From IMG/VR virus record IMGVR_UViG_3300037847_004763, positions 1-42,758 of that record: a stretch of 42,758 nt of DNA. The stretch is one strand, 5' to 3'. The stretch comes from a virus. A program made the position numbers and the translations under genes. Positions 1 through 42,758 of this stretch are shown here, piece after piece; the stretch's first letter is position 1, and the number at the start of each line of letters is the position of its first letter. Under the pieces are notes generated by a model. It made no database searches. It was given only the letters and a program-made list of their open reading frames with translations, and was not told where the DNA came from.

Positions 1-99
1 TCAGCCTGGCTTGTGCTTCATTAGCCATGTTTGCGTTAGCTGATTAACTTTTGGTGGGACTAGATGGTGTGAGCTTACCCAGCCAAATTCATCGCCAAC
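1..99. repeat. Terminal direct repeat, left copy
   Basis: Bases 1-99 are identical to 42660-42758. An exact 99-base overlap at contig ends is what de Bruijn assembly of a circular or terminally redundant molecule leaves behind. The repeat lies inside the coding overlap between the exonuclease gene (start at 42687, equal to base 28) and the next minus-strand gene, so both remain continuous across the junction. I therefore read it as closure of the map, not as a biological terminal repeat. Confidence 0.95.
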
Positions 100-165
100 A
101 TCTATACGAACCATCCCGTCATCTGTATTAGTGATTACGGGTTCAGGGATTTTGTGTTCGGCCAT
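1..165 (-). CDS. Small hypothetical protein (54 aa)
   Basis: This frame ends exactly at base 1 (TGA) and in the circle overlaps the first 28 bases of the exonuclease gene, as cotranscribed phage genes often do. I chose the ATG at 165 (protein starts MAEHKIPEP) because GGAA lies a few bases upstream; in-frame ATGs at 174 and 192 are alternatives. The protein is short and mildly acidic, with a VRIDVGDEFGWV segment that could be a small beta fold. I recognise no family. The gene sits between a 57-codon gene and the exonuclease, so it may belong to a recombination and replication operon. Confidence 0.6.
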   Translation of the reverse strand: MAEHKIPEPVITNTDDGMVRIDVGDEFGWVSSHHLVPPKVNQLTQTWLMKHKPG

Positions 166-316
166 ACGTTCCATGGTTTTTATACAGCTCATATAAGCCG
201 CAGAAGCGTCCGTGGAAAGGGTGTTCTGGCATATATCGGAGGTCTGCTTGGTAAAGACGTTCCAGGTAGTCCACTCGTGCCTGTTGTTCCTTTACGTCTT
301 CCGCTCCGTAGGCCAT
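143..316 (-). CDS. Small hypothetical protein (57 aa)
   Basis: Found by translating the gap between the neighbouring minus-strand genes: ATG at 314-316, TGA at 143-145. The protein begins MAYGAEDVKEQQARVDYLE and is rich in charged and aromatic residues, with a predicted helix in the first 30 residues (EQQARVDYLERLYQADL). It overlaps the start of the downstream gene by 23 bases in another frame, typical of tight phage operons. The ribosome binding site is weak. Function unknown. Support comes from its natural amino-acid composition, its length and the way it fills the gap. Confidence 0.6.
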   Translation of the reverse strand: MAYGAEDVKEQQARVDYLERLYQADLRYMPEHPFHGRFCGLYELYKNHGTYGRTQNP

Positions 317-348
317 GCAAATACTATTTCCCAGTTGAATATACCTTG

Positions 349-912
349 TTAAAGCCTTTTTGCCAACTGCCGCTCTGCGTTCTCAAGGAGTTGGCGAAGC
401 CGGCGTTCCATTTCCTTTGGTGATTTTCTTGGGTTAGTACAAAACAAAATGCTGCCTTCACGTTCCAGGGAGGAGGCTTCTTTCAAAAGAGTTTTGAACT
501 CACCTCTCTGCTCTAGTAAAAGCAGCTGCTCCCAACGCTGAATAGTCAGTACAGGAACAGGCTTTAAGCCGATGTCTTCCGTTCCATCCGCTCTGGTGTA
601 CCTCTTCAGGTACCCATTTGCATATATCTGGTCGTAGAGGCAGTTGTCTCCTGTTTCATGCAGTTTTATGCCCCTCGCCTTTTCTTCTGTAGTTGGGAAA
701 AGCCATAGATGATCGGTTTTGACAGGCTTGCCGCGTTCAGGTTGTCCTTTCGCCTCCCACACAGAGGGTTGCTGGCCTGAGGTTTTGTAGACGTCCCAGG
801 GATATATGCGTGGTTTGCTTATGCAAGCCCGTTCTCGGCTTTTTATGACTGTGGTCACGTGACCGAAGACAACGACTGGTTTGTTGATGAGTGGTTTAAG
901 TTCAGTTCTCAT
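349..912 (-). CDS. Hypothetical protein (187 aa) of the exonuclease/SSB operon
   Basis: The open frame extends to 1011, but the ATG at 912 (MRTELKPLINKPVVVFG) is the more natural start, because the upstream 33 residues read like untranslated leader. The body mixes short beta-like stretches (PVVVFGHVTTVIKS) with a charged helical C-terminus ending in RRLRQLLENAERQLAKRL, a possible oligomerisation or nucleic-acid-binding helix. No catalytic motif is visible. The position between an SSB-like gene and an exonuclease suggests a DNA metabolism role, but this is only inference from neighbours. Three CGTTCCA motifs (404, 461, 580) fall inside it. Confidence 0.65.
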   Translation of the reverse strand: MRTELKPLINKPVVVFGHVTTVIKSRERACISKPRIYPWDVYKTSGQQPSVWEAKGQPERGKPVKTDHLWLFPTTEEKARGIKLHETGDNCLYDQIYANGYLKRYTRADGTEDIGLKPVPVLTIQRWEQLLLLEQRGEFKTLLKEASSLEREGSILFCTNPRKSPKEMERRLRQLLENAERQLAKRL

Positions 913-980
913 AAGGAAAAGCCGCCGGTGCTCGAATACCGACGGCCCATGCACCCCAACCTTTTCTAGGTTAGTACAAA

Positions 981-1100
981 TTAACGGGTGTAGCAAACAC
1001 CTCTGTAACAAAGATTGGCGGTCTTTGCGATTGCGTTTTGAGCAGTTTGAAGTGCTTGCTTCTTTTGCTGCTGCTTTTGAATGAGGCTGAGGACGTTCAT
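981..1100 (-). CDS. Small protein ending in a YRGV motif (39 aa)
   Basis: From the ATG at 1100 the frame encodes MNVLSLIQKQQQKKQ and ends CYRGVCYTR. The YRGV(x)YT ending resembles the YRG motif of the small cyanobacterial DUF4278 proteins, here with a Gln/Lys-rich helix in front. The frame is open further upstream, but that part would begin at a hairpin terminator (1173-1196), so the inner ATG is preferred. No good ribosome binding site is visible. The call rests mainly on the familiar C-terminal motif. Confidence 0.45.
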   Translation of the reverse strand: MNVLSLIQKQQQKKQALQTAQNAIAKTANLCYRGVCYTR

Positions 1101-1172
1101 GGGTTTGGTAGCAACGGTTACTAAAAGGCTATATATCTTGCCACGGAGGTGGTGTTCGTCCCAGCACAACAA

Positions 1173-1196
1173 AACCCCTAGCCGAAGCCAGGGGTT
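1173..1196 (-). terminator. Rho-independent terminator after the SSB-like gene
   Basis: AACCCCT at 1173-1179 pairs with AGGGGTT at 1190-1196 around a GC/GC extension and a CGAA tetraloop. On the minus strand the stem is followed by TTTTGTTGTG. It would end minus-strand transcripts coming from the SSB-like gene at 1400-1987. Confidence 0.75.
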
Positions 1197-1399
1197 CTGA
1201 AGCTTGCTAACAGGCGTGGTCTGTCAACAGATGCTGCACATAATGACCAGTCGAGCACGGCTAGTCAGTCCAACCGGTGATGAAGCGGATGGTATGTGAT
1301 CATTAGTGGACCTCCAGGTTTCCCCTTTGGCGCTAATGGCAATGGCGTTACAAGGGCACGGAGTCCGCCGCAACGAAATTGCTCAAAAATAATAGCACA
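1197..1399. other. Non-coding gap with a near-palindrome
   Basis: No gene of normal size is visible. Positions 1244-1267 form a 24-base imperfect dyad starting TGACCAG and ending CTAGTCA, with 18 of 24 positions symmetric and the mismatches spaced every third base. On the minus strand a 12-codon reading frame (MITYHPLHHRLD, ATG near 1299) has a strong GGAGG about 8 bases upstream, so a short leader peptide is possible. Neither is assigned a function. Confidence 0.4.
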
Positions 1400-1987
1400 T
1401 CAGTCAGCCTTGAATGGGTGGCCGCCGGTGAGAAGGCGGCTGATGTCAAAGCCGTTGCTGACCGCTTCGTTCCAGGCAGCATCTACTGCGGCTTGGCTGT
1501 CCTTCTTGCGGGGGACAGGGCGCAGGCCGTACATGTCGGGAGAGACGGTGGCGGCCTTCGTCATGATGAAGTCCCACTCGGTCATGTCGCTGTACTCCTC
1601 GACTTGTGAAATCTCGTCGAGTTCCTTCTGCAGACCCTTCTGCGTCAGGCTCAGCACCTGCACACGTTTGATGTCGAAGTTGTAGATCGGCATTGCGATG
1701 GCAAACTTCTGCGGCTCTTCCGTTCCATCGTCTTTGAGGCGGCGGCGGTAGTTAGCGCCCATCTCCTGCTCGATCTCGTCGGCAGATGCTTCTGCGGCAA
1801 AGCGGAACGGCTTGCCTTTGCCAGTTTCGTCTTCGCCCCAGACCTCGAAGTAGCAGAGGGGTTCGTTCGCCAGAATTGCAAAACGCACTTGGCCGTCAGC
1901 TTTGACCTTGCTGGGGCTCAGGTAGTCGTTACGGCTGCCACCGCCGCCTTTGAAGGCGTCACTGTGTTCTTTGGGGATGAAGCTCAT
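1400..1987 (-). CDS. Probable single-stranded DNA-binding protein
   Basis: 195 residues, ATG at 1987. The core SKVKADGQVRFAILANE, then PLCYFEVWGE, then KPFRFAAEA is the beta-strand pattern of OB-fold phage single-strand DNA-binding proteins found beside DNA polymerase and exonuclease genes, with exposed aromatics (Y, F, W). The N-terminus has a flexible Gly-rich stretch (FKGGGGSRN). I see no clear acidic tail like that of T7 gp2.5, so the assignment is by pattern and context. It is divergent from the PrimPol gene and has its own candidate promoter (2024-2051) and downstream terminator (1173-1196), as expected for a highly expressed replication protein. It would coat single-stranded DNA for PrimPol, polymerase and exonuclease. 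Confidence 0.6.
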   Translation of the reverse strand: MSFIPKEHSDAFKGGGGSRNDYLSPSKVKADGQVRFAILANEPLCYFEVWGEDETGKGKPFRFAAEASADEIEQEMGANYRRRLKDDGTEEPQKFAIAMPIYNFDIKRVQVLSLTQKGLQKELDEISQVEEYSDMTEWDFIMTKAATVSPDMYGLRPVPRKKDSQAAVDAAWNEAVSNGFDISRLLTGGHPFKAD

Positions 1988-2023
1988 GGTTTAGATGCTG
2001 CGGGCTATGCCCAGTGCCTATCA

Positions 2024-2051
2024 ATCCTAGTACTTTTGCGGGGTTTGACAA
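2024..2051 (-). promoter_or_regulatory. Candidate sigma-70 promoter of the SSB-like gene
   Basis: On the minus strand TTGTCA (2046-2051) is separated by 16 bases from TAGGAT (2024-2029), about 36 bases ahead of the ATG at 1987. It matches the bacterial -35/-10 pattern at most positions and lies just downstream of a minus-strand terminator, as expected for an independently started unit. Confidence 0.5.
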
Positions 2052-2063
2052 CCTTCGTAGAAT

Positions 2064-2098
2064 AAAAAAACCCCCAGTGCCCGTCCCGGCAGCTGGGG
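2064..2098 (-). terminator. Minus-strand terminator in the divergent gap
   Basis: CCCCAGTGCC (2072-2081) pairs with GGCAGCTGGGG (2088-2098) with one bulge. On the minus strand the stem is followed by seven T residues. It would stop antisense transcripts coming out of the PrimPol gene before they reach the SSB-like promoter. Confidence 0.75.
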
Positions 2099-2105
2099 AT
2101 TTGGA

Positions 2106-2121
2106 TAGTCCCGCTTGGGAC
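2106..2121. promoter_or_regulatory. Perfect hairpin/palindrome ahead of the PrimPol gene
   Basis: AGTCCC-GCTT-GGGACT, 30 bases before the PrimPol ATG and followed by CGTTTTG. It may be an operator, a leader hairpin or a weak attenuator. Its GTCCC/GGGAC arms share the core of the repeats inside the PrimPol gene (4271-4476), so binding by the same protein is possible but unproven. Confidence 0.45.
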
Positions 2122-2151
2122 TCGTTTTGTAGTTCTTTGAGACTGTAACAG

Positions 2152-4566
2152 ATGTCGAAGCTTCCTGCCTTCGTTCGTTCACTTCCTGCTGCCTGGGCTA
2201 CATGCCCCATCTATGGCAAAGGCGTCAAGCTTCCCTCCGGTAAAGAGGCTTGCGGTAAATCTCCTCTCGGTAAGACGCACCACGAAGATTGGTCTCCTGC
2301 TGAGACTGCGCTGCACATTGAGCGCAACCCTGACCAGTTCAAAGCTGTTGGTGTCTTCACCGGACCACGCAGCAATGGCTTGGTCATTCTTGACATTGAC
2401 GCCAACCTGGCTCAGCTGAAAAAGAAGTGGGGCAAAGACCTTGCTGCTGCACCGGTTATTGAGTCAACCAAGATAAATGCAGCCAAGTACCTCTTTTACG
2501 TTCCACGGGAGTACTGGGGTGAGGTTGATGGTCTGAGCCTTAGCGCCAGCAATGAAGGCTGGGAGGTGCTGTGGGGCCGTCAGGGGCTTGTAGGCGGCGC
2601 TTACAAGGATCAGGGTGTCTATACGCAGGAAGGCGACTTCGAGGCGATTCCAGAGGCTCCTGAGTGGCTTCTGGCATATATGAAGGAGTCTTTTCGTGGC
2701 AAGCAAAAGACTGGCGAAGGCAAAAAGGATCCGCGTTATGGGATGCGCTCCACCGAGGAGCTTTGCCTGATCGTTAAAAACTGCCTGACGGTTGTGCAGC
2801 CGCAGGGACGTGGCAGTGAAGACCAGTGGTGGCGCATTGGCGCAATGATTCACTCTGAGTTGCCTGGTGATGAGGGGCTCGACTTGTGGCGTGAGTGGTC
2901 GCAGCGTGACGATGAGTACGCCGACGACTGGCAAAACAACGATCCATGCGCTGATCGCTGGGAGTCCGGTTTTAAGTCAGGTGGTGGCTTGGGTTTGGGC
3001 AGCTTGATCACGCTGGCTGATCACTACGACCCAGATAGAAACCGCTTCGTGAATGACCCTGCTGCAAAGCAGGTGATTGAAGAAATCAACCAGATGGCGG
3101 TTTCGTTCCGTCAGGCTGTTCTTCCGTTTGAGCAGGTCATTGAGAAGGCCAAGAAATATCTGGAGCTGGATAACCCTGCTGAGATGAATTACAACCTCAA
3201 TAACTTGGCGCTCCAGGCCGGTTATCGAGACCAGATCTCGCTGGAGAAACTGATTGTTGATCAGATTCAGTTTGAGGGTGCAAAGGGATTAATGGGGGCG
3301 CAGGATTTGATGGATAGCGATCAGGAACGCAACTACCTGATTCCTGATGTGTTGCCGCACCCCTCTGTGGTGCTGATCTATGGCGCTGGCGGTGATGGCA
3401 AGTCCATGTCGGCTTGGACTATTGCGAAACACATTGCGACTGGTGCTCCCTTCATCGTCAGGGGTAAGCCCGTTCCAGTTGAAAAAGGTCCGGTGCTGCT
3501 GCTGAATGGTGATCAGCCGCTGGTGCAGCTCAAAGAGCAGCTTCAGGAGGTTGATTACCCGGCAGACAGCGAGACATTCATTCAGACCGATTGGCAGCTT
3601 CAGCGGTATGCGCAGTTCGTGAAGCTGATGCACGACATCAAGCCGAAGCTGGTGGTCATTGACTCGCTGATCGGCTGTAGCGGTGGTCGTGCCTTTGACG
3701 AAAACAAGAGCGACTTCGCCACGCCGCTGTACTGGCTGACTCGCAACAACGGCGTGCTGTTCCCGGCCACCACGATCCTCATCGTTCACCACGCCAACAA
3801 GCAGGGCGGCTTCAGGGGCACCTCAGCCATTCGTGACGCTGTAGATGAAACGTGGTCGCTGAAAAAGCCTGACAACGCTATTGGCAGCCTTCCGGCCCAT
3901 TGCAGGCTCATCACTATTGAAAAAAGCCGCTCTGGGCGCTCAGGCACTCAACTGGTTATGCGGATGGAAGATGACCTGAGCTTCTCCATCAGTGATTACA
4001 CGCCTGAGGTTGACTCGGGCAACAACGCTCCAAGCAGCATCACCGACCGGGTGCTTCAGCGGTTGCGTGTAATCCATCCTCGAACCGCTACTCGTAGCGA
4101 TCTCAACGCTGACCCTGTTATTGGCGGCAACGTCGCCGCTATTCGCAAATCGCTCCAACGCTTAGAGAAGCGGAATTTGATTGAGGTGGTTGGTTCCGTT
4201 CCAACCGGTGATGGGAAGAACACTTCTGATGTCTATAAAGCAGTTCTCGCGTGCGGGGCCCTGCGAGAGAGTGTCCCACCTTCGGAAAACCCTGTTGCTG
4301 GAACGGATTTAGGATGGGACACCTCGGTTAAAAACGAGGAAGTGTCCCACCTTGCTGGAGCGCAGGACGCCCCTGGAGCGGACGAACCAGATCAAGATGG
4401 GACACCTTCTCAAAAAACAGGTGAGTGTCCCACCTTAAAATCCAGTGCTGAAGCGGGAAGTGCCAAGATGGGACAGCCTGAGCAATATCCCCGCGCGAGG
4501 GAGGACGAACGGACCAAGGATGAGTTGAATGGGTCTCGTGATCAGGCTTGGAACATGTGGGGTTGA
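2152..4566 (+). CDS. PrimPol-type primase fused to a RepA-like helicase/ATPase
   Basis: 804 residues. The N-terminal ~200 residues look like a bifunctional primase-polymerase: LVILDIDAN with the metal-binding DxD at 81-83, following a YGKG...GKSPLG entry segment. The centre is a RecA-fold ATPase of the RepA/AAA_25 kind: Walker A GAGGDGKS at 411-418, Walker B LVVIDS with Asp 504, then IVHHANKQGGFRGTSAI, typical of RepA-like hexameric helicases. A winged-helix-like segment follows (about 620-690), then a low-complexity tail from about 700 to 804. It would prime and unwind DNA at the fork ahead of the phage PolA. The tail coincides with an inverted repeat array at DNA level (4271-4476), and its protein sequence looks dictated by those repeats. 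First gene of the plus-strand arm, followed by a terminator. Confidence 0.9.
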   Translation: MSKLPAFVRSLPAAWATCPIYGKGVKLPSGKEACGKSPLGKTHHEDWSPAETALHIERNPDQFKAVGVFTGPRSNGLVILDIDANLAQLKKKWGKDLAAAPVIESTKINAAKYLFYVPREYWGEVDGLSLSASNEGWEVLWGRQGLVGGAYKDQGVYTQEGDFEAIPEAPEWLLAYMKESFRGKQKTGEGKKDPRYGMRSTEELCLIVKNCLTVVQPQGRGSEDQWWRIGAMIHSELPGDEGLDLWREWSQRDDEYADDWQNNDPCADRWESGFKSGGGLGLGSLITLADHYDPDRNRFVNDPAAKQVIEEINQMAVSFRQAVLPFEQVIEKAKKYLELDNPAEMNYNLNNLALQAGYRDQISLEKLIVDQIQFEGAKGLMGAQDLMDSDQERNYLIPDVLPHPSVVLIYGAGGDGKSMSAWTIAKHIATGAPFIVRGKPVPVEKGPVLLLNGDQPLVQLKEQLQEVDYPADSETFIQTDWQLQRYAQFVKLMHDIKPKLVVIDSLIGCSGGRAFDENKSDFATPLYWLTRNNGVLFPATTILIVHHANKQGGFRGTSAIRDAVDETWSLKKPDNAIGSLPAHCRLITIEKSRSGRSGTQLVMRMEDDLSFSISDYTPEVDSGNNAPSSITDRVLQRLRVIHPRTATRSDLNADPVIGGNVAAIRKSLQRLEKRNLIEVVGSVPTGDGKNTSDVYKAVLACGALRESVPPSENPVAGTDLGWDTSVKNEEVSHLAGAQDAPGADEPDQDGTPSQKTGECPTLKSSAEAGSAKMGQPEQYPRAREDERTKDELNGSRDQAWNMWG
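4271..4476. repeat. Alternating inverted iteron array (candidate replication origin)
   Basis: Six copies of a 10-base core, GTGTCCCAYC, alternate in orientation. GTGTCCCACCTT is at 4271, 4342 and 4425; GATGGGACA is at 4313, 4396 and 4467. Relative to the PrimPol frame each set falls in all three codon phases (1,0,2 for both), so the repeats are conserved as DNA and not as protein. Arrays like this serve as origin iterons or as autoregulatory sites for replication proteins. Confidence 0.7.
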
Positions 4567-4591
4567 CACAAGTTCTGGGTTGTACTACAAA

Positions 4592-4615
4592 AAGAGGGTC
4601 CTAACGGGCCCTTTT
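4592..4615 (+). terminator. Rho-independent terminator after PrimPol
   Basis: AAGAGGGTCC (4592-4601) pairs with GGGCCCTTTT (4606-4615) around a TAAC loop, with one U-G pair; the T-rich side forms the tail. It lies 25 bases after the PrimPol stop and just ahead of the AT-rich gene at 4629, which should therefore have its own promoter or depend on read-through. Confidence 0.65.
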
Positions 4616-4628
4616 ACCTCATTAAAAA

Positions 4629-5327
4629 ATGACTCGACTTACTTTTCACTCTGGCGAGTACCAAGTTCCCGATGAATGGAACGACCCTGAATGGATTATG
4701 AAGTTCAGCAACTTTCCTGATCCTAAGTTTTTTCATTTGAGAAATGAATATGATTGGGAAAACAAAAACGATAAAGGACTCCTTTATGGGTACATAAAGC
4801 ATTTGGCAGGGACTGAATACGCTAGAGACATTTACCAGCCTTTCAATCTTCCTGAAAAACCAAAAAGAGAGTACAGCGGCAGCCCTCACGCATATTTTTT
4901 GTTTGCTAAAGGGACGGCAACACTGTTAAATAAGCCAAGTTTGATTAGAAAACCTTACTTCAAATGCTTGTCTGGGAGCGACATTATCAACTTTGTAAAT
5001 AAAGTACCCATTAAAGATCTGTTTCCTAACAGCTGGGACTGCCACCGCATTTTTTCTAGGTTAGACGCGAGTAAAAATATCATTCCTATGAAATACTCTG
5101 CTTTATACGCTAGAACTTTTAATGCAACATCTGGCGTACTTAATGACGATGTAATAAGCACTAAAGATAGAGAACCCGCTTTAACCCAATGCAAAATTTG
5201 TAAAGGCATATATGAGCTGACTGGTTCGGCTACCTACACTATGGAGCAAAACGCTTTTTCTTATAAATACGCTAAGAGAACACTTGAGAGGCAAAAAGCA
5301 GAACGTGCCAAGTTAGAAAACCTGTAA
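4629..5327 (+). CDS. AT-rich hypothetical protein (232 aa), possible recent acquisition
   Basis: Unrecognised. The protein is rich in Lys, Asn, Tyr and Phe and ends in a basic helix (YAKRTLERQKAERAKLENL). A CKICKGIYEL segment near residue 190 could be half of a metal site, but no second Cys pair is obvious, and an HNH or GIY-YIG signature is not visible. Sampled lines of the gene are about 33-38 % G+C against roughly 50 % in the flanking genes, and codon use differs accordingly. It follows a terminator directly, has a poor ribosome binding site, and looks like an inserted moron-type or selfish gene. A degenerate homing endonuclease is one possibility that I cannot support by motif. Confidence 0.7.
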   Translation: MTRLTFHSGEYQVPDEWNDPEWIMKFSNFPDPKFFHLRNEYDWENKNDKGLLYGYIKHLAGTEYARDIYQPFNLPEKPKREYSGSPHAYFLFAKGTATLLNKPSLIRKPYFKCLSGSDIINFVNKVPIKDLFPNSWDCHRIFSRLDASKNIIPMKYSALYARTFNATSGVLNDDVISTKDREPALTQCKICKGIYELTGSATYTMEQNAFSYKYAKRTLERQKAERAKLENL

Positions 5328-5367
5328 TATGTCTACTATTACTTTCTGTACTACTTAAACCCAGTCT

Positions 5368-5661
5368 ATGTCCTACGACATCACAATTCCTGACAAAGTC
5401 CTCAATGCTGCTGATCGACTCACACTGAAAGACTTATTGGACTCACCCGCATTCAACATTTATTTGGTGAGTGCCATCGGCAACAGCCTTCAGACGTACC
5501 ACAAGTTCATGGAAGTTATTGATGAGCGTGACGAGTTTTTGATGTTCCGCCTGGATCAAATTTTCAAGGGCATCCCATACGAAACACGCAGGGCTTGCTT
5601 CGATGAGGTGGGGCGTCTGTACCGCGAGAAGCGTGATGAGCGCCAAAACCAACTGCGCTAG
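5368..5661 (+). CDS. Hypothetical early protein (97 aa)
   Basis: Largely helical by composition (LTLKDLLDSPAFNIYLVSAIGNSL; a charged C-terminal helix GRLYREKRDERQNQLR). I do not recognise the family. It is preceded by a TGTACTA element also seen before other early genes. Its stop overlaps the stop of the convergent NblA-like gene by four bases with no terminator between them, so the two transcripts overlap antisense. Confidence 0.7.
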   Translation: MSYDITIPDKVLNAADRLTLKDLLDSPAFNIYLVSAIGNSLQTYHKFMEVIDERDEFLMFRLDQIFKGIPYETRRACFDEVGRLYREKRDERQNQLR

Positions 5662-5840
5662 CGCCCTTCTTGCGCCTCACTAGGTAGCCAACCTTTTTTC
5701 ACCATTTGATTGATGGTGTCTTGTTGGTGGAGGTAGAGCTGCATCAGTTTCACTGACATCTGCTGCAGCTCGCCTATATCTGTGCAACCCTCGATCTTGT
5801 TGCGGAAGCGCTGGAGCGCAAAGCTTCGGTGCATCTCCAT
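5658..5840 (-). CDS. NblA-like small protein (putative phycobilisome degradation adaptor)
   Basis: 60 residues, ATG at 5840 with GAGG 8 bases upstream. The layout FALQRFRNKIE, then ELQQMSVKLMQLYLHQQ, then MVKKGWLP closely follows NblA (about 55-65 residues, two helices, pattern LxxFxxxI...LxxLYxxM...LLKHQWGL). NblA bridges phycobilisome proteins to the Clp protease in starved cyanobacteria, and NblA genes are known in some cyanophages (Ma-LMM01 and uncultured marine phages). The assignment is from pattern only; the acidic residues typical of helix 2 are partly replaced. It is the only minus-strand gene within the early plus-strand arm, so it is probably expressed from its own promoter. Alternative: an unrelated small helical protein. 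Confidence 0.5.
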   Translation of the reverse strand: MEMHRSFALQRFRNKIEGCTDIGELQQMSVKLMQLYLHQQDTINQMVKKGWLPSEAQEGR

Positions 5841-5917
5841 CGTCCCACCTCAATAACTACTACATTTTGTCCCGCTTCTTAAATACCGGCCACACTGGTA
5901 AAAGGCCGAGGCGTCCA

Positions 5918-6172
5918 ATGGAGCTTACGACCATCACTTACTACACAGTTTCTGAGGTCGAAGGCTTCCTTGCTGTGGTTCGATATACCGCCTACAACCC
6001 GGACGGATTGCCGGAAGCTATCTGCGAAGATTTTTATGCAGACGATCCAGACGAGTTTTGCAGGCTTGAGGAAGACGTTGAAAAAGCGCTCAACGGCGGC
6101 ATCGATACCTCCATAATGAGTTCTTACGAATCAGACACTTTCCCTGTCATCAACACCTTTCTCACGTTCTGA
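5918..6172 (+). CDS. Hypothetical early protein (84 aa)
   Basis: The frame is open from 5867, but the ATG at 5918 (MELTTITYYTVSE) has GAGG 8 bases upstream and is chosen. The protein is acidic, with a beta-rich first half (ITYYTVSEVEGFLAVVRYTAY) and DDPDEFCRLEEDVEKAL. No family recognised. First of a run of closely spaced small early genes leading to DNA polymerase, probably host-takeover or accessory functions (inference from position only). Confidence 0.65.
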   Translation: MELTTITYYTVSEVEGFLAVVRYTAYNPDGLPEAICEDFYADDPDEFCRLEEDVEKALNGGIDTSIMSSYESDTFPVINTFLTF

Positions 6173-6208
6173 CGTGCTACATTTGACGAGTCCCTGCCAG
6201 ACTAGGCA

Positions 6209-6469
6209 ATGACCGACACCTTGATTGAGCTTCAAAGCTACGAGCTTGTCGAAGGCCCCTGCGGTTACTTCGCTCGTTTCGTCGCCACCATCGCTGACGT
6301 CATCCAAACGTCACCTGCAACACGCTACGACCCACCGGAGTTCGGCAGTGCTACTTGCTGTGGCTCGACGCCCATCGGTGATGACGAGCCGCTACCTAAA
6401 ACTGAACAGCAGTTTGTTGACCTTGCACGCGAGGTTGACGACTGGCAACCCATTGAGGACCTCTACTAA
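6209..6469 (+). CDS. Hypothetical early protein (86 aa)
   Basis: Acidic, Pro/Asp-rich, with a CC pair (SATCCGS). It starts with an ATG 36 bases after the previous stop, preceded by GTGCTACATTTGACG, a possible promoter element of the CTACA/TGTACTA type seen before other early genes. Its TAA overlaps the ATG of the next gene (TAATG), indicating coupled translation. No function can be assigned. Confidence 0.7.
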   Translation: MTDTLIELQSYELVEGPCGYFARFVATIADVIQTSPATRYDPPEFGSATCCGSTPIGDDEPLPKTEQQFVDLAREVDDWQPIEDLY

Positions 6470-6717
6470 TGAACGACACCAGCTACATGGGCCGCAAAAA
6501 GCGGTATGACCAGTTTCCGTTTCAGGTGCAAGCTTGGCGTGAAGGCTGTTGGAACGTTGTGAGCTGCCACAAGACAGCTGTTACTGCTCAAAAAGGTCTC
6601 GCACAAATCCGCAAGTGCCAGCCTGGCTCACCTCACCTCTACCGCCAAGTTCACTGCACAAGCGACGACTACATCTGGGTCGATCCAGCCAGCAAACAAG
6701 CGCTTAAAGCATCATGA
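6469..6717 (+). CDS. Hypothetical early protein (82 aa)
   Basis: Basic and aromatic, with VQAWREGCWNVVSCHKTAVTAQKGLAQI suggesting two strands and a helix, as in small nucleic-acid-binding or adaptor domains. Three Cys and one CH pair are present but not in a zinc-ribbon pattern. Translation is coupled at both ends: TAATG at the start, and an ATGA overlap with the next gene at 6714. Confidence 0.7.
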   Translation: MNDTSYMGRKKRYDQFPFQVQAWREGCWNVVSCHKTAVTAQKGLAQIRKCQPGSPHLYRQVHCTSDDYIWVDPASKQALKAS

Positions 6718-7019
6718 TTATCTCCACCTACAAAGACGAATGCCCCTTCTACGCTCCAACGCGCTGGTCGCGTGAGGTGTCTGGTACGCCTGAGTTCATT
6801 CACACCATTCGTGAAGCTATGGAAGAAAGCGTCGATTACGTCGGTGTTTTCGATAATGCGGGTGTTTGCAAAGGTATTTGGTGCCGTGAAGCTGATGTGG
6901 ACTTTGGGGAAGGTGAGTGCTACGACGTTATGTATGTCGTCAATCAGTACTACGTCCTAGAACGACCCAATAGCAGTTTCAGCTTTGGTCATGCCCTTAA
7001 ACGACTCGCCATCGAATGA
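6714..7019 (+). CDS. Hypothetical early protein (101 aa)
   Basis: It starts in an ATGA overlap with the preceding gene. Acidic, with a mixed alpha/beta pattern (FIHTIREAMEESVDYVGVFDNAGVCKGIW, then ECYDVMYVVNQYYVLERP). No recognised family. Its 3' end overlaps the first 29 bases of the DUF3310 gene, so it belongs to the same cotranscribed block as DNA polymerase. Confidence 0.7.
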   Translation: MIISTYKDECPFYAPTRWSREVSGTPEFIHTIREAMEESVDYVGVFDNAGVCKGIWCREADVDFGEGECYDVMYVVNQYYVLERPNSSFSFGHALKRLAIE

Positions 7020-7302
7020 CCTAGTCAATTCACCGGCTCACTACACGCAAGGCCGGTTTGAAGCGATTGATGTTATCGAAGATGTCATTCGCCACGCACC
7101 AGACCCGATTAGCGGTATGTTGCTTGGGAACACGTTGAAGTACTTGCTTCGCGTGTGGTTTAAAGCTTGTCCGCACCAGGACGCCAAAAAAGCTCGTTGG
7201 TATCTCGACCGCCTGATCCAGCATTTGGAATCAGAACAAGCGGCTGAGCTGTACAAGCGCCTCGAAGACAATCCACCGCCTTTCGATGACCCGCTGCAAT
7301 GA
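6991..7302 (+). CDS. DUF3310 family protein
   Basis: 103 residues from the ATG at 6991 (MPLNDSPSND). The motifs SPAHYTQGRFEAIDVIE, GNTLKYLLRVWFK and DAKKARWYLDRLI are the signature of DUF3310, a family very common in tailed phages next to replication genes and sometimes fused to nucleotide kinase annotations, without a proven activity. The Asn/Lys/Arg-rich helices suggest nucleotide or nucleic-acid binding. It overlaps the previous gene and is followed by a TGA/ATG overlap with the 56-residue gene before polA. Confidence 0.9.
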   Translation: MPLNDSPSNDLVNSPAHYTQGRFEAIDVIEDVIRHAPDPISGMLLGNTLKYLLRVWFKACPHQDAKKARWYLDRLIQHLESEQAAELYKRLEDNPPPFDDPLQ

Positions 7303-7469
7303 CCACGCCTCTTTTTGACAATTCGCTCGAAGACCTCTCAACTGAGAAAAAAATCTTCGTTGCACGTACCAACGCCAATTGGTACCTCGATGACTCCGGC
7401 TGGTACGCACCAGATGGGACTCATGAGTCTGACTGGCAAGGCGTATTTCCTGAAGAGCACCTTTTTTAA
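7299..7469 (+). CDS. Small acidic early protein (56 aa)
   Basis: Found by translation. ATG at 7299 overlaps the DUF3310 stop (ATGA), TAA at 7467-7469, and the polymerase ATG follows at 7470. The protein starts MTTPLFDNSLEDLS and is acidic and Trp-rich (NWYLDDSGWYAPDG, then SDWQGVFPEEHLF). The perfect packing between two genes and the natural composition make it almost certainly real. Function unknown; small acidic proteins at this place can be polymerase accessory or inhibitor proteins, but nothing shows that here. Confidence 0.75.
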   Translation: MTTPLFDNSLEDLSTEKKIFVARTNANWYLDDSGWYAPDGTHESDWQGVFPEEHLF

Positions 7470-9398
7470 ATGACCTACACAACCTATTTCGGCGTCGAGC
7501 ATCTCGACAAAATTTCTACTGCCACTGTGATTGCGCTGGATACGGAGACGTGCCAGCTGCAGCCAGAAATTGGCAAGCTCCGGTTGCTGCAGCTTGGCGC
7601 TGAGTCGACTAAGTCAATCGTTGTGATTGATATGTTCGACTGCGACGAGGAAGCGAACCACAAGCTTGATCTCTTTTTTGAAAACGGTGATCGCCACTGG
7701 TTCGCGCACAATGCTGTGTTCGACTTGGCGTGGTTGCAGGAAAACGGTTTCAAGCCGCATGGCCGGTTCTACTGCACCATGCTCGCCAGCAAACTGCTCA
7801 ACAACGGCATCCCAAACCTGAAGCATGGCCTAGCTCATCTAGCCAAGCGTTATCTCGACAAAGACATTTCGAAAGAACAGCAGGCGTCTGATTGGGGCGC
7901 ACCAGTCCTGTCGAAAGAGCAGCTTGAATATGCTGCTAAAGATGTCGAGACTTTGCTTGAGTTAGACGCAATTCTTCCTGGGAAGATTGCTGCGGCAGGT
8001 TTAGACCCTGCTTACTCACTCGAATGCAAGGCTCTTCCGGCAATGGCGCACATGTGGCGCACCGGGTTGCCGTGGAATCGTTCCAGCCTTGAACAACTTC
8101 GTAAGGATTATGAGCATGACATTGCTGCGCTTTCTAAGGACTTTCTCTACGAGCTTGACGAAGCCCTTCCGGCGGAACACAAGTTGCCAAGAGAAACAGA
8201 TGCTCGATTGGCTTATCTCAAAGAGAAACTCACAGAAATGGGTAATGATGACGTACTTAGAGACAAGTGGTTCAAAGAAATTGATGATATTGAAACTTCC
8301 CCGGCGGTATTTAACTTACGACCCAAGGATGAAGGCAGCATTAGGCTGGGAACCAAAAAGTACAAAGGGTTTAATATCAGTTCACCAAAACAGCTTTTGG
8401 AGAAATTCACGGCGTTACTCGGTGAGCAGCCCATCGACGCAAAAACCGGCAAACCGAGTGCGAGCAGAACTGCTCTTCAGGCTTACGCAGCTGACCACCA
8501 CGTTGTCCAGACCTACTTGGCTTGGAAGAAAGCTGAAAAGCGCCGCCAAATGGTGGACTCAATCTTTGAAAAACTTGATCCCGATGGTTTTGTTCGTGCC
8601 AGCTATTTGCAGCTCGGAGCCGAAAGTGGGCGAATGTCCTGCATCAAACCCAACAACCAGCAAATCCCCAGAGACGAAGCGTTCCGTCAGTGTGTTGAAG
8701 CTCCTGATGGTTGGCTTCTTGTGGATGCTGATTTTGGTCAAATGGAACTTCGACTGGCTGCTGCAGTCGCGGAAGATGAACGCATGATCAAAGCGTTCCA
8801 GGACGGTGAAGACCTGCACACCGTCACTGCGGAAGCTATTGGTTGCAGCCGTCAAATTGCAAAGTCAGCAAATTTTGGCCTGCTGTATGGCAGTGGTGCG
8901 AAGGGTTTGCGGAACTACGCGGCTGGTGTTGGCGTCACCATGCCGGTTGAAGAGGCAGCTGAAATCCGTAAGCAGTGGCTCGATACGTACCAGGGCATTG
9001 CGGAATGGCAGCGGGAAAATGGTCGCCTTGCGGAAGAAACTGAGGGCAATCAGTGGGCGCAGATCCGTATTCCGAAGTCGAACATGCGGCGGTTTTTGCC
9101 GGGTGACATGAATCGGCTGACGGTAAGGTGCAACACGCCGATCCAAGGCGCTGGTGCGGCCATCCTTAAATGCGCTCTTGGCAATTTGTGGACTGAGCTG
9201 GTGAAGGTTGGTGAGGTCGAGGCCAAGATTGCCGCCTGTATTCATGACGAAATTTTGTTGCTCGTCAAGGAAGACAAGGCTGAGGGGTGGGCTGCGAAGC
9301 TAAAACGAATAATGGAGGACGCGGAAGCAATGTGGCTTGGCGATATTCCGCCGCTTGCTGAGCCGTCTATCGGTAAACGTTGGTCGGAGATTCACTGA
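7470..9398 (+). CDS. polA: DNA polymerase I family (family A) with 3'-5' exonuclease
   Basis: 642 residues. The N-terminal proofreading domain has the DxE motif IALDTET (D24, E26) and a later YAAKDVETLLELD (Exo III-type Asp). The polymerase domain has motif A VDADFGQMELR (catalytic Asp 421), motif B RQIAKSANFGLLYG (461-474) and motif C IHDE (H592, D593, E594). There is no N-terminal 5'-3' nuclease domain, as usual in phages. The residue equal to E. coli Phe762 is Phe469, a state reported mainly in virulent phages. It replicates the genome together with PrimPol, the SSB-like protein and the exonuclease. The start follows the previous TAA directly. Confidence 0.97.
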   Translation: MTYTTYFGVEHLDKISTATVIALDTETCQLQPEIGKLRLLQLGAESTKSIVVIDMFDCDEEANHKLDLFFENGDRHWFAHNAVFDLAWLQENGFKPHGRFYCTMLASKLLNNGIPNLKHGLAHLAKRYLDKDISKEQQASDWGAPVLSKEQLEYAAKDVETLLELDAILPGKIAAAGLDPAYSLECKALPAMAHMWRTGLPWNRSSLEQLRKDYEHDIAALSKDFLYELDEALPAEHKLPRETDARLAYLKEKLTEMGNDDVLRDKWFKEIDDIETSPAVFNLRPKDEGSIRLGTKKYKGFNISSPKQLLEKFTALLGEQPIDAKTGKPSASRTALQAYAADHHVVQTYLAWKKAEKRRQMVDSIFEKLDPDGFVRASYLQLGAESGRMSCIKPNNQQIPRDEAFRQCVEAPDGWLLVDADFGQMELRLAAAVAEDERMIKAFQDGEDLHTVTAEAIGCSRQIAKSANFGLLYGSGAKGLRNYAAGVGVTMPVEEAAEIRKQWLDTYQGIAEWQRENGRLAEETEGNQWAQIRIPKSNMRRFLPGDMNRLTVRCNTPIQGAGAAILKCALGNLWTELVKVGEVEAKIAACIHDEILLLVKEDKAEGWAAKLKRIMEDAEAMWLGDIPPLAEPSIGKRWSEIH

Positions 9399-9399
9399 C

Positions 9400-9588
9400 A
9401 TGGTCAGCATCCATCACACGTCCCAGGGCTGGACTTTGGTGCGTTCAGAAAATCTGGGCTACTACACTTCGCTTGGGGATGTGATGGATGCGGCTTATGC
9501 GGCCACTAACGGGACGGGAAATAATGCTGCGATACCTGCAGTACGAAATCAAACGTGCCACGACAGCGGATCTACAGCGTGCGGCTGA
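9400..9588 (+). CDS. Small hypothetical protein after polA (62 aa)
   Basis: ATG at 9400, one base after the polA stop (TGACATG), MVSIHHTSQGWTLVRSENL. The first 45 residues look like a small beta domain. The last 20 (NQTCHDSGSTACG) read poorly and lie in a 65-base out-of-frame overlap with the next gene at 9524. Either both genes are real with a long overlap, or a frameshift has extended this one past its original end. Confidence 0.5.
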   Translation: MVSIHHTSQGWTLVRSENLGYYTSLGDVMDAAYAATNGTGNNAAIPAVRNQTCHDSGSTACG

Positions 9589-9703
9589 GTTTTTAGAAGG
9601 CGCAAGACATATACGAGAAGGCTGCACTAAGCAACGGCGTGAGTCTCGTAAGTCTCAGGCGCAGGGGTGGCGGAAACATGTGGATGAATCGATTAGTTGG
9701 TAG
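9524..9703 (+). CDS. Small basic hypothetical protein (59 aa)
   Basis: Start chosen at ATG 9524 (MLRYLQYEIKRATTADL) behind GGGAAAT. The protein is helical and strongly basic in its second half (CTKQRRESRKSQAQGWRKH), so nucleic-acid binding is possible. It overlaps the end of the previous gene in another frame. No family recognised. Confidence 0.55.
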   Translation: MLRYLQYEIKRATTADLQRAAEFLEGARHIREGCTKQRRESRKSQAQGWRKHVDESISW

Positions 9704-9741
9704 CACATTGTTAGACTGCGCTGTACTAAAGAGTAAGGTTG

Positions 9742-10005
9742 ATGGCGATTCGGCACGGGAATAAGACGTACCTGCAGATTTTGTTGGATCCCAATCGTGC
9801 TCAGCTGTTGATGCAGTTGGCTGAGTCGCAGAAAGTACGTCCCACCGCCTGGATTCGAGACATGGTGTACAAGCAGTTGGAGCTTTGTTTTTCGGCGGAT
9901 GAGTATGCCGAGGCTTTTGAGGCGGACAAAAAGGTGTGGGACGAGTCGATCCAGCGCAGAGTTGAGGGAAGGGCGAGACTCAAAAAAGAAGTAAAAGAAA
10001 GCTGA
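9742..10005 (+). CDS. Ribbon-helix-helix type DNA-binding protein
   Basis: 87 residues from ATG 9742 (TTG at 9739 is possible). KTYLQILLDPNRAQLLMQLAE followed by VRPTAWIRDMVYKQLEL has the beta strand, helix, turn and helix spacing of ribbon-helix-helix (Arc/CopG-like) repressors: a strand near residues 8-14, then a helix, then the typical T/S-x-W-I-R second helix. A charged helical extension follows (DEYAEAFEADKKVWDES). Expected to bind DNA as a dimer; targets unknown. An ACTGTACTAAAG element lies just upstream. No toxin partner is visible beside it. Confidence 0.65.
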   Translation: MAIRHGNKTYLQILLDPNRAQLLMQLAESQKVRPTAWIRDMVYKQLELCFSADEYAEAFEADKKVWDESIQRRVEGRARLKKEVKES

Positions 10006-10011
10006 CATCGG

Positions 10012-10039
10012 TTGCAGACACTGTCTACTGTGATATTTT
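10012..10039 (+). promoter_or_regulatory. Candidate promoter ahead of the sigma factor block
   Basis: TTGCAG (10012-10017), 16 bases, then TATTTT (10034-10039) preceded by TG-A, giving an extended -10 look. It sits in the 56-base gap before the gene at 10062 and would drive 10062, the sigma factor and the zinc ribbon independently of upstream genes. Confidence 0.45.
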
Positions 10040-10061
10040 ACATGGGTACTCAAAACGTCCC

Positions 10062-10256
10062 ATGCGGTACGCTCTTTCACTTCAAAACAACACGTTTTTA
10101 GCCGCTTGCTACGAAGCGACTGGCAGCGGGATTATGCTCACGACCAATGCTGAAGACGCTTGTTCCTATGTCACGCTTGAAAAAGCGTTGGCTGTGGCTC
10201 AGGCAGTTAGTCAAAGCGTTGGTCAAGTACCTGCAGTGATTGAAGTCGGTTATTGA
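10062..10256 (+). CDS. Small hypothetical protein (64 aa)
   Basis: MRYALSLQNNTFLAACYEATG, then YVTLEKALAVAQAVSQSVG: a strand-rich first half and an Ala-rich helix, probably a small soluble alpha/beta domain. The stop (TGA, 10254-10256) is one base before the sigma factor ATG, so translation of the two is almost certainly coupled. It could modulate sigma activity, but only its position hints at that. Confidence 0.65.
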   Translation: MRYALSLQNNTFLAACYEATGSGIMLTTNAEDACSYVTLEKALAVAQAVSQSVGQVPAVIEVGY

Positions 10257-10257
10257 T

Positions 10258-11103
10258 ATGGAGAGTTTTAGTGCCTACTTAAGAGATATCGGTAGGTACC
10301 CACTGCTTACCAAAGACCAAGAAATTATCTTGGCGCGTCAGGTTCAAGATTGGGTTCATGGTGAAAATCCTTCGCCGCGTGTTGTTAAGCGAGGGGAGCG
10401 TGCGTACCAGAAACTGATCAACTGCAATTTGCGCCTGGTGGTGTCGATTGCCAAGCGGTATACAAATAAGTGCAAGCGCAGTGAACTGTCTGACCTTGTG
10501 CAGGAAGGCACCATGGGGCTTGCTCATGGCGTTAAAAAGTTCGATCCAGAGCGTGGTTATGCGCTTTCCACTTATGTGTATTGGTGGATTAGGCAAAGCA
10601 TCACAAGGTATTTGGCTACTTACGACCGTGTTATTCGGCTGCCGTCCCACGCAGTGGAGCTTTTGACTAAGCTGCGCAACTGGACGCCGATGTTCGAGAA
10701 CACGCATGGCCGTAAGCCGACCATCCAGGAGTGCGCAGAATTTTGCAAGATCAGCGCACCAAGGCTGCAGGAGTACCTCGACAGATCCAATGACGCGATA
10801 AGCCTTGACGCTCGTGTGAGTAGCACAGAAGATGACGTGCTGCTAATCGATAGTGTCTCTTCTGATATTGATGTCTTTGATGATGTCTCTTGGGGTATCG
10901 ACCTCGAAAAAGTGGAGAGCATTCTTTGCAGGCTGCAGCCCAGAGAAAGGTATGTGGTTGAGTGCTCCCTTGGCCTTGGTACGAATCCACCGATGACGTT
11001 CCAGGCAATTTCCAAGGAGCTTGGGATTTCGAGGGAACGCACTCGCAATATTTTTCACGGTTCTGTCCGCAAGCTGCGGGTGTACTTTCGCAAGGTTGAC
11101 TGA
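10258..11103 (+). CDS. Phage-encoded sigma-70 factor of cyanobacterial group-2 type
   Basis: 281 residues from ATG 10258. Region 1.2: SAYLRDIGRYPLLTKDQEI, close to cyanobacterial RpoD-like factors. Region 2: LINCNLRLVVSIAKRY (2.1), LSDLVQEGTMGLAHGVKKFD (2.2) and FSTYVYWW-like LSTYVYWWIRQSITRYL (2.3-2.4, -10 recognition). Region 3: KPTIQECAEFCKIS and SLDARVSSTEDD. Region 4: LQPRERYVVECSLGL, then the helix-turn-helix FQAISKELGISRERTRNI (-35 recognition). It would replace a host sigma on host RNA polymerase. Being the distal gene of the early arm fits a switch to middle or late transcription. The family is clear; its phage promoter targets are inferred. No phage RNA polymerase is present. Confidence 0.95.
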   Translation: MESFSAYLRDIGRYPLLTKDQEIILARQVQDWVHGENPSPRVVKRGERAYQKLINCNLRLVVSIAKRYTNKCKRSELSDLVQEGTMGLAHGVKKFDPERGYALSTYVYWWIRQSITRYLATYDRVIRLPSHAVELLTKLRNWTPMFENTHGRKPTIQECAEFCKISAPRLQEYLDRSNDAISLDARVSSTEDDVLLIDSVSSDIDVFDDVSWGIDLEKVESILCRLQPRERYVVECSLGLGTNPPMTFQAISKELGISRERTRNIFHGSVRKLRVYFRKVD

Positions 11104-11108
11104 GTCTG

Positions 11109-11366
11109 ATGGCAGCACGAGTTAACTATCCCGTACCACCTTGTCCTAAATGTGGTTGGAAGACGAACCGCGTTAAAAACACTTACTACAGCGAAGATGG
11201 GCGCATTGTGCGCTACAGAGAATGTGACGATTGCCAATGGCGTTGGTGGACTTGTCAGTACCCGGAATTAAGTATCGACATGGGTAAATTCCGTATTCAA
11301 ATTCCTACTTGGCGTGACCCGCATAGAAGCCGTAAGCAAGTCAAGATTATTCCAGTTAAGAAATAG
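11109..11366 (+). CDS. NrdR-like zinc ribbon protein
   Basis: 85 residues. CPKCGWKTNRVKNTYYSEDG followed by YRECDDCQWRWWT is a four-Cys zinc ribbon of the type at the N-terminus of the repressor NrdR (CPxCG...VxDSRxxEDG...RRRxCxxCxxRFTT), without the ATP-cone domain. The C-terminus is basic (WRDPHRSRKQVKIIPVKK). Likely a nucleic-acid-binding or transcription-associated factor. It begins five bases after the sigma factor stop, so the two are coexpressed and may cooperate on RNA polymerase or promoter DNA (inference). Confidence 0.8.
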   Translation: MAARVNYPVPPCPKCGWKTNRVKNTYYSEDGRIVRYRECDDCQWRWWTCQYPELSIDMGKFRIQIPTWRDPHRSRKQVKIIPVKK

Positions 11367-11388
11367 ACTTAGTCCCTAATGTCTGGGA

Positions 11389-11574
11389 ATGGATGACTCA
11401 ACGTTCCAGGTAGAACGGTTGCCTGATGGGTGGTATCGAGTTTGCTCTCCCAGTGGTGCGGTGTGTATTGATAGTTTTTGTGAATTGCGTGCCTACTCCA
11501 TCGGGAGAACGCTGTACTACTGTTCGAGCCACTCGGCTATGCGAGCCTCGCGTGCCTCCGTCCAAAACTCTTGA
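11389..11574 (+). CDS. Small hypothetical protein ending the early arm (61 aa)
   Basis: MDDSTFQVERLPDGWYRVCSPSG: the first 45 residues resemble a compact beta domain with four Cys. The last 15 overlap antisense with the end of the HNH gene (58 bases). It is the last plus-strand gene before the late arm, and no terminator separates the convergent units. Unrecognised; the C-terminal third may not be under selection. Confidence 0.5.
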   Translation: MDDSTFQVERLPDGWYRVCSPSGAVCIDSFCELRAYSIGRTLYYCSSHSAMRASRASVQNS

Positions 11575-11825
11575 CCCAGGTACCACTGCTTCCAGTCGTG
11601 GCCTGACTTGTGACTATTACAGGAGAAACAGCAGCCAACCAGATTCTTCTGTTCGGTTAGGCCGCCTTTCCATTTTGGAATGACGTGGTCGAGGGTGGCG
11701 TTTTTGCCGAGTGGTTCGGCGCAGTAAGCGCAGCAGTAGTTCCACTCTTGAAGGATTCTGTCTCGGAAGCGTATCTTCGCCTGCTTCCTTGGTACTAACT
11801 CAGTTCCGTCAATTTGATGATCCAT
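11517..11825 (-). CDS. HNH endonuclease
   Basis: 102 residues. YCCAYCAEPLG, LDHVIPKWKGG, NLVGCCFSCNSHK: the classic HNH metal finger (CxxC...DH...N...CxxC) with DH as the core and Asn/His nearby. It is a small free-standing enzyme at the boundary between late and early arms. Either a packaging-associated HNH (usually beside the terminase, not the case here) or a selfish homing type. It is the last gene of the lysis end of the late arm and overlaps the convergent gene at 11389. Confidence 0.85.
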   Translation of the reverse strand: MDHQIDGTELVPRKQAKIRFRDRILQEWNYCCAYCAEPLGKNATLDHVIPKWKGGLTEQKNLVGCCFSCNSHKSGHDWKQWYLGQEFWTEAREARIAEWLEQ

Positions 11826-11888
11826 GCAGTAGCCCTTTTAAGGTCTGCAAGATCAACGTCCCAGCTGTTATAAGTGTAACTAGCTTTA

Positions 11889-12623
11889 CTATTCCTTTAT
11901 AACTTTGCAGGCTCTCTTGTAAAGAGTAAGGCGGTCTTCGATGCCGTTATATCCGCCGTTTAGCACACGAGTTACTTGATATACGTCAGTTCCTTCACAG
12001 ACTGCAGCCCAGTTGTTCTCTTCGATCCAGCAAACTGCGGATAGAAACGGGTACTGCTTTGCGACGTAGTCTGCGCCTTCTTCCATTACTTTGTCGTCGG
12101 CCATGCCGTTACGTTCCAGCCAGTTGCTGAAGCGTTGGTAGTTGTAGCGGCCGGTTAGTTGGATGCAACCACCGCCGAAAAAGATTTTGCCGTCGCCTGG
12201 TCCGTTGCCCAGGTCGCTGCGGTTGTCGTACATGCGGGTGAAGTAGTCGTCGTCGCCGAGTTCCTTCATCCAGCGGTAACGGCCGGTTTCGTGTGCTGTC
12301 TGAGAAATAAGGTGTCGGCGTTGTTGCACACTCGTCATGCCGGTGCTGTAGATGAGCTTGTTGAGGTCGCCCATAAACTTGTCGTCAAAATGATGAGGCT
12401 TCCAGCCTGAAATTTCTGCGACCTGTTCAGCACTGACGAGCCACCTGCCTTCTTTGGGTGCTACAGCAGTTGACCAAGTTTTGTACCACTCTTGGTCGCG
12501 GTCAAAGCAGTCGGGGCATAGCTGCAGAATCTTCTGCTCGAGTTCAAGCAAGCCGGCTGTTTGGTGCCCAAGCTTCTTGTAGTACCTGAACAGGTCAAGA
12601 AGTCGGATCTGTCTCGTGCTCAT
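11889..12623 (-). CDS. Endolysin, glycoside hydrolase family 19 (chitinase-like muramidase)
   Basis: 244 residues. The GH19 core is plain: QTAHETGRYRW with catalytic Glu 112, FFGGGCIQLTGRYNYQ at about 148-164 with the family signature GxIQLTGRxNY, then VTRVLNGGYNGIEDR near the end. The N-terminal ~60 residues (LLDLFRYYKKLGHQTAG) are a helical extension. It cleaves the beta-1,4 glycan of peptidoglycan at lysis. No signal peptide, so export depends on a holin; the small membrane proteins upstream (12867-13286) are candidates. Its first 29 bases overlap the end of the frameshift extension. Confidence 0.93.
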   Translation of the reverse strand: MSTRQIRLLDLFRYYKKLGHQTAGLLELEQKILQLCPDCFDRDQEWYKTWSTAVAPKEGRWLVSAEQVAEISGWKPHHFDDKFMGDLNKLIYSTGMTSVQQRRHLISQTAHETGRYRWMKELGDDDYFTRMYDNRSDLGNGPGDGKIFFGGGCIQLTGRYNYQRFSNWLERNGMADDKVMEEGADYVAKQYPFLSAVCWIEENNWAAVCEGTDVYQVTRVLNGGYNGIEDRLTLYKRACKVIKE

Positions 12624-13004
12624 CTAACCAGTGGTAGTGAATGCTTAGCGGCGGACCCAAACCAGTCGTATCCGTACCAGGGTGGTGCGTGACGATGGTG
12701 CGTGGTTTGTCTCCAGGTTGCGCGGCGTGCCAAGCATCAATCTCGGCGTCGATACGGGGCTTCAGCGCTGCGTGGAACTTGAAAGCCTGAGCGTGCTTTT
12801 TTAGGTGGTCGGTCCAGTGTTTATCACCAAACCGAACCAGCCAAACACCGTCTTCGGGTATGCCGCTTACTTTTTTGGGAACACGCGGGTCAGGATTTCC
12901 AGCACAATCTGAATGATGCTGTTGCTGCGAAGAGGCGACAACGCGATGATTTCAGATGCAGCGGCAAGGCCGATTGCGATCATTGCGGTGGTGACGGGAT
13001 CCAT
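12595..13004 (-). CDS. Probable -1 frameshift product: holin-like N-terminus plus 91-residue extension
   Basis: At the end of the 45-codon gene the zero frame reads CCA AAA AAG TAA (heptamer A_AAA_AAG at 12870-12876), the same slippery site as E. coli dnaX. A -1 slip gives a 136-residue protein whose extension starts VSGIPEDGVWLVRFGDKHW and runs to the TGA at 12595-12597. The extension frame has no ATG, GTG or TTG between its preceding stop (TGA near 12951) and residue 71, so it cannot be started normally. Yet it reads like a real protein (KPRIDAEIDAWHAAQPGDKP, then TGLGPPLSIHYHWLDE). I see no obvious stimulatory pseudoknot. Alternatives: a non-standard start (ATA at 12858-12860) or a decayed start codon. 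Confidence 0.6.
12867..13004 (-). CDS. Small holin-like membrane protein (45 aa)
   Basis: Found by translation. ATG at 13002-13004 (MDPVTTAMIAIGLAAASEIIAL), TAA at 12867-12869. Two hydrophobic helices (about 5-22 and 29-42) are joined by PLRSNS, with a basic end RVFPKK. Small MDP(V/L)TT...ASEII...KSNS proteins of this layout are familiar from cyanophage lysis regions, where they are taken as holins. It lies immediately ahead of the endolysin. Its last two codons form the slippery heptamer A_AAA_AAG followed directly by the stop, see the 12595-13004 entry. Confidence 0.75.
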   Translation of the reverse strand: MDPVTTAMIAIGLAAASEIIALSPLRSNSIIQIVLEILTRVFPKK

Positions 13005-13040
13005 TGACGACAGAACGGATTACAAGCAGTCTAATGCTAC

Positions 13041-13286
13041 TTAGCGCCGCGATTCAAGCACTTTTAGGCGTGCGTTATGATCCACCATCATTTCTAAGAC
13101 CATTTTGCGGTCGGTTTTCATTTCCTCGCGCATTTGACTTAGCTGCTTATTGATGTTTTCGGCTACTGTACTAAGCCTGACAATACTCTCTTTTGCTTTT
13201 GTATTATTTTCTATGTTGGCGAGCCAAGCCGTACCACCTAGTCCGAGACTGGTTGCCGCTAGTGCTGCTGCGATTTCAATTCTCAC
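13041..13286 (-). CDS. Small membrane-anchored coiled-coil protein of the lysis region (81 aa)
   Basis: It starts with GTG at 13286. An N-terminal hydrophobic segment (IAAALAATSLGLGGTAWLA, residues 4-22) would anchor it with most of the protein outside the bilayer. The rest is a charged heptad-like helix (VENINKQLSQMREEMKTDRKM...). One membrane helix plus a coiled coil resembles holin accessory or spanin-like proteins and tail-less bacteriophage lysis regulators. It lies directly upstream of the holin-like gene and endolysin, which supports a lysis role without proving it. Confidence 0.6.
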   Translation of the reverse strand: MRIEIAAALAATSLGLGGTAWLANIENNTKAKESIVRLSTVAENINKQLSQMREEMKTDRKMVLEMMVDHNARLKVLESRR

Positions 13287-13317
13287 AGCGGCAGCTCAGC
13301 CAACTCTCATAAGCAGT

Positions 13318-13446
13318 TTACAGAAGCGGATCTTTTTTGCCCTCAAGGATTGCCACCGCACGTTTATAGAAGAAAGTGTCGGTACGGCCCTGTTGTTCCA
13401 TAAGCTCTTTAATCTTTTTCCAGTTTTCGTATGTATGGCGGTCCAT
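13318..13446 (-). CDS. Small hypothetical protein (42 aa)
   Basis: Found by translation. ATG at 13444-13446 overlaps the stop of the preceding gene (TAATG), TAA at 13318-13320. MDRHTYENWKKIKELMEQQG, then TDTFFYKRAVAILEGKKDPLL. Helical and charged, well-formed composition. Small proteins with the same order of features are common just after fibre chaperone genes in cyanophages. Function unknown. Translational coupling to the 44-codon gene supports it. Confidence 0.7.
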   Translation of the reverse strand: MDRHTYENWKKIKELMEQQGRTDTFFYKRAVAILEGKKDPLL

Positions 13447-13580
13447 TACTTCCCTTGTCCCCGGTACATCTTTTTATTGTGTCGGGGGCGGGAGGTGTTG
13501 CCTTGACCTTGCCGAGTCTTTTTAGGTTTACCGGACTTGAATTCAGTGCGAGCAAGTCCGGTGCGTGATTTAACGGCCAT
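13446..13580 (-). CDS. Small basic protein (44 aa)
   Basis: Found by translation. ATG at 13578-13580, TAA at 13446-13448. It begins MAVKSRTGLARTEFKSGKPK and ends MYRGQGK; nearly a third of the residues are Lys or Arg. Short proteins beginning MAVKS(R/K)TG and ending RYRGQGK occur in many cyanophage structural regions. It is probably disordered and may bind DNA or virion surfaces. It starts three bases after the stop of the fibre chaperone gene and is coupled to the next gene. Confidence 0.75.
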   Translation of the reverse strand: MAVKSRTGLARTEFKSGKPKKTRQGQGNTSRPRHNKKMYRGQGK

Positions 13581-13583
13581 TAG

Positions 13584-14048
13584 TTAGGAAGGCTCAGTGG
13601 GCCAAACAACGTTCCAGGGGAAACCGCTTTGTTCTGGTACAGCGCGAAGCTGCTGGCGGTAAGTTGCCCATGCCGTTTTGTCGGCATCAGAAAGCGGGCT
13701 ATCGAGAAGCTGCGTCCAATCGCAATCAGCTAAGCGCTGGTTCCGCAGAGCACGCACTTCATCTGACTTATCAGCTAGGCGTTCTGCAATTTCTTCTGCG
13801 CTGGCTGCTGTGACTTCCCAAGTCATCAGCCATTGGCCGCTGTCAAGCGTTGGGTCAACTTGATTGCAGTCCTGATTTGCCGGGTTGTATTCCGGTTTCG
13901 GCTGGTCAACAACAGGGAAAACGTTCCAGTTTGCAAGCAACTCGTTTGATGGGTTGCGTGGAAAGCTGGTGTTGGGGTTGTCTCGTCTCAGGTCGCCGAT
14001 TGAGTAGGGAAAAGTCTCGACGGTCTGATTGGGGGCAAGAACGTACAT
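13584..14048 (-). CDS. Tail fibre assembly chaperone-like protein
   Basis: 154 residues. The C-terminal half has RNQRLADCDWTQLLDSPLSDADKTAWATYRQ and then VPEQSGFPWNVVWP; this RDxxLxxCDWTQLxD...KxxWAxYRQxLRxxPxQxGFPxxVxWP pattern is the phage tail assembly chaperone family (Pfam PF16778 type). The N-terminal half (residues 1-60) is a fibre-associated region rich in Pro and Asn. It follows the receptor-binding genes, as expected for a factor helping fibre trimerisation or attachment. It may equally remain in the particle. Confidence 0.8.
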   Translation of the reverse strand: MYVLAPNQTVETFPYSIGDLRRDNPNTSFPRNPSNELLANWNVFPVVDQPKPEYNPANQDCNQVDPTLDSGQWLMTWEVTAASAEEIAERLADKSDEVRALRNQRLADCDWTQLLDSPLSDADKTAWATYRQQLRAVPEQSGFPWNVVWPTEPS

Positions 14049-14080
14049 GATCGCTGCGGAGATAGCTTCAGTCTAGGTCG

Positions 14081-14743
14081 CTATAAAGCAACCTTACGGA
14101 ATGGGCGGACTACCATGCCACTTGAAGTTGTTTTAGTCTCTGGATAATCTTCACCAGTTCGAAACCTTACATACATTGCAGTGTATGTAAAAGGGGAAGA
14201 GAATTGTGTAGAACTCCAATAGTACTTACTAGCACCGGCCCTAAAAGCCTCGTCTCCACCTGTTTGAAAAGCAGTTACTGATGTTTGAGCAGGGTTGCTG
14301 GTTGTGTAGTTGCTAGTTCTCGCGGGAACTGAATAATCGTTTATGCCGTCACTGGTGTGGTTGTTTTGAGTGCCTGGTTTTAAATTGTAGTAGGCAATGT
14401 TAAGTTCTTCAACTGCAGGTAAGTACCAATCGGTGTAGCCGCCGCCAGTGTAGTCAACGCAGTATTTTGCTGCAGGGTGATCAGTATCATTCATGTTGGC
14501 AGTATTTGCAGCGCCGTCATAAACACTTGACGTACCACTTGTAGAACTAGCGGTTGTTTTGAATTGGATAGTAAGAGACTCATCGTCTCGTGGTGCAACA
14601 ATCAAAGCATGAGTGGCAACACTATTCGCGGTGTGGCTAATTAAACCAGCGTAAAAGCCGCCTTGAAGTGCTCCGCCAATCGCTGGCAACACAAGACCGC
14701 TATCAGAAGCAGCCATAAACATGCGGAAAGAATTGGGATCCAT
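14081..14743 (-). CDS. Lectin-like (DUF1566-type) tail adhesin, candidate receptor-binding protein
   Basis: 220 residues. DWYLPAVEELNIAYYNL, then ASKYYWSSTQFSS, then YVRFRTGEDYP and MVVRPFRKV at the end are the signature of the DUF1566/FGE-like C-type-lectin fold (xWRLPxxxEL...YWSST...VRxVR), used by bacterial and phage surface adhesins. The N-terminus has a hydrophobic Gly-rich stretch (LVLPAIGGALQGGFYAGLI). It sits between the fibre and fibre chaperone genes, so it likely caps the fibre and contacts the host. No reverse transcriptase or template repeat is nearby, so diversification of the lectin domain is not indicated here. Confidence 0.7.
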   Translation of the reverse strand: MDPNSFRMFMAASDSGLVLPAIGGALQGGFYAGLISHTANSVATHALIVAPRDDESLTIQFKTTASSTSGTSSVYDGAANTANMNDTDHPAAKYCVDYTGGGYTDWYLPAVEELNIAYYNLKPGTQNNHTSDGINDYSVPARTSNYTTSNPAQTSVTAFQTGGDEAFRAGASKYYWSSTQFSSPFTYTAMYVRFRTGEDYPETKTTSSGMVVRPFRKVAL

Positions 14744-14758
14744 GCTGTTACCTCCTAA

Positions 14759-16387
14759 TCAGTTGCTGTAATCAACAAGGGCTGCACCACGGAATGTAGT
14801 GCCTCCATTGGAAGTGGCAAACATAAATAAATGTGTGCGGGCATCTGTAATTTCCGGGGCGGTCTGGCCTGCATCATTATTCCAATAAACGGAATTGGGC
14901 CAATTGATTGCAGTATTAGTGCCAGTACACGTCACTTGAAGGGTAAAAGAATAGGCACGCGAGGATGGTACGTTGCTGAATGTAAAAGTCTGAGTAGAGC
15001 TTATTGATTTTGTGAAGTAATTACCAGTAGAGCAGTCAATATCAAGTGCGCTAACGGCTTCGACGTTTGAGACGTATGTACCGTCTACATCCAGTCCTGC
15101 GCAGTCAACTTCACCGGTAATATCTACATCACCAGTCGATGAAATTGTTAGCCGCGTTGTCCCGTCAGTATCAAACGACAGCGAGTCGGTGCTGTGAGCA
15201 TACGTAATACGACCAGCGTCACTAACAACTGCGTCACCAAAAAAGATGAAGTTTCTGGCACTCTCTCCATCAATTTTTTGGCGAATAACTGTGTCATCAC
15301 TAGCACCAGTACCGAGGTTACGTAGCTGCAGCGTTGCATCTGTTCCTGTTGTGGTTCGGATGTCAACAGGATATGAAGGCGAGGTTGTGCCGATACCGAG
15401 TTCGCCAGCAATAGTGGCGTCATTAGATATAACAGCATTAGTAATGTATGCAGTATTTGTCGTGAGAAAATCTGCAGTTACGCCACTAGCGAACGTGGCA
15501 GATCCATCTGCAAGGATTTCACTATTTACAGTTCCATTTAGTTTTCCCTGATAGACGGCAAACCCACCAGCGGTAGTATTTGCACTAAATAATTGTGCAT
15601 ATACTTGTTGATCAGTGGTGACGCTGCCGTCAAACGTAGCAGCACCATCACTGGCAATACGCAGTCTTTCGGTATAACTGCTGCCGTTGTAAGTGCGGAA
15701 AATATGGCTTCCACCGCCCGTATTATTTCTAGCGTCGTAGTAAGTGCCTGCTCCCATTTGACGGAAACGGGAAAATTGATTGGTCCCATCAGCGTCTTGA
15801 AGTCTGATTTCAGGATTAGCGTCTGAAATATGCAGATTTGTTGACGGGTTATTCGTTCCGATGCCAACGTCACCTGCAAAATAGCCGTCACCCGTCGCAC
15901 CAAAAAACCTGATGTTGTTTGTGCCTGAGGAATCATCTAGGTAGATGTTTCCACTGTCGCTCGCATCTTTTGATATTTGGATGACGTTTTGCGTGCCGCT
16001 TACGTTTTTAACAAGTATTGCGTTCGTGCTGGAGTTAATTTCAAAATTTAGTGTGCCCGTTACGGTGTCGCCGTGGGCATTCACAAATTCGCCGGCCAAG
16101 CTGCGCCAAGCGCTACCGTCCCAAACCTTTAGATCGTAGTTACCGCCTGTTGTATCGAGCCATTGCTCGCCAACTGAGTTACCGGTTTCGCCGCCGGTTG
16201 CAGGAGTGCTGTTAGGTGCGGACGATCCAACGTGGACTGGCCCGACTTTCGTGATGGTTCCGGCAGCATCTTTAAAAAACAAGCCAGGGCTTGTTGCGTT
16301 CGTGTTTACTGCAATCTGCCCATCGGACATTGCACTGCCGGTGGGACGCTTATTTGCAGTATTGGAGCGCAGATTCTGCAGGGCCAT
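14759..16387 (-). CDS. Tail fibre protein (542 aa)
   Basis: The N-terminus MALQNLRSNTANKRPTGSAM, then GLFFKDAAGTITKVGPVHVG is the attachment module found in many marine Synechococcus phage fibres. The shaft carries repeats of the type GDVGIGTNNPSTNLHI and GELGIGTTSPSYPVDI (residues about 170 and 325), beta-rich and Thr/Ser/Asn/Asp-dominated. The C-terminal ~100 residues (YFTKSISSTQTFTFSNVPSS) form a separate beta domain. It probably trimerises along the shaft. It lies between the larger fibre gene and the lectin-like adhesin, suggesting a multi-protein host-recognition device. Confidence 0.85.
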   Translation of the reverse strand: MALQNLRSNTANKRPTGSAMSDGQIAVNTNATSPGLFFKDAAGTITKVGPVHVGSSAPNSTPATGGETGNSVGEQWLDTTGGNYDLKVWDGSAWRSLAGEFVNAHGDTVTGTLNFEINSSTNAILVKNVSGTQNVIQISKDASDSGNIYLDDSSGTNNIRFFGATGDGYFAGDVGIGTNNPSTNLHISDANPEIRLQDADGTNQFSRFRQMGAGTYYDARNNTGGGSHIFRTYNGSSYTERLRIASDGAATFDGSVTTDQQVYAQLFSANTTAGGFAVYQGKLNGTVNSEILADGSATFASGVTADFLTTNTAYITNAVISNDATIAGELGIGTTSPSYPVDIRTTTGTDATLQLRNLGTGASDDTVIRQKIDGESARNFIFFGDAVVSDAGRITYAHSTDSLSFDTDGTTRLTISSTGDVDITGEVDCAGLDVDGTYVSNVEAVSALDIDCSTGNYFTKSISSTQTFTFSNVPSSRAYSFTLQVTCTGTNTAINWPNSVYWNNDAGQTAPEITDARTHLFMFATSNGGTTFRGAALVDYSN

Positions 16388-16435
16388 TCCTTAACACCAG
16401 TTGCCTGGCCGGAAATTACTCTTGCATTCTAGTGA

Positions 16436-19111
16436 TCAGTATGTACCGTCATCCAGCTGGCTGGTTAGTGCAACCGTTCCAGTGGCGTTAGGCAGTGAGA
16501 TTGTGCGGTCGGCTGTTGGGTCGATAAGGGTAAGCGTGGTGTCATTAGTTGTACCTTCAAATACAAGGCTGCCGGTTGTGCCGACCAAAAGCTGGCCGGT
16601 GATCGTTCCACCGGAGCCGGAAAGTGCCGCATCAGCAATGTCCTTGACGGTTTTGATTGCGTTAGCCGTTGCAGCCAGCGTTGTTGATGTGGATGAAGTG
16701 CTGTCGCTCAGTTGAACAACACCTGCGGCTGATGTTGAGGCAGAAACGATTTTGCTGGCTGCGATTGCAGCAGAGCCGCTGATGTCAGCATTGACGATCG
16801 AACCAGCGGCAATCGACGTTACGCCGGCGTTGGTGATGCTGATGTCACCCGTAATTGCTACTGCGGTTGGGACGTTAGTAGCACTACCAATCAGCAGGTG
16901 AGCATCAGTTAAATCCTCTAGTTTTGTAAATGCAATTCCGGCACTAGCACTAACGTCGTCATTAGTGATTGTGCCGTCAGCAATCATCGTGCTGGTGACA
17001 GTGCCGGTGTCGCCGCTAGTGATGATCGTTCCACTCACATCGGGGAACGTCAGAGTGCGGTCAGCCGTTGGGTCGGCTACCGCCAGCGTTGTTTCGAACT
17101 CATCAGGTGTTGGACCTTCAAAAACCAATGAACCGGTATTACCGATCTCGAGGGTTCCGGTAATGGTGCTGGTACCTGCTTTAGATACTTTTTCGGTGTC
17201 TAGTTCTTGTAGTGCTGTTTGAACATTGGTGGATTGGATGCCGCCGTACGGCGTAAAACTGATGTTCGTTGCTTGCTGTGATGCAATAAAGCTCGAAACA
17301 TCGAGTAGTTCCCAAGTTGTCCCGTTAGACAGCAAAATGTCCGGCGGGTTTAGTGCTACAGCAGGTGCAGGAGCTGTTCCTGTACCTTGCTCACTGACGA
17401 CAACGTAGTACTGACTATTGGTTGATGCTGCAGCAGGAAGTGCAGAGCCAGCGGTCAAACCTGCGGCTTCGCCTGCGGTTGTTACTGAAGCAACAGTATT
17501 TGTTGAGGCGTCATACGTTCCAGAAAAAACAATTTCACCGCTGGTAATAGTGACGGGCTGCCAAGCATTACCGTCCCAGAGGTACAGATCGCGGTTGATC
17601 GCGTCAAAGAAAAACTCGCCTTTGAAGTACGCCTCGGGGAAAGTGACGACGCCTTCGCTAGAACCGGCGCCCGCAAACGTAACTGTTGATGAGTCGGCAA
17701 GTTTTTCGCCGGTGACAGAGTTATTGGCGATTCGTGCAGTATCTAGCGTTCCACTGGTGATCTTGGAGGTGTCAAGATTCGGAATGTCTGCCGCAACAAG
17801 GTTTAGTCCTGCGGTGACGATTCCTCGTGCGTTGACGGTGACTTTTGCGTGAGTTCCGGCGACAACACCGCTATTTGAGATTGAAAGTGCGCCAGCACTG
17901 TCGACTTCTAAACCACCAGAAGCTGGAGTACTTACACCGCCGATTGCAGATGGGGTGGCTTTTGGCAGGTCACTTGCAGCCAGGCCAGTGGTGCCTGTGA
18001 TTAGGCCGTTGCCGTCAAATGTAATACCGTTAGCCGTTGCACCGGTCAGTGTGTTGGTGATGCTGAGGGCGCCTGTTCCGCTAACGGTCAAGCCCGAGTC
18101 TGCGGCTGCGCTAACGGCACCAATGGTGGTTGTAGTTGCCACCGGCATGTCACTTGCAGTCAGTGCTGCGGTGCCAGTGACGTGGCCTTGGGCATCAAAT
18201 GTAATACCGTTAGACGTTCCAGGGGTGACGGCGTTAGTGTGGCCGATGTCCCCTGTGGTTTTGTCTAAGCCACGATCTAGGGATTCCGCTGGGATTTTTG
18301 CGGCTGTGACGGTGTTATTGCTGAGTTTTCCACCGTCGATACCGCTGCTGAGTTTGGCGTCGGTGACTGCCGCGTCAATGATGGAGTTTGTATTGACTGA
18401 GATGTCAGCCAGCTCACTTGCACCAACGGCGTTTGCCGCAATTTGAAGTGCAGTAATACTGTCGTTTTCTAGTTTTGCACCTGGAATAGATGCGTTGGCA
18501 AAGTTAGTTTTTGCGTAAGTAACTGCTCCGCTGGCGATTTGACTTGTGCCAACAGCTCCAGCGGTGATTGTTGTGGCGAAGGTGCCGGTGCCGCTACCTG
18601 TAACCGGACCAGTCAGGATGATGACTTGGTCGCCAGTGTTGGTGCCGGAGCTTGTGCCGCTAAAAGTGCCGTCTTGGGTGGCAAGCGTTCCAAGGCCAAG
18701 GGTGACTCGTTGCGCTGCTGCATCAATGTCGTCAAGCAGTGCGCGACCTGCTGCGGTGCAGGGGATTTCTTCTACATCGCCGCTACCTGCACTGGAACGT
18801 CCCAGCAGGATGTCGGTGTTTACGTTTTGAAATTTTGCAAAAGTGATTGCGTCGGCGGCAACCTTAATTTCTGTTACTGATAGATCAACAAGTTCAGTAG
18901 TGCCGACACTGCCAGCGCTGATGGTGCTGCCTGAAATTTTTGCCGCTGGAATAGTGGCATCGTCTACTAGGTCAAAACCGCCTTCAAGAAAATCTTTGAC
19001 GGTAATCTTTTTTGTCTCTGCTGCTGATAAATCAGCAACGGCCACTGGATCAGTGCCCTGCAGCGAGGTTCCAGCCAGTGCAGGCAGATTAGAAATCTCA
19101 AGATCTGGCAA
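16436..19111 (-). CDS. Long repetitive tail fibre protein (891 aa)
   Basis: Low-complexity, beta-rich, dominated by Ala, Thr, Ser, Gly, Val and Asp. At least three internal repeats are visible in the middle: NGITFDAQGHVTGTAALTAS, NGITFDGNGLITGTTGLAAS and ARGIVTAGLNLVAADIP, each followed by (A/T)IG(A/G)VS-like strands. In the C-terminal part, VFEGPTPDEFETTLAV and VFEGTTNDTTLTLIDP repeat, each followed by PTADRT(L/I). The N-terminus MPDLEISNLPALAGTSLQGT is a common fibre-to-tip linkage in phages. It is probably the main side or central fibre. Repeats like these are prone to recombination and length change. Confidence 0.88.
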   Translation of the reverse strand: MPDLEISNLPALAGTSLQGTDPVAVADLSAAETKKITVKDFLEGGFDLVDDATIPAAKISGSTISAGSVGTTELVDLSVTEIKVAADAITFAKFQNVNTDILLGRSSAGSGDVEEIPCTAAGRALLDDIDAAAQRVTLGLGTLATQDGTFSGTSSGTNTGDQVIILTGPVTGSGTGTFATTITAGAVGTSQIASGAVTYAKTNFANASIPGAKLENDSITALQIAANAVGASELADISVNTNSIIDAAVTDAKLSSGIDGGKLSNNTVTAAKIPAESLDRGLDKTTGDIGHTNAVTPGTSNGITFDAQGHVTGTAALTASDMPVATTTTIGAVSAAADSGLTVSGTGALSITNTLTGATANGITFDGNGLITGTTGLAASDLPKATPSAIGGVSTPASGGLEVDSAGALSISNSGVVAGTHAKVTVNARGIVTAGLNLVAADIPNLDTSKITSGTLDTARIANNSVTGEKLADSSTVTFAGAGSSEGVVTFPEAYFKGEFFFDAINRDLYLWDGNAWQPVTITSGEIVFSGTYDASTNTVASVTTAGEAAGLTAGSALPAAASTNSQYYVVVSEQGTGTAPAPAVALNPPDILLSNGTTWELLDVSSFIASQQATNISFTPYGGIQSTNVQTALQELDTEKVSKAGTSTITGTLEIGNTGSLVFEGPTPDEFETTLAVADPTADRTLTFPDVSGTIITSGDTGTVTSTMIADGTITNDDVSASAGIAFTKLEDLTDAHLLIGSATNVPTAVAITGDISITNAGVTSIAAGSIVNADISGSAAIAASKIVSASTSAAGVVQLSDSTSSTSTTLAATANAIKTVKDIADAALSGSGGTITGQLLVGTTGSLVFEGTTNDTTLTLIDPTADRTISLPNATGTVALTSQLDDGTY

Positions 19112-19151
19112 GGTTTTGCCCCCTCAAGCTGTAGAGCTGTATAGGTGTATT

Positions 19152-20012
19152 CTAATCTTCCAAAAGTAAGCGGCTTCCGTCCTCTTGTAGCAAGAAATCG
19201 CCGCTCTCTTGTAGCAAATAAGCAGGCGGTTTGCCTTGCTTCAGCACAATTTGCTCAGAGGTGACGAAGTCAACCCGCGTTTCGATGGCGCGGTCGTTTG
19301 ATACCGAAACAGCGACGTTGGTGATAACGCACTTGGTTTCGTACCAGACGCTTTCAGGTTGCTCTGGTGTTCCGGCAAAGATGAAAAAGCGGCCGTGGAA
19401 ATCTGCGCCTTGCTGCACACGAACCACCAGACGTGCCAGGTAAGACGGGAACTCTGCGGTAGTTGCGCCGTAACCGCTGCCGGCGATTAAGCCGTTACTT
19501 TCCCACAGGCAGTTGAGGGTTCCTTGGCCGGAAATCAAACCTTTTTCGTACTGGTCGCGGAACTCGTTGCCGAGGGCTGTGAGGTCTACGGTGTCGCGAC
19601 TGGTGGTTATTTCGAAGTCGCGAATCCGCGCCATGAAGCGGTAGCGATCGTTTTTGGTTTGGAGTGTGATGTTTTGGGCTGCGCTTGGTGCGACTAACTG
19701 AACAGCGTCGCTTTGCTGACCAGACAGCGAGGCATCAAATCTTTCAAACAGGCGGATGCCGCCTGCATCATCAATGTGGATATACCACGTTCCATCCGGG
19801 TAGCTGTGGTCAGATACGAGTTCTAGTGTTGAGCCGTCAGTAGTGGCGATTTCTACGCGATCGCCTGTAACTAAAGACGAGATATTGAAGTCTACGGAAA
19901 AGCGCCGCCTTGATACGTTGACATCACTGGGGTCCAGTGTTGTCGCGATTGGGGAATCTGTTGAGTCGCGATCTAACTCAACGGAACCCGTGTATCCAAG
20001 GTAAACCGACAT
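19152..20012 (-). CDS. Tail tip or baseplate hub-like protein (286 aa)
   Basis: Beta-rich. A central segment DRYRFMARIRDFEITTSRDT followed by DLTALGNEFRDQYEKGLISG is tail-tube-like (same plan as 20012-20467 and the tube protein at 29690). The C-terminus carries two near-copies, YLLQESGDFLLQEDGSRLLL, a tag seen at the ends of many phage tip proteins. It probably forms a ring connecting tip and fibres. Its start overlaps the stop of the upstream gene by one base. Confidence 0.6.
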   Translation of the reverse strand: MSVYLGYTGSVELDRDSTDSPIATTLDPSDVNVSRRRFSVDFNISSLVTGDRVEIATTDGSTLELVSDHSYPDGTWYIHIDDAGGIRLFERFDASLSGQQSDAVQLVAPSAAQNITLQTKNDRYRFMARIRDFEITTSRDTVDLTALGNEFRDQYEKGLISGQGTLNCLWESNGLIAGSGYGATTAEFPSYLARLVVRVQQGADFHGRFFIFAGTPEQPESVWYETKCVITNVAVSVSNDRAIETRVDFVTSEQIVLKQGKPPAYLLQESGDFLLQEDGSRLLLED

Positions 20013-20467
20013 CAGACAAGTGTGCTTTGAATAGCTCTTCCGCTAACTTCGAATGAAACGTCTACAGACATAACTTCGCCGACTGCCATGTTCATGCTGA
20101 CGCCTGTAATCCAGGCATAAACCTCGATGTATTTGTTGGCGTCTGCGTGGAGCTTAAAAGTAACGCTCGCTGATTGTTGCGGGGTAATAGGATCTACTCC
20201 GTCGTCAATGCCGGAGCCACCAGTTTTGATAATGTTGTCGATAAATTTACTGGCGTCTGACGTTCCGCCACCAGTGCCAGTGGTGTAATAAAAAACGCGG
20301 CAGCTTCCGCTCATGCTGCGAACACCGTTAACCAGTGTTCGGTCAGTATCTTCAAGGCTGGTTGTTTCCAGCACGGCTTGTGACGCATTCAGCGACCAGT
20401 TTTGGACCTTGCCAATTTTGTCAGGCCCTAGGTATAGCTGACCGTCAAGACCGCTGTAAAACGCCAT
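20012..20467 (-). CDS. Tail tube-like minor tail protein (151 aa)
   Basis: MAFYSGLDGQLYLGPDKIGK, VQNWSLNASQAVLETTSLED, then ITGVSMNMAVGEVMSVDVSF: the strand, loop and strand pattern of the tail-tube fold family, including the TTSLEDTDRTL loop similar to tube proteins (DxTxxxGxxxQ). Much shorter than the main tube protein at 29690-30460. Together with 19152-20012 it suggests duplicated tube-fold proteins making the distal tail rings. It is cotranscribed with the tip genes. Confidence 0.6.
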   Translation of the reverse strand: MAFYSGLDGQLYLGPDKIGKVQNWSLNASQAVLETTSLEDTDRTLVNGVRSMSGSCRVFYYTTGTGGGTSDASKFIDNIIKTGGSGIDDGVDPITPQQSASVTFKLHADANKYIEVYAWITGVSMNMAVGEVMSVDVSFEVSGRAIQSTLV

Positions 20468-20483
20468 GATGCGTCACTTTACG

Positions 20484-20903
20484 TTAGTCGTATCCTACCC
20501 CTTCTAAATAACCGATAAATGTACACGTAACCGTGCTTACTCCGGGATAAACGCTCTGCACGCTTGGCGGATTTGAGTAGCGCCACTTGGTTGCAGTTCC
20601 TTGTTGGCTCATTTCTTGCGCTAGGCCCGTACTTGTTACACCGGCCATCGGACCAGACGTGCTGCTGATAATGAAAGTGGCGTTGTTGTAATCCCCATTT
20701 ACCGACGCGTAGTGCTGCACAATTTGTAGTGCTTCAGCGTCACTGATGTTTCTGAAGGTCAGCTGTAGGCGGTGGCCGACTTGGTTTGCACCAAAGCGGA
20801 CAATCGACCTCGCTCCATTCAGTGCTAGAAACTCGGTCTCTGGGTATTCGCCTGGGGAATAGGACCGGCTGCTGGGAGTAATACTTGGGAATGCCGCTGC
20901 CAT
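20484..20903 (-). CDS. Minor tail protein (139 aa)
   Basis: MAAAFPSITPSSRSYSPGEY, then ALNGARSIVRFGANQVGHRL and FRNISDAEALQIVQHYASVN. This layout matches a minor tail family found beside tip proteins in cyanophages, where it is annotated only as a structural protein. It is beta-rich with one helix and no catalytic residues. Its ATG abuts the stop of the tip gene (20903), giving coupled translation. The role is inferred from position. Confidence 0.6.
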   Translation of the reverse strand: MAAAFPSITPSSRSYSPGEYPETEFLALNGARSIVRFGANQVGHRLQLTFRNISDAEALQIVQHYASVNGDYNNATFIISSTSGPMAGVTSTGLAQEMSQQGTATKWRYSNPPSVQSVYPGVSTVTCTFIGYLEGVGYD

Positions 20904-23900
20904 CAGCCTGTTTCCTCTCTGAAATCATCTATACCCCAATCTAAAACTGCTAACGAACCTGAGCTTGTGCGTGGTACGTAGCTTCCGGCTACTTCGATAA
21001 GACCGTCTTCGCCGTAAGTAATGCTTTCGGCTTTATACGTGCGGCGCACTGGATTTGATTGCGGGTCTCGTGTAAACACAGAGCCGTGAGCAAAACTCTC
21101 CCGTACCACTCCATCCGTAACGTTGATTGTGTCTGTGTATAAAGCATCCGTTCCAGGCTTCCAGTAAACGATGTCTAGGCTGCCGTTCTCAATGTCGACG
21201 CCGTTGATGTAGCCGTTTTTGTCGATGGAGCCGTTTCTCAGGCGTTCACCCGAATCCGTTCCAGTCGTTGGGTGAGAAACGGTGGTGACGAGATCGAAGT
21301 AGTCACCTGGTTCGAGGGTTAATGCGGACTGTGGTGTGGTCTCAAATTTCACGCCGTGATCCACAAGGGTTCTAGTTTTCAAGGCGTACTTGGCAAACTT
21401 CGCTGCGTGCTCTTGGCTTGTGCAGAACTGAGACATGTCAAAAGTCTCTTCAGGGTCATCTTCACTGCCGCCTGCGTGTCTTTCGAGCCGTACCACCAGA
21501 ACACGTTTATCGGGAAAACCGTCAAGCTCGTCTCTTCGCCAGATGCACACCGCTTTAAACGGTTGGCGCTCTTCCGGTGACAGGAAGCTTGTTTGCAGAC
21601 CTCTGATGTTTCCGTCGGTGAACAGAGTTTTGATTTCGCCGCCTATGTCTTTTGTGTAGTCAATTTCGCCGCTGTTCTTGAATGGAACGTCAGGATAAAG
21701 GCTGAACTTGCCGCCTTTAACGATAAAGCTCAACATGCAGAAGGCTGACTGTTCAAAAATCCATTGACGGATGTTCAAGCGCTCTGCAATAACGCCATCC
21801 CAGTAGAAGTTGTTTGCGGTGCAGAACTTGGCGGCTTTAGCCATGCTCTCTCTATCTATTTGATTACTGGGGTCGCCTGAGCTACTTGTTAAAAACGCAC
21901 CAGCGCCGTATTTCGTGTTTGTAAGTAAGTCGTATGCGATGTCGGGGACTGTTGAGATCGTGCCAAAAGTTCTGTCGGCTTTAGTGCCGACAATCCCCTC
22001 GCGGAAAAATGCAGAAACTTGGCTAAAGGTTGACCACTCTTTGCCACTTGCAAGACGAAGCCCTGCGTAGGCTAAGTCTTCATATTGAGGCTCATTCACA
22101 TCGTCAACAATTTCGTTTAAATTAACGATTTCGTGTTCGGGTTGTTGTTGCGCTGATGTGTCTTCTGCGTCGTAAACCACATAGTCCTGGATAGCGTCAT
22201 TTACACGCAGGTTGTTTTGAGAAACGTCTTTATTGACAAAAATTTGAACGCTTACAGGATTGGTTTGCGAGCTAGTGAATGTAAGGTTGATAGTTTCACC
22301 GTCTCGATAACCCGTACCAGGATTTTTAATTGACCAGTGCGATGCGCCGTCAGGCCACTGGAATGTAAACAGCTCTAGACCGGTTCCGCTGCCTCCAGTA
22401 ATGTTGCCTCCGGCTACGCTAATTACCTCTTCAATGCTTGGCTTCTCTTGGAGAGTACGTCTTTCTCTAATAATTGATTTGAGGTTTGGTGACCCACCTA
22501 CGGTCTGAGTGCCAATGGTGTACTTGTAGTCACCATTAAAGACTACGTTGTTGTCTGACGAACCTACAGGATCGTTTGCGTCTCCCCAGTAAAAGTTGTT
22601 ATCTGTGCCAAAAACAGATGATACGTAGTATTCAGCGGCTACATCAAGCCGCTCTTCTGGCTCAACGTAGGTAATGTCTAAATTCGGTAAAAGGCCGTCG
22701 TTACCTACGCCCTCCGTAGCGCTAAAACTGAGTACGCCGCCTGTTTCAACAATGTTTGGTGGAAGCCCAAGAACCCACTCAAGGTTGCTGGATATAACTT
22801 GGTTTAATGTTATTGGGCGGCCAATTATTTGAACTTTTATTTGGCTACCGTCAGGTAAACTGCTGCCGTGAATTGTTGTTTTTTGCTCGCTATTTGAAAC
22901 GGCATCCAGCAAGTAAGCTTCAATTCCTTCATTACGAAAGTAAAGTTCTAAAGCTGCGCCGGAAACTGGGTAGAGGCGAAACTCGAATTCGCCATCAGGA
23001 TGGTTGACGCTAATTGTGTTGTATTGCGGCTCTGGCGTACGTCCCAAAACACAGAGCCACGCGGGGTATTGCCCATTGGTATTTAGGATTTGGGTAAAAT
23101 CTTTAGTCGTACCAGCGCGCCTGACCCCTAGGGAGAATACACTTATGCGCTTGTTGAAAAGCTGCATAGAGCCCAGCGAGAACTGGGTTCCGTCTTCTTG
23201 GAAGTCTTGAATTACGTCGTCGTCTACTCGGCTGTTGACATTCGCAAAACCGTTGATCCGTCGAAAAACGGTTGATTTAAGAAGAATGTCGGTGCGGTGG
23301 CATCGCCTGTTATTAGTGACCGTGCCGATTGCTGCGCGTTGGACTGTAGTTCTCGCACCAGGTTCGTCTGTGCCCTCGATAGGTCCACACATAACATTGC
23401 CGCCGGGTTCGACGACTCGGAAGTATGCCCGTACAGGGTTTGGAGATTCGGGGTACCACGGTGAATTGTCTTTTTGGTAGCAAACGCAAAGTGCATCGCC
23501 GATCATGTAACTATCACCGACCGCTAAAGCTGCATCGGCGTCATAACGTGTTCGGTCTTGCGCTTGAATAATATCTTGCGCTCCGTTGGATTCAAAAGTG
23601 TCGCCGGTGTATTTATTCGTTCCAATCACATACGTGATGATGTCTCCTTTTTGCACAACCCTTGGGTTTGGGTCAACATCGTAGCTTACGCCAGCTACGG
23701 TTTCGACGTGGCAGTAGCGGGGAAATTCCGCTGCAATTTTTCTGGCTTTTGCTCTGACTTCGTCTTTTGAGTCGCTGCTTGCATCGTCGTAAACAAGAGT
23801 TACTTGGTACGGAACTTTGTACCGCATACCGTTAGGCAGCGGTGAATAAAGGCCGAATTGCGCTTGTGTTGCAGGTGTTCGTGCGCCGCTAAATGAAGGA

Positions 23901-24670
23901 ACAGATTCGCCACTGAAATCAATAACCTCAAAAGGTTGCTGCGACCCCGGCAGGACCGGCATCAAGCTTTCGCTATACCTGTTTTGAGTTTTGTTTATCC
24001 TGCCGCCGTCTTGTCGGTAAAACAGTTCAATTTTTCCTTTGTTGTAGTTATTAAGCAGGGATTCGCCGATTGCGTAACTTGCAAACGTTGGTGCCTTACC
24101 TGGTTCTTCGCCTATTTTTCCATGGCCGAAAAGCAGCAGAGCACGCAGTTCTTGGTATCGGCCTTTGCTGAGCATGTGACTCCACAGCAAAGTGGAATTG
24201 ACACGCGCTCCACCGCCGACGTACTGGCCCTGGTTAAACCTTGAGTTGCAGTAAATCAGCGGGATAATGTCGCCTAAATTTGCAAGGTTCTGCAGTGAGT
24301 CAAAACCTGCGGTCGGTAGATACTTATCTCTGCCGTTGAGGTCAGGTGTCCTGATAGAGCCCGGTGCTTTGGACTGCCCAGGTACTGAAGGCCTAAGTAA
24401 GAGACTCAGCGCCGTGGACGCCAAGCCAATAACTAGAGAAATAATTGCAACAGTTAGACCACCATCCCCTGCTCTTATATCTGGAATAAGTTCGTATTCT
24501 TTGCCGCGTTCCTTTGACTCATGAAGTAGGTCAACAAATGTCCAGTAATCATCTGCTGTGATGCCTAGCGCTTCACAAAGCTGGACTTCTGACGGGAGTA
24601 GTACACTTCGACGACCTCCAGGAGTCCGATGGGACTCCATTTCACCGCCGACTCGACGTAGCTCAGCCAT
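20903..24670 (-). CDS. Tail tip protein, lambda J-like (1,255 aa)
   Basis: The largest gene. Residues 1-65 have the LLPSEVQLCEALGITADDYW segment common at the N-termini of tip proteins, followed by a hydrophobic segment (71-93, LTVAIISLVIGLASTALSLL) reminiscent of the lambda I-protein glycine/hydrophobic region. The large middle contains phage tip (gpJ-type) beta domains, and the C-terminal 250 residues (EIDYTKDIGGEIKTLFTDGN, then FKAVCIWRRDE) match the hub-like J core. ATG 24670 has GAAGG upstream, giving a 106-base overlap with the previous gene; ATG 24640 is an alternative. It forms the tail tip that senses the receptor and may insert its hydrophobic segment into the membrane. Confidence 0.85.
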   Translation of the reverse strand: MAELRRVGGEMESHRTPGGRRSVLLPSEVQLCEALGITADDYWTFVDLLHESKERGKEYELIPDIRAGDGGLTVAIISLVIGLASTALSLLLRPSVPGQSKAPGSIRTPDLNGRDKYLPTAGFDSLQNLANLGDIIPLIYCNSRFNQGQYVGGGARVNSTLLWSHMLSKGRYQELRALLLFGHGKIGEEPGKAPTFASYAIGESLLNNYNKGKIELFYRQDGGRINKTQNRYSESLMPVLPGSQQPFEVIDFSGESVPSFSGARTPATQAQFGLYSPLPNGMRYKVPYQVTLVYDDASSDSKDEVRAKARKIAAEFPRYCHVETVAGVSYDVDPNPRVVQKGDIITYVIGTNKYTGDTFESNGAQDIIQAQDRTRYDADAALAVGDSYMIGDALCVCYQKDNSPWYPESPNPVRAYFRVVEPGGNVMCGPIEGTDEPGARTTVQRAAIGTVTNNRRCHRTDILLKSTVFRRINGFANVNSRVDDDVIQDFQEDGTQFSLGSMQLFNKRISVFSLGVRRAGTTKDFTQILNTNGQYPAWLCVLGRTPEPQYNTISVNHPDGEFEFRLYPVSGAALELYFRNEGIEAYLLDAVSNSEQKTTIHGSSLPDGSQIKVQIIGRPITLNQVISSNLEWVLGLPPNIVETGGVLSFSATEGVGNDGLLPNLDITYVEPEERLDVAAEYYVSSVFGTDNNFYWGDANDPVGSSDNNVVFNGDYKYTIGTQTVGGSPNLKSIIRERRTLQEKPSIEEVISVAGGNITGGSGTGLELFTFQWPDGASHWSIKNPGTGYRDGETINLTFTSSQTNPVSVQIFVNKDVSQNNLRVNDAIQDYVVYDAEDTSAQQQPEHEIVNLNEIVDDVNEPQYEDLAYAGLRLASGKEWSTFSQVSAFFREGIVGTKADRTFGTISTVPDIAYDLLTNTKYGAGAFLTSSSGDPSNQIDRESMAKAAKFCTANNFYWDGVIAERLNIRQWIFEQSAFCMLSFIVKGGKFSLYPDVPFKNSGEIDYTKDIGGEIKTLFTDGNIRGLQTSFLSPEERQPFKAVCIWRRDELDGFPDKRVLVVRLERHAGGSEDDPEETFDMSQFCTSQEHAAKFAKYALKTRTLVDHGVKFETTPQSALTLEPGDYFDLVTTVSHPTTGTDSGERLRNGSIDKNGYINGVDIENGSLDIVYWKPGTDALYTDTINVTDGVVRESFAHGSVFTRDPQSNPVRRTYKAESITYGEDGLIEVAGSYVPRTSSGSLAVLDWGIDDFREETG

Positions 24671-24963
24671 CCGCCTTCAAAGTAAACCGCCATGGCATAG
24701 CTCCCATCAGCAGCCTTGCATAGCGCAACTGAACCGATTGTAGGCGTGTCTATAACATCACCCCATTTGTGTAGCTCTTCCTTGAATACTGCAGTATCAC
24801 CTCGTCGCAACCTTCGGTACCAGTCACGTTCTCTTTTTGGGGTTTCGTAGCCGTACCAGTTCAAAACCTGCATTGCCAAACCGATGCAGTCGGTTGCACC
24901 GTGTTTGTCCCAGGTGGCGCCTAAGCGGTACTTGCCACCAATAAGTTCATAAGGAGTCTTCAC
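24565..24963 (-). CDS. NlpC/P60-like tail protein, possibly inactive (132 aa)
   Basis: In lambda-like tails this position holds a K-type peptidase. KHGATDCIGLAMQVLNWYG matches the catalytic Cys region of NlpC/P60 cysteine peptidases (xDCSGLVxxVY). The region where the family shows HVGIYLG reads YAMAVYFEGGWL here, so the catalytic His seems lost. If so, it is a structural relic used in tip assembly and not a wall hydrolase. It overlaps the upstream gene by 4 bases and the tip gene by 106. Confidence in the fold is moderate; loss of activity is an inference. Confidence 0.6.
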   Translation of the reverse strand: MKTPYELIGGKYRLGATWDKHGATDCIGLAMQVLNWYGYETPKRERDWYRRLRRGDTAVFKEELHKWGDVIDTPTIGSVALCKAADGSYAMAVYFEGGWLSYVESAVKWSPIGLLEVVEVYYSRQKSSFVKR

Positions 24964-25400
24964 CTACTGCTGATTGCTGCAGAAATAGGAAGCTCCCCAA
25001 CCATGGCCTGAGTCAGTACACGCCTAGGTGTTGTCACACCAACGGCGTCGATTGCGCTGGAAAGTACGACTTCGATTGTCTCTGCGTCGTAAGACATCCC
25101 AGTAACGATCCAGGTTTCTTGGGTGAGTCTTCTGGTGATTGATGTGAAATCAGAGTTCATTACGCATGTTTCGACTGTGACTGCGGCTTTGTCGGCAACC
25201 GCCTGTCGTACAGCGTTCATACTGATCTGGTTCGCCGATAGGACGATGGCGGCTTCGAGGTTGTCGCCGTTTCGGTTTTTTGCTGCGCCTTGGTAGTAGA
25301 ACGACAAGTACCCGTGGCCGTTAATCGAACCACCGATTTTGCCGTTCTGGTATTTGTCGCCTTCGACGTCGATGAATGTCGTTATTGCGGTGAGTGTCAT
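24960..25400 (-). CDS. Minor tail protein, lambda L-like (146 aa)
   Basis: Between the tape measure and the NlpC-like protein, the place of gpM/gpL in lambda. SINGHGYLSFYYQGAAKNRN, then LEAAIVLSANQISMNAVRQA, WIVTGMSYDAETIEVVLSSA and the end VLTQAMVGELPISAAI agree with the L/DUF1833-type group, whose C-termini often carry a (M/L)VG-PLP-like segment. The Cys residues needed for the lambda L iron-sulfur cluster are not evident (one Cys, CVMNSD). It probably joins tube and tip. Confidence 0.6.
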   Translation of the reverse strand: MTLTAITTFIDVEGDKYQNGKIGGSINGHGYLSFYYQGAAKNRNGDNLEAAIVLSANQISMNAVRQAVADKAAVTVETCVMNSDFTSITRRLTQETWIVTGMSYDAETIEVVLSSAIDAVGVTTPRRVLTQAMVGELPISAAISSR

Positions 25401-28400
25401 CGCATTCCGATCCGGCTACGTTGCGACCTGCTGTTTTGCAGTGATTTCATCGTATTCGACTGACCCATCTGCGCACCACGCTTTGCAGATATAGCGCCCA
25501 TTTCTCGGACTTGGTCGACTGTTGCGTACTCAACGCCGTTGATGACCGTGGTTTCCAGGCGGAATGTTGGGGTTGAGTCTGCGGTGTTCCCGCTGTTGTA
25601 GCGACTCATAAGATCACGGGATTCAGAGTTACTAAGAATCATTCCAGGGCGATCGGGCATAAATAGCTCAGGCCCGCGCTCACCGACGATGCTTACCCTA
25701 CCCATCGGTGGGCGGCCACCATCAGCGAAGAAACTCATCCCCATGGTGCTGGGAACTGACGCCTTTGGAATACTCCAGCCGCCTGGTGCTCCACCACCTC
25801 CAAGCAGCTCACCACCACCCATGCCGGCAAAGGCGCGGGCGATGCCGATGGCGATGTACTGCGCAATCATGGTTGCTGCTTGATCAATGAGCGCTTTGCC
25901 CATAGCTTTAAGCATGTCAGCAAATGCCTCTTCCGCTGACTTAGTTCCTTCAATAAGTCCCACCAAACCTTCAGTTAGGCCGTTGACGAAAGCGTTTACG
26001 GGACCTTGAACTAGTTCCAATGTTTGATTGAATTTAAGCTGAGCTTGTTCGGCTGCAGCAATTTGCGGCAACATTCTTTCGTAGACACCGCGCTGACGTT
26101 CCAGGAGTTTTATTTTGGCTGCGGCTTCTATTTGGGCATCCTCACTGCCGTCTTTTTCAAGGGCTTTTTGAATTTCTAGTTGATCATTTATTTTTTGTAT
26201 AGCGTTTGCATAGCGGTTTGCTTGTTTGGCTTCTAGTTGGTTTTGCTCGTCTAAGAAACGATCGCCAGTTGGTAAAGACAGGCCGGCTAGTTCTTGTCCC
26301 AAGCTGCGCTCTAAGTTGTCGATTTGCTGCCGTCCTTTAATGCCTGTAATTTCTTTTTCAAGTTCTAAGCGTTCTTCGTCCAGTTCTTTTAGTTGATACA
26401 AAATGCTAAATTCTTTGTCAAGGTTTTTAAGTTTGAGTTCTTTAATTCGTTGGTCTTCCGTACCAAGCTCGATTTCTTTACGCTTAAGCTGTAGTAGGTC
26501 ATCTAAGCGGTCCTTTTCAATGCCTAGTTTCTCAATTTTATTGGCCCCAATAGTAATAAGTTTGGTGTTTAGTTCGAACTCTTTTGCTTTCAAACCTGCG
26601 ATTGTTTTTTGGACTTTTGCTTCTTCATCAACACCCGCTTTTGGTGGTTTGTAGTTAGCTGCACGGTTACGAATAGCAGCAAGTTCTTTTTCATAAGTAA
26701 GTCTTGCATCCTCTAGTTCTTCGCGCAGAACACCAATCTTAATTTCGTCAATAGCGTACTGGTTGTATAACTGTTGTTCTTTGTTGATTCTGCGCTGGAA
26801 GGCTAGTTTTTTCTCTAAAGCAATGCGAGTCTCGTCATTAGCTTTAGCGTTGAGAAGTTCGATTTCAAGTTCAATGCGCTTTTCGGAAACTGTGCCTCGA
26901 ATCTGACGAAGCTTAATACCGTCAAATTCCGCAAGAGTAGCGCGGACCTTTTCTTCGCGCGCAGCTTCAGCGTTAAGTTTGATTTGTGCAGCAATAATTT
27001 CTTGGATAATCTTTTCTCGTTCCTTGACTTTTGCTAAAGGGTCAGTTCCTGTTCCGAAGCCGACGCCTGCTTGCTCAAAACGTTCAAAACGAGCTTGTTG
27101 TTCCGCATCACCAGAGTTACGAGCTTGGTTAATAAGATTGGCACGTCCCAGTTGGTCGGCTATGGCTTTGAATAGCCCAACGCTGTTGATGACCTGGGCG
27201 ACTGATGAAGCCATTAAGGTCATTGCCTTGGCAAATTCGTTGCCTAGGCGTGTGCTGTCTTCGCCGAATTCTTTGAGAGCGTCGACGCCCTCTTGACCAA
27301 TAAGGTCAGCCATTCTTTGGGTGGCTATTGAGAGGGCTAAAGCCTCGCGACCCGAATTCTCAAGACGCTCCACAAGAGAAGCAAAAGGAGTATTTGTTGC
27401 TCCAAGGGCTTCTACGAGCTTAGTAGTGTCGGCGGTGGCGGGATTAAGGGCTGCACCAAGTTCGCCGATACTTCGGATGTAGTCGTCGACTGCTTGTCCG
27501 ATTGCGCCGCCGACAATCTGACCCCCAAAGCCGCTACCTACAAACGATCCAGCGGCTGAACCAAGGACTGAACCCGCTCCGCCGCCAAAAAGTAACGGAA
27601 AACCAACGCCAAGAGCAATACTTTCTGCCCGTTTCTGCCTTTCTCTATCTGCTGCTTTTTGTTGATCAGCGAGTTTTTTAATTCTTTTTTGCTCAAGTCT
27701 GTATATAGCTGCATTCTGCTTGACTTTTAAAGAGTTGATACTCTTAGTAAAGTTTTGATCAAGGTTCCCAGCGAGTTTAGTAAGTCGTACTCTTTCTTTG
27801 TACGCAGCTACGCCTTTTTCATTTCCTGGACCAAAAACAGGTGATTTTAACTTTTGAGTGGATGCTACGGCTTCTTGAAGGCTGGCATTTACAATATCGA
27901 AGATTTTTGGAAGTTTATTTGCTTCGTTGGCTCCGTTTTTCAGGCCATTGACAAAATTAGCGACTTCTTGATTGGTGTAATCAAGGTCTTTCCCTAGTTG
28001 GTCACTAACTGACCGAATGCGCTTAATACCGCGAGTTGCAGCATCAAGCATTTCGCTGCTTGGAAGAGCCAGCGGCTGTTGATCAATGGCTACCTTGGGA
28101 CGTCGTGCCAGCTCCCTGGCTACTTTTTGTTGGTTGCGTCGAATGGACTTAGCAACAGGATCCCTAGCAGCAAAACCTGTGCCTGCACGAGAAGCACGGC
28201 TTTCTTCGACGTTTTGGCGGATTCGCTGTTGCTGGGCAGTTAGCTCGTCGTAAATCCGCTTCCGTGCGCGGAGTTCATTGTTTACATTCTTTTCTGCTTC
28301 AATTAGACGTACTGTCTCTTGTCTAAACTCTTCTGCAGTGCTGTCCATTTCATCTAAGGACTTTTTGGCTTCCTTGAGTTCTTGTTTAAGGAAGCTCAGT

Positions 28401-29032
28401 GACCCTGAACCTTTTGCAAGCTCAATAAGACCTTTTCTAGTTATCTCAAACTTCTCGTTTAAAGAATTAAATGCAACAAGACCGTCGGCAGTAACAGAAC
28501 TAACTAGATTTTTAAAGCTGTTTTTAAAACTAAAAATGTCCGCAGTGGCTTGCTTAATTGCAGGCGCAAACGCAAAAAGAGATGCAGTGGCAAGTCCGAT
28601 ACCTGCAGCAGTTGCCGGTGCAGATGAAGCAAAGTCAAGTAAAGCTGCGCCTAGTTTTCCTGCAGGACCAACAGCTTGCTCTAAAGAACCTCCAAAAGAA
28701 TTGAGGGCTGCAGTTACCTTTCCAAACCCTGGTCCTAAATTGTTAATACCTTGAAGCGCTTGGGCTAACTTTTCAGCACCGCCAGCACCTGCAGCAAGAG
28801 CTGTGCTAATACCGCCGATAGCAGCGGTCGGTTTGATTCGTTCAAGACTCCTACCGATTGCGTCAACACGTTTTTCAAAACCCTTTAATTCTCTTGTTCC
28901 TTTTGCAACAGCGCCGATCTCTACATTATTGGCAGTGTTTTGCAGTCCTTGAAGTTTGCGCTCAATCCTCTTTACAGCCTTATCTACTTCAGTTTCGACA
29001 AGCCTGACGATAATATCGGCGTTATATGCCAC
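25397..29032 (-). CDS. Tail tape measure protein (1,211 aa)
   Basis: Long, mostly helical, Lys/Glu/Ala-rich, with coiled-coil stretches (680-960, e.g. KRIELEIELLNAKANDETRI). A hydrophobic Gly/Ala-rich block at about 475-520 (LGVGFPLLFGGGAGSVLGSA) and a second hydrophobic region near 1045-1090 are the membrane-active segments usual in tape measures. The C-terminus has GRVSIVGERGPELFMPDRPG, the conserved GE(R/A)GPEL motif of the family. At about 0.15 nm per residue it predicts a tail near 180 nm, so a long-tailed siphovirus. It follows the G/GT chaperone genes as in lambda. Confidence 0.95.
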   Translation of the reverse strand: MAYNADIIVRLVETEVDKAVKRIERKLQGLQNTANNVEIGAVAKGTRELKGFEKRVDAIGRSLERIKPTAAIGGISTALAAGAGGAEKLAQALQGINNLGPGFGKVTAALNSFGGSLEQAVGPAGKLGAALLDFASSAPATAAGIGLATASLFAFAPAIKQATADIFSFKNSFKNLVSSVTADGLVAFNSLNEKFEITRKGLIELAKGSGSLSFLKQELKEAKKSLDEMDSTAEEFRQETVRLIEAEKNVNNELRARKRIYDELTAQQQRIRQNVEESRASRAGTGFAARDPVAKSIRRNQQKVARELARRPKVAIDQQPLALPSSEMLDAATRGIKRIRSVSDQLGKDLDYTNQEVANFVNGLKNGANEANKLPKIFDIVNASLQEAVASTQKLKSPVFGPGNEKGVAAYKERVRLTKLAGNLDQNFTKSINSLKVKQNAAIYRLEQKRIKKLADQQKAADRERQKRAESIALGVGFPLLFGGGAGSVLGSAAGSFVGSGFGGQIVGGAIGQAVDDYIRSIGELGAALNPATADTTKLVEALGATNTPFASLVERLENSGREALALSIATQRMADLIGQEGVDALKEFGEDSTRLGNEFAKAMTLMASSVAQVINSVGLFKAIADQLGRANLINQARNSGDAEQQARFERFEQAGVGFGTGTDPLAKVKEREKIIQEIIAAQIKLNAEAAREEKVRATLAEFDGIKLRQIRGTVSEKRIELEIELLNAKANDETRIALEKKLAFQRRINKEQQLYNQYAIDEIKIGVLREELEDARLTYEKELAAIRNRAANYKPPKAGVDEEAKVQKTIAGLKAKEFELNTKLITIGANKIEKLGIEKDRLDDLLQLKRKEIELGTEDQRIKELKLKNLDKEFSILYQLKELDEERLELEKEITGIKGRQQIDNLERSLGQELAGLSLPTGDRFLDEQNQLEAKQANRYANAIQKINDQLEIQKALEKDGSEDAQIEAAAKIKLLERQRGVYERMLPQIAAAEQAQLKFNQTLELVQGPVNAFVNGLTEGLVGLIEGTKSAEEAFADMLKAMGKALIDQAATMIAQYIAIGIARAFAGMGGGELLGGGGAPGGWSIPKASVPSTMGMSFFADGGRPPMGRVSIVGERGPELFMPDRPGMILSNSESRDLMSRYNSGNTADSTPTFRLETTVINGVEYATVDQVREMGAISAKRGAQMGQSNTMKSLQNSRSQRSRIGMR

Positions 29033-29062
29033 GGCTGCCGAAGATCAAATGCTCTATACACT

Positions 29063-29595
29063 TTAGCGACGGCGTTTGGCCTTCTCCATCGCTTTTTCTT
29101 GGTCTTCGTTTAGTACAGAAAAGTAGGCGCTCCAGCCCAACAACTCCTCGGGAGTCATAGTGGACCGTACTTGGGAAAGACTCATGCCTAGTTCTTTGGC
29201 TACGCCGAACTGAAGCATGAGCCAGTTGTCTTTCCTTAGCTGAGCGCTCAGGATTTTGGGTCCATGTCGACGTTGTCGTCGTCGGTCAAAACGCCCAGCA
29301 TCAGTTGCTGCAAGTCTTTGTCTTTGACTTCGTGCTTAAGGACGTCGATTTCACCAGGGGAAAACATCTTGTTGCCGTTCTCGTCCTGTGCTTTAGCAAT
29401 CAGCAGTTGTAGTGCAAAAGCGTTGGCATCGTCAGACTTTGCATTCTTTTGAGCACGCTCGCGCTCTGCCATGGTCAGCGGCGTTACGTACATTTCGAAT
29501 GTCGTTCCATCCGAAAGCTCGACTTTTCTTTTGACTGGTTCGAGGTTGGCTGCCTTACGGAGTTTGTCGATTGCACGCAGATTGCTGGCGGGCAT
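29063..29595 (-). CDS. Tail assembly chaperone GT, made by -1 frameshift (177 aa)
   Basis: The zero frame ends GAC CCA AAA TCC TGA. The heptamer C_CCA_AAA (CCCAAAA, 29254-29260) allows a -1 slip, after which 63 more codons follow: ILSAQLRKDNWLMLQFGVAK, then SLSQVRSTMTPEELLGWSAY and the end KAMEKAKRRR, stopping at 29063-29065. LSxxxxxMTPEELxxWxAY is the standard T-domain of siphophage GT chaperones. As in lambda, G and GT coat the tape measure while T recruits tube subunits. Position between tube protein and tape measure, slippery site and T-domain all agree. Confidence 0.92.
29248..29595 (-). CDS. Tail assembly chaperone G (115 aa)
   Basis: MPASNLRAIDKLRKAANLEP, VELSDGTTFEMYVTPLTMAE, then NAFALQLLIAKAQDENGNKM and GVLTDDDNVDMDPKS. 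This is the common phage tail chaperone (G) type: an acidic alpha/beta protein that binds the tape measure, made in excess over the GT form. The stop is TGA at 29248-29250, just after the slippery CCCAAAA. Confidence 0.9.
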   Translation of the reverse strand: MPASNLRAIDKLRKAANLEPVKRKVELSDGTTFEMYVTPLTMAERERAQKNAKSDDANAFALQLLIAKAQDENGNKMFSPGEIDVLKHEVKDKDLQQLMLGVLTDDDNVDMDPKS

Positions 29596-29635
29596 TTGAA
29601 TTACAGATGTATGCGTTTAATGTAGCGGACTAGCA

Positions 29636-29664
29636 ATAAAAAAGCCCCGGCGGATAACCGGGGC
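29636..29664 (-). terminator. Terminator after the tail tube gene
   Basis: GCCCCGG (29644-29650) pairs with CCGGGGC (29658-29664) around CGGATAA; on the minus strand TTTTTTATT follows. It lies 25 bases after the tube protein stop and would reduce transcription into the chaperone and tape measure genes, fitting the high copy number of the tube protein. Confidence 0.85.
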
Positions 29665-29689
29665 GTTCGTTTGTGTGGTTTGTACCTTA

Positions 29690-30460
29690 TCAGGACTTGG
29701 CAAAGTCGAAGGTAGGAGTGGTTGTTGGGCGGAAGCTAATTTCCACTGCCTGGGCGTCATCAGGGTTGATGGACAGGTTGGCGGAAATCAGGTTTGCTTC
29801 GAACTCGATGGAACGGGACAGGGTGTTGTCGATGGAGCCGCCGGTGAACACCTGGTCGGTGTAAAGCTTGAACTTGGCACCGGTTTGGATGCGTTGCAGC
29901 ACGTCCTCGACCATCCGGTTGCCCAGAGAATCGTCGGTGTCGGTGAAGTAAACGGTGGCGCTGCCTGAACCGTCGGCGAAACCGGCGATGAAGGTTTTGA
30001 ACGGCACGTACTGACCGGGGGTTTTGCCGATCGTCGTCACGTCAATCTCGTCGCGAGTGATTTCGAAGGACCACTCACGAACCTGTGAGACTGAGGTGAA
30101 GTCGTCATACTCAACCTGAAACTTGTTGGGGGCGGTTGCCGTACCAACGTCGGTGAGATCGACAGCAGAACCGCCGTCAGTTGCTGAAACCTGCAGCACC
30201 CCGGTGCTGGCGGTGTAAGCGATGACGTAGTAGGTGGTGCTGGTTGAGAGGCCGGCAGGCAGGGTGCCGCTGCCAGCGCCGCCGGTGGTGGTGTTGACAA
30301 CGCTGAACTGGACGGGATCACCGACCTTGAAGTTCAGATAGGGAGCAACGGTAATGTCGTCACCAGAGGTATCAACATCGGTCGTTGCAAACTGGCCCAG
30401 GGTGCCAGCAGGTTTGTAGTAGAGGGCACCTGAAGTGCCGGACAGAACGGTGGCGGCCAT
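29690..30460 (-). CDS. Major tail tube protein (256 aa)
   Basis: The C-terminal half has VREWSFEITRDEIDVTTIGK, followed by FKTFIAGFADGSGSATVYFT and FEANLISANLSINPDDAQAV, the tail-tube fold with its IDVTTxG and GSGS hairpin features. An inserted beta domain (about 40-115, with TTYYVIAYTASTGVLQVSAT, Thr/Gly-rich) is probably surface-exposed decoration. Flanked by a TATAAG -10-like element upstream (30505-30510) and a strong terminator downstream, consistent with a highly expressed virion protein. Confidence 0.9.
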   Translation of the reverse strand: MAATVLSGTSGALYYKPAGTLGQFATTDVDTSGDDITVAPYLNFKVGDPVQFSVVNTTTGGAGSGTLPAGLSTSTTYYVIAYTASTGVLQVSATDGGSAVDLTDVGTATAPNKFQVEYDDFTSVSQVREWSFEITRDEIDVTTIGKTPGQYVPFKTFIAGFADGSGSATVYFTDTDDSLGNRMVEDVLQRIQTGAKFKLYTDQVFTGGSIDNTLSRSIEFEANLISANLSINPDDAQAVEISFRPTTTPTFDFAKS

Positions 30461-30527
30461 TGGCGTACCAGAGAATGAGGTTTTCTGCGGGCACTGCCCG
30501 GCTTCTTATAGGATAGCCGTTTTCTTT

Positions 30528-30959
30528 TTAACTCAAAACAGTGGCTTTGTAACCGGCATCAATACGGCTTATAAACATCGGAGAGGTTTCATCAACTACA
30601 AATGACGGCCCATTTATCTGACCGATGCTAAAGAATACGCCGCTGTTTGTCTTTGCTGTGTCTTGAACAGTTTCCAGGGTTTGGATAGCTGTGGATAAAA
30701 GCGTTTGGTTTCTAGCTGGACCTCTGCCTTTTTCGGTAAACACACGTATAACTAAGGACCCCCTTACATAGTCAAAGTTCGATGTAAGTGCCTGTTCGTT
30801 CGTCAGACCAAAAGTTACGTTTACACGGACATACTCAGTTGTGGTATTGGCTGGTGCCGCTGTGATGTTGTCAAAGAAAACAGGCACCGAAGGGGACAAA
30901 TCATTAAAAGCTGTCAGCAGCGGTTGCTCGACCGTGGCTCGAATTTTTTGGTAGTCCAT
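30528..30959 (-). CDS. Tail terminator protein (DUF4128-like, 143 aa)
   Basis: MDYQKIRATVEQPLLTAFND, then VPVFFDNITAAPANTTTEYV, YVRGSLVIRVFTEKGRGPAR and TLLSTAIQTLETVQDTAKTN. An N-terminal helix followed by a strand-rich body with RGxLxIxVFxxxGxG is the plan of gpU-like tail terminators of siphophages (DUF4128 group). It would cap the tail tube before joining to the head. Order neck, terminator, tube is the standard one. Confidence 0.75.
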   Translation of the reverse strand: MDYQKIRATVEQPLLTAFNDLSPSVPVFFDNITAAPANTTTEYVRVNVTFGLTNEQALTSNFDYVRGSLVIRVFTEKGRGPARNQTLLSTAIQTLETVQDTAKTNSGVFFSIGQINGPSFVVDETSPMFISRIDAGYKATVLS

Positions 30960-31486
30960 TAGCCGAACCCTTTAGCTTTAAATTTACCGAAGCCTCTTGA
31001 GGCCCCGCTAGCTAAATCTTTTTTCAAAAAGCCGCCATTTACGTAGGTTAAATACCAGTCCAATGGTGCGGTACTTAAATTGCCTTTCCCCGGCCCGAGT
31101 TCACCACGCTTACCTCCTACTGGTCTAATACCGGGTTTAGCGGGTTTTAATGGCGAAGATTTGGGGTAACCCTCAGGATCAAACGGCTCTAAGTCTTGTG
31201 CTTGATCCGCATAACCCATTCCATTAGTAATACTGTAAGTACCTACTTTCTTAAAACGCTGTTTTGGGACATTGCGAAGATCGTATTTATAGATTCGACC
31301 TGTAGATCTCGCACCCCCAGGAGAGTCACCAGGAGGCAAGGCGTACCAAGCACTTGAATATGCCCCTGTCCAGGCCGGTCCTTTTTCAGCTAGGGAGTTC
31401 ATTATGTCCACGCAGGCTTCCCGGGCAGCATCAATACTGGCTTTACGGATGTCGTTGAGCATGAATTTTATGAATTTACGCGCCAT
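30959..31486 (-). CDS. Head-tail neck protein, gp10/gpZ-like (175 aa)
   Basis: The helical N-terminus MARKFIKFMLNDIRKASIDA with ARE...MNSLAEKGPAWTGAYSSAW matches HK97-gp10-like tail completion proteins (a long helix followed by xxxTGxLxxSW). The rest is Pro/Gly/Lys-rich, longer than the usual ~130 residues. It overlaps both neighbours by one base (TAATG and ATGA-type junctions). Its likely role is attaching tail to head. Confidence 0.7.
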   Translation of the reverse strand: MARKFIKFMLNDIRKASIDAAREACVDIMNSLAEKGPAWTGAYSSAWYALPPGDSPGGARSTGRIYKYDLRNVPKQRFKKVGTYSITNGMGYADQAQDLEPFDPEGYPKSSPLKPAKPGIRPVGGKRGELGPGKGNLSTAPLDWYLTYVNGGFLKKDLASGASRGFGKFKAKGFG

Positions 31487-31863
31487 TATTGGGGCCTCGC
31501 AATGACGGTGTGGAGGACTGGTTCTGCGCCGCGTTTGGTGTTGATGTCGATCAACTTGGCTTCGCGGGTTTCGCCTGCCTGTGTGTAGCGGATGCGGTCG
31601 GCTTGCTCTGGGTAGTAATCGCCAAGCTCTGCCGCACCAAAAATTACTTTGAGGTCGGTGGTTTGGTAAAGACCCTCGTACTCGCTGGGGTTGACGTTTG
31701 TAATGACGGCTTTGACCGTCACCGTGGTTTCTGAATTTGTGACCGCTCCAGTGGTTGGGTTGTATACGGAGGGCAACCCGGCTTTGACGTAAGTGATGTC
31801 TTGGCCCCAGTCGGCCAGGATGTCAGCTGGGATTGAGCCGAATACGTCGTCGATTAAAGCCAT
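31486..31863 (-). CDS. Head closure (stopper) protein (125 aa)
   Basis: MALIDDVFGSIPADILADWG followed by DITYVKAGLPSVYNPTTGAV is the opening of SPP1 gp16/HK97-like head closure proteins (xxxxGxDxTYxRxxxxxYxPxTGxV). The rest, AAELGDYYPEQADRIRYTQA, then TREAKLIDINTKRGAEPV, is a small beta barrel. It would plug the portal channel after packaging. It lies two bases from the upstream adaptor gene. Confidence 0.75.
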   Translation of the reverse strand: MALIDDVFGSIPADILADWGQDITYVKAGLPSVYNPTTGAVTNSETTVTVKAVITNVNPSEYEGLYQTTDLKVIFGAAELGDYYPEQADRIRYTQAGETREAKLIDINTKRGAEPVLHTVIARPQ

Positions 31864-31864
31864 G

Positions 31865-32395
31865 TCAACCTCGCTCTAAACGCACCGCATAATTTGCGGC
31901 ACCGGCCAAGGTGTATGGACCGATATAGGTAGCGACCCAGGGAAACACGTCCAGGATGGTGTTGATCATGCCTGGGTTTTGGGAGTCAGTGTTGTACTTG
32001 ACTTCGAGGTCGCCTAGTTTGACTTCCTCGTAGGTGCCGTCAGTTCCTTTGCTGCCGGTTAGAGCGTTGGGGTTGTTGGCGAGCGCACGAGCCAGTTCGA
32101 AAGTGCCGACTTTTACTTCGTCTGGAATAAAGGTGCATTTAAGTTCCACTCCATCGACTTTGTACTCTTTGCGGGGCCACTTGAGAGCTTGCGTGGTAGT
32201 GCAGCGTTCCCCGTAAAATTCAAAATCGTCAATAAAACGAGTTGCTGAAATAATCGCACGGTTCTTTTGATCGTCTGTTTTATTTACCCACGTAGAGTCG
32301 TCTGGTGTTGTTTCAAAGTATGCGTTTGCGTCAGCCAGCGTTACATAGCTGTTGGCTGATGCTCCTTGGAGAGTGGCGTCGATTGTTGCGGCCAC
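31865..32395 (-). CDS. Head-tail adaptor (DnaT-like/Gp6-like, 176 aa)
   Basis: GASANSYVTLADANAYFETT, RAIISATRFIDDFEFYGERC, then LKWPRKEYKVDGVE and IPDEVKVGTFELARAL are typical of the phage head-tail adaptor group often annotated as DnaT-like (xSYxxxxxAxxYFxxR...A...ID...W...Q.LxWPR...IPxxIxxAxxELA). Helical; binds the portal ring. No evidence that it acts in replication. Part of the connector block 30528-32395 with one- to three-base gaps. Confidence 0.8.
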   Translation of the reverse strand: MAATIDATLQGASANSYVTLADANAYFETTPDDSTWVNKTDDQKNRAIISATRFIDDFEFYGERCTTTQALKWPRKEYKVDGVELKCTFIPDEVKVGTFELARALANNPNALTGSKGTDGTYEEVKLGDLEVKYNTDSQNPGMINTILDVFPWVATYIGPYTLAGAANYAVRLERG

Positions 32396-32398
32396 GGC

Positions 32399-32581
32399 TT
32401 AATACCACCTTTGTTTGAGTTTAGCTCTGGTACGCCGTGCTGGTTTAGGTAGCGCACAGGCGTGGTAAACCGTTCCACCGTTTAGTTCGATTTGTGCTTG
32501 GTTATCGCTTACTTCGCTGGCTGGGATGTCGATAAATCTTTTTGTATTATCCTTGAGAATGAACAATCGCACCAGGTCCAT
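32399..32581 (-). CDS. Small hypothetical structural-operon protein (60 aa)
   Basis: MDLVRLFILKDNTKRFIDIP, then NGGTVYHACALPKPARRTRA, basic C-terminus KLKQRWY. It lies between capsid and adaptor genes with a three-base gap, where small connector or capsid-stabilising proteins are usual. Its ATG (32579-32581) overlaps by two bases the ATG of the divergent plus-strand gene (sequence CCATGCC), so the two cannot both be translated from full-length leaders in the gap; each 5' leader is the other's coding region. Confidence 0.6.
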   Translation of the reverse strand: MDLVRLFILKDNTKRFIDIPASEVSDNQAQIELNGGTVYHACALPKPARRTRAKLKQRWY

Positions 32582-32843
32582 GCCGCTTCGGAAAAGTGAG
32601 TCTCTTGGTACTAGCGTAAAGAAAGCTGAGACTCCGAAGGCTGAAAAGCCGCGTAAGTTTGCTGATGTCGTTAAGGAGATTCATAAGCTTCGTAATCAAG
32701 GTAAAACCGTGCCTGAAATTGCGATCCAGCTCAAAGTCAGTTACACGATCGCTAATCAGGTGGTGTTGCGGTCTTACAAAATGACTGCTCGTGGTGAGGA
32801 AGTGTTCCAGCGGCAGGAAGAAATGCGCCTGGGGCTTATTTGA
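32580..32843 (+). CDS. Lone plus-strand helix-turn-helix protein inside the late arm (87 aa)
   Basis: Start chosen at ATG 32580 (MPLRKSESLGTSVKKA) with AGG nearby; an ATG at 32559 is possible. A basic Lys/Pro-rich N-terminal arm precedes FADVVKEIHKLRNQGKTVPE and IAIQLKVSYTIANQVVLRSY, a resolvase- or MerR-like helix-turn-helix (QGKTVPEIAIQLKVSYTIANQVV). Probably a DNA-binding regulator or a small nuclease-associated protein. It is the only plus-strand gene among ~28 kb of minus-strand late genes, ending just before the capsid terminator. Head-on transcription suggests a moron or a regulator of the late operon. Confidence 0.65.
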   Translation: MPLRKSESLGTSVKKAETPKAEKPRKFADVVKEIHKLRNQGKTVPEIAIQLKVSYTIANQVVLRSYKMTARGEEVFQRQEEMRLGLI

Positions 32844-32848
32844 GGCAA

Positions 32849-32872
32849 TAAAAAAGCCCCCTTGCGGGGGCT
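32849..32872 (-). terminator. Terminator after the major capsid gene
   Basis: AGCCCCC (32855-32861) pairs with GGGGGCT (32866-32872) around TTGC; on the minus strand the T-run TTTTTTATT follows. Very strong. It limits read-through from the capsid gene into the connector and tail genes. On the plus strand there is no T tail, so it would act weakly, if at all, on the helix-turn-helix gene. Confidence 0.88.
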
Positions 32873-32898
32873 CGTCGTCCAATACCAAGCTGAGCTTA

Positions 32899-34008
32899 TC
32901 AGGAATAAGCGGTGCTGTCGAAGGGAGTGTTGACCAGGAGGCGCACGATGGGCACCATCTTGGTGGTTGCGAACACCAGACCCCAGCTGCTGGTGTTAGC
33001 CAGGTTGCCGGAAGTTGCGGCGTTGGTGGGGTTGTCGCCAGCGGCGGCCCACTTGGTGCCGGTGATGTGGAAGCCGTAGTGGTAATCCACAGCCAGCACG
33101 TCCTGCATGGACAGGATGTTGCGGTCGGCGGCGAGGCGCAGATCCTGTTGGATGCCCTCGGAAACGACGCCGGACTTGAACATGTAGACGGGGTACTTAA
33201 CCGCGTGGGTTGCGGTACCGCCGGCCAGGTAGGTCAGTTGGTCGTCAATCACGACGCGCAGACCTGCGAAGGTTGCGACTTCGGGTTGAGTGACACCAAC
33301 ACCGCCGCCGCCCCAGGTCACTGCGCCGGATGCGGCCAGTGCTGAGGTGCTGAAGGTCAGCATTCCGATCTGTTGCAGGTAATAAGCAACAGCGGAGTGC
33401 ATTGCGATGGTGTCGACCTCTTCGCCACGCTCGCCCAGCAGGTTCTTGGCTTCAAGAACGTTGCCAACGGAGATGTAGTTGGCTTCGGCGGGGGTTGCAC
33501 CAGCGACGGAAGCGTCGTACTGGTTGGCTCCGAGGACGCCAGCAGCAGTGATGCCGCCGAACAGACCCAGCAGTTGGGCCTTCAGGGTGGCAGTTTTCAG
33601 CTTGTTGATTGCTGCGGTCAGCTGGTTGCGGACGTGGCTGAGGGGGTCAGCGCCGGAACCCAGCTTGCTGAGGTCATCAGCGGCATAGCTGAAGCCACGG
33701 TGCAGCAGAGTCATAATCTGCTCGTCGGCTGAGGTGCCCTGAGGAGTCAGGTAACCTGCGCCGCCGGTGCCCCAGGTGGCGTTGCTGAGGATTTGCTCCT
33801 CAGTCGGGTTGATGGGATCGTGGAACGGCACGCGAACGCGGGTACCGCCAGCACGGGCATCCAGAGCGGCGTTGCGCTGGATGATGCCGCTTTGAATCCA
33901 CTTGGATTGCTCGAAAATGCCTTCAGAGGTGTACTGAAGGAATTCGGGGCGCGTAACGAGGTCCGACAGGAATGTTCCGCCGGAATAGTTTTCAGAGATG
34001 GCAGCCAT
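32899..34008 (-). CDS. Major capsid protein (369 aa)
   Basis: MAAISENYSGGTFLSDLVTR, then GTRVRVPFHDPINPTEEQIL and RGFSYAADDLSKLGSGADPL, IAMHSAVAYYLQQIGML and MQDVLAVDYHYGFHITGTKW. The order and feel are those of HK97-fold coat proteins of siphophages lacking a protease domain: an N-arm, an E-loop-like region at ~50-75, a spine helix (HVRNQLTAAINKLKTATLKA), and A-domain strands late. ATG 34008 has a strong AGGAG 6-7 bases upstream, and a strong terminator follows. It is next to a scaffold gene; no maturation protease is seen. Confidence 0.9.
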   Translation of the reverse strand: MAAISENYSGGTFLSDLVTRPEFLQYTSEGIFEQSKWIQSGIIQRNAALDARAGGTRVRVPFHDPINPTEEQILSNATWGTGGAGYLTPQGTSADEQIMTLLHRGFSYAADDLSKLGSGADPLSHVRNQLTAAINKLKTATLKAQLLGLFGGITAAGVLGANQYDASVAGATPAEANYISVGNVLEAKNLLGERGEEVDTIAMHSAVAYYLQQIGMLTFSTSALAASGAVTWGGGGVGVTQPEVATFAGLRVVIDDQLTYLAGGTATHAVKYPVYMFKSGVVSEGIQQDLRLAADRNILSMQDVLAVDYHYGFHITGTKWAAAGDNPTNAATSGNLANTSSWGLVFATTKMVPIVRLLVNTPFDSTAYS

Positions 34009-34053
34009 GACGGGCTCCTAAAAAAGGGTTTACGGCAGGCGTCCCACTAGGAC

Positions 34054-34758
34054 TTATTTCCCGGCTTCAGCTTTAAGAATTCGAGCTTTGTCTGGATCCT
34101 TCGCGAGAAGCATCATTTGCTCGGTGATGTTAAAGCTGTCTTTCAACCACGGGTTGGATTGGCCGGGAAGGGAGGTGGCGCGGGCACTGCCCGTAACACC
34201 CATTCCGGCAGTGTTACTAGCTGCAAAATGATGCTCGTAACCACTGCCAGGATTTTTCAGGTTGGCGACGTATTCCGCCACCGGGGTCTCAACACCGCCG
34301 ACAACAGCCACAGGCTGTCCTTCTTTGGTGCGGAGATTATCCTCTACCAGACGATACAGCTGATCAGGGGCAAGCGCACCAGCCGATGACAACTGGGAGA
34401 GCATATTTGAACGCAGTTGTTCTTTCGAATACCCCTGCTTAATTTGCTCGACTTCGGCTTCTTTTTCGGCCAAAGTTTGCTTTAGGGACGAGATTGTGGT
34501 TTGTGCGTCGTCCCAGAGCGTTTTGTACTCGCCAGATTCGGCTAGGCGCGCTTCCTCGGCTTTTTTCTTTTCGGTTTCGATGCTGCTCAACTGCTGCTGC
34601 AGTTTTTCGCGGTTTTCCTTGTCTTTGCGGCGCTCGTTAATCAGCTCGGCGTTTTTTGCTTTCAGCGCGTCGAGTTGGCTTTGCAGGTCGTTGGTGTCAG
34701 CCACAGGCTGGGCAGCTGCATTCTCCACAGGAGAAGTGGCTTGCTGTTCTTCAGACAC
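34054..34758 (-). CDS. Capsid scaffolding protein (234 aa)
   Basis: Acidic, Gln/Glu/Lys/Ala-rich with a long central coiled coil (residues about 25-110; LQSQLDALKAKNAELINERR, then KKKAEEARLAESGEY), low-complexity N-terminus, and a C-terminal region VPVAEYVANLKNPGSGYEHH-like ending DPDKARILKAEAGK. This is the usual scaffold organisation between portal and coat genes; it drives capsid assembly and leaves afterwards. No protease motif is visible. Confidence 0.85.
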   Translation of the reverse strand: MSEEQQATSPVENAAAQPVADTNDLQSQLDALKAKNAELINERRKDKENREKLQQQLSSIETEKKKAEEARLAESGEYKTLWDDAQTTISSLKQTLAEKEAEVEQIKQGYSKEQLRSNMLSQLSSAGALAPDQLYRLVEDNLRTKEGQPVAVVGGVETPVAEYVANLKNPGSGYEHHFAASNTAGMGVTGSARATSLPGQSNPWLKDSFNITEQMMLLAKDPDKARILKAEAGK

Positions 34759-34781
34759 AGGAAAAATTTAGTTAGACAATA

Positions 34782-36191
34782 CTATTCTACAGGGTTCTGA
34801 TTAACTACAACAGGCGGTGCTGGTGCGGCAATCTTCGCGGCTTCCTCTTCAATCTTTGTGTTATCAGGCAGAATCTCGCCACGACGAAGGATTTCGAGCA
34901 GCATTTCGTCGCTAATCTTGCCGTTGGTATTCAGTTCGGATAGGACAGCGACGTCTTGGCCGATGAGGCGGTAGTAGTCGAAGTCGCGGTCAATGCGGAT
35001 TTTGGGTGCCTCGATGCCGACGTACTTAGCGGCCAAGCTGTAAGCCTGGTTCAGTGCGCTTTCCAGCTCTTGGCTGATGATTGACAACACTGAGTTGCTT
35101 TGTGCTTGGTCAATACGCTTTGCCTCGGCTGACTCTGCTACAAACTTTTGGCCGAACAGCTTGGTGACGCCAAGCGTCGACATTTGACTTTCCAGTGATT
35201 GCAGCTCAGACATTTGTGCGTCGAAGCTGGTGGCGTCGGCTTGCACGTAATACGCCTTGTTGCCAGGCGTCATCGCGATGGCGTAATTAACGCCCATCGT
35301 TGCTGCACCAAGTGAGTCGTCCCAGCCCTCTAGCACAAGAGTGGGCATTGCGGCGATGTGGAGGGCGTGGATTAGGTCGGCTTGGCGTTGGTAGTGCGTG
35401 ATGTTGAGGTTGGCAATGTCGAGCAGGGGTGGTTGAGAGCGCAACATGCCCCGGCGGTTGCTGTAAATGGGCACCACTGGAATTTCGTCCAGGCTGAAGC
35501 CCCCGGTTTGGGAAAATTCGACGATGTCTTCGCCCAGCGTGTACAAGTCATAGCGACCGGGGTAAATGACCCGCATTTGCTCGACTTGCTCTTCACCAAA
35601 ATCGTTTAGGGGGCGAGTGGCGTACTCGTGGATGCGGATTTGGGTGAGGGGGCTGCCGGGCATCGTGTAATCAGCCTGCCGCCATCCCCAAATTTGTGCT
35701 GCGTCAACATGCACGAAATAGGGGCGACGGCCCATTGCACGCTCTTCAGCCAGATTGCGTGCGCCGGTTGCGGAGGGGTAGTCGACAAGAACTGCGCTGT
35801 GACCATAGGTAAGGCTGCTAACCAGGGCACGACGCGCATACTCGTTGATGTTGGAGCCGAGGCCATCGATGTTTTCGCTTAGTTCGAGCCAGTAGTCGTC
35901 GCCTTCGATGTGGATCGGTTTGCGCAGGATTGCTCCGGCGGCAGTTTCGATTAGGCGGCTGGTGTAGGGGGAGAGGACGCTGCGGTCGACGCGGGTCTCG
36001 TATGCTTGATCGTCTTCCCTTGGTTCCTGCGGTAGGTAAGTCTCGCTTAAATCGCGGATGTAGTTGGTGCCTCGGGTGACGGCGGCCATTACTTGCCAGT
36101 CTTCCATCATTGCGATGACTTCTAAGTCACGCACGAAGGGCGACTCGCTGACCGAAGCGCCTGTAGGAGGGATGTTTGCGCTGTAAACCAC
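34782..36191 (-). CDS. Portal protein (DUF4055-type, 469 aa)
   Basis: N-terminal region with TNYIRDLSETYLPQEPREDD, then RVDRSVLSPYTSRLIETAAG and ILRKPIHIEG; centre SSLTYGHSAVLVDYPSATGA; then the long helical spine QSLESQMSTLGVTKLFGQKF followed by AKRIDQAQSNSVLSIISQEL. This is the DUF4055 portal family of siphophages. It would form the 12-subunit ring at the packaging vertex. Located between terminase/small basic genes and scaffold, as expected. Confidence 0.9.
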   Translation of the reverse strand: MVYSANIPPTGASVSESPFVRDLEVIAMMEDWQVMAAVTRGTNYIRDLSETYLPQEPREDDQAYETRVDRSVLSPYTSRLIETAAGAILRKPIHIEGDDYWLELSENIDGLGSNINEYARRALVSSLTYGHSAVLVDYPSATGARNLAEERAMGRRPYFVHVDAAQIWGWRQADYTMPGSPLTQIRIHEYATRPLNDFGEEQVEQMRVIYPGRYDLYTLGEDIVEFSQTGGFSLDEIPVVPIYSNRRGMLRSQPPLLDIANLNITHYQRQADLIHALHIAAMPTLVLEGWDDSLGAATMGVNYAIAMTPGNKAYYVQADATSFDAQMSELQSLESQMSTLGVTKLFGQKFVAESAEAKRIDQAQSNSVLSIISQELESALNQAYSLAAKYVGIEAPKIRIDRDFDYYRLIGQDVAVLSELNTNGKISDEMLLEILRRGEILPDNTKIEEEAAKIAAPAPPVVVNQNPVE

Positions 36192-36228
36192 GGTCAGTTG
36201 CCTACTTTATTGTTATTTTGACAGATGC

Positions 36229-36483
36229 TCACCACTTAACACGATTGGCCCAATAGGCGGCGGACATCTTGCCTTTGGCGATGTTTTTTGCGTGGCGTGC
36301 TTTAAATGACTTGTTGCGGGCCGTACCAGACGGACTTCCTTTGACGCCTTGTTGGCCGAAGCGGATAAGTTTTACTTTGTCGCCTTCTTTTGCAAGGACG
36401 GCGTGTGATTTTTTGGGGTGATTGGGGGTGCGTTTGGGCTTGTTGTAGCCAGAAAAGGTTTCGCGGCCGCGCTTAATCGTCAT
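36229..36483 (-). CDS. Small basic structural-region protein (84 aa)
   Basis: Start chosen at ATG 36483, overlapping the end of the upstream 59-codon gene. RGRETFSGYNKPKRTPNHPK, then KLIRFGQQGVKGSP and SFKARHAKNIAKGKMSAAYW make up a conserved phage pattern (FSGYNKPKxTPxHPxKSHxV...IRFGQQGVxG...FKARHxKNIxKGKxSAAYWxNRVKW) that I recall only as a domain of unknown function. Highly basic. Presence next to the portal in many phages suggests a packaging- or capsid-associated DNA-binding role (inference). Confidence 0.75.
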   Translation of the reverse strand: MTIKRGRETFSGYNKPKRTPNHPKKSHAVLAKEGDKVKLIRFGQQGVKGSPSGTARNKSFKARHAKNIAKGKMSAAYWANRVKW

Positions 36484-36652
36484 CGTCGTCGACCTCAATC
36501 ATGACTTCTATGCCTGAACCTAGCCGAACCATCAAACCGGCAAAGTCGACTGGGTCTTGGGGCGTCATGAAGGCGAAGGTAGCTTCGGTCATGCGCGATT
36601 CGGCGTCTACCTCCATGTGGGTGCAGAAGCCGGGAATGATGCGAGTACCCAT
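36473..36652 (-). CDS. Small acidic protein (59 aa)
   Basis: Found by translation. ATG at 36650-36652 overlaps the stop of the gene above (TAATG), TAA at 36473-36475. It begins MGTRIIPGFCTHMEVDAESR and ends with a run of Asp residues (VDDDDD). Acidic with several Met. Its last 11 bases overlap the start of the next gene. The acidic tail contrasts with its basic neighbours and might bind one of them; no family recognised. Confidence 0.7.
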   Translation of the reverse strand: MGTRIIPGFCTHMEVDAESRMTEATFAFMTPQDPVDFAGLMVRLGSGIEVMIEVDDDDD

Positions 36653-37002
36653 TAACCGTTGAAAGTTACTGCGATGTGCGGGGTGATGCTGGGCGTTCCA
36701 GACGAAATAGAGTCCAGGCGGACGCGGATGGTGGAGGTACTTTTTCCGGTGTAGTAGTAGACGTACTCACCGTCGCTGTTGATGGTTTTGCTGGTGTCGA
36801 TTTCGTACCAGCTGGTGCCGCCATTGAAGCTGGCTTCGAAGGCCAAGGTGAAGTTGGCGCCGCCGGAAGCTTCGATTGCAAACGTGAACTCGGAGGCGTG
36901 CGCGTGGATGCGCATCTCGTCGTTGACGGTGGTCATCGTTCCACCGGTGTACTCAACGACGTTGGTGTACCGCTTGGTGTCGGTGACGTTGACGATTGCC
37001 AC
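36652..37002 (-). CDS. Hypothetical beta-sandwich protein of the head region (116 aa)
   Basis: MAIVNVTDTKRYTNVVEYTG, then FTFAIEASGGANFTLAFEAS and FNGGTSWYEIDTSKTINSDG, YYYTGKSTSTIRVRLDSISS. Alternating strand pattern with a FEASxNGGTSW loop resembles small phage decoration or fibre-like beta sandwiches. Its ATG overlaps the stop of the basic protein at 37002. A possible capsid decoration or head-fibre protein; not proven. Confidence 0.65.
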   Translation of the reverse strand: MAIVNVTDTKRYTNVVEYTGGTMTTVNDEMRIHAHASEFTFAIEASGGANFTLAFEASFNGGTSWYEIDTSKTINSDGEYVYYYTGKSTSTIRVRLDSISSGTPSITPHIAVTFNG

Positions 37003-37172
37003 TATTTCTTACCTTTGGGCTTGCGCTTTTTGGCGGTTTTTGCGGCGGCTTTGAAGTTGGCGGCGGTTGGTGCGCCTTTCGCTCCAGGCTTGCGCATCTT
37101 TTCGCCAGATCCTGCAGCAATGCGTTTGCGCTTTGCTTGAATGTTTGCGTATAGGCCGCGTTTTTTAGGCAT
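37002..37172 (-). CDS. Small basic phage protein, GSGEKMRKPG type (56 aa)
   Basis: The frame is open from 37250, but the ATG at 37172 (MPKKRGLYANIQAKRKRIAA) is chosen because related phage proteins start exactly there, and the upstream part overlaps the 21-codon gene at 37198-37263. The core KRKRIAAGSGEKMRKPGAKG is a frequent motif of tiny basic proteins in marine phages, of unknown function. Lys/Arg make up about a third. Possibly a DNA-condensing or packaging-associated factor. Confidence 0.75.
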   Translation of the reverse strand: MPKKRGLYANIQAKRKRIAAGSGEKMRKPGAKGAPTAANFKAAAKTAKKRKPKGKK

Positions 37173-37197
37173 GGATCTGGCAACGCTTAGTCCTATC

Positions 37198-37263
37198 TTA
37201 CTTATTCTTTTTGCCCTTTCCTTTGGGCTTTTTCTTACCGCCGTGGCCATAGTGTCCGGGCAT
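37198..37263 (-). CDS. Tiny basic protein (21 aa)
   Basis: Found by translation. ATG at 37261-37263, TAA at 37198-37200, with a good Shine-Dalgarno (AGGGGA, about 7 bases upstream). It begins MPGHYGHGG and continues as an alternating Lys/Gly/Pro run. MPGHYG-type mini proteins recur beside terminase genes in cyanophages. The strong ribosome binding site and the typical opening support it despite the length. Confidence 0.6.
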   Translation of the reverse strand: MPGHYGHGGKKKPKGKGKKNK

Positions 37264-37305
37264 TAGAAGTCCCCTAATTAAGAAAGGTTTGCAATAAACC
37301 TAGCG

Positions 37306-37416
37306 CTACTTTGATTTTTTCTTTTTGCCGCCTTTGAGTGAGCGCAGATAGCCTTCACAGCGGGCTTTTGCGGCGTTTTTGCTGCTGGATTTGGGCTTTT
37401 TCTTCTTTTCAGCCAT
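37306..37416 (-). CDS. Small lysine-rich protein (36 aa)
   Basis: The open frame extends into the end of the terminase gene, but the sensible start is ATG 37416 (MAEKKKKPKSSSKNAAKARC), 13 bases after the TerL stop. It ends SLKGGKKKKSK; more than a third is Lys. One of three consecutive tiny basic proteins (with 37198-37263 and 37002-37172) between terminase and portal; a role in neutralising packaged DNA is plausible but unproven. Confidence 0.65.
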   Translation of the reverse strand: MAEKKKKPKSSSKNAAKARCEGYLRSLKGGKKKKSK

Positions 37417-37429
37417 GGGAAGTGGGCGC

Positions 37430-38680
37430 CTACCAAACACGATAGTTAGTGGATCCCATGGTTTCGGGTTTAGCCAAGTTGAATACTTGTAGGCATAGAT
37501 AGCCCAAAGCGTCGAAGGCATGGTCAACACCGAGGTTTTTGTTGGGTAGTCCCGTTCCAGGGGCGTAGGTGAGGGTGCGGAGGGCTTTGATTAGTTCTTT
37601 GCAGCGGGGGTGGATGAACATGCGGCGCGTTCCAGTTGCATCCAGGAGTGCTGTGTTGACGCAGGTGATTTTGTCGCGGATTTTCCAGGGGGCGCGGGGG
37701 GTGGAGACGGTGAAGCCGGATTTGCGGAGGATGCTGTGGTCGGTGGTGCCGACGCCTTGGGTTTTGCGGGCTCCGCCGGTGGGGTCTGGGCAGCTGATGA
37801 TGCGACGATCCACGCCGTAGCGGTTTTGCACTTCTTCGCAGAAGTCCCAGGTGGTTGCGCCGCCGGTCATGATGATTTCGTCGAAAATCCAGAGCACGTC
37901 GCCTTTTTTGACGGCGCAGATGCCGGTCATTGGGTCGACGTTGAAGTCGACTCCGAGCAGTAGGGGCAAGACGGGGAGGTCTTTGACGTCTTTGCTGATG
38001 TTGTCGTCGGCGAAGCTGATGGCGACGAGGCCGCTTAGGTTCTCGAAGGACGCTTCGAATTCCTGGCGGAACGTGCGCGTATCAAGCTGAGCGCGGGCTG
38101 CGGCGACTTCCTCGGGTGGGACGTTGCCGCCTTGGATGGTTGTGTAGCACCAGCGCTGCCAGTCGCCGGTTTTGTCTTCTGGGACATAACACCACATGTC
38201 GTAGAACCAGCTTGCCGTACCATCCGGCGTGCTGATGAACAGTGCCCAGCCTTGTTTGTCGGCGAGGGCGGGGCGGATGACTTCGAACCAGACAGCGGAT
38301 TCCATGAAAGCCGCCTCGTCGAGTACTACACCAGAGAGGCTGCGGCCGCGAAGGGCCATGGCGTTTTCGGTGCCTTTGAGTTCGATGGTTGCGCCGTTGA
38401 CGAGTTCGATTTTGAGGTCGGTTTCGTTTTTGCTACGTACCAGGACAGGTGGGATTATCTTTTTTAGGACCTTCCAGGCGATGTCTTTCGCCATTCGGTA
38501 GGTGGGTGCGCAGTAAAAGAAGGTTTCGCCGGGGGAGTTGGCGGCCTTTTGTAGTAGTTCTATGCAGGCTAGGTAGGACTTGCCGAAGCGGCGGCCGGCG
38601 ACGAGGACGCGGAAGCGTTTTTGGCTGGCGAATACTTCGTATTGGGCTGGTTTTAGTGCGACATCAATCGTTTTCGACAT
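37430..38680 (-). CDS. terL: Terminase large subunit
   Basis: 416 residues. ATPase: Walker A GRRFGKS (29-35), Walker B SGVVLDEAA with D121/E122, coupling motif ISTPDG (149-154). Nuclease: VDFNVDP with Asp 245 and NLGVDHAFDALGY with D386 and D390 as further metal ligands, the RNase H-like fold. It packages DNA into the procapsid with the small subunit and portal. Overlaps the terS stop by 17 bases. The adjacent unusual non-coding stretch (39180-39540) could hold the packaging recognition site. Confidence 0.95.
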   Translation of the reverse strand: MSKTIDVALKPAQYEVFASQKRFRVLVAGRRFGKSYLACIELLQKAANSPGETFFYCAPTYRMAKDIAWKVLKKIIPPVLVRSKNETDLKIELVNGATIELKGTENAMALRGRSLSGVVLDEAAFMESAVWFEVIRPALADKQGWALFISTPDGTASWFYDMWCYVPEDKTGDWQRWCYTTIQGGNVPPEEVAAARAQLDTRTFRQEFEASFENLSGLVAISFADDNISKDVKDLPVLPLLLGVDFNVDPMTGICAVKKGDVLWIFDEIIMTGGATTWDFCEEVQNRYGVDRRIISCPDPTGGARKTQGVGTTDHSILRKSGFTVSTPRAPWKIRDKITCVNTALLDATGTRRMFIHPRCKELIKALRTLTYAPGTGLPNKNLGVDHAFDALGYLCLQVFNLAKPETMGSTNYRVW

Positions 38681-39179
38681 CTTCGGTTTGGGTTACGTCG
38701 ATTGGGGGTAGGGCGGTGGCGTCCGAACCAGTCATTTGGGTGGGTGGTTCGACGCGGACGCGGATTTCGGGCAGGGATTCGGTGGCGGTTGGTTCGTCGC
38801 AGCCCACTTGACGTGCCAGGGAGTCGAGGATGCTGGCGGCGGTTTGTAGTTGGCCGCGTTTGATGGCGGCGTTGAGGACTTTTTGGCGCATTGAGAAGAT
38901 GCGGCTGGCGTATTTTTCACGTTCCAGCTCAAAGTCTTGGTTGTTGAGGTTTGCGACCTCACGCCAGTCGCGCCAGGCGGTTTCTTCGCTGATTTGTTCT
39001 TTTTGGGCGTGGTCGAGGACTAGCTGTTTGGCGGGGAGTCCTTCGAGTTGGCGCATGTAGAGGCGCTTAATTCGCTGCTCTCGTTTGTAGTGAAAGCGCG
39101 TAATTTTTGGCGCGTGCTTGTTTTCCTTGGGTTCTTCGGAATGTCCCACAGGGACATCTTTGTTTTCCACGAGATTCAC
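38664..39179 (-). CDS. terS: Terminase small subunit
   Basis: 171 residues, GTG start at 39179. N-terminal helix-turn-helix-like part (REQRIKRLYMRQLEGLPAKQ, then LVLDHAQKEQISEETAWRDW), central helices (LEREKYASRIFSMRQKVLNA, then AIKRGQLQTAASILDSLARQ) and a Pro-rich acidic C-terminus (EIRVRVEPPTQ). Phage-type small terminase layout directly upstream of and overlapping terL. It binds the packaging signal. Its own 5' coding region contains a perfect palindrome (39141-39157). Confidence 0.85.
   Translation of the reverse strand: MNLVENKDVPVGHSEEPKENKHAPKITRFHYKREQRIKRLYMRQLEGLPAKQLVLDHAQKEQISEETAWRDWREVANLNNQDFELEREKYASRIFSMRQKVLNAAIKRGQLQTAASILDSLARQVGCDEPTATESLPEIRVRVEPPTQMTGSDATALPPIDVTQTEDVEND
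39141..39157. repeat. Palindrome in the 5' end of terS
   Basis: ATGTCCC-ACA-GGGACAT, a perfect 7-bp inverted repeat with a 3-base centre. Its TGTCCCAC half equals eight bases of the iteron core in the PrimPol gene, hinting that one protein may bind at both sites. Candidate operator or packaging site. Confidence 0.55.
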
Positions 39180-39540
39180 AGAATCTTACGTCAAGAGTAA
39201 CAACGTTCCAGCCAACTTAACTAGTGCTCGTATTTTTTGCCATAGCGGGTGTAGCACACCAAAAACTTGACCCCTGCCCCCTAGTACAGTAGAGTATCTT
39301 TGTGATGTTCATGGAGGTTCCCTGTGTGTTGCCCAGTGCGCTGAGCAGCTGAACCCTACCCCCTGGCGTTGTTGCGAGCCGTTCGCAATAGGCCTGGCCC
39401 TTAACGCGGCGGGCCTATTGACAGCAGTTCGCAATAAAGAGCACAGCAGCCGGCCAACCGTTGCGCCGCAGTGGCCGCCGGCCCATGGGAGACGAGCGTG
39501 GCAGCCGGGCTGTCGGCAGAGAGGCAAAGCGCAGCGGATC
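39180..39540. other. Structured non-coding region upstream of terS
   Basis: No convincing gene. CAATAGGCC (39386-39394) and GGCCTATTG (39412-39420) form a perfect 9-bp stem with a 17-base loop, bracketed by the direct repeats GTTCGCAATA at 39381-39390 and 39427-39436. A second GC-rich inverted pair (CGGCC...GGCCG) lies near 39451-39477. A plus-strand promoter candidate (39267-39295) opens toward them, while terS is read in the opposite direction. Candidate late regulatory region, pac/cos site, origin or non-coding RNA. Confidence 0.55.
39267..39295 (+). promoter_or_regulatory. Candidate sigma-70 promoter pointing away from terS
   Basis: TTGACC (39267-39272), exactly 17 bases, TAGAGT (39290-39295): five and four of six matches to the consensus. 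It points into a region with no plus-strand gene until 40916, so its product would be a non-coding or antisense RNA carrying the 39386-39420 hairpin; a 15-codon frame (MFMEVPCVLPS) follows it. Confidence 0.5.
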
Positions 39541-39729
39541 TTACCGGCCGTAAACGGTGAGAACACACTGGTCTGCAGTAGCACCTGCGGTGATGCATCG
39601 GCGAAGTTTGCTCTCATCCTCAGCAGCAAAGACGAGAGCATATGTAGCGCAACAGAGCAAGAAAGCAGCAAGGGAGCCGCCAACGCGCCAAGCATCGAAA
39701 ACGCTGGAATCGACAGAACGAAGGGACAT
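39541..39729 (-). CDS. Small membrane protein (62 aa)
   Basis: Start chosen at ATG 39729 (MSLRSVDSSVFDAWRVGG), because the longer frame to 39831 would begin inside a strong terminator. One clear transmembrane helix (GGSLAAFLLCCATYALVFAA, about 17-36) is followed by a soluble tail (DESKLRRCITAGATADQCVL) with two Cys that may form a disulfide. A TTGACA lies 36 bases upstream. Unknown role; possibly superinfection exclusion or lysis control. It lies opposite the candidate plus-strand RNA. Confidence 0.6.
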   Translation of the reverse strand: MSLRSVDSSVFDAWRVGGSLAAFLLCCATYALVFAAEDESKLRRCITAGATADQCVLTVYGR

Positions 39730-39778
39730 GATGTTGTGGGGGTTGTGCGGATGGGTGCCGCTTGCTGTCAATTGTAGC

Positions 39779-39813
39779 AAAAAAGAAGCCGAGACAGCGA
39801 GCGCCCCGGCTTT
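39779..39813 (-). terminator. Terminator after the 39822-40753 gene pair
   Basis: On the minus strand AAGCCG and CGGCTT (39807-39812 with 39786-39791) form the stem around a 15-base loop, followed by C and six T residues. It ends transcription of the two minus-strand genes above. Confidence 0.75.
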
Positions 39814-39821
39814 CTTAAGGT

Positions 39822-40271
39822 TTACGGCCAAGACTTCGCCTTGGGATTGAAGCGGCTGTCCAAGTCATCCCGAAGCGTTAAACCTGACGCACCAGGTCGC
39901 CCGGTCTCACGCCAGCGCTTCCAAGTGAACAGCGCTAGCGCCTCAGCATCAGCGAAGCCTAGGGTCTCGACAGACTCCCACCATTGCGCTTCACATTTCC
40001 AGCGGTCGAAAGCATTCAGCCCGCCATCACCAAAGGGAGCAACGGACCACGAATAAACCCGCAATACCACGTGGAAACCGTCATCCGTGGGATCCCGCAG
40101 AATCTCCATCTCACCAGCTAAGCCTATGTGATCGTGGACGGCCCACGGATGCAGGTATAGGCTGGTCGTCGCGCCCTCTGGGACGCCGCAACGGTTCACA
40201 TAATGCAGCTGCAGAAAATCCGTTTTCTGTGCTTCAGTCGGAAACAGCGTCAGGGTTTCAGTGGTGCTCAT
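39822..40271 (-). CDS. Hypothetical protein (149 aa)
   Basis: MSTTETLTLFPTEAQKTDFL, then HIGLAGEMEILRDPTDDGFH, VLRVYSWSVAPFGDGGLNAF and ALFTWKRWRETGRPGASGLT. Mixed alpha/beta, Trp-rich, near-neutral, soluble. No recognised motif. Its start overlaps the stop of the upstream gene (ATGA), so the pair is cotranscribed and ends at the terminator 39779-39813. It is in the variable zone between packaging and early genes, where anti-defence and takeover genes often reside, but this one shows nothing specific. Confidence 0.65.
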   Translation of the reverse strand: MSTTETLTLFPTEAQKTDFLQLHYVNRCGVPEGATTSLYLHPWAVHDHIGLAGEMEILRDPTDDGFHVVLRVYSWSVAPFGDGGLNAFDRWKCEAQWWESVETLGFADAEALALFTWKRWRETGRPGASGLTLRDDLDSRFNPKAKSWP

Positions 40272-40753
40272 TGTGCGACCTCACCAACGAACCACACCAG
40301 CGCTTCCTTCTGTGCATCATCCAACCAAAGGAAGTCAGCAGCGGAAGCCCAACTAAACCAAAGCCGCAGACTGTCGGCGTCGACGTGACCATGGCGGCCA
40401 AAATCTCCGGTGATCCAGCAAGACGGACCACCAACAGTCAGCCACACTTTGAAACTGTCAGGCTGACCGTCGAAGTCGCTACCAGCGGACCAGGTAGCTG
40501 AATAGTCCACACCTAGGCAAGCGCTGCGGCAAGCGTCCCAGGCAGCGTCGCGGATATGGTCGGCGGTCAGGTCGTCAGTGTCAAAGTTGAAGCCGGCGTC
40601 TTCGCAGATCTCGACGGCATCAGCAGACAAGGGGAAGAGCTTCTTGTCATCGTCCCAGAGCCTGGCGAAACGGTCCAGCTCATAGATGGCCTCAATGGTG
40701 GCAAGCTTTGCGCGTGCGTTCTCTTGGCCGGTGTTTTGTGTTGTGGTTGCCAT
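40268..40753 (-). CDS. Hypothetical acidic protein (161 aa)
   Basis: ATG 40753 (MATTTQNTGQENARAKLATI) is preferred over the longer frame from 40792. Strongly acidic and Asp/Trp-rich (LWDDDKKLFPLSADAVEICE, then FDTDDLTADHIRDAAWDACR, SAGSDFDGQPDSFKVWLTVG, LRLWFSWASAADFLWLDDAQ). Acidity and size recall DNA-mimic or anti-restriction proteins of phages, but I see no ArdA, Ocr or similar family signature, so this is speculation. A TACAGTAG element lies just upstream (40777-40784), resembling the one at 39284. Confidence 0.65.
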   Translation of the reverse strand: MATTTQNTGQENARAKLATIEAIYELDRFARLWDDDKKLFPLSADAVEICEDAGFNFDTDDLTADHIRDAAWDACRSACLGVDYSATWSAGSDFDGQPDSFKVWLTVGGPSCWITGDFGRHGHVDADSLRLWFSWASAADFLWLDDAQKEALVWFVGEVAQ

Positions 40754-40844
40754 AGGTAGCGGCGAACTCGACTCATACAGTAGAACACACAATTCGGCAG
40801 CCTGTCAACCGATCCACCTAAGAAAATCTGAGAATTCTCAAAAT

Positions 40845-40904
40845 GTCTCAGGGGGTCTTGCGACAGGTCTCACCTATATGTAATGTGCTGCAGTACATGT
40901 CTCA
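40845..40904 (+). promoter_or_regulatory. Promoter/operator region of the plus-strand cassette
   Basis: Candidate promoter TTGCGA (40858-40863), 17 bases, TAATGT (40881-40886). Three GTCTCA hexamers (40845, 40867, 40899) surround it, and a CTGAGA...TCTCAG inverted pair with a GAGAATTCTC palindrome lies just upstream (40828-40850). The arrangement suggests a repressor-controlled start for 40916-41905. Confidence 0.45.
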
Positions 40905-40915
40905 ACCTCTCACCC

Positions 40916-41200
40916 ATGGAGAAGACAGAAGCACTGGAGTTCATCCGCGCCAGGCTCGACGACGGTTGCATCCGTTCTGAGGTCATCGCTGAGCTAACGG
41001 AAGCTGGCGTTAGCCGTGCCACTGCCTATAGATGGTTCAACATGCTGGCCAAGCCAGAAGCCGAACCAACGCACTCAGACCTTGTCTTGAATGCGCTCAA
41101 AGATCAGCTGTATCAGGCACAAGCGGTGGACGATCCAGAGCAGATTCTTAAAGTCGCCAATGCTTACGCCGCTGCCCTCGCAAAATTCAAACGCGTCTAG
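40916..41200 (+). CDS. Helix-turn-helix protein (94 aa)
   Basis: The frame is open from 40883, but ATG 40916 (MEKTEALEFIRARLDDGCIR) is the natural start. SEVIAELTEAGVSRATAYRW is a resolvase-type helix-turn-helix with the recognition helix SRATAYRWF. The C-terminal half is helical (LVLNALKDQLYQAQAVDDPE, then ANAYAAALAKFKRV), suited to oligomerisation. Could be a transcription regulator of the cassette or, by shape, a second small-terminase-like protein; the gene overlapping terL is the better terS. Preceded by repeated GTCTCA sites that it might bind. Confidence 0.7.
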   Translation: MEKTEALEFIRARLDDGCIRSEVIAELTEAGVSRATAYRWFNMLAKPEAEPTHSDLVLNALKDQLYQAQAVDDPEQILKVANAYAAALAKFKRV

Positions 41201-41220
41201 AGGCTGAGACTCACGAGACC

Positions 41221-41249
41221 CAACACTAAACACACGAACCACTCAAAAC
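41221..41249 (+). repeat. 29-base leader repeat, copy 1
   Basis: CAACACTAAACACACG... ending ACTCAAAAC, one base before the ATG at 41251. Identical over 29 bases to 41666-41694, which stands at the same distance before the ATG at 41696. It has no purine-rich Shine-Dalgarno, so it may act in translation or as an RNA-level control element. Confidence 0.8.
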
Positions 41250-41250
41250 C

Positions 41251-41634
41251 ATGCACCTTGATCTCAAAGCCCAAGACTATCCTCTCTTAATTGACGCAAT
41301 CCACTGGGAGCTGGACCTGCTTGAGGAATTAGATGCAGACGCATCTCCTCGATACAAACGGTTAGTTGAAATCCAAGAGCATATACAAGCTTTTGTTGAT
41401 GACGTTCCAGGGAAGCAGAAAAGGGTTGGATCGTTTATACCCAGGCTGCGGCTCTCCAAACTGAAGCCGCCGTCCCGAGAGTTCCCCTACTACTTCTCAG
41501 AAAACGGCGTGACTGTTTGGCTAAACCAAAAGCAGTATTGGGATTTAAGGAAGGCTTTCTTAGGGCAGGCTAAAGAAGGCGATCCAGTTGCCTTAAAACG
41601 TCTTCAAGGTTTTGGGCCACTACCAAAAAAATAA
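41251..41634 (+). CDS. Hypothetical protein (127 aa)
   Basis: MHLDLKAQDYPLLIDAIHWE, then DVPGKQKRVGSFIPRLRLSK, FPYYFSENGVTVWLNQKQYW. Acidic helical N-terminus (LELLEELDAD-like), a basic middle, and a C-terminal domain ending ALKRLQGFGPLPKK. No known family. It carries the shared 29-base leader, so it is presumably coregulated with the ribbon-helix-helix gene at 41696. Confidence 0.65.
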   Translation: MHLDLKAQDYPLLIDAIHWELDLLEELDADASPRYKRLVEIQEHIQAFVDDVPGKQKRVGSFIPRLRLSKLKPPSREFPYYFSENGVTVWLNQKQYWDLRKAFLGQAKEGDPVALKRLQGFGPLPKK

Positions 41635-41665
41635 AGTTAAGCGGCTAAGCCGTCAAAGTAGGACT

Positions 41666-41694
41666 CAACACTAAACACACGAACCACTCAAAAC
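41666..41694 (+). repeat. 29-base leader repeat, copy 2
   Basis: Exact copy of 41221-41249, again one base before an ATG (41696). The preceding AAGCCGTCAAAGTA (41648-41661) is itself repeated at 41891-41904, inside the end of the same cassette, suggesting local duplication. Confidence 0.8.
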
Positions 41695-41695
41695 A

Positions 41696-41905
41696 ATGAA
41701 AGCTAATCACCTTTCTGTTTCCTGTAGCAGGGAAATGGATTTCAGGATGATTCAGCACCTTGCTGAGTTAAGTGGTCAGTCAGTTTCAGCCATGGCCGGT
41801 AACTGCCTGTCTGAGTACCTGCAAGAAAACTATTTAAGGCTGGCGGAATTCTATGAGGAAGCACGTTCCAGGCTGGATGCTCAGGCAGCCAAGCCGTCAA
41901 AGTAA
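41696..41905 (+). CDS. Ribbon-helix-helix-like protein (69 aa)
   Basis: MKANHLSVSCSREMDFRMIQ, then HLAELSGQSVSAMAGNCLSE: strand (LSVSCSREM), helix A and helix B (SVSAMAGNCLSEYLQEN) with the spacing of small ribbon-helix-helix repressors, plus a C-terminal helix (AEFYEEARSRLDAQAA). Likely a DNA-binding dimer. Its 3' end overlaps the convergent exonuclease gene by 25 bases with no terminator in between. Confidence 0.65.
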   Translation: MKANHLSVSCSREMDFRMIQHLAELSGQSVSAMAGNCLSEYLQENYLRLAEFYEEARSRLDAQAAKPSK

Positions 41906-42687
41906 ACCTCACAACGTTCCAGGAATCGAGATTCAGCGCCTCGCAGTTCAAGCTCGCTTAATTCGCGCAGCTGCGGGGCTCCGGTGCGACGTGCCACCAC
42001 CACATACGCTCCAGCCGCTTTTATGCCGGTGAGACTCTTGAGACCCAAACTGTATGCGCCTAATTGGTCGATGTAGTTGGTGAGCATCTCTTCGCTTCTT
42101 TCGCGTTGACTGGTTTTCCAGTCGATAAGCATTGGCCCCTTGCCTTGAATGTCGAGTAAGGCGTCACACGTTCCAGCAAAACCAGCTGAATGGTGAATGG
42201 AAAATTCGACGGCATGAATGGCGGTTACGTGTTTGCCGATCCAGCCGCGTAGGCCGCGTGCGTAGCCTGCTGCGCTCCAGGGGACTCTAGGAGCGCCTTG
42301 AATGGCTCTTTCGATACCCCATGAGGTGATGGAGCCGGGGCAACGTTCCAGGCCGTCTTTAGAGGTTTTCCAGACGTTGCGTTTGTTGGCGGCTTTGCGG
42401 GCTAATTGGGCTCCGGTTTTGAGGATGTATTCCGCGTGGTTGTGGGCAAGGGTGCCTCGTGTAGCAGCGGTTTCCCGATCTTGTTCGCTACCTGGACGAG
42501 CCAGCCAACGTTCCAGGGCTTGTTTTTGATGATCCGGTGCCGTAGCGCCCAGTATGTGGGTGACGCTATGAAACACGCCGCCAGCGTTGTCCCGATAAAC
42601 GCGCCAGTTGAAATCGGTTCCGGAGTCATCACGCACCAGGGAACTTTTGCGTAACTTACTCAGCCTGGCTTGTGCTTCATTAGCCAT
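41881..42687 (-). CDS. PD-(D/E)XK exonuclease (Cas4/RecB-like)
   Basis: 268 residues. Motifs: GTLAHNHAEYI (H82, E86), then VEFSIHHSAGFAGTCDALLD with E161 and D175, and MLIDWKTSQ with D189 and K191, the (D)...(D)xK core of RecB/Cas4-type nucleases; QLGAYSLGL follows as the conserved Gln helix (motif IV). No four-Cys iron-sulfur cluster as in true Cas4. It would resect DNA ends for recombination or replication along with the SSB-like protein. The gene crosses the window junction in the circular map. The region around it has the densest set of CGTTCCA motifs in the genome. Confidence 0.85.
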   Translation of the reverse strand: MANEAQARLSKLRKSSLVRDDSGTDFNWRVYRDNAGGVFHSVTHILGATAPDHQKQALERWLARPGSEQDRETAATRGTLAHNHAEYILKTGAQLARKAANKRNVWKTSKDGLERCPGSITSWGIERAIQGAPRVPWSAAGYARGLRGWIGKHVTAIHAVEFSIHHSAGFAGTCDALLDIQGKGPMLIDWKTSQRERSEEMLTNYIDQLGAYSLGLKSLTGIKAAGAYVVVARRTGAPQLRELSELELRGAESRFLERCEVYFDGLAA

Positions 42688-42758
42688 GTTTGCGTTAGCT
42701 GATTAACTTTTGGTGGGACTAGATGGTGTGAGCTTACCCAGCCAAATTCATCGCCAAC
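42660..42758. repeat. Terminal direct repeat, right copy
   Basis: Exact copy of bases 1-99. Removing one copy gives a 42,659-bp circle. The sequence does not say whether the virion DNA is circularly permuted (headful) or has defined ends. Confidence 0.95.

Follow-up and report, generated by a model that had tools for sequence, protein, structure and literature searches.

Primases of the pRN1, NrS-1 and RepB' types prime at specific template words, as stated in excerpts of two articles (PMC7102993, PMC4234260). The excerpt of the second describes the oriV of RSF1010 as an origin with RepC iterons, the RepA helicase and the RepB' primase, which acts at ssiA and ssiB (PMC4234260); it also places the pRN1 origin just downstream of the replication gene. 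The ORF904 primase of pRN1 is GTG-specific. Priming by the PrimPol of NrS-1 needs an 8-nt template word, of which the NrS-1 genome holds two copies (excerpt of PMC7102993). Oriented words also occur in lambdoid phages, in which Chi sites are asymmetric and dense between the replication genes and the packaging site (excerpt of PMC3784561).

We analyzed a stretch of viral DNA of 42,758 nt, hereafter the window, which carries the following element (the 99-base end repeat was entered once in the totals):

1 to 42,758, plus strand: dispersed oriented motif CGnnCCA (consensus ACGYTCCAG; reverse complement CTGGARCGT), 189 plus and 67 minus copies

A sequence-only reading of the window had reported by hand count a strong strand bias of CGTTCCA and CGTACCA. 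Exact counts bore this out, with 43 plus and 7 minus copies of CGTTCCA and 22 plus and 7 minus copies of CGTACCA; the last figure had been given as 5, and the others were correct. These two words are the commonest forms of the degenerate bipartite CGnnCCA, for which ACGYTCCAG is preferred. ACGTTCCAGG (12 plus, 0 minus) and CGTTCCAGG (16 plus, 0 minus) occurred on the plus strand only, and among the 7-mers of the window CGTTCCA ranked top for both frequency and strand asymmetry. The sequence-only reading had named loss of the excess against a Markov background, or equal strand frequencies, as grounds for giving up the claim. The excess survived a maximal-order Markov background (43 against 26.9 expected, z 6.7) and the strands are unequal, so the claim withstood its own test. 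Words longer than the 7-mer added little (CGTTCCAG, 28 against 25.8, z 1.8).

Most genes run minus, and along most of the genome the plus strand is mildly enriched in G and T; both would suit a by-product of codon use or strand-specific mutation. However, the bias was independent of gene direction and coding status, as had been asserted from the letters alone: plus/minus copies of CGTTCCA numbered 9/2 in plus genes, 28/4 in minus genes and 6/1 in non-coding DNA, and the bias was present in all three codon phases. Against shuffles of synonymous codons it stood out with z 7.7 (plus genes) and 13.5 (minus genes), and with z 3.4 and 7.9, respectively, where the shuffles also preserved codon-boundary dinucleotides; codon use is therefore insufficient as a cause. 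The polarity switch within one gene and the site conservation described below contradict a by-product as well, which makes this origin of the motif extremely improbable. Among 10,240 gapped patterns compared with codon shuffles in the window and five relatives (G000-G005), CGnnCCA ranked first. Motif finding by EM drifted to codon periodicity and was discarded; the single-mismatch tables were retained.

Comparison with related cyanophages, which the sequence-only reading had proposed, extended the bias to a whole group. Forward O/E was at least 1.86 and greater than reverse O/E in 158 of 158 related loci of at least 5 kb, that is, 167 loci minus nine shorter ones, in all nine of which forward sites likewise outnumber reverse sites. 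G006-G008 have the motif in a weaker, shifted form, GnnCCAG. In G001-G003, sites were better conserved than the average word of the same composition (z 3.7, 5.2 and 4.3), and one or two other such words were conserved there too; conservation did not reach significance against G004, G005 and G009, and z exceeded 3 in three of seven comparisons. Fourteen other cyanophages showed no comparable enrichment (forward z at most 2.3); the records of P-SSP7 and S-2L name no host. Within what was searched, the motif is restricted to this phage clade. KOPS and DNA-uptake sequences are short, oriented, dispersed words of host chromosomes, from which the motif differs in this clade specificity. Searches of open-access literature on strand-biased phage motifs, primase sites and cyanobacterial Chi turned up no report of it.

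The motif had been placed "over the whole genome"; it is indeed dispersed throughout, but unevenly: on the circular map, nearly all copies between about 39.8 kb and 4.2 kb (through position 1) share one orientation. The main features are:

39,800 to 42,758, plus strand: strictly polar block by motif counts, left part, from the terminase side towards the probable origin
1 to 4,235, plus strand: strictly polar block by motif counts, right part, ending at the polarity switch
37,430 to 38,680, minus strand: large terminase subunit
38,664 to 39,179, minus strand: probable small terminase subunit, named from its position upstream of terL, with no family match; packaging start expected nearby
41,881 to 42,687, minus strand: PD-(D/E)XK exonuclease, a RecB-family nuclease whose nearest solved relatives are MGME1
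1,400 to 1,987, minus strand: probable single-strand DNA-binding protein (SSB), from PHROG matches of family members
2,152 to 4,566, plus strand: primase-polymerase (PrimPol) fused to a hexameric-type helicase (Prim-Pol, PriCT-2, AAA_25; domains and Foldseek), proposed motif reader
7,470 to 9,398, plus strand: Family A DNA polymerase

The whole polar block runs from 39,800 through 42,659/1 to 4,235 and holds 54 plus and 2 minus motifs from about 39.8 kb to 4.2 kb, as opposed to 128 plus and 62 minus from 4.2 to 38.7 kb, and 7 plus and 3 minus from 38.7 to 39.8 kb. The densest 2-kb bin is 40.7-42.7 kb; as in several relatives, the motif is most crowded near the exonuclease gene. G003 was left out of the terminase-rotated tables. 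In the pooled map, the reverse orientation was avoided (O/E 0.46-0.63) from 5 kb left of PrimPol through its first kilobase, and reached O/E 1.4-2.2 beyond that kilobase. At its far left, the map has two 1-kb bins lying 8-10 kb from PrimPol (25-31 loci), in which forward O/E did not clearly exceed reverse O/E (1.75 vs 2.23 and 1.66 vs 1.60). A KOPS-like signal for the DNA-packaging motor would fit the start of the polar block near the terminase genes. However, the phage contig G715:C13 has a 77% identical large terminase, together with lambda O-like and Erf-like genes, and no motif strand bias (it lacks an end repeat and may be incomplete), and the polar block is kept in L380 and L383 beside a 30%-identical terminase. 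The motif does not track the motor gene, and on these three we ruled the packaging motor out as hardly credible. No match to PrimPol or the exonuclease came up in G715 or G207, in searches run without a positive control.

Pooling 74 non-redundant PrimPol genes, from which near-duplicate loci (more than 95% identity in 300 nt of PrimPol) had been removed, revealed that the motif polarity flips within about 100 nt at codon 675-700, near 4,235 in the window. This switch, a median of 17 nt left of codon 700, had been missed by the sequence-only reading, and its position at the probable origin gives the motif its meaning. The region contains:

4,235 to 4,490, unstranded: probable replication origin at the 3' end of the primase gene, switch followed by repeat array (from the pooled flip and the array)
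4,151 to 4,203, plus strand: forward motifs CGCTCCA (4,151) and CGTTCCA (4,197), just left of the array
4,264 to 4,475, unstranded: iteron-like alternating array of three GTGTCCCACCTT and three GATGGGACA units, copies spaced 71 and 83
4,299 to 4,380, minus strand: reverse motifs TGGAACG (4,299) and TGGAGCG (4,356 and 4,374) inside the array

In codons 650-700, the pooled genes had 148 forward sites against 22.3 expected and 4 reverse against 11.0; in codons 700-750, they had 20 forward against 8.4 and 87 reverse against 23.4. Forward exceeded reverse in the left 300 nt of 73 of the 74 genes, and the flip was full in 62 and incomplete in 12. In flip strength, the motif ranked first among 1,024 patterns of its form (z 14.8; runner-up 7.7). 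The window itself has 2 forward and 3 reverse sites in its right 300 nt, with one forward motif (4,383) within the array region, and G005, G006 and G007 have one left site and no reversed site on the right. The array units GTGTCCCACC (also given as GTGTCCCACCTT) and GATGGGACA alternate and are near reverse complements. Over 74 loci, the 350 nt to the right of the switch carried 17.3 TGTCC/GGACA words per kb, compared with 1.8 in control DNA, and 60 of these loci had four or more such words there. Among six regions inspected, the alternating array was clear in the window, L273, L400 and L286, and weaker in L290 and L432. Synonymous identity was high at the array, but not only there, being for example 0.93 at codons 150-175 of the same gene. 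With repeated units clustered near the presumed initiator gene, the array is probably an iteron origin, and the oppositely oriented sites beside it, flipping in those 62 genes, would resemble ssi sites if replication starts there.

The N-terminus of PrimPol is predicted to adopt a primase-type fold. The model of residues 1-300 matched the pRN1 primase-polymerase in Foldseek (E 3.8e-06; best matches 3m1m, 9aam and 1rni), NrS-1 PrimPol (7rr4, 6a9w and 6jon; E < 0.001) and RSF1010 RepB' (3h20, E 2.5e-03; 3h25, E 3.2e-03), with TM-scores of only about 0.3-0.5; the family sequence profile had no match among PDB chains at E 0.01. PriCT_2 was found in 10 of 10 PrimPol sequences and Prim-Pol (PF09250) in 4 of 10 at E up to 0.05, the window's own copy not among them. 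Together, predicted fold and domains place the protein among archaeo-eukaryotic primase-polymerases (AEP). The locus resembles RSF1010 in its iteron-type array flanked by oppositely oriented sites and in the predicted fold family of its primase. However, RSF1010 is described as having a pair of stem-loop sites at its origin and extending the leading strand, whereas the motif is short and genome-wide, and primase and helicase are fused in the window. With pRN1 it shares the best structural matches and, if the array is the origin, its place near the replication gene, but pRN1 has a 3-nt motif and a stem-loop origin without iterons. NrS-1 is similar as a phage PrimPol joined to a helicase; its recognition word differs from CGnnCCA, and its genome has only two copies, so that a genome-wide array departs from the known behaviour of that enzyme.

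A one-way word that recurs in relatives and flips at a likely origin in the primase gene probably marks where discontinuous-strand copying starts. On balance, we favour the view that the phage's own primase-polymerase-helicase begins primers at the motif, reading it as a start signal in the template strand; copies of the motif are best read as genetically encoded primer starts, ssi-like but genome-wide. Replication would begin at the iteron array at the 3' end of the primase gene (about 4,235-4,490), and 5'-CTGG(A)(R)CG(T)-3' would lie on the lagging-strand template of each outgoing fork, the minus strand to the left and the plus strand to the right. The helicase would unwind the DNA, and the primase domain would recognise the word in the single-stranded template and start a primer there. 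The first sites, within 100-300 nt of the array, would serve, like ssiA and ssiB of RSF1010, as starts of the first two strands, which run in opposite directions, and the further sites (about 190 in one orientation, 67 in the other) would fix Okazaki-fragment starts. If only leftward forks cross the stretch from the origin to the packaging side, one orientation would be carried there and the other avoided. Extra leftward synthesis is needed to account for the surplus of forward over reverse sites on the right of the origin as well; forks in the remaining genome would run both ways, most of them leftward, for example during late synthesis of concatemers or by a rolling circle.

Observations consistent with primer starts include the top rank among gapped patterns, the bias in all 158 loci, the 74-gene switch and its pattern rank, the array, the avoidance of reverse sites, the site conservation in G001-G003, the 3'-G variation that follows the PrimPol N-terminus but not the helicase domain, the unbiased G715:C13 and the word-specific priming by Foldseek relatives of PrimPol. 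Against primer starts, the flip is a pooled result, incomplete in some genes and slight to the right of the switch in the window; motif variation correlates better with the exonuclease and SSB than with PrimPol, site conservation is patchy, the form is shifted in G006-G008, and synonymous identity is high beyond the array. The motif is retained where PrimPol is only about 40% identical, and the parity of orientations 10-8 kb left of PrimPol is unpredicted by the model. We consider it close to evenly balanced whether the clade hard-wires lagging-strand starts, each genome carrying about 190 primase words, placed on the lagging-strand template of forks that leave an origin hidden in the primase gene, the genome being a readable map of fork direction and PrimPols genuine Okazaki-fragment primases with a long word. 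If so, fork direction, origin and primer starts could be read from sequence in a widespread uncultured cyanophage group, codon shuffles and polarity switches could locate origins in other phages, and PrimPol enzymes would act on the lagging strand through a recognition word that greatly exceeds the 3-nt words of DnaG-type primases in length.

The sequence-only reading had suggested comparison with candidate host genomes and a test for host Chi. As a Chi-like site for host RecBCD, oriented sites adjacent to the double-stranded end exposed by the packaging cut would turn degradation into recombination. The block of purest polarity separates the packaging side from the replication genes, an asymmetric, dense stretch as for Chi in lambdoid phages (excerpt of PMC3784561). 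Broken forks repaired towards the origin would change the orientation there, and leading-strand Chi sites would likewise switch polarity at an origin. CTGG is common to the motif and E. coli Chi GCTGGTGG. The motif is depleted in the T7-like phage P60 (43 vs 75, z -3.6), as Chi is in RecBCD-blocking phages, and the Erf-bearing G715:C13 has no strand bias, as own-recombinase phages need Chi less. The host family probably encodes RecBCD, judged from RecC (PF04257) in 44 of 51 hand-picked genomes, and according to an excerpt of a review, recBCD occurs in most Prochlorococcus and in a number of marine Synechococcus (PMC5101192). However, two host-family genome stretches, which may not represent the actual host strain, showed neither strand bias nor excess of CGnnCCA over codon shuffles (1106 vs 1142 in 800 kb; 580 vs 552 in 400 kb), which argues against host Chi. 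We take the host family to be Cyanobiaceae, the family of a Cyanobium genome; its genomes were reached by a cyanophage PsbA scan of genome contigs, in which most of 80 loci were other cyanobacteria. Phage-like density of CGTTCCAGG was found in 0 of 300 host-family genomes and that of ACGTTCCAGG in 0 of 386 genomes of the phylum, and forward enrichment in 13 further cyanophages did not go beyond z 2.3. Unlike lambdoid Chi, the motif switches polarity and clusters at an iteron-like array; the pile-up of sites within 100 nt of it has no obvious Chi rationale, and motif variation follows phage proteins. After these scans, host Chi is unlikely. Of the class proposed from sequence, what stands is a non-palindromic, oriented, dispersed DNA-level element suited to a replication or recombination machine; host Chi is not supported, and a packaging motor is disfavoured.

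The signal may instead serve another protein of the phage module, chiefly the RecB-family exonuclease or SSB, as a phage-own Chi by which the exonuclease is halted or redirected on DNA of the phage but consumes that of the host. The lack of excess in host DNA and the density peak near the exonuclease gene would suit it, and homologs of both proteins are usually present in the surveyed loci, partly by construction since loci were fetched by exonuclease or PrimPol. Variation of the 3'-G preference (53 loci, near-duplicates with shared sites removed) followed identity of the PrimPol N-terminus (rho 0.32), exonuclease (0.48) and SSB (0.55), not the helicase domain (-0.10); the two better correlates travel with the primase, and G+C correlates too (0.36). 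Of 15 SSB family members, 4, 2 and 1 matched three PHROG ssDNA-binding families, the window's copy matching only a PHROG family without known function, and the SSB model had no solved-structure match below E 0.001. However, a polarity flip at an array of repeats within the primase gene is not expected from a phage-own Chi, and the exonuclease shows a nuclease domain only, with no helicase seen. Sequence-specific reading is documented for the primase family, and we know of none in this exonuclease family; a reader of this kind is quite unlikely. Even with a nuclease as reader, a polar word that flips at the likely origin, its reverse avoided on the packaging side, would be a testable handle on phage replication and packaging.

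T5 and phiKMV-like phages carry sequence-specific nicks in one strand, and a phage nickase could in the same way cut at a one-strand motif, an HNH endonuclease gene being present in the window. We regard this as very improbable, as about 190 sites are far above the nick numbers known for such phages. The HNH gene is shared with KBS-S-2A, whose counterpart is 50% identical and in which the motif is not comparably enriched (z 2.3).

CGTTCCA was the top 7-mer of the window both by frequency and by strand bias. A recount confirmed the 43 plus-strand and 7 minus-strand copies given by the sequence-only reading, as well as 12 and 0 for ACGTTCCAGG; for CGTACCA the 22 plus-strand copies were right, while the minus strand carries 7 and not 5. 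The excess of CGTTCCA stayed against a Markov background (z 6.7 at maximal order). The claims that the bias holds in both gene directions and in non-coding DNA, and that codon use does not explain it, were also borne out: plus/minus counts were 9/2 in plus genes, 28/4 in minus genes and 6/1 in non-coding DNA, all codon phases were represented, and synonymous-codon shuffles were exceeded with z of 7.7 (plus) and 13.5 (minus). Shuffles keeping boundary dinucleotides gave z of 3.4 in plus genes and 7.9 in minus genes.

We scanned 10 masks of 1,024 gapped patterns each against codon shuffles. CGnnCCA came out on top both in the window (160 vs. 56.7 expected, z 13.7) and in five relatives, G001 to G005, all near-complete (z 14.2, 13.5, 13.8, 13.3 and 9.9). 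In the more distant G006 to G008, the shifted form GnnCCAG came first (z 8.6, 8.0 and 8.4) and CGnnCCA was weaker; in G008, for instance, it was fifth of 1,024 with z 3.6. The consensus from 5,590 contexts was ACGYTCCAG; the reverse-complement form is read below as CTGGnnCG. Single sites were kept above the mean of same-composition words in G001 (120/144), G002 (65/85) and G003 (59/82; z 3.7, 5.2 and 4.3), as were one or two other such words. Conservation was lesser in G011 (z 2.4), and G004, G005 and G009 showed no significant excess over same-composition words.

The window is a virus record in IMG/VR, and its ends carry a 99-base direct repeat. The isolates nearest to its portal (36%) are cyanophages S-H1, S-2L and KBS-S-2A; the terminase shares 43% identity with the S-2L protein, and the same with Vibrio phage terminases. 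The encoded sigma factor has TIGR02997 (cyanobacterial RpoD family) as its top NCBIfam match, under the family cut-off. Of 400 genomes searched for the terminase, 12 had a match at E 1e-10, and relatives with 76 to 77% identity lay on contigs of two Cyanobium-family genomes. Together with the cyanophage affinities, these terminase relatives suggest that the host probably belongs to the Cyanobium family.

The motif was widespread among related phages. Eighty loci with related portals carried its reduced form 1060 to 133, a ratio to which codon use contributes because these loci are mostly minus-gene DNA. A further search by exonuclease or primase-polymerase-helicase (PrimPol) homology found 167 loci (G+C 0.36 to 0.59), some being two cuts of the same contig. 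Every one of the 158 loci reaching 5 kb had a forward ratio of observed to codon-shuffle expected sites (O/E) of 1.86 or more (median 2.93), which exceeded the reverse one (median 1.31). Fourteen other cyanophages, five as the first 50 kb only and several others slightly short, stayed at or below z 2.3 on the forward and 2.5 on the reverse strand, the highest forward values being those of KBS-S-2A and MED4-184. In Synechococcus phage P60, CGnnCCA was depleted on either strand (43 vs. 75, z -3.6; 17th from the bottom among 1,024 patterns), possibly because T7-like phages avoid a harmful site; T7-like Syn5 showed no clear depletion (77 vs. 84).

Host-family DNA had no motif excess in 800 kb of genome G183 (1106 vs. 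1142) or 400 kb of G217 (580 vs. 552). CGTTCCAG alone occurred 58 to 28 along G183, mostly as predicted from codon use (53 vs. 40.3 and 27 vs. 25.2 expected in genes). None of the genomes scanned came near the window in density: among 300 of the family the highest value for CGTTCCAGG was about 39 per Mb vs. 374 in the window, and among 386 of the phylum that for ACGTTCCAGG was about 6 per Mb vs. 281. Other words exceeded codon-shuffle expectation in the same 800 kb of G183: GGTGCTGG/CCAGCACC (157 vs. 95 and 151 vs. 72), which could be a lead to the picocyanobacterial Chi, and CACCGGTG (81 vs. 25).

In terminase-rotated maps, from which G003 was left out as no rotation was possible, forward density was maximal 2 to 4 kb past the terL start, and reverse sites were few from there to 8 kb. 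This pattern was found in the window, G001, G002 and G004 and was less sharp in G007 and G008; the peak was hardly present in G006 and absent from G005. At 2 to 4.5 kb, the window, G001, G002, G004 and G005 pooled had O/E of 2.83 forward and 0.58 reverse in coding DNA, and 9.9 and 0.0 sites per kb in non-coding DNA. The densest 2-kb motif bin of the window is overlapped by 39309-41905, upstream of the probable small terminase gene, where small ORFs absent from most relatives are located. In 80 non-redundant loci, reverse O/E was 0.46 to 0.63 in the stretch starting 5 kb to the left of PrimPol and running through the first kilobase of the gene; it then rose to 1.37 and 2.21 and had dropped to about 1.5 at 8 kb. 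Over this whole interval, forward O/E was 1.95 to 5.1. In the two bins 10 to 8 kb left of PrimPol (25 to 31 loci), the forward value did not clearly exceed the reverse one (1.75 vs. 2.23 and 1.66 vs. 1.60).

The features concerned are as follows.
1400-1987, minus strand: probable single-strand DNA-binding protein (SSB) gene
2152-4566, plus strand: PrimPol gene
4,264-4,475: repeat array of three GTGTCCCACCTT and three GATGGGACA units alternating, copies spaced 71 and 83
41881-42687, minus strand: RecB-family exonuclease gene

In 74 full PrimPol genes pooled, motif polarity switched abruptly at codon 675-700, with 148 forward sites just before (22.3 expected) and 87 reverse sites just after (23.4 expected). 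Within 100 nt ahead of the anchor (near codon 700) there were 15.8 forward and 0.4 reverse sites per kb, and in the 300 nt after it about 8 reverse and 0.7 to 4.7 forward. Forward bias on the left was present in 73/74 genes and the flip in 62/74; in the window, the left side has 3 forward and no reverse sites, and the right side 2 forward and 3 reverse. CGnnCCA ranked first of 1,024 same-form patterns for the flip (z 14.8; runner-up 7.7). Since codon-shuffle correction was applied, a protein-level cause is unlikely.

The array arrangement in the close relative L273 matches that of the window, and related repeats are clear in loci L400 (GTGTCCACCC) and L286 and weaker in L432 and L290. TGTCC/GGACA words reached 17.3 per kb at the switch vs. 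1.8 in control DNA (74 loci). A comparison of the window with six close relatives gave a synonymous identity of 0.91 at codons 700-725 (80 codon comparisons only) vs. 0.50 to 0.74 at codons 500-700; equally high values occurred in other parts of the gene, such as 0.93 at codons 150-175. The array is most naturally read as an origin of the iteron type located within the initiator gene, which would resemble lambda, whose ori sits inside gene O.

The PrimPol gene is a Prim-Pol/PriCT-2/AAA_25 fusion; PriCT_2 and AAA_25 were detected in 10/10 scanned family members and Prim-Pol in 4/10. The predicted structure of residues 1-300 (pLDDT 84) matched the pRN1 primase-polymerase (E 3.8e-06) and NrS-1 PrimPol (1.0e-04), and RSF1010 RepB' at 2.5e-03, above the 0.001 line, all with modest TM-scores of about 0.3 to 0.5. 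Template-specific priming is described for NrS-1 PrimPol at an 8-nt word (PMC7102993), and for pRN1 at GTG and RepB' at ssiA/ssiB (PMC4234260). If CTGGnnCG were the word read, the prevailing sites flanking the array would on either side fall on the lagging-strand template of the fork moving away from it. We lean towards the motif marking primer-start sites read by the phage's own PrimPol. Such sites would account for the outward switch, the clustering by the array, the single-orientation arm toward the packaging side and the restriction to phages. They would require extra leftward synthesis, as forward sites dominate right of the array too, and the bins 10 to 8 kb left of PrimPol and the weakness of the flip in single genomes speak against them.

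Apparent module exchanges bear on other readers. G715:C13, an AT-rich 41-kb phage contig within a host-family genome, has a terminase 77% identical to that of the window, together with a lambda O-like initiator and an Erf-like annealing protein, apparently a module swap. Here each strand had more motif copies than expected (17 vs. 9 and 16 vs. 6), and there was no strand bias. Loci L380 and L383 have a terminase of 30% identity next to exonuclease, SSB and PrimPol genes of the usual kind, and between terminase and PrimPol they retain the polar block (L383: forward 9, 7 and 6, reverse 2, 1 and 0 per 1.5 kb); the foreign terminase/portal DNA has 0 to 1 forward sites per 1.5 kb. Both patterns make the packaging motor unlikely as the reader. 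The lack of bias in the Erf-bearing contig would also fit a host RecBCD reading the motif as Chi, as would the position near the packaging side, for which PMC3784561 gives a precedent, and the presence of RecC in 44/51 picked host-family genomes. However, this leaves both the lack of host-DNA excess and the clustering at the array unexplained, and we consider it unlikely.

Variation in the preference for a 3' G (53 loci) tracked the PrimPol N-terminus (rho 0.32), exonuclease (0.48) and SSB (0.55), but not the helicase domain (-0.10). This supports a reader within the PrimPol/exonuclease/SSB module without pointing to the primase in particular; that the motif is the phage's own signal to the exonuclease or SSB is judged unlikely. 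The preference was lost in 13 loci, including L434, L436, L446, L447, L455, L287, L290 and L393, whose SSB is diverged and in which no window-type DNA polymerase was detected (P(G) 0.33 vs. 0.51 to 0.61 in the other three groups). The close relative L273/L302 (PrimPol 88%) comes from IMG record 2786546711, a number type unlike the 3300... of other matches, and is perhaps a single-cell or isolate genome. A DUF3310 protein (Pfam PF11753) is encoded at 6985-7302 and is present in all of G001 to G008.

Follow-up and report, generated by a model that had tools for sequence, protein, structure and literature searches.

A 256-bp dyad-symmetric element at positions 4246–4501 is probably (we put it at about 0.75) the replication origin of the virus that carries it, lying within the 3′ end of the virus's own initiator gene. 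Two arguments carry this reading, the parallel with lambda, SaPI/SCCmec and pRN1 and the lack of any other array. Initiator and target appear to evolve as lock and key, since the tags in the DNA and one contact residue of the protein change together in relatives.

The window, that is, the whole stretch of DNA analyzed, is the entire virus record of 42,758 bp; because its first and last 99 bp (1–99 and 42660–42758) are identical, it looks like a complete genome, circular or terminally redundant. We infer a cyanobacterial host from the plasmid and phage relatives of the initiator: 6 of the 7 plasmid records and 2 of the 5 phage records that it matches are cyanobacterial or come from a cyanobacterial host. 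The terminase large subunit (37430–38680) is 43% identical to those of cyanophage S-2L and Vibrio phages, about equally close. Elsewhere in the genome, a 37-nt repeat (41217–41253 and 41662–41698, 95% identical, each copy ending in ATG) can be read as an upstream region present twice, once ahead of each of two possible starts.

An alternating array inside an initiator gene

The features discussed below are as follows.

2152–4566, plus strand: primase-polymerase/helicase initiator gene, 804 aa (Pfam, PHROG, AF2 model)
3301–3807, plus strand: AAA_25/RepA-like hexameric helicase domain, residues 384–552 (Pfam, fold search)
4030–4242, plus strand: predicted winged-helix DNA-binding domain, residues 627–697 (AF2 with 96 sequences; motif-covariation columns)
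4144–4146, plus strand: recognition-helix residue 665, codon CGC (Arg), a candidate specificity-determining residue (covariation)
4246–4258, plus strand: 5′ outer arm, CTCGCGTGCGGGG (mirror analysis, CGCG arm search)
4272–4278, plus strand: site 1, TGTCCCA, extended as TGTCCCACCTT to 4282 (motif scan)
4315–4321, minus strand: site 2, TGTCCCA (motif scan)
4343–4349, plus strand: site 3, TGTCCCA, extended to 4353 (motif scan)
4398–4404, minus strand: site 4, TGTCCCA, extended 4394–4404 (motif scan)
4426–4432, plus strand: site 5, TGTCCCA, extended to 4436 (motif scan)
4469–4475, minus strand: site 6, TGTCCCA, extended 4465–4475 (motif scan)
4489–4501, minus strand: 3′ outer arm (CCCCGCGCGAGGG on the plus strand), mirror partner of the 5′ arm (mirror analysis)
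4246–4501, no strand: whole dyad-symmetric element, 256 bp, axis 4373.5, the proposed origin (symmetry)

The N-terminal part of the initiator (residues 13–278) matches the PHROG phage DNA primase family; its AEP primase domain stays below the Pfam limit, and among 10 proteins scanned, including the plasmid protein L272, the relatives L072, L251 and L041 exceed the PF09250 Prim-Pol cutoff. Pfam places PriCT_2 at residues 209–289 (E 1.4e-11) and AAA_25 at residues 384–552 (E 4.8e-20). A sequence search of the PDB returned weak matches only; a fold search with the whole AF2 model, which effectively covered residues from about 381 to 618, has RSF1010 RepA (1nlf) at the top by E-value (Z 17–19 over about 381–618) and also finds the helicase part similar to RadA, KaiC, and DnaB. 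By Pfam and fold search alike, the helicase is of the AAA_25/RepA-like RecA fold and not SF3, and the Pfam scan of the window protein found neither DUF3854, the CyRepA domain, nor RepA_N, the domain of PLE RepA. The C-terminal winged helix, as in pRN1-type initiators, is predicted by AF2 to run helix-helix-helix-strand-strand (helices 627–640, 648–653, and 661–673; strands 677–684 and 691–697), and the tail that follows is predicted to be disordered over residues 701–782. The model used here, built from 96 sequences (mean pLDDT 75.5), replaced a poorer one built from 15 (mean pLDDT 58.9).

A first-pass annotation of this DNA had reported six alternating repeats in all three codon phases, and coordinates and phases are exactly as it gave them: TGTCCCA occurs six times in alternating orientation between 4272 and 4475, at the 3′ end of the initiator gene, with GTGTCCCACCTT beginning at 4271, 4342, and 4425 (phases 1, 0, and 2) and GATGGGACA beginning at 4313, 4396, and 4467 (again phases 1, 0, and 2). 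The window holds 11 copies of TGTCCCA where 4.63 are expected (sd 1.88, the highest count in 100 shuffles being 10); six fall within 204 bp and the other five are scattered, leaving the array as the sole cluster in the genome. The site centers are exactly mirror-symmetric, every pair summing to 8747, and the two outer arms, which the annotation had missed, are complementary at 10 of 13 positions and share the axis of the six sites at 4373.5. Of 241 axes compared over 4230–4517 (mean mirror identity 0.25, sd 0.04), this one scores highest, at 0.48. No unwinding or melting element was found in the spacers, since they are not AT-rich (AT content 0.49, equal in both spacer kinds); an AT-rich or A-tract element between the sites was dropped as a candidate on the same figures. 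In back-to-back spacers, top-strand AAAA is present in 53 of 166 and TTTT in 4. Per-motif logos, in which exact-match shares arise partly by construction, were not used.

Conservation of the sites and switching of the motif

If the array is read both as DNA and as protein, which of the two is selected? Relatives were drawn from viral contig scans (22 loci in one scan, 10 in another, and the best 80 from each of three that gave 383, 343, and 325) and from a genome contig scan (4 relatives). The sample, including the window, comprised 262 sequences, of which 261 had the gene (it was not found in L022), giving 172 distinct C-termini; 167 were long enough, one sequence being unanchored and four having fewer than 470 nt after the anchor. 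At least four identical sites of the form TGTC plus three bases occur at the same place in 149 of the 167 distinct loci. The same search in an equal-length control region 210–700 nt upstream never finds more than one; the top-scoring of the 256 possible tetramers gives 2–4 in that region. The remaining 18 loci hold 3–9 TGTCC cores in the array region against 0–1 upstream. Named by the three bases after TGTC, the commonest motif is CCA in 71 of the 167 loci, CCC in 33, CAG in 30, CAC in 22, CTA in 4, and CAA in 2, with CTC, CAT, TCA, GCA, and CCT in one locus each.

Removal of sequences at least 97% identical to one already kept, or shorter than 550 residues, reduced the 149 to 96 representatives. 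Sites within the coding sequence use three codon phases in 60 of these and two in 30; in 39, at least one site lies wholly beyond the stop codon. The reading frame ends less than 300 nt past residue 668 in 40 of the 96, and in the early-ending cases looked at the array runs on into noncoding DNA. Median identity to the window protein is 0.60 over residues 1–600, 0.57 over the winged helix, and 0.26 over the tail. Because the sites persist while the tail, at about 26% identity and predicted to be disordered, does not, and because sites pass the stop codon, sequence comparison supports the earlier proposal that selection acts on the array DNA and that the protein tail is a by-product. The annotation had itself named an observation that would count against this, namely relatives with a conserved tail and no DNA repeat; none was found, and the alignment it called for shows repeats persisting as amino acids change, down to the TGTCC cores of the 18 low-count loci.

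Several copies of a short site clustered in or next to the initiator gene recall an iteron-like origin. The same-orientation (direct) repeats of a classical iteron array are not seen in the representatives: of 492 pairs of neighboring sites, 389 face opposite ways. Of the 96 representatives, 63 have a CGCG arm in the 50 nt ahead of the first counted site, 65 have one in the 60 nt that follow the last, and 50 have both (background, 236 of 2592 windows); 27 of the 96 arrays are dyad-symmetric within 3 bp against 4.9 expected from shuffled spacings. More distantly, the homolog in Synechococcus phage S-CBS4 (L105) has no array by the tail test, and the phage homologs L108 and L109 have none by a first, coarser test. 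The four genome contig relatives (L101–L104) come from MAG contigs labeled Saprospirales, Planctomycetota, proteobacterium, and Microbacteriaceae and are probably misbinned virus contigs.

Whole arrays switch motif in concert between lineages; the types include TGTCCCA, TGTCCCC, TGTCCAC, and TGTCCAG, along with less common ones. Of about 700 protein columns, residue 665 of the recognition helix predicts the motif best (mutual information 0.56), followed by residue 648 of the same winged helix (0.34). CCA arrays go with R (44) or K (1) at 665, CCC with K (16), CAG with Q (6) or H (6), CAC with Q (11), G (3), R (2), or T (1), and CTA with R (3); single cases are CAA with Q, GCA with H, and CCT with K. 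Put as match rates, Arg goes with CCA in 44 of 45, Lys with CCC in 16 of 16, and Gln, His, or Gly with CAC or CAG in 26 of 29; the exceptions are L032 and L051 (CAC, Arg), L058 (CAC, Thr), and L096 (CCA, Lys). Arg or Lys facing G, and Gln or His facing A, would be chemically sensible contacts. K666 and R670 of the same helix are invariant, and we match them to the TGTCC half of the site, which is near-constant. Six relatives (L049, L053, L056, L057, L060, and L067) have mixed arrays of several TGTCC+2 variants, five of them with Gln at 665; these possibly reflect a loosened specificity or arrays partway through a motif switch.

Among near pairs (core identity at least 0.75), residue 665 differs in 75% of the 194 pairs with different motifs versus 18% of the 309 with the same motif, ranking first of 704 columns. 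In a tree built from residues 1–600, 17 of the 190 branches carry a motif change and 20 a change at residue 665, with 9 common to both (p 3.5e-6, about 0.002 corrected for 583 columns; first of 583 variable columns); the coincidence is thus partial, 665 staying unchanged on 8 of the 17 motif-change branches. The next six co-changing columns are 685, 648, 689, 650, 682, and 690, so that each of the top seven belongs to the winged helix; this domain has 12% of all columns but supplies 12 of the top 20. The number of parsimony steps that the motif needs declines gradually in the 3′ direction along the gene, from 23–25 in N-terminal windows to 14 in the winged helix, and linkage may contribute part of the covariation. 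Because residue 665 covaries with the motif, the winged helix of the initiator very probably binds the array within its own gene, as the annotation had proposed when it described a gene carrying the binding sites of its own product.

Plasmid counterparts and the function of the element

Arrays of this kind are not confined to phages. Of 22 cyanobacterial plasmid initiator genes, 15 contain in-gene arrays of mixed orientation, defined by at least five copies of an 8-mer, a count exceeding those in 100 shuffles and in the 5′ part of the same gene; a plasmid stretch without an annotated initiator gene (L287) and three phage records (L105, L108, L109) stand outside the 22. Their motifs differ from those of the phages (examples are TTGTCCAA, GTGTTAGG, TGTTGACC, and AGTGTCGC, and GGTGGAAC is common to three Nostoc plasmids), and the array-bearing initiators scanned span the AAA_25, DUF3987, and VapE helicase types. 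In four whole plasmids the 8-mer is nearly confined to the array (11 of 11, 8 of 10, 10 of 13, and 11 of 12 copies). The seven genes below the test are L112, L111, L276, L107, L271, L283, and L286. In Nostoc C057 (L110) the array is inside the initiator gene; in Aulosira laxa NIES-50 plasmid4 (L112), whose initiator is 76% identical, the stop codon comes earlier and the same motif follows it in four copies, under the threshold. Parts of some plasmid arrays are in-phase 12-bp tandem repeats, which makes the case for selection on DNA weaker in those plasmids than in the phages. Flanking the arrays of L106, L110, and L113 are runs rich in C (5′) and in G (3′), possibly the counterpart of the phage outer arms. 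No viral relatives of the Anabaena plasmid protein turned up in a scan for them. Three co-resident plasmids of Crinalium PCC 9333 have three different motifs, and two of Nostoc HK-01 also differ; strict incompatibility was rejected as the driver of switching, since plasmids D and E, co-resident in Nostoc TCL26-01, have GGTGGAAC in common.

How might such an element start replication? The initiator, with its primase-polymerase, PriCT-2, RepA-like hexameric helicase and winged-helix parts, would bind the six alternating sites through the winged helix; the mirror layout would then place two oppositely facing complexes around the axis, for example two helicase rings, and these complexes would open the DNA and prime both strands. 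A two-ring assembly at the dyad is a tentative proposal, somewhat short of an even chance. Of the checks that the annotation had suggested, GC skew shows no extremum at the array in the window, and the cumulative-skew maximum lies within 1 kb of the array in only two of the four whole plasmids.

The alternative that survives best, though we consider it distinctly improbable, is that the array is a control locus, serving initiator self-titration or plasmid copy pairing, with replication starting elsewhere. The incA locus of P1 is a control locus of this kind, the array sits at the end of the gene, and the evidence for binding fits control and origin alike; but there is no second motif cluster in the 42.8-kb record, and four whole plasmids hold 0–3 stray copies, so that an initiator of this specificity would have no other array to start from. 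Less probable still is that another protein (a repressor, partition protein or host factor) binds the array and that linkage together with module exchange produces the winged-helix covariation. The gradual 3′-ward fall in parsimony steps is what linkage predicts, and the winged helix holds 12, not all, of the 20 top columns; yet the top column is a single recognition-helix position, residues 601–626, equally near the array, are missing from the top 15, and the residue recurs with the motif across lineages. That the array is a by-product of a repeated low-complexity protein tail is highly unlikely. The tail is of low complexity, and some plasmid arrays include in-phase 12-bp tandem repeats, but the phage sites stand in both orientations and all three phases, pass the stop in 39 of 96 representatives, and encode a diverged tail predicted to be disordered, which refutes this explanation for the phage family. 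An RNA-level element in the mRNA (a hairpin, terminator or structured RNA) has equally little in its favor: back-to-back sites can form a hairpin and one terminator-like match lies at 4435–4419 on the minus strand, but nothing within 3900–4900 matches Rfam, terminator-like matches are at chance level (2 versus 1.2), and motif switching follows the DNA-binding helix.

Read as an origin, the element offers a testable candidate for a large uncultivated phage family, and the plasmid arrays offer candidates for many cyanobacterial plasmids, whose replication origins are poorly known. We give roughly even odds to a broader proposal, in which an in-gene origin with alternating sites on one dyad is a design common to cyanobacterial phages and plasmids, its identity set largely by one recognition-helix residue and the design adopted with three or more types of helicase (AAA_25, DUF3987, and VapE); origin specificity and compatibility would then be predictable from sequence, because that one residue largely sets identity. 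The natural series of initiator/target switches, together with the proposed specificity residue, opens a joint change of specificity to direct test and could supply cyanobacterial genetics with replicons compatible with one another.

Relation to known replication systems

Binding of repeats by the C-terminal part of a replication protein is familiar from P4, in which the type I repeats of crr are bound by the α C-terminus. In lambda, the excerpts available describe an origin within the o gene (PMC7157519) made of four 19-bp iterons (PMC3985674). The likeness, so far as those excerpts go, lies in having initiator-binding repeats inside the initiator gene, the binding being predicted in the phage described here. 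The lambda O repeats all point one way, and O is not known to be a primase-helicase, whereas the six sites here have alternating orientations about a dyad and differ in motif from one relative to another.

SaPI Rep and SCCmec Cch2 are helicase initiators whose C-terminal domain, in the part of the source consulted, recognizes short repeats adjoining their own gene (PMC7581432). Those arrays are described there as downstream of the gene, in contrast to the phage array, which lies mostly inside the coding sequence and alternates; the phage initiator also has a PrimPol part and a RepA-like helicase. ORF904 of the archaeal plasmid pRN1 joins primase, helicase, and winged helix, with the origin at the 3′ end of the gene, according to the portion of text available (PMC4234260); it differs, on that portion, in its SF3 helicase and in a stem-loop of about 100 bp downstream of the gene in place of a repeat array. 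For PolpTN2, a winged helix is proposed to read the origin, in the passage at hand (PMC5862659).

Covariation of a DNA-binding domain with origin repeats is described, in the sections available, for PLE RepA_N and its ori and for the iteron-related domain of geminivirus Rep (PMC8263062, PMC10653810). Going by those sections, the proteins are unrelated to the phage initiator and the PLE origin is a noncoding region, whereas in the phage one recognition-helix position tracks base changes of an in-gene array. CyRepA and CyRepX, as partial texts present them, are cyanobacterial plasmid replication proteins of the DUF3854/DEXD type (PMC10079941, PMC10899382); the word “iteron” is absent from those two texts, and, in contrast to CyRepA, the window initiator is without DUF3854 by Pfam.

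Within the literature searched, parts of which were available as excerpts, no in-gene alternating array is recognized for PrimPol initiators. The annotation's view that an alternating iteron origin in a PrimPol-encoding cyanophage would be new therefore needs dividing. Initiator-gene origins are already known from lambda O, as is initiator/origin covariation from PLE and geminiviruses; what is new, as far as the literature searched shows, is the combination, an array that lies inside the gene, alternates, has dyad symmetry, and has repeatedly switched motif in concert, with the switches linked to a single position of the recognition helix.

Follow-up and report, generated by a model that had tools for sequence, protein, structure and literature searches.

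We conclude that programmed -1 ribosomal frameshifting where a small holin-like gene ends is very probably the best explanation for the arrangement of reading frames at this locus, because a slippery heptamer, a stop codon close behind it, a -1 frame and an extension in that frame are present together among related phages and absent together. The window (the whole stretch of DNA analyzed, a virus record of 42,758 bases) has Synechococcus cyanophages as its nearest annotated relatives.

The holin-like ORF lies on the minus strand at 12867..13004, and its 0-frame product (13004..12867) is a 45-amino-acid protein with a basic C-terminus, MDPVTTAMIAIGLAAASEIIALSPLRSNSIIQIVLEILTRVFPKK. The 3' end of the ORF reads TTC CCA AAA AAG TAA, within which CCC_AAA_AAA_G (12870..12879, minus strand) holds two overlapping heptamers, C_CCA_AAA (12879..12873) and A_AAA_AAG (12876..12870). 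Both are in frame, and the 0-frame stop TAA (12867..12869, minus strand) is directly behind them. An earlier note on this DNA had pointed out A_AAA_AAG ahead of the TAA, which is confirmed at these positions, and had left the overlapping C_CCA_AAA unmentioned. The -1 frame extension (12595..12870, minus strand) consists of 91 codons (12870..12598) and a TGA (12597..12595). As that note had also stated, this frame has no ATG, GTG or TTG before codon 71 (a TTG at 12660), and in the window sequence none is present either among the 27 codons over which the -1 frame is open ahead of the extension. The ATA named there as a conceivable initiation site is present, at 12861 rather than near 12858.

In the mechanism we propose, a single start codon would give rise to two proteins, a 45-residue membrane protein and a longer fusion. 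Most ribosomes presumably terminate at the TAA and release the short, single-pass membrane protein, and some would slip one base back on C_CCA_AAA_AAG, by tandem re-pairing at either C_CCA_AAA or A_AAA_AAG, and would read 91 further codons to yield a membrane-anchored fusion. Slippage at either heptamer gives an identical junction (...FPKK-VSG) and a fusion of 136 amino acids. That ribosomes slip here in infected cells, and how often they do so, is something we infer from the sequence comparisons.

Conservation of the slip site and the extension among relatives

We compared 216 distinct holin-like junctions, taken from isolated phages, from IMG/VR contigs and from a small number of MAGs, 181 of which have the extension and 35 of which do not. 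Twelve viral contigs were matched directly by the extension as query, with -1 placement wherever the junction is intact, and the extension is in the -1 frame at all 181 extension-bearing junctions. Isolate genomes with this arrangement are those of KBS-S-2A, S-CBS1, S-CBS3, S-B28, 7B11-B, WH11-B and S-EIVl. In the isolate records, the extension is either unannotated or begun at an internal codon, which indicates that database annotation misses the frameshift. The arrangement, with both heptamer and extension, also occurs in a Planctomycetota-labelled MAG (JAPOKD010000005.1) with a holin-like protein that is 82% identical; this contig of a planctomycete bin probably comes from a phage, either misbinned or associated.

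The earlier note had held that a slippery heptamer at the entry to a start-less frame is best explained by frameshifting, and the comparison bears this out: an in-frame X_XXY_YYZ heptamer is found at the end of the short ORF at 179 of the 181 extension-bearing junctions and in none of the 35 homologues without extension (14 clusters at 80% identity). The distance from heptamer to stop is 0, 1 or 2 codons in 31, 145 and 3 of these 179 junctions, respectively. A_AAA_AAG is the dominant type, with G_GGA_AAG and C_CCA_AAR heptamers also present, and G_GGA_AAG and C_CCA_AAG substitute for it in other clades; where AAG has changed to AGG, a CCCAAAA or GGGAAAA heptamer is left intact. The codon before AAA_AAG is of ten types (GCA, CCA, GGA, TCA, CAA, ACA, GAA, CGA, AGA and GTA), which means that the residue varies while the final A of the codon is constant. 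The flanks also differ from those of the window, for example at the junctions of cyanophage KBS-S-2A (CAA GCA AAA AAG AGC TGA) and Synechococcus phage S-CBS1 (AAG CAA AAA AAG GAC TGA). Thus, the conservation that the note had proposed looking for in relatives is found, with heptamer and -1 frame both kept while the surrounding codons and residues change.

With residues fixed and synonymous codons sampled according to codon usage at these loci, a heptamer is expected in 3.2 +/- 1.7 of 25 cluster representatives and is observed in 24, where the expected value is a guide only since the null model assumes independent clusters and pools the codon usage of different phages. The gap between observed and expected heptamers does not depend on the exact null figure. 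The clade of L218 and L258 (11 sequences) provides a natural control. It keeps the residues KPKK, encodes them as CCA AAG AAA or CCA AAG AAG, and has neither heptamer nor extension. In 14 of the 35 homologues without extension, what follows in the -1 frame is the endolysin gene itself, often with an ATG or GTG located in the overlap or close to it (for example in L034, L035, L044 to L046, L084, L085 and L089). A homologue without heptamer or extension is encoded, unannotated, at ~1501-1638 in an ssDNA microvirus (Microviridae sp. SD_MC_44, MH572431.1), between the scaffold and replication genes.

Which of the two overlapping heptamers would be used in the window is a separate matter. In the clade to which the window belongs (n = 15), C_CCA_AAR is invariant and A_AAA_AAG is present in only 10 sequences. 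In the window the shift may therefore occur one codon upstream of the position originally favored.

The window is an IMG/VR virus record with a homopolymer at the site, as might be expected if a sequencing or assembly error, or decay of the gene, had introduced a one-base indel that split a formerly fused ORF. We give this explanation practically no weight, given that the arrangement recurs in isolates and at ~180 distinct junctions, some of which have no long homopolymer, and that no relative among those compared has both domains in one frame. Transcriptional slippage at the A run, which would make a -1 mRNA, draws on the A6 run present in most relatives. Such slippage generally requires longer homopolymer runs, and it is very improbable here because the GGGAAAG and CCCAAAG variants hold just three A residues and still retain the -1 extension. 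Moreover, the pattern that is conserved, X_XXY_YYZ, is that of ribosomal re-pairing.

A different possibility is termination-reinitiation, in which the extension would be a separate protein begun at a near-cognate codon (GTA, ATA, CTG or TTG) over the holin stop. The -1 frame and the 0-frame stop are in contact in every case, and overlapping start codons are frequent in this operon. Among 48 clusters, the 0-frame stop behind the heptamer is TGA in 31, TAG in 10 and TAA in 7, and the -1 codon overlapping it is CTG in 28, GTA in 11, CTA in 4, TTA in 2, TTG in 2 and GTG in 1. The CTG and TTG codons would suit reinitiation. However, where the stop is TAG or TAA, the -1 codon that overlaps it is GTA, CTA or TTA (17 of the 48 clusters). 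These are not start codons by known rules, so that no normal start is possible there. The few TTG codons, which arise from GGT TGA or GAT TGA, sit behind an intact heptamer. No ATG overlaps the stop in any extension-bearing cluster representative, whereas ATGA does occur (L084, L085 and L089) when the endolysin is the next gene. Reinitiation also predicts no conservation of the heptamer, which is in fact near-universal and is missing exactly where the extension is missing. We therefore regard reinitiation as an improbable general explanation.

Two extension-bearing junctions lack the heptamer. At one of these (L308; Cyanobium sp. N5-Cardenillas, draft genome, NZ_JAGQBG010000028.1), the extension is opened in the -1 frame by a GTG that overlaps the stop (GTGA), which speaks for reinitiation. 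Because the heptamer is absent there, reinitiation may have taken the place of slipping, and this locus is possibly a switch from one mode to the other, a single case in 181. It is also the one exception, again in 181, to the finding that no relative supplies the -1 frame with an ATG or GTG start of its own, and the earlier note had named such a start as something that would count against frameshifting. The other junction (L039; IMGVR_UViG_3300032241_000422) reads CCT TCA AAG AAC TAG and keeps the -1 extension with no standard heptamer.

Stimulatory elements and decoding

The heptamer A_AAA_AAG is identical to that of E. coli dnaX, where it is decoded by lysine tRNA. dnaX carries an upstream Shine-Dalgarno sequence and a downstream stem-loop, and at the holin-like junction, in contrast, we found neither of these stimulators to be conserved. 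A Shine-Dalgarno-like element upstream of the heptamer is present in 3 of 34 sequences; a control position has one in 13 of 34, so that the element is not enriched. RNAalifold on the window clade gave 11 downstream pairs with no double-sided change, in a clade so conserved that a structure may nevertheless exist there, and local folding z-scores are mildly negative and not specific to the site. The short distance between slip site and stop is conserved and may itself contribute to shifting. The two systems also differ in outcome: the shifted product of dnaX is the shorter form, and that of the holin-like gene would be the longer one.

Regarding decoding, PMC5009743 counts A_AAA_AAG, the dnaX site, with the heptamers at which E. 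coli ribosomes shift most readily, and states that one lysine tRNA reads both AAA and AAG in about half of bacteria. In a draft and incomplete Cyanobium genome, an Rfam tRNA search recovered 36 tRNAs, with tRNA-Lys(UUU) as the only lysine type, which is suggestive; a search by strict pattern recovered no host lysine tRNA.

The extension and the lysis module

Protein-level selection on the extension is indicated by a median dN/dS of 0.17 over 564 moderately diverged pairs (not independent of each other, and excluding the part that overlaps the endolysin), which is purifying selection. Conserved positions include W47, Q51, P52 and W81. An AlphaFold model, for which the alignment rows were the window and related-locus sequences only, predicts with low confidence (pLDDT 68, pTM 0.31) a long helix at residues 19 to 49 and two short strands. 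The extension has no match among Pfam or PDB sequences. Partial matches to PHROG 3316 were found for 4 of 68 extensions, in the C-terminal half only; the extension of the window has no match to it, and no match over the whole length (~130 residues) was found. Profile comparison by hhalign nevertheless relates the C-terminal half of the extension to S-CAM7 gp214 (95.1% probability, E 3e-8, 45 columns), a protein of 128 residues encoded by a single ORF. The cyanomyovirus proteins of this family (phrog_3316; S-CAM7 gp214 and ACG-2014f) have a hydrophobic N-terminal segment, the same C-terminal half and the ending ...LGG.M.[IL].[AS]PW, and the gene for S-CAM7 gp214 adjoins a lysozyme-like gene. 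Homologues of gp214 occur in 54 records, nearly all of them S-CAM7 or ACG-2014f. They differ from the protein proposed here in being continuous ORFs, in having another N-terminal sequence and in that a short form is not evident. S-CAM7 gp214 joins a probable membrane segment to an extension-type domain with no frameshift, which supports the fusion as the functional form.

The holin-like protein has one predicted transmembrane segment, at about residues 6 to 22, called from hydropathy alone (17-residue maximum of 1.94 at residue 6). It belongs with PHROG 22542 (E 1.2e-10) and PHROG 15106, both annotated as unknown function, and has no match to a characterized holin family in Pfam or PHROG. The very small size, single predicted transmembrane segment, basic C-terminus and adjacency to the endolysin are features shared with class III (single-transmembrane-domain) holins, although there is no sequence match to a characterized holin. 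From its size, one hydrophobic segment, basic tail and adjoining endolysin, we infer, with less confidence than the frameshift itself, that the short 45-residue form is a holin.

The adjoining gene (11889..12623, minus strand) encodes a GH19-like endolysin of 244 amino acids that matches PHROG 181, endolysin, at E 1.3e-33; its Pfam Glyco_hydro_19 match is weak (E 0.029) and below the cut-off. An endolysin neighbor is common to most relatives. In Autographiviridae cyanophages, the homologue instead has genes of the tail-fiber side on one flank and, on the other, an endonuclease gene or that of the terminase small subunit, a position like that of the T7 holin gene 17.5. Upstream of the holin-like gene in the window is an 81-amino-acid protein (13041..13286, minus strand; PHROG 26178, annotated as unknown, E 7.6e-12) that has a hydrophobic segment at its N-terminus as well as a charged helix. 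A match at E 0.047 to the Rz-like spanin PHROG 739 hints that it is possibly an Rz-like spanin.

The ATG of the endolysin lies inside the extension frame, and the tail of the extension overlaps the endolysin gene by 29 nt. Because such an overlap with the next start is found in most clades, coupling of the shift to endolysin translation is possible, since shifted ribosomes would cross the endolysin start codon. Taken further, this could mean that the shift mainly controls the downstream gene, with shifted ribosomes translating the endolysin start in a coupling like that of the MS2 lysis gene and the extension being incidental. The contig L110 (IMGVR_UViG_3300021368_001381), in which the extension frame leads into that of the endolysin, would fit such control. 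However, the purifying selection on the extension, the related single-ORF protein of cyanomyoviruses, and the retention of the frameshift in phages with no endolysin neighbor (7B11-B, WH11-B and S-B28, which have an endonuclease or the terminase small subunit there, and S-EIVl) make it unlikely that downstream control is the main role. The L110 arrangement, seen in one contig, is continuous and stop-free over 321 codons, and a shift there would yield a holin-extension-endolysin polyprotein.

Under the frameshifting model, then, the long form would be a minor protein of the lysis module that modulates the short form or anchors a soluble helical domain to the membrane, a role that we propose with less confidence than the shift. 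That the frameshift has a role in regulating lysis at all is a serious possibility that we place a little short of an even chance. We advance only tentatively the broader idea that many cyanophages of different morphotypes set lysis by one two-frame gene, which encodes a short pore-former and a frameshifted long form. It is similarly speculative, taken as a whole, that the anchored extension restrains or directs the pore, that slipping feeds ribosomes to the endolysin, and that slip frequency serves as the lysis clock.

Relation to known systems

PMC3483164, PMC7881722 and PMC5009743 describe frameshifted tail chaperones and capsid genes of tailed phages, and the text of these papers that was searched makes no mention of holins. 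Programmed -1 shifts in tailed phages are known mainly from the chaperones, and from a few capsid genes. A search of the open-licence literature found no earlier report of a frameshifted holin in tailed phages; priority is uncertain, with subscription papers and preprints outside the scope of that search. The comparative evidence places probable -1 frameshifting in a lysis-module membrane protein of at least two kinds of cyanophage, siphovirus-like and Autographiviridae, and of environmental relatives. This could give a phage a way to set how much pore-forming protein it makes relative to the modified form, and the extension adds a conserved, uncharacterized domain to the cyanophage lysis module. 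The MS2 lysis gene offers a parallel in which a lysis-related expression step likewise depends on the frame or the termination of ribosomes that translate a gene upstream. There, however, a separate lysis protein is made via reinitiation, and here a fused protein is proposed.

A close mechanistic parallel is the lambda G/GT tail chaperone of tailed phages, in which ribosomes slip to -1 shortly before a small ORF finishes, on the same classes of heptamer (e.g., G_GGA_AAG), and make a minor product with a longer C-terminus. It differs in that the chaperone lies beside the tape measure gene, whereas the gene described here encodes a membrane protein beside the endolysin. We rejected the 45-codon gene as a candidate for the G/GT chaperone of this virus on location, since the chaperone ORF is found elsewhere, at 29595..29248. 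This G-like ORF (29248..29595, minus strand) precedes the tape measure gene (25397..29032) and ends GAC CCA AAA TCC TGA, with a C_CCA_AAA slip site at 29260..29254 and a T-like frame following at -1. A G/GT-type frameshift at C_CCA_AAA is thus likely in the chaperone gene of the window as well, which would be a second likely use of this heptamer in the same genome.
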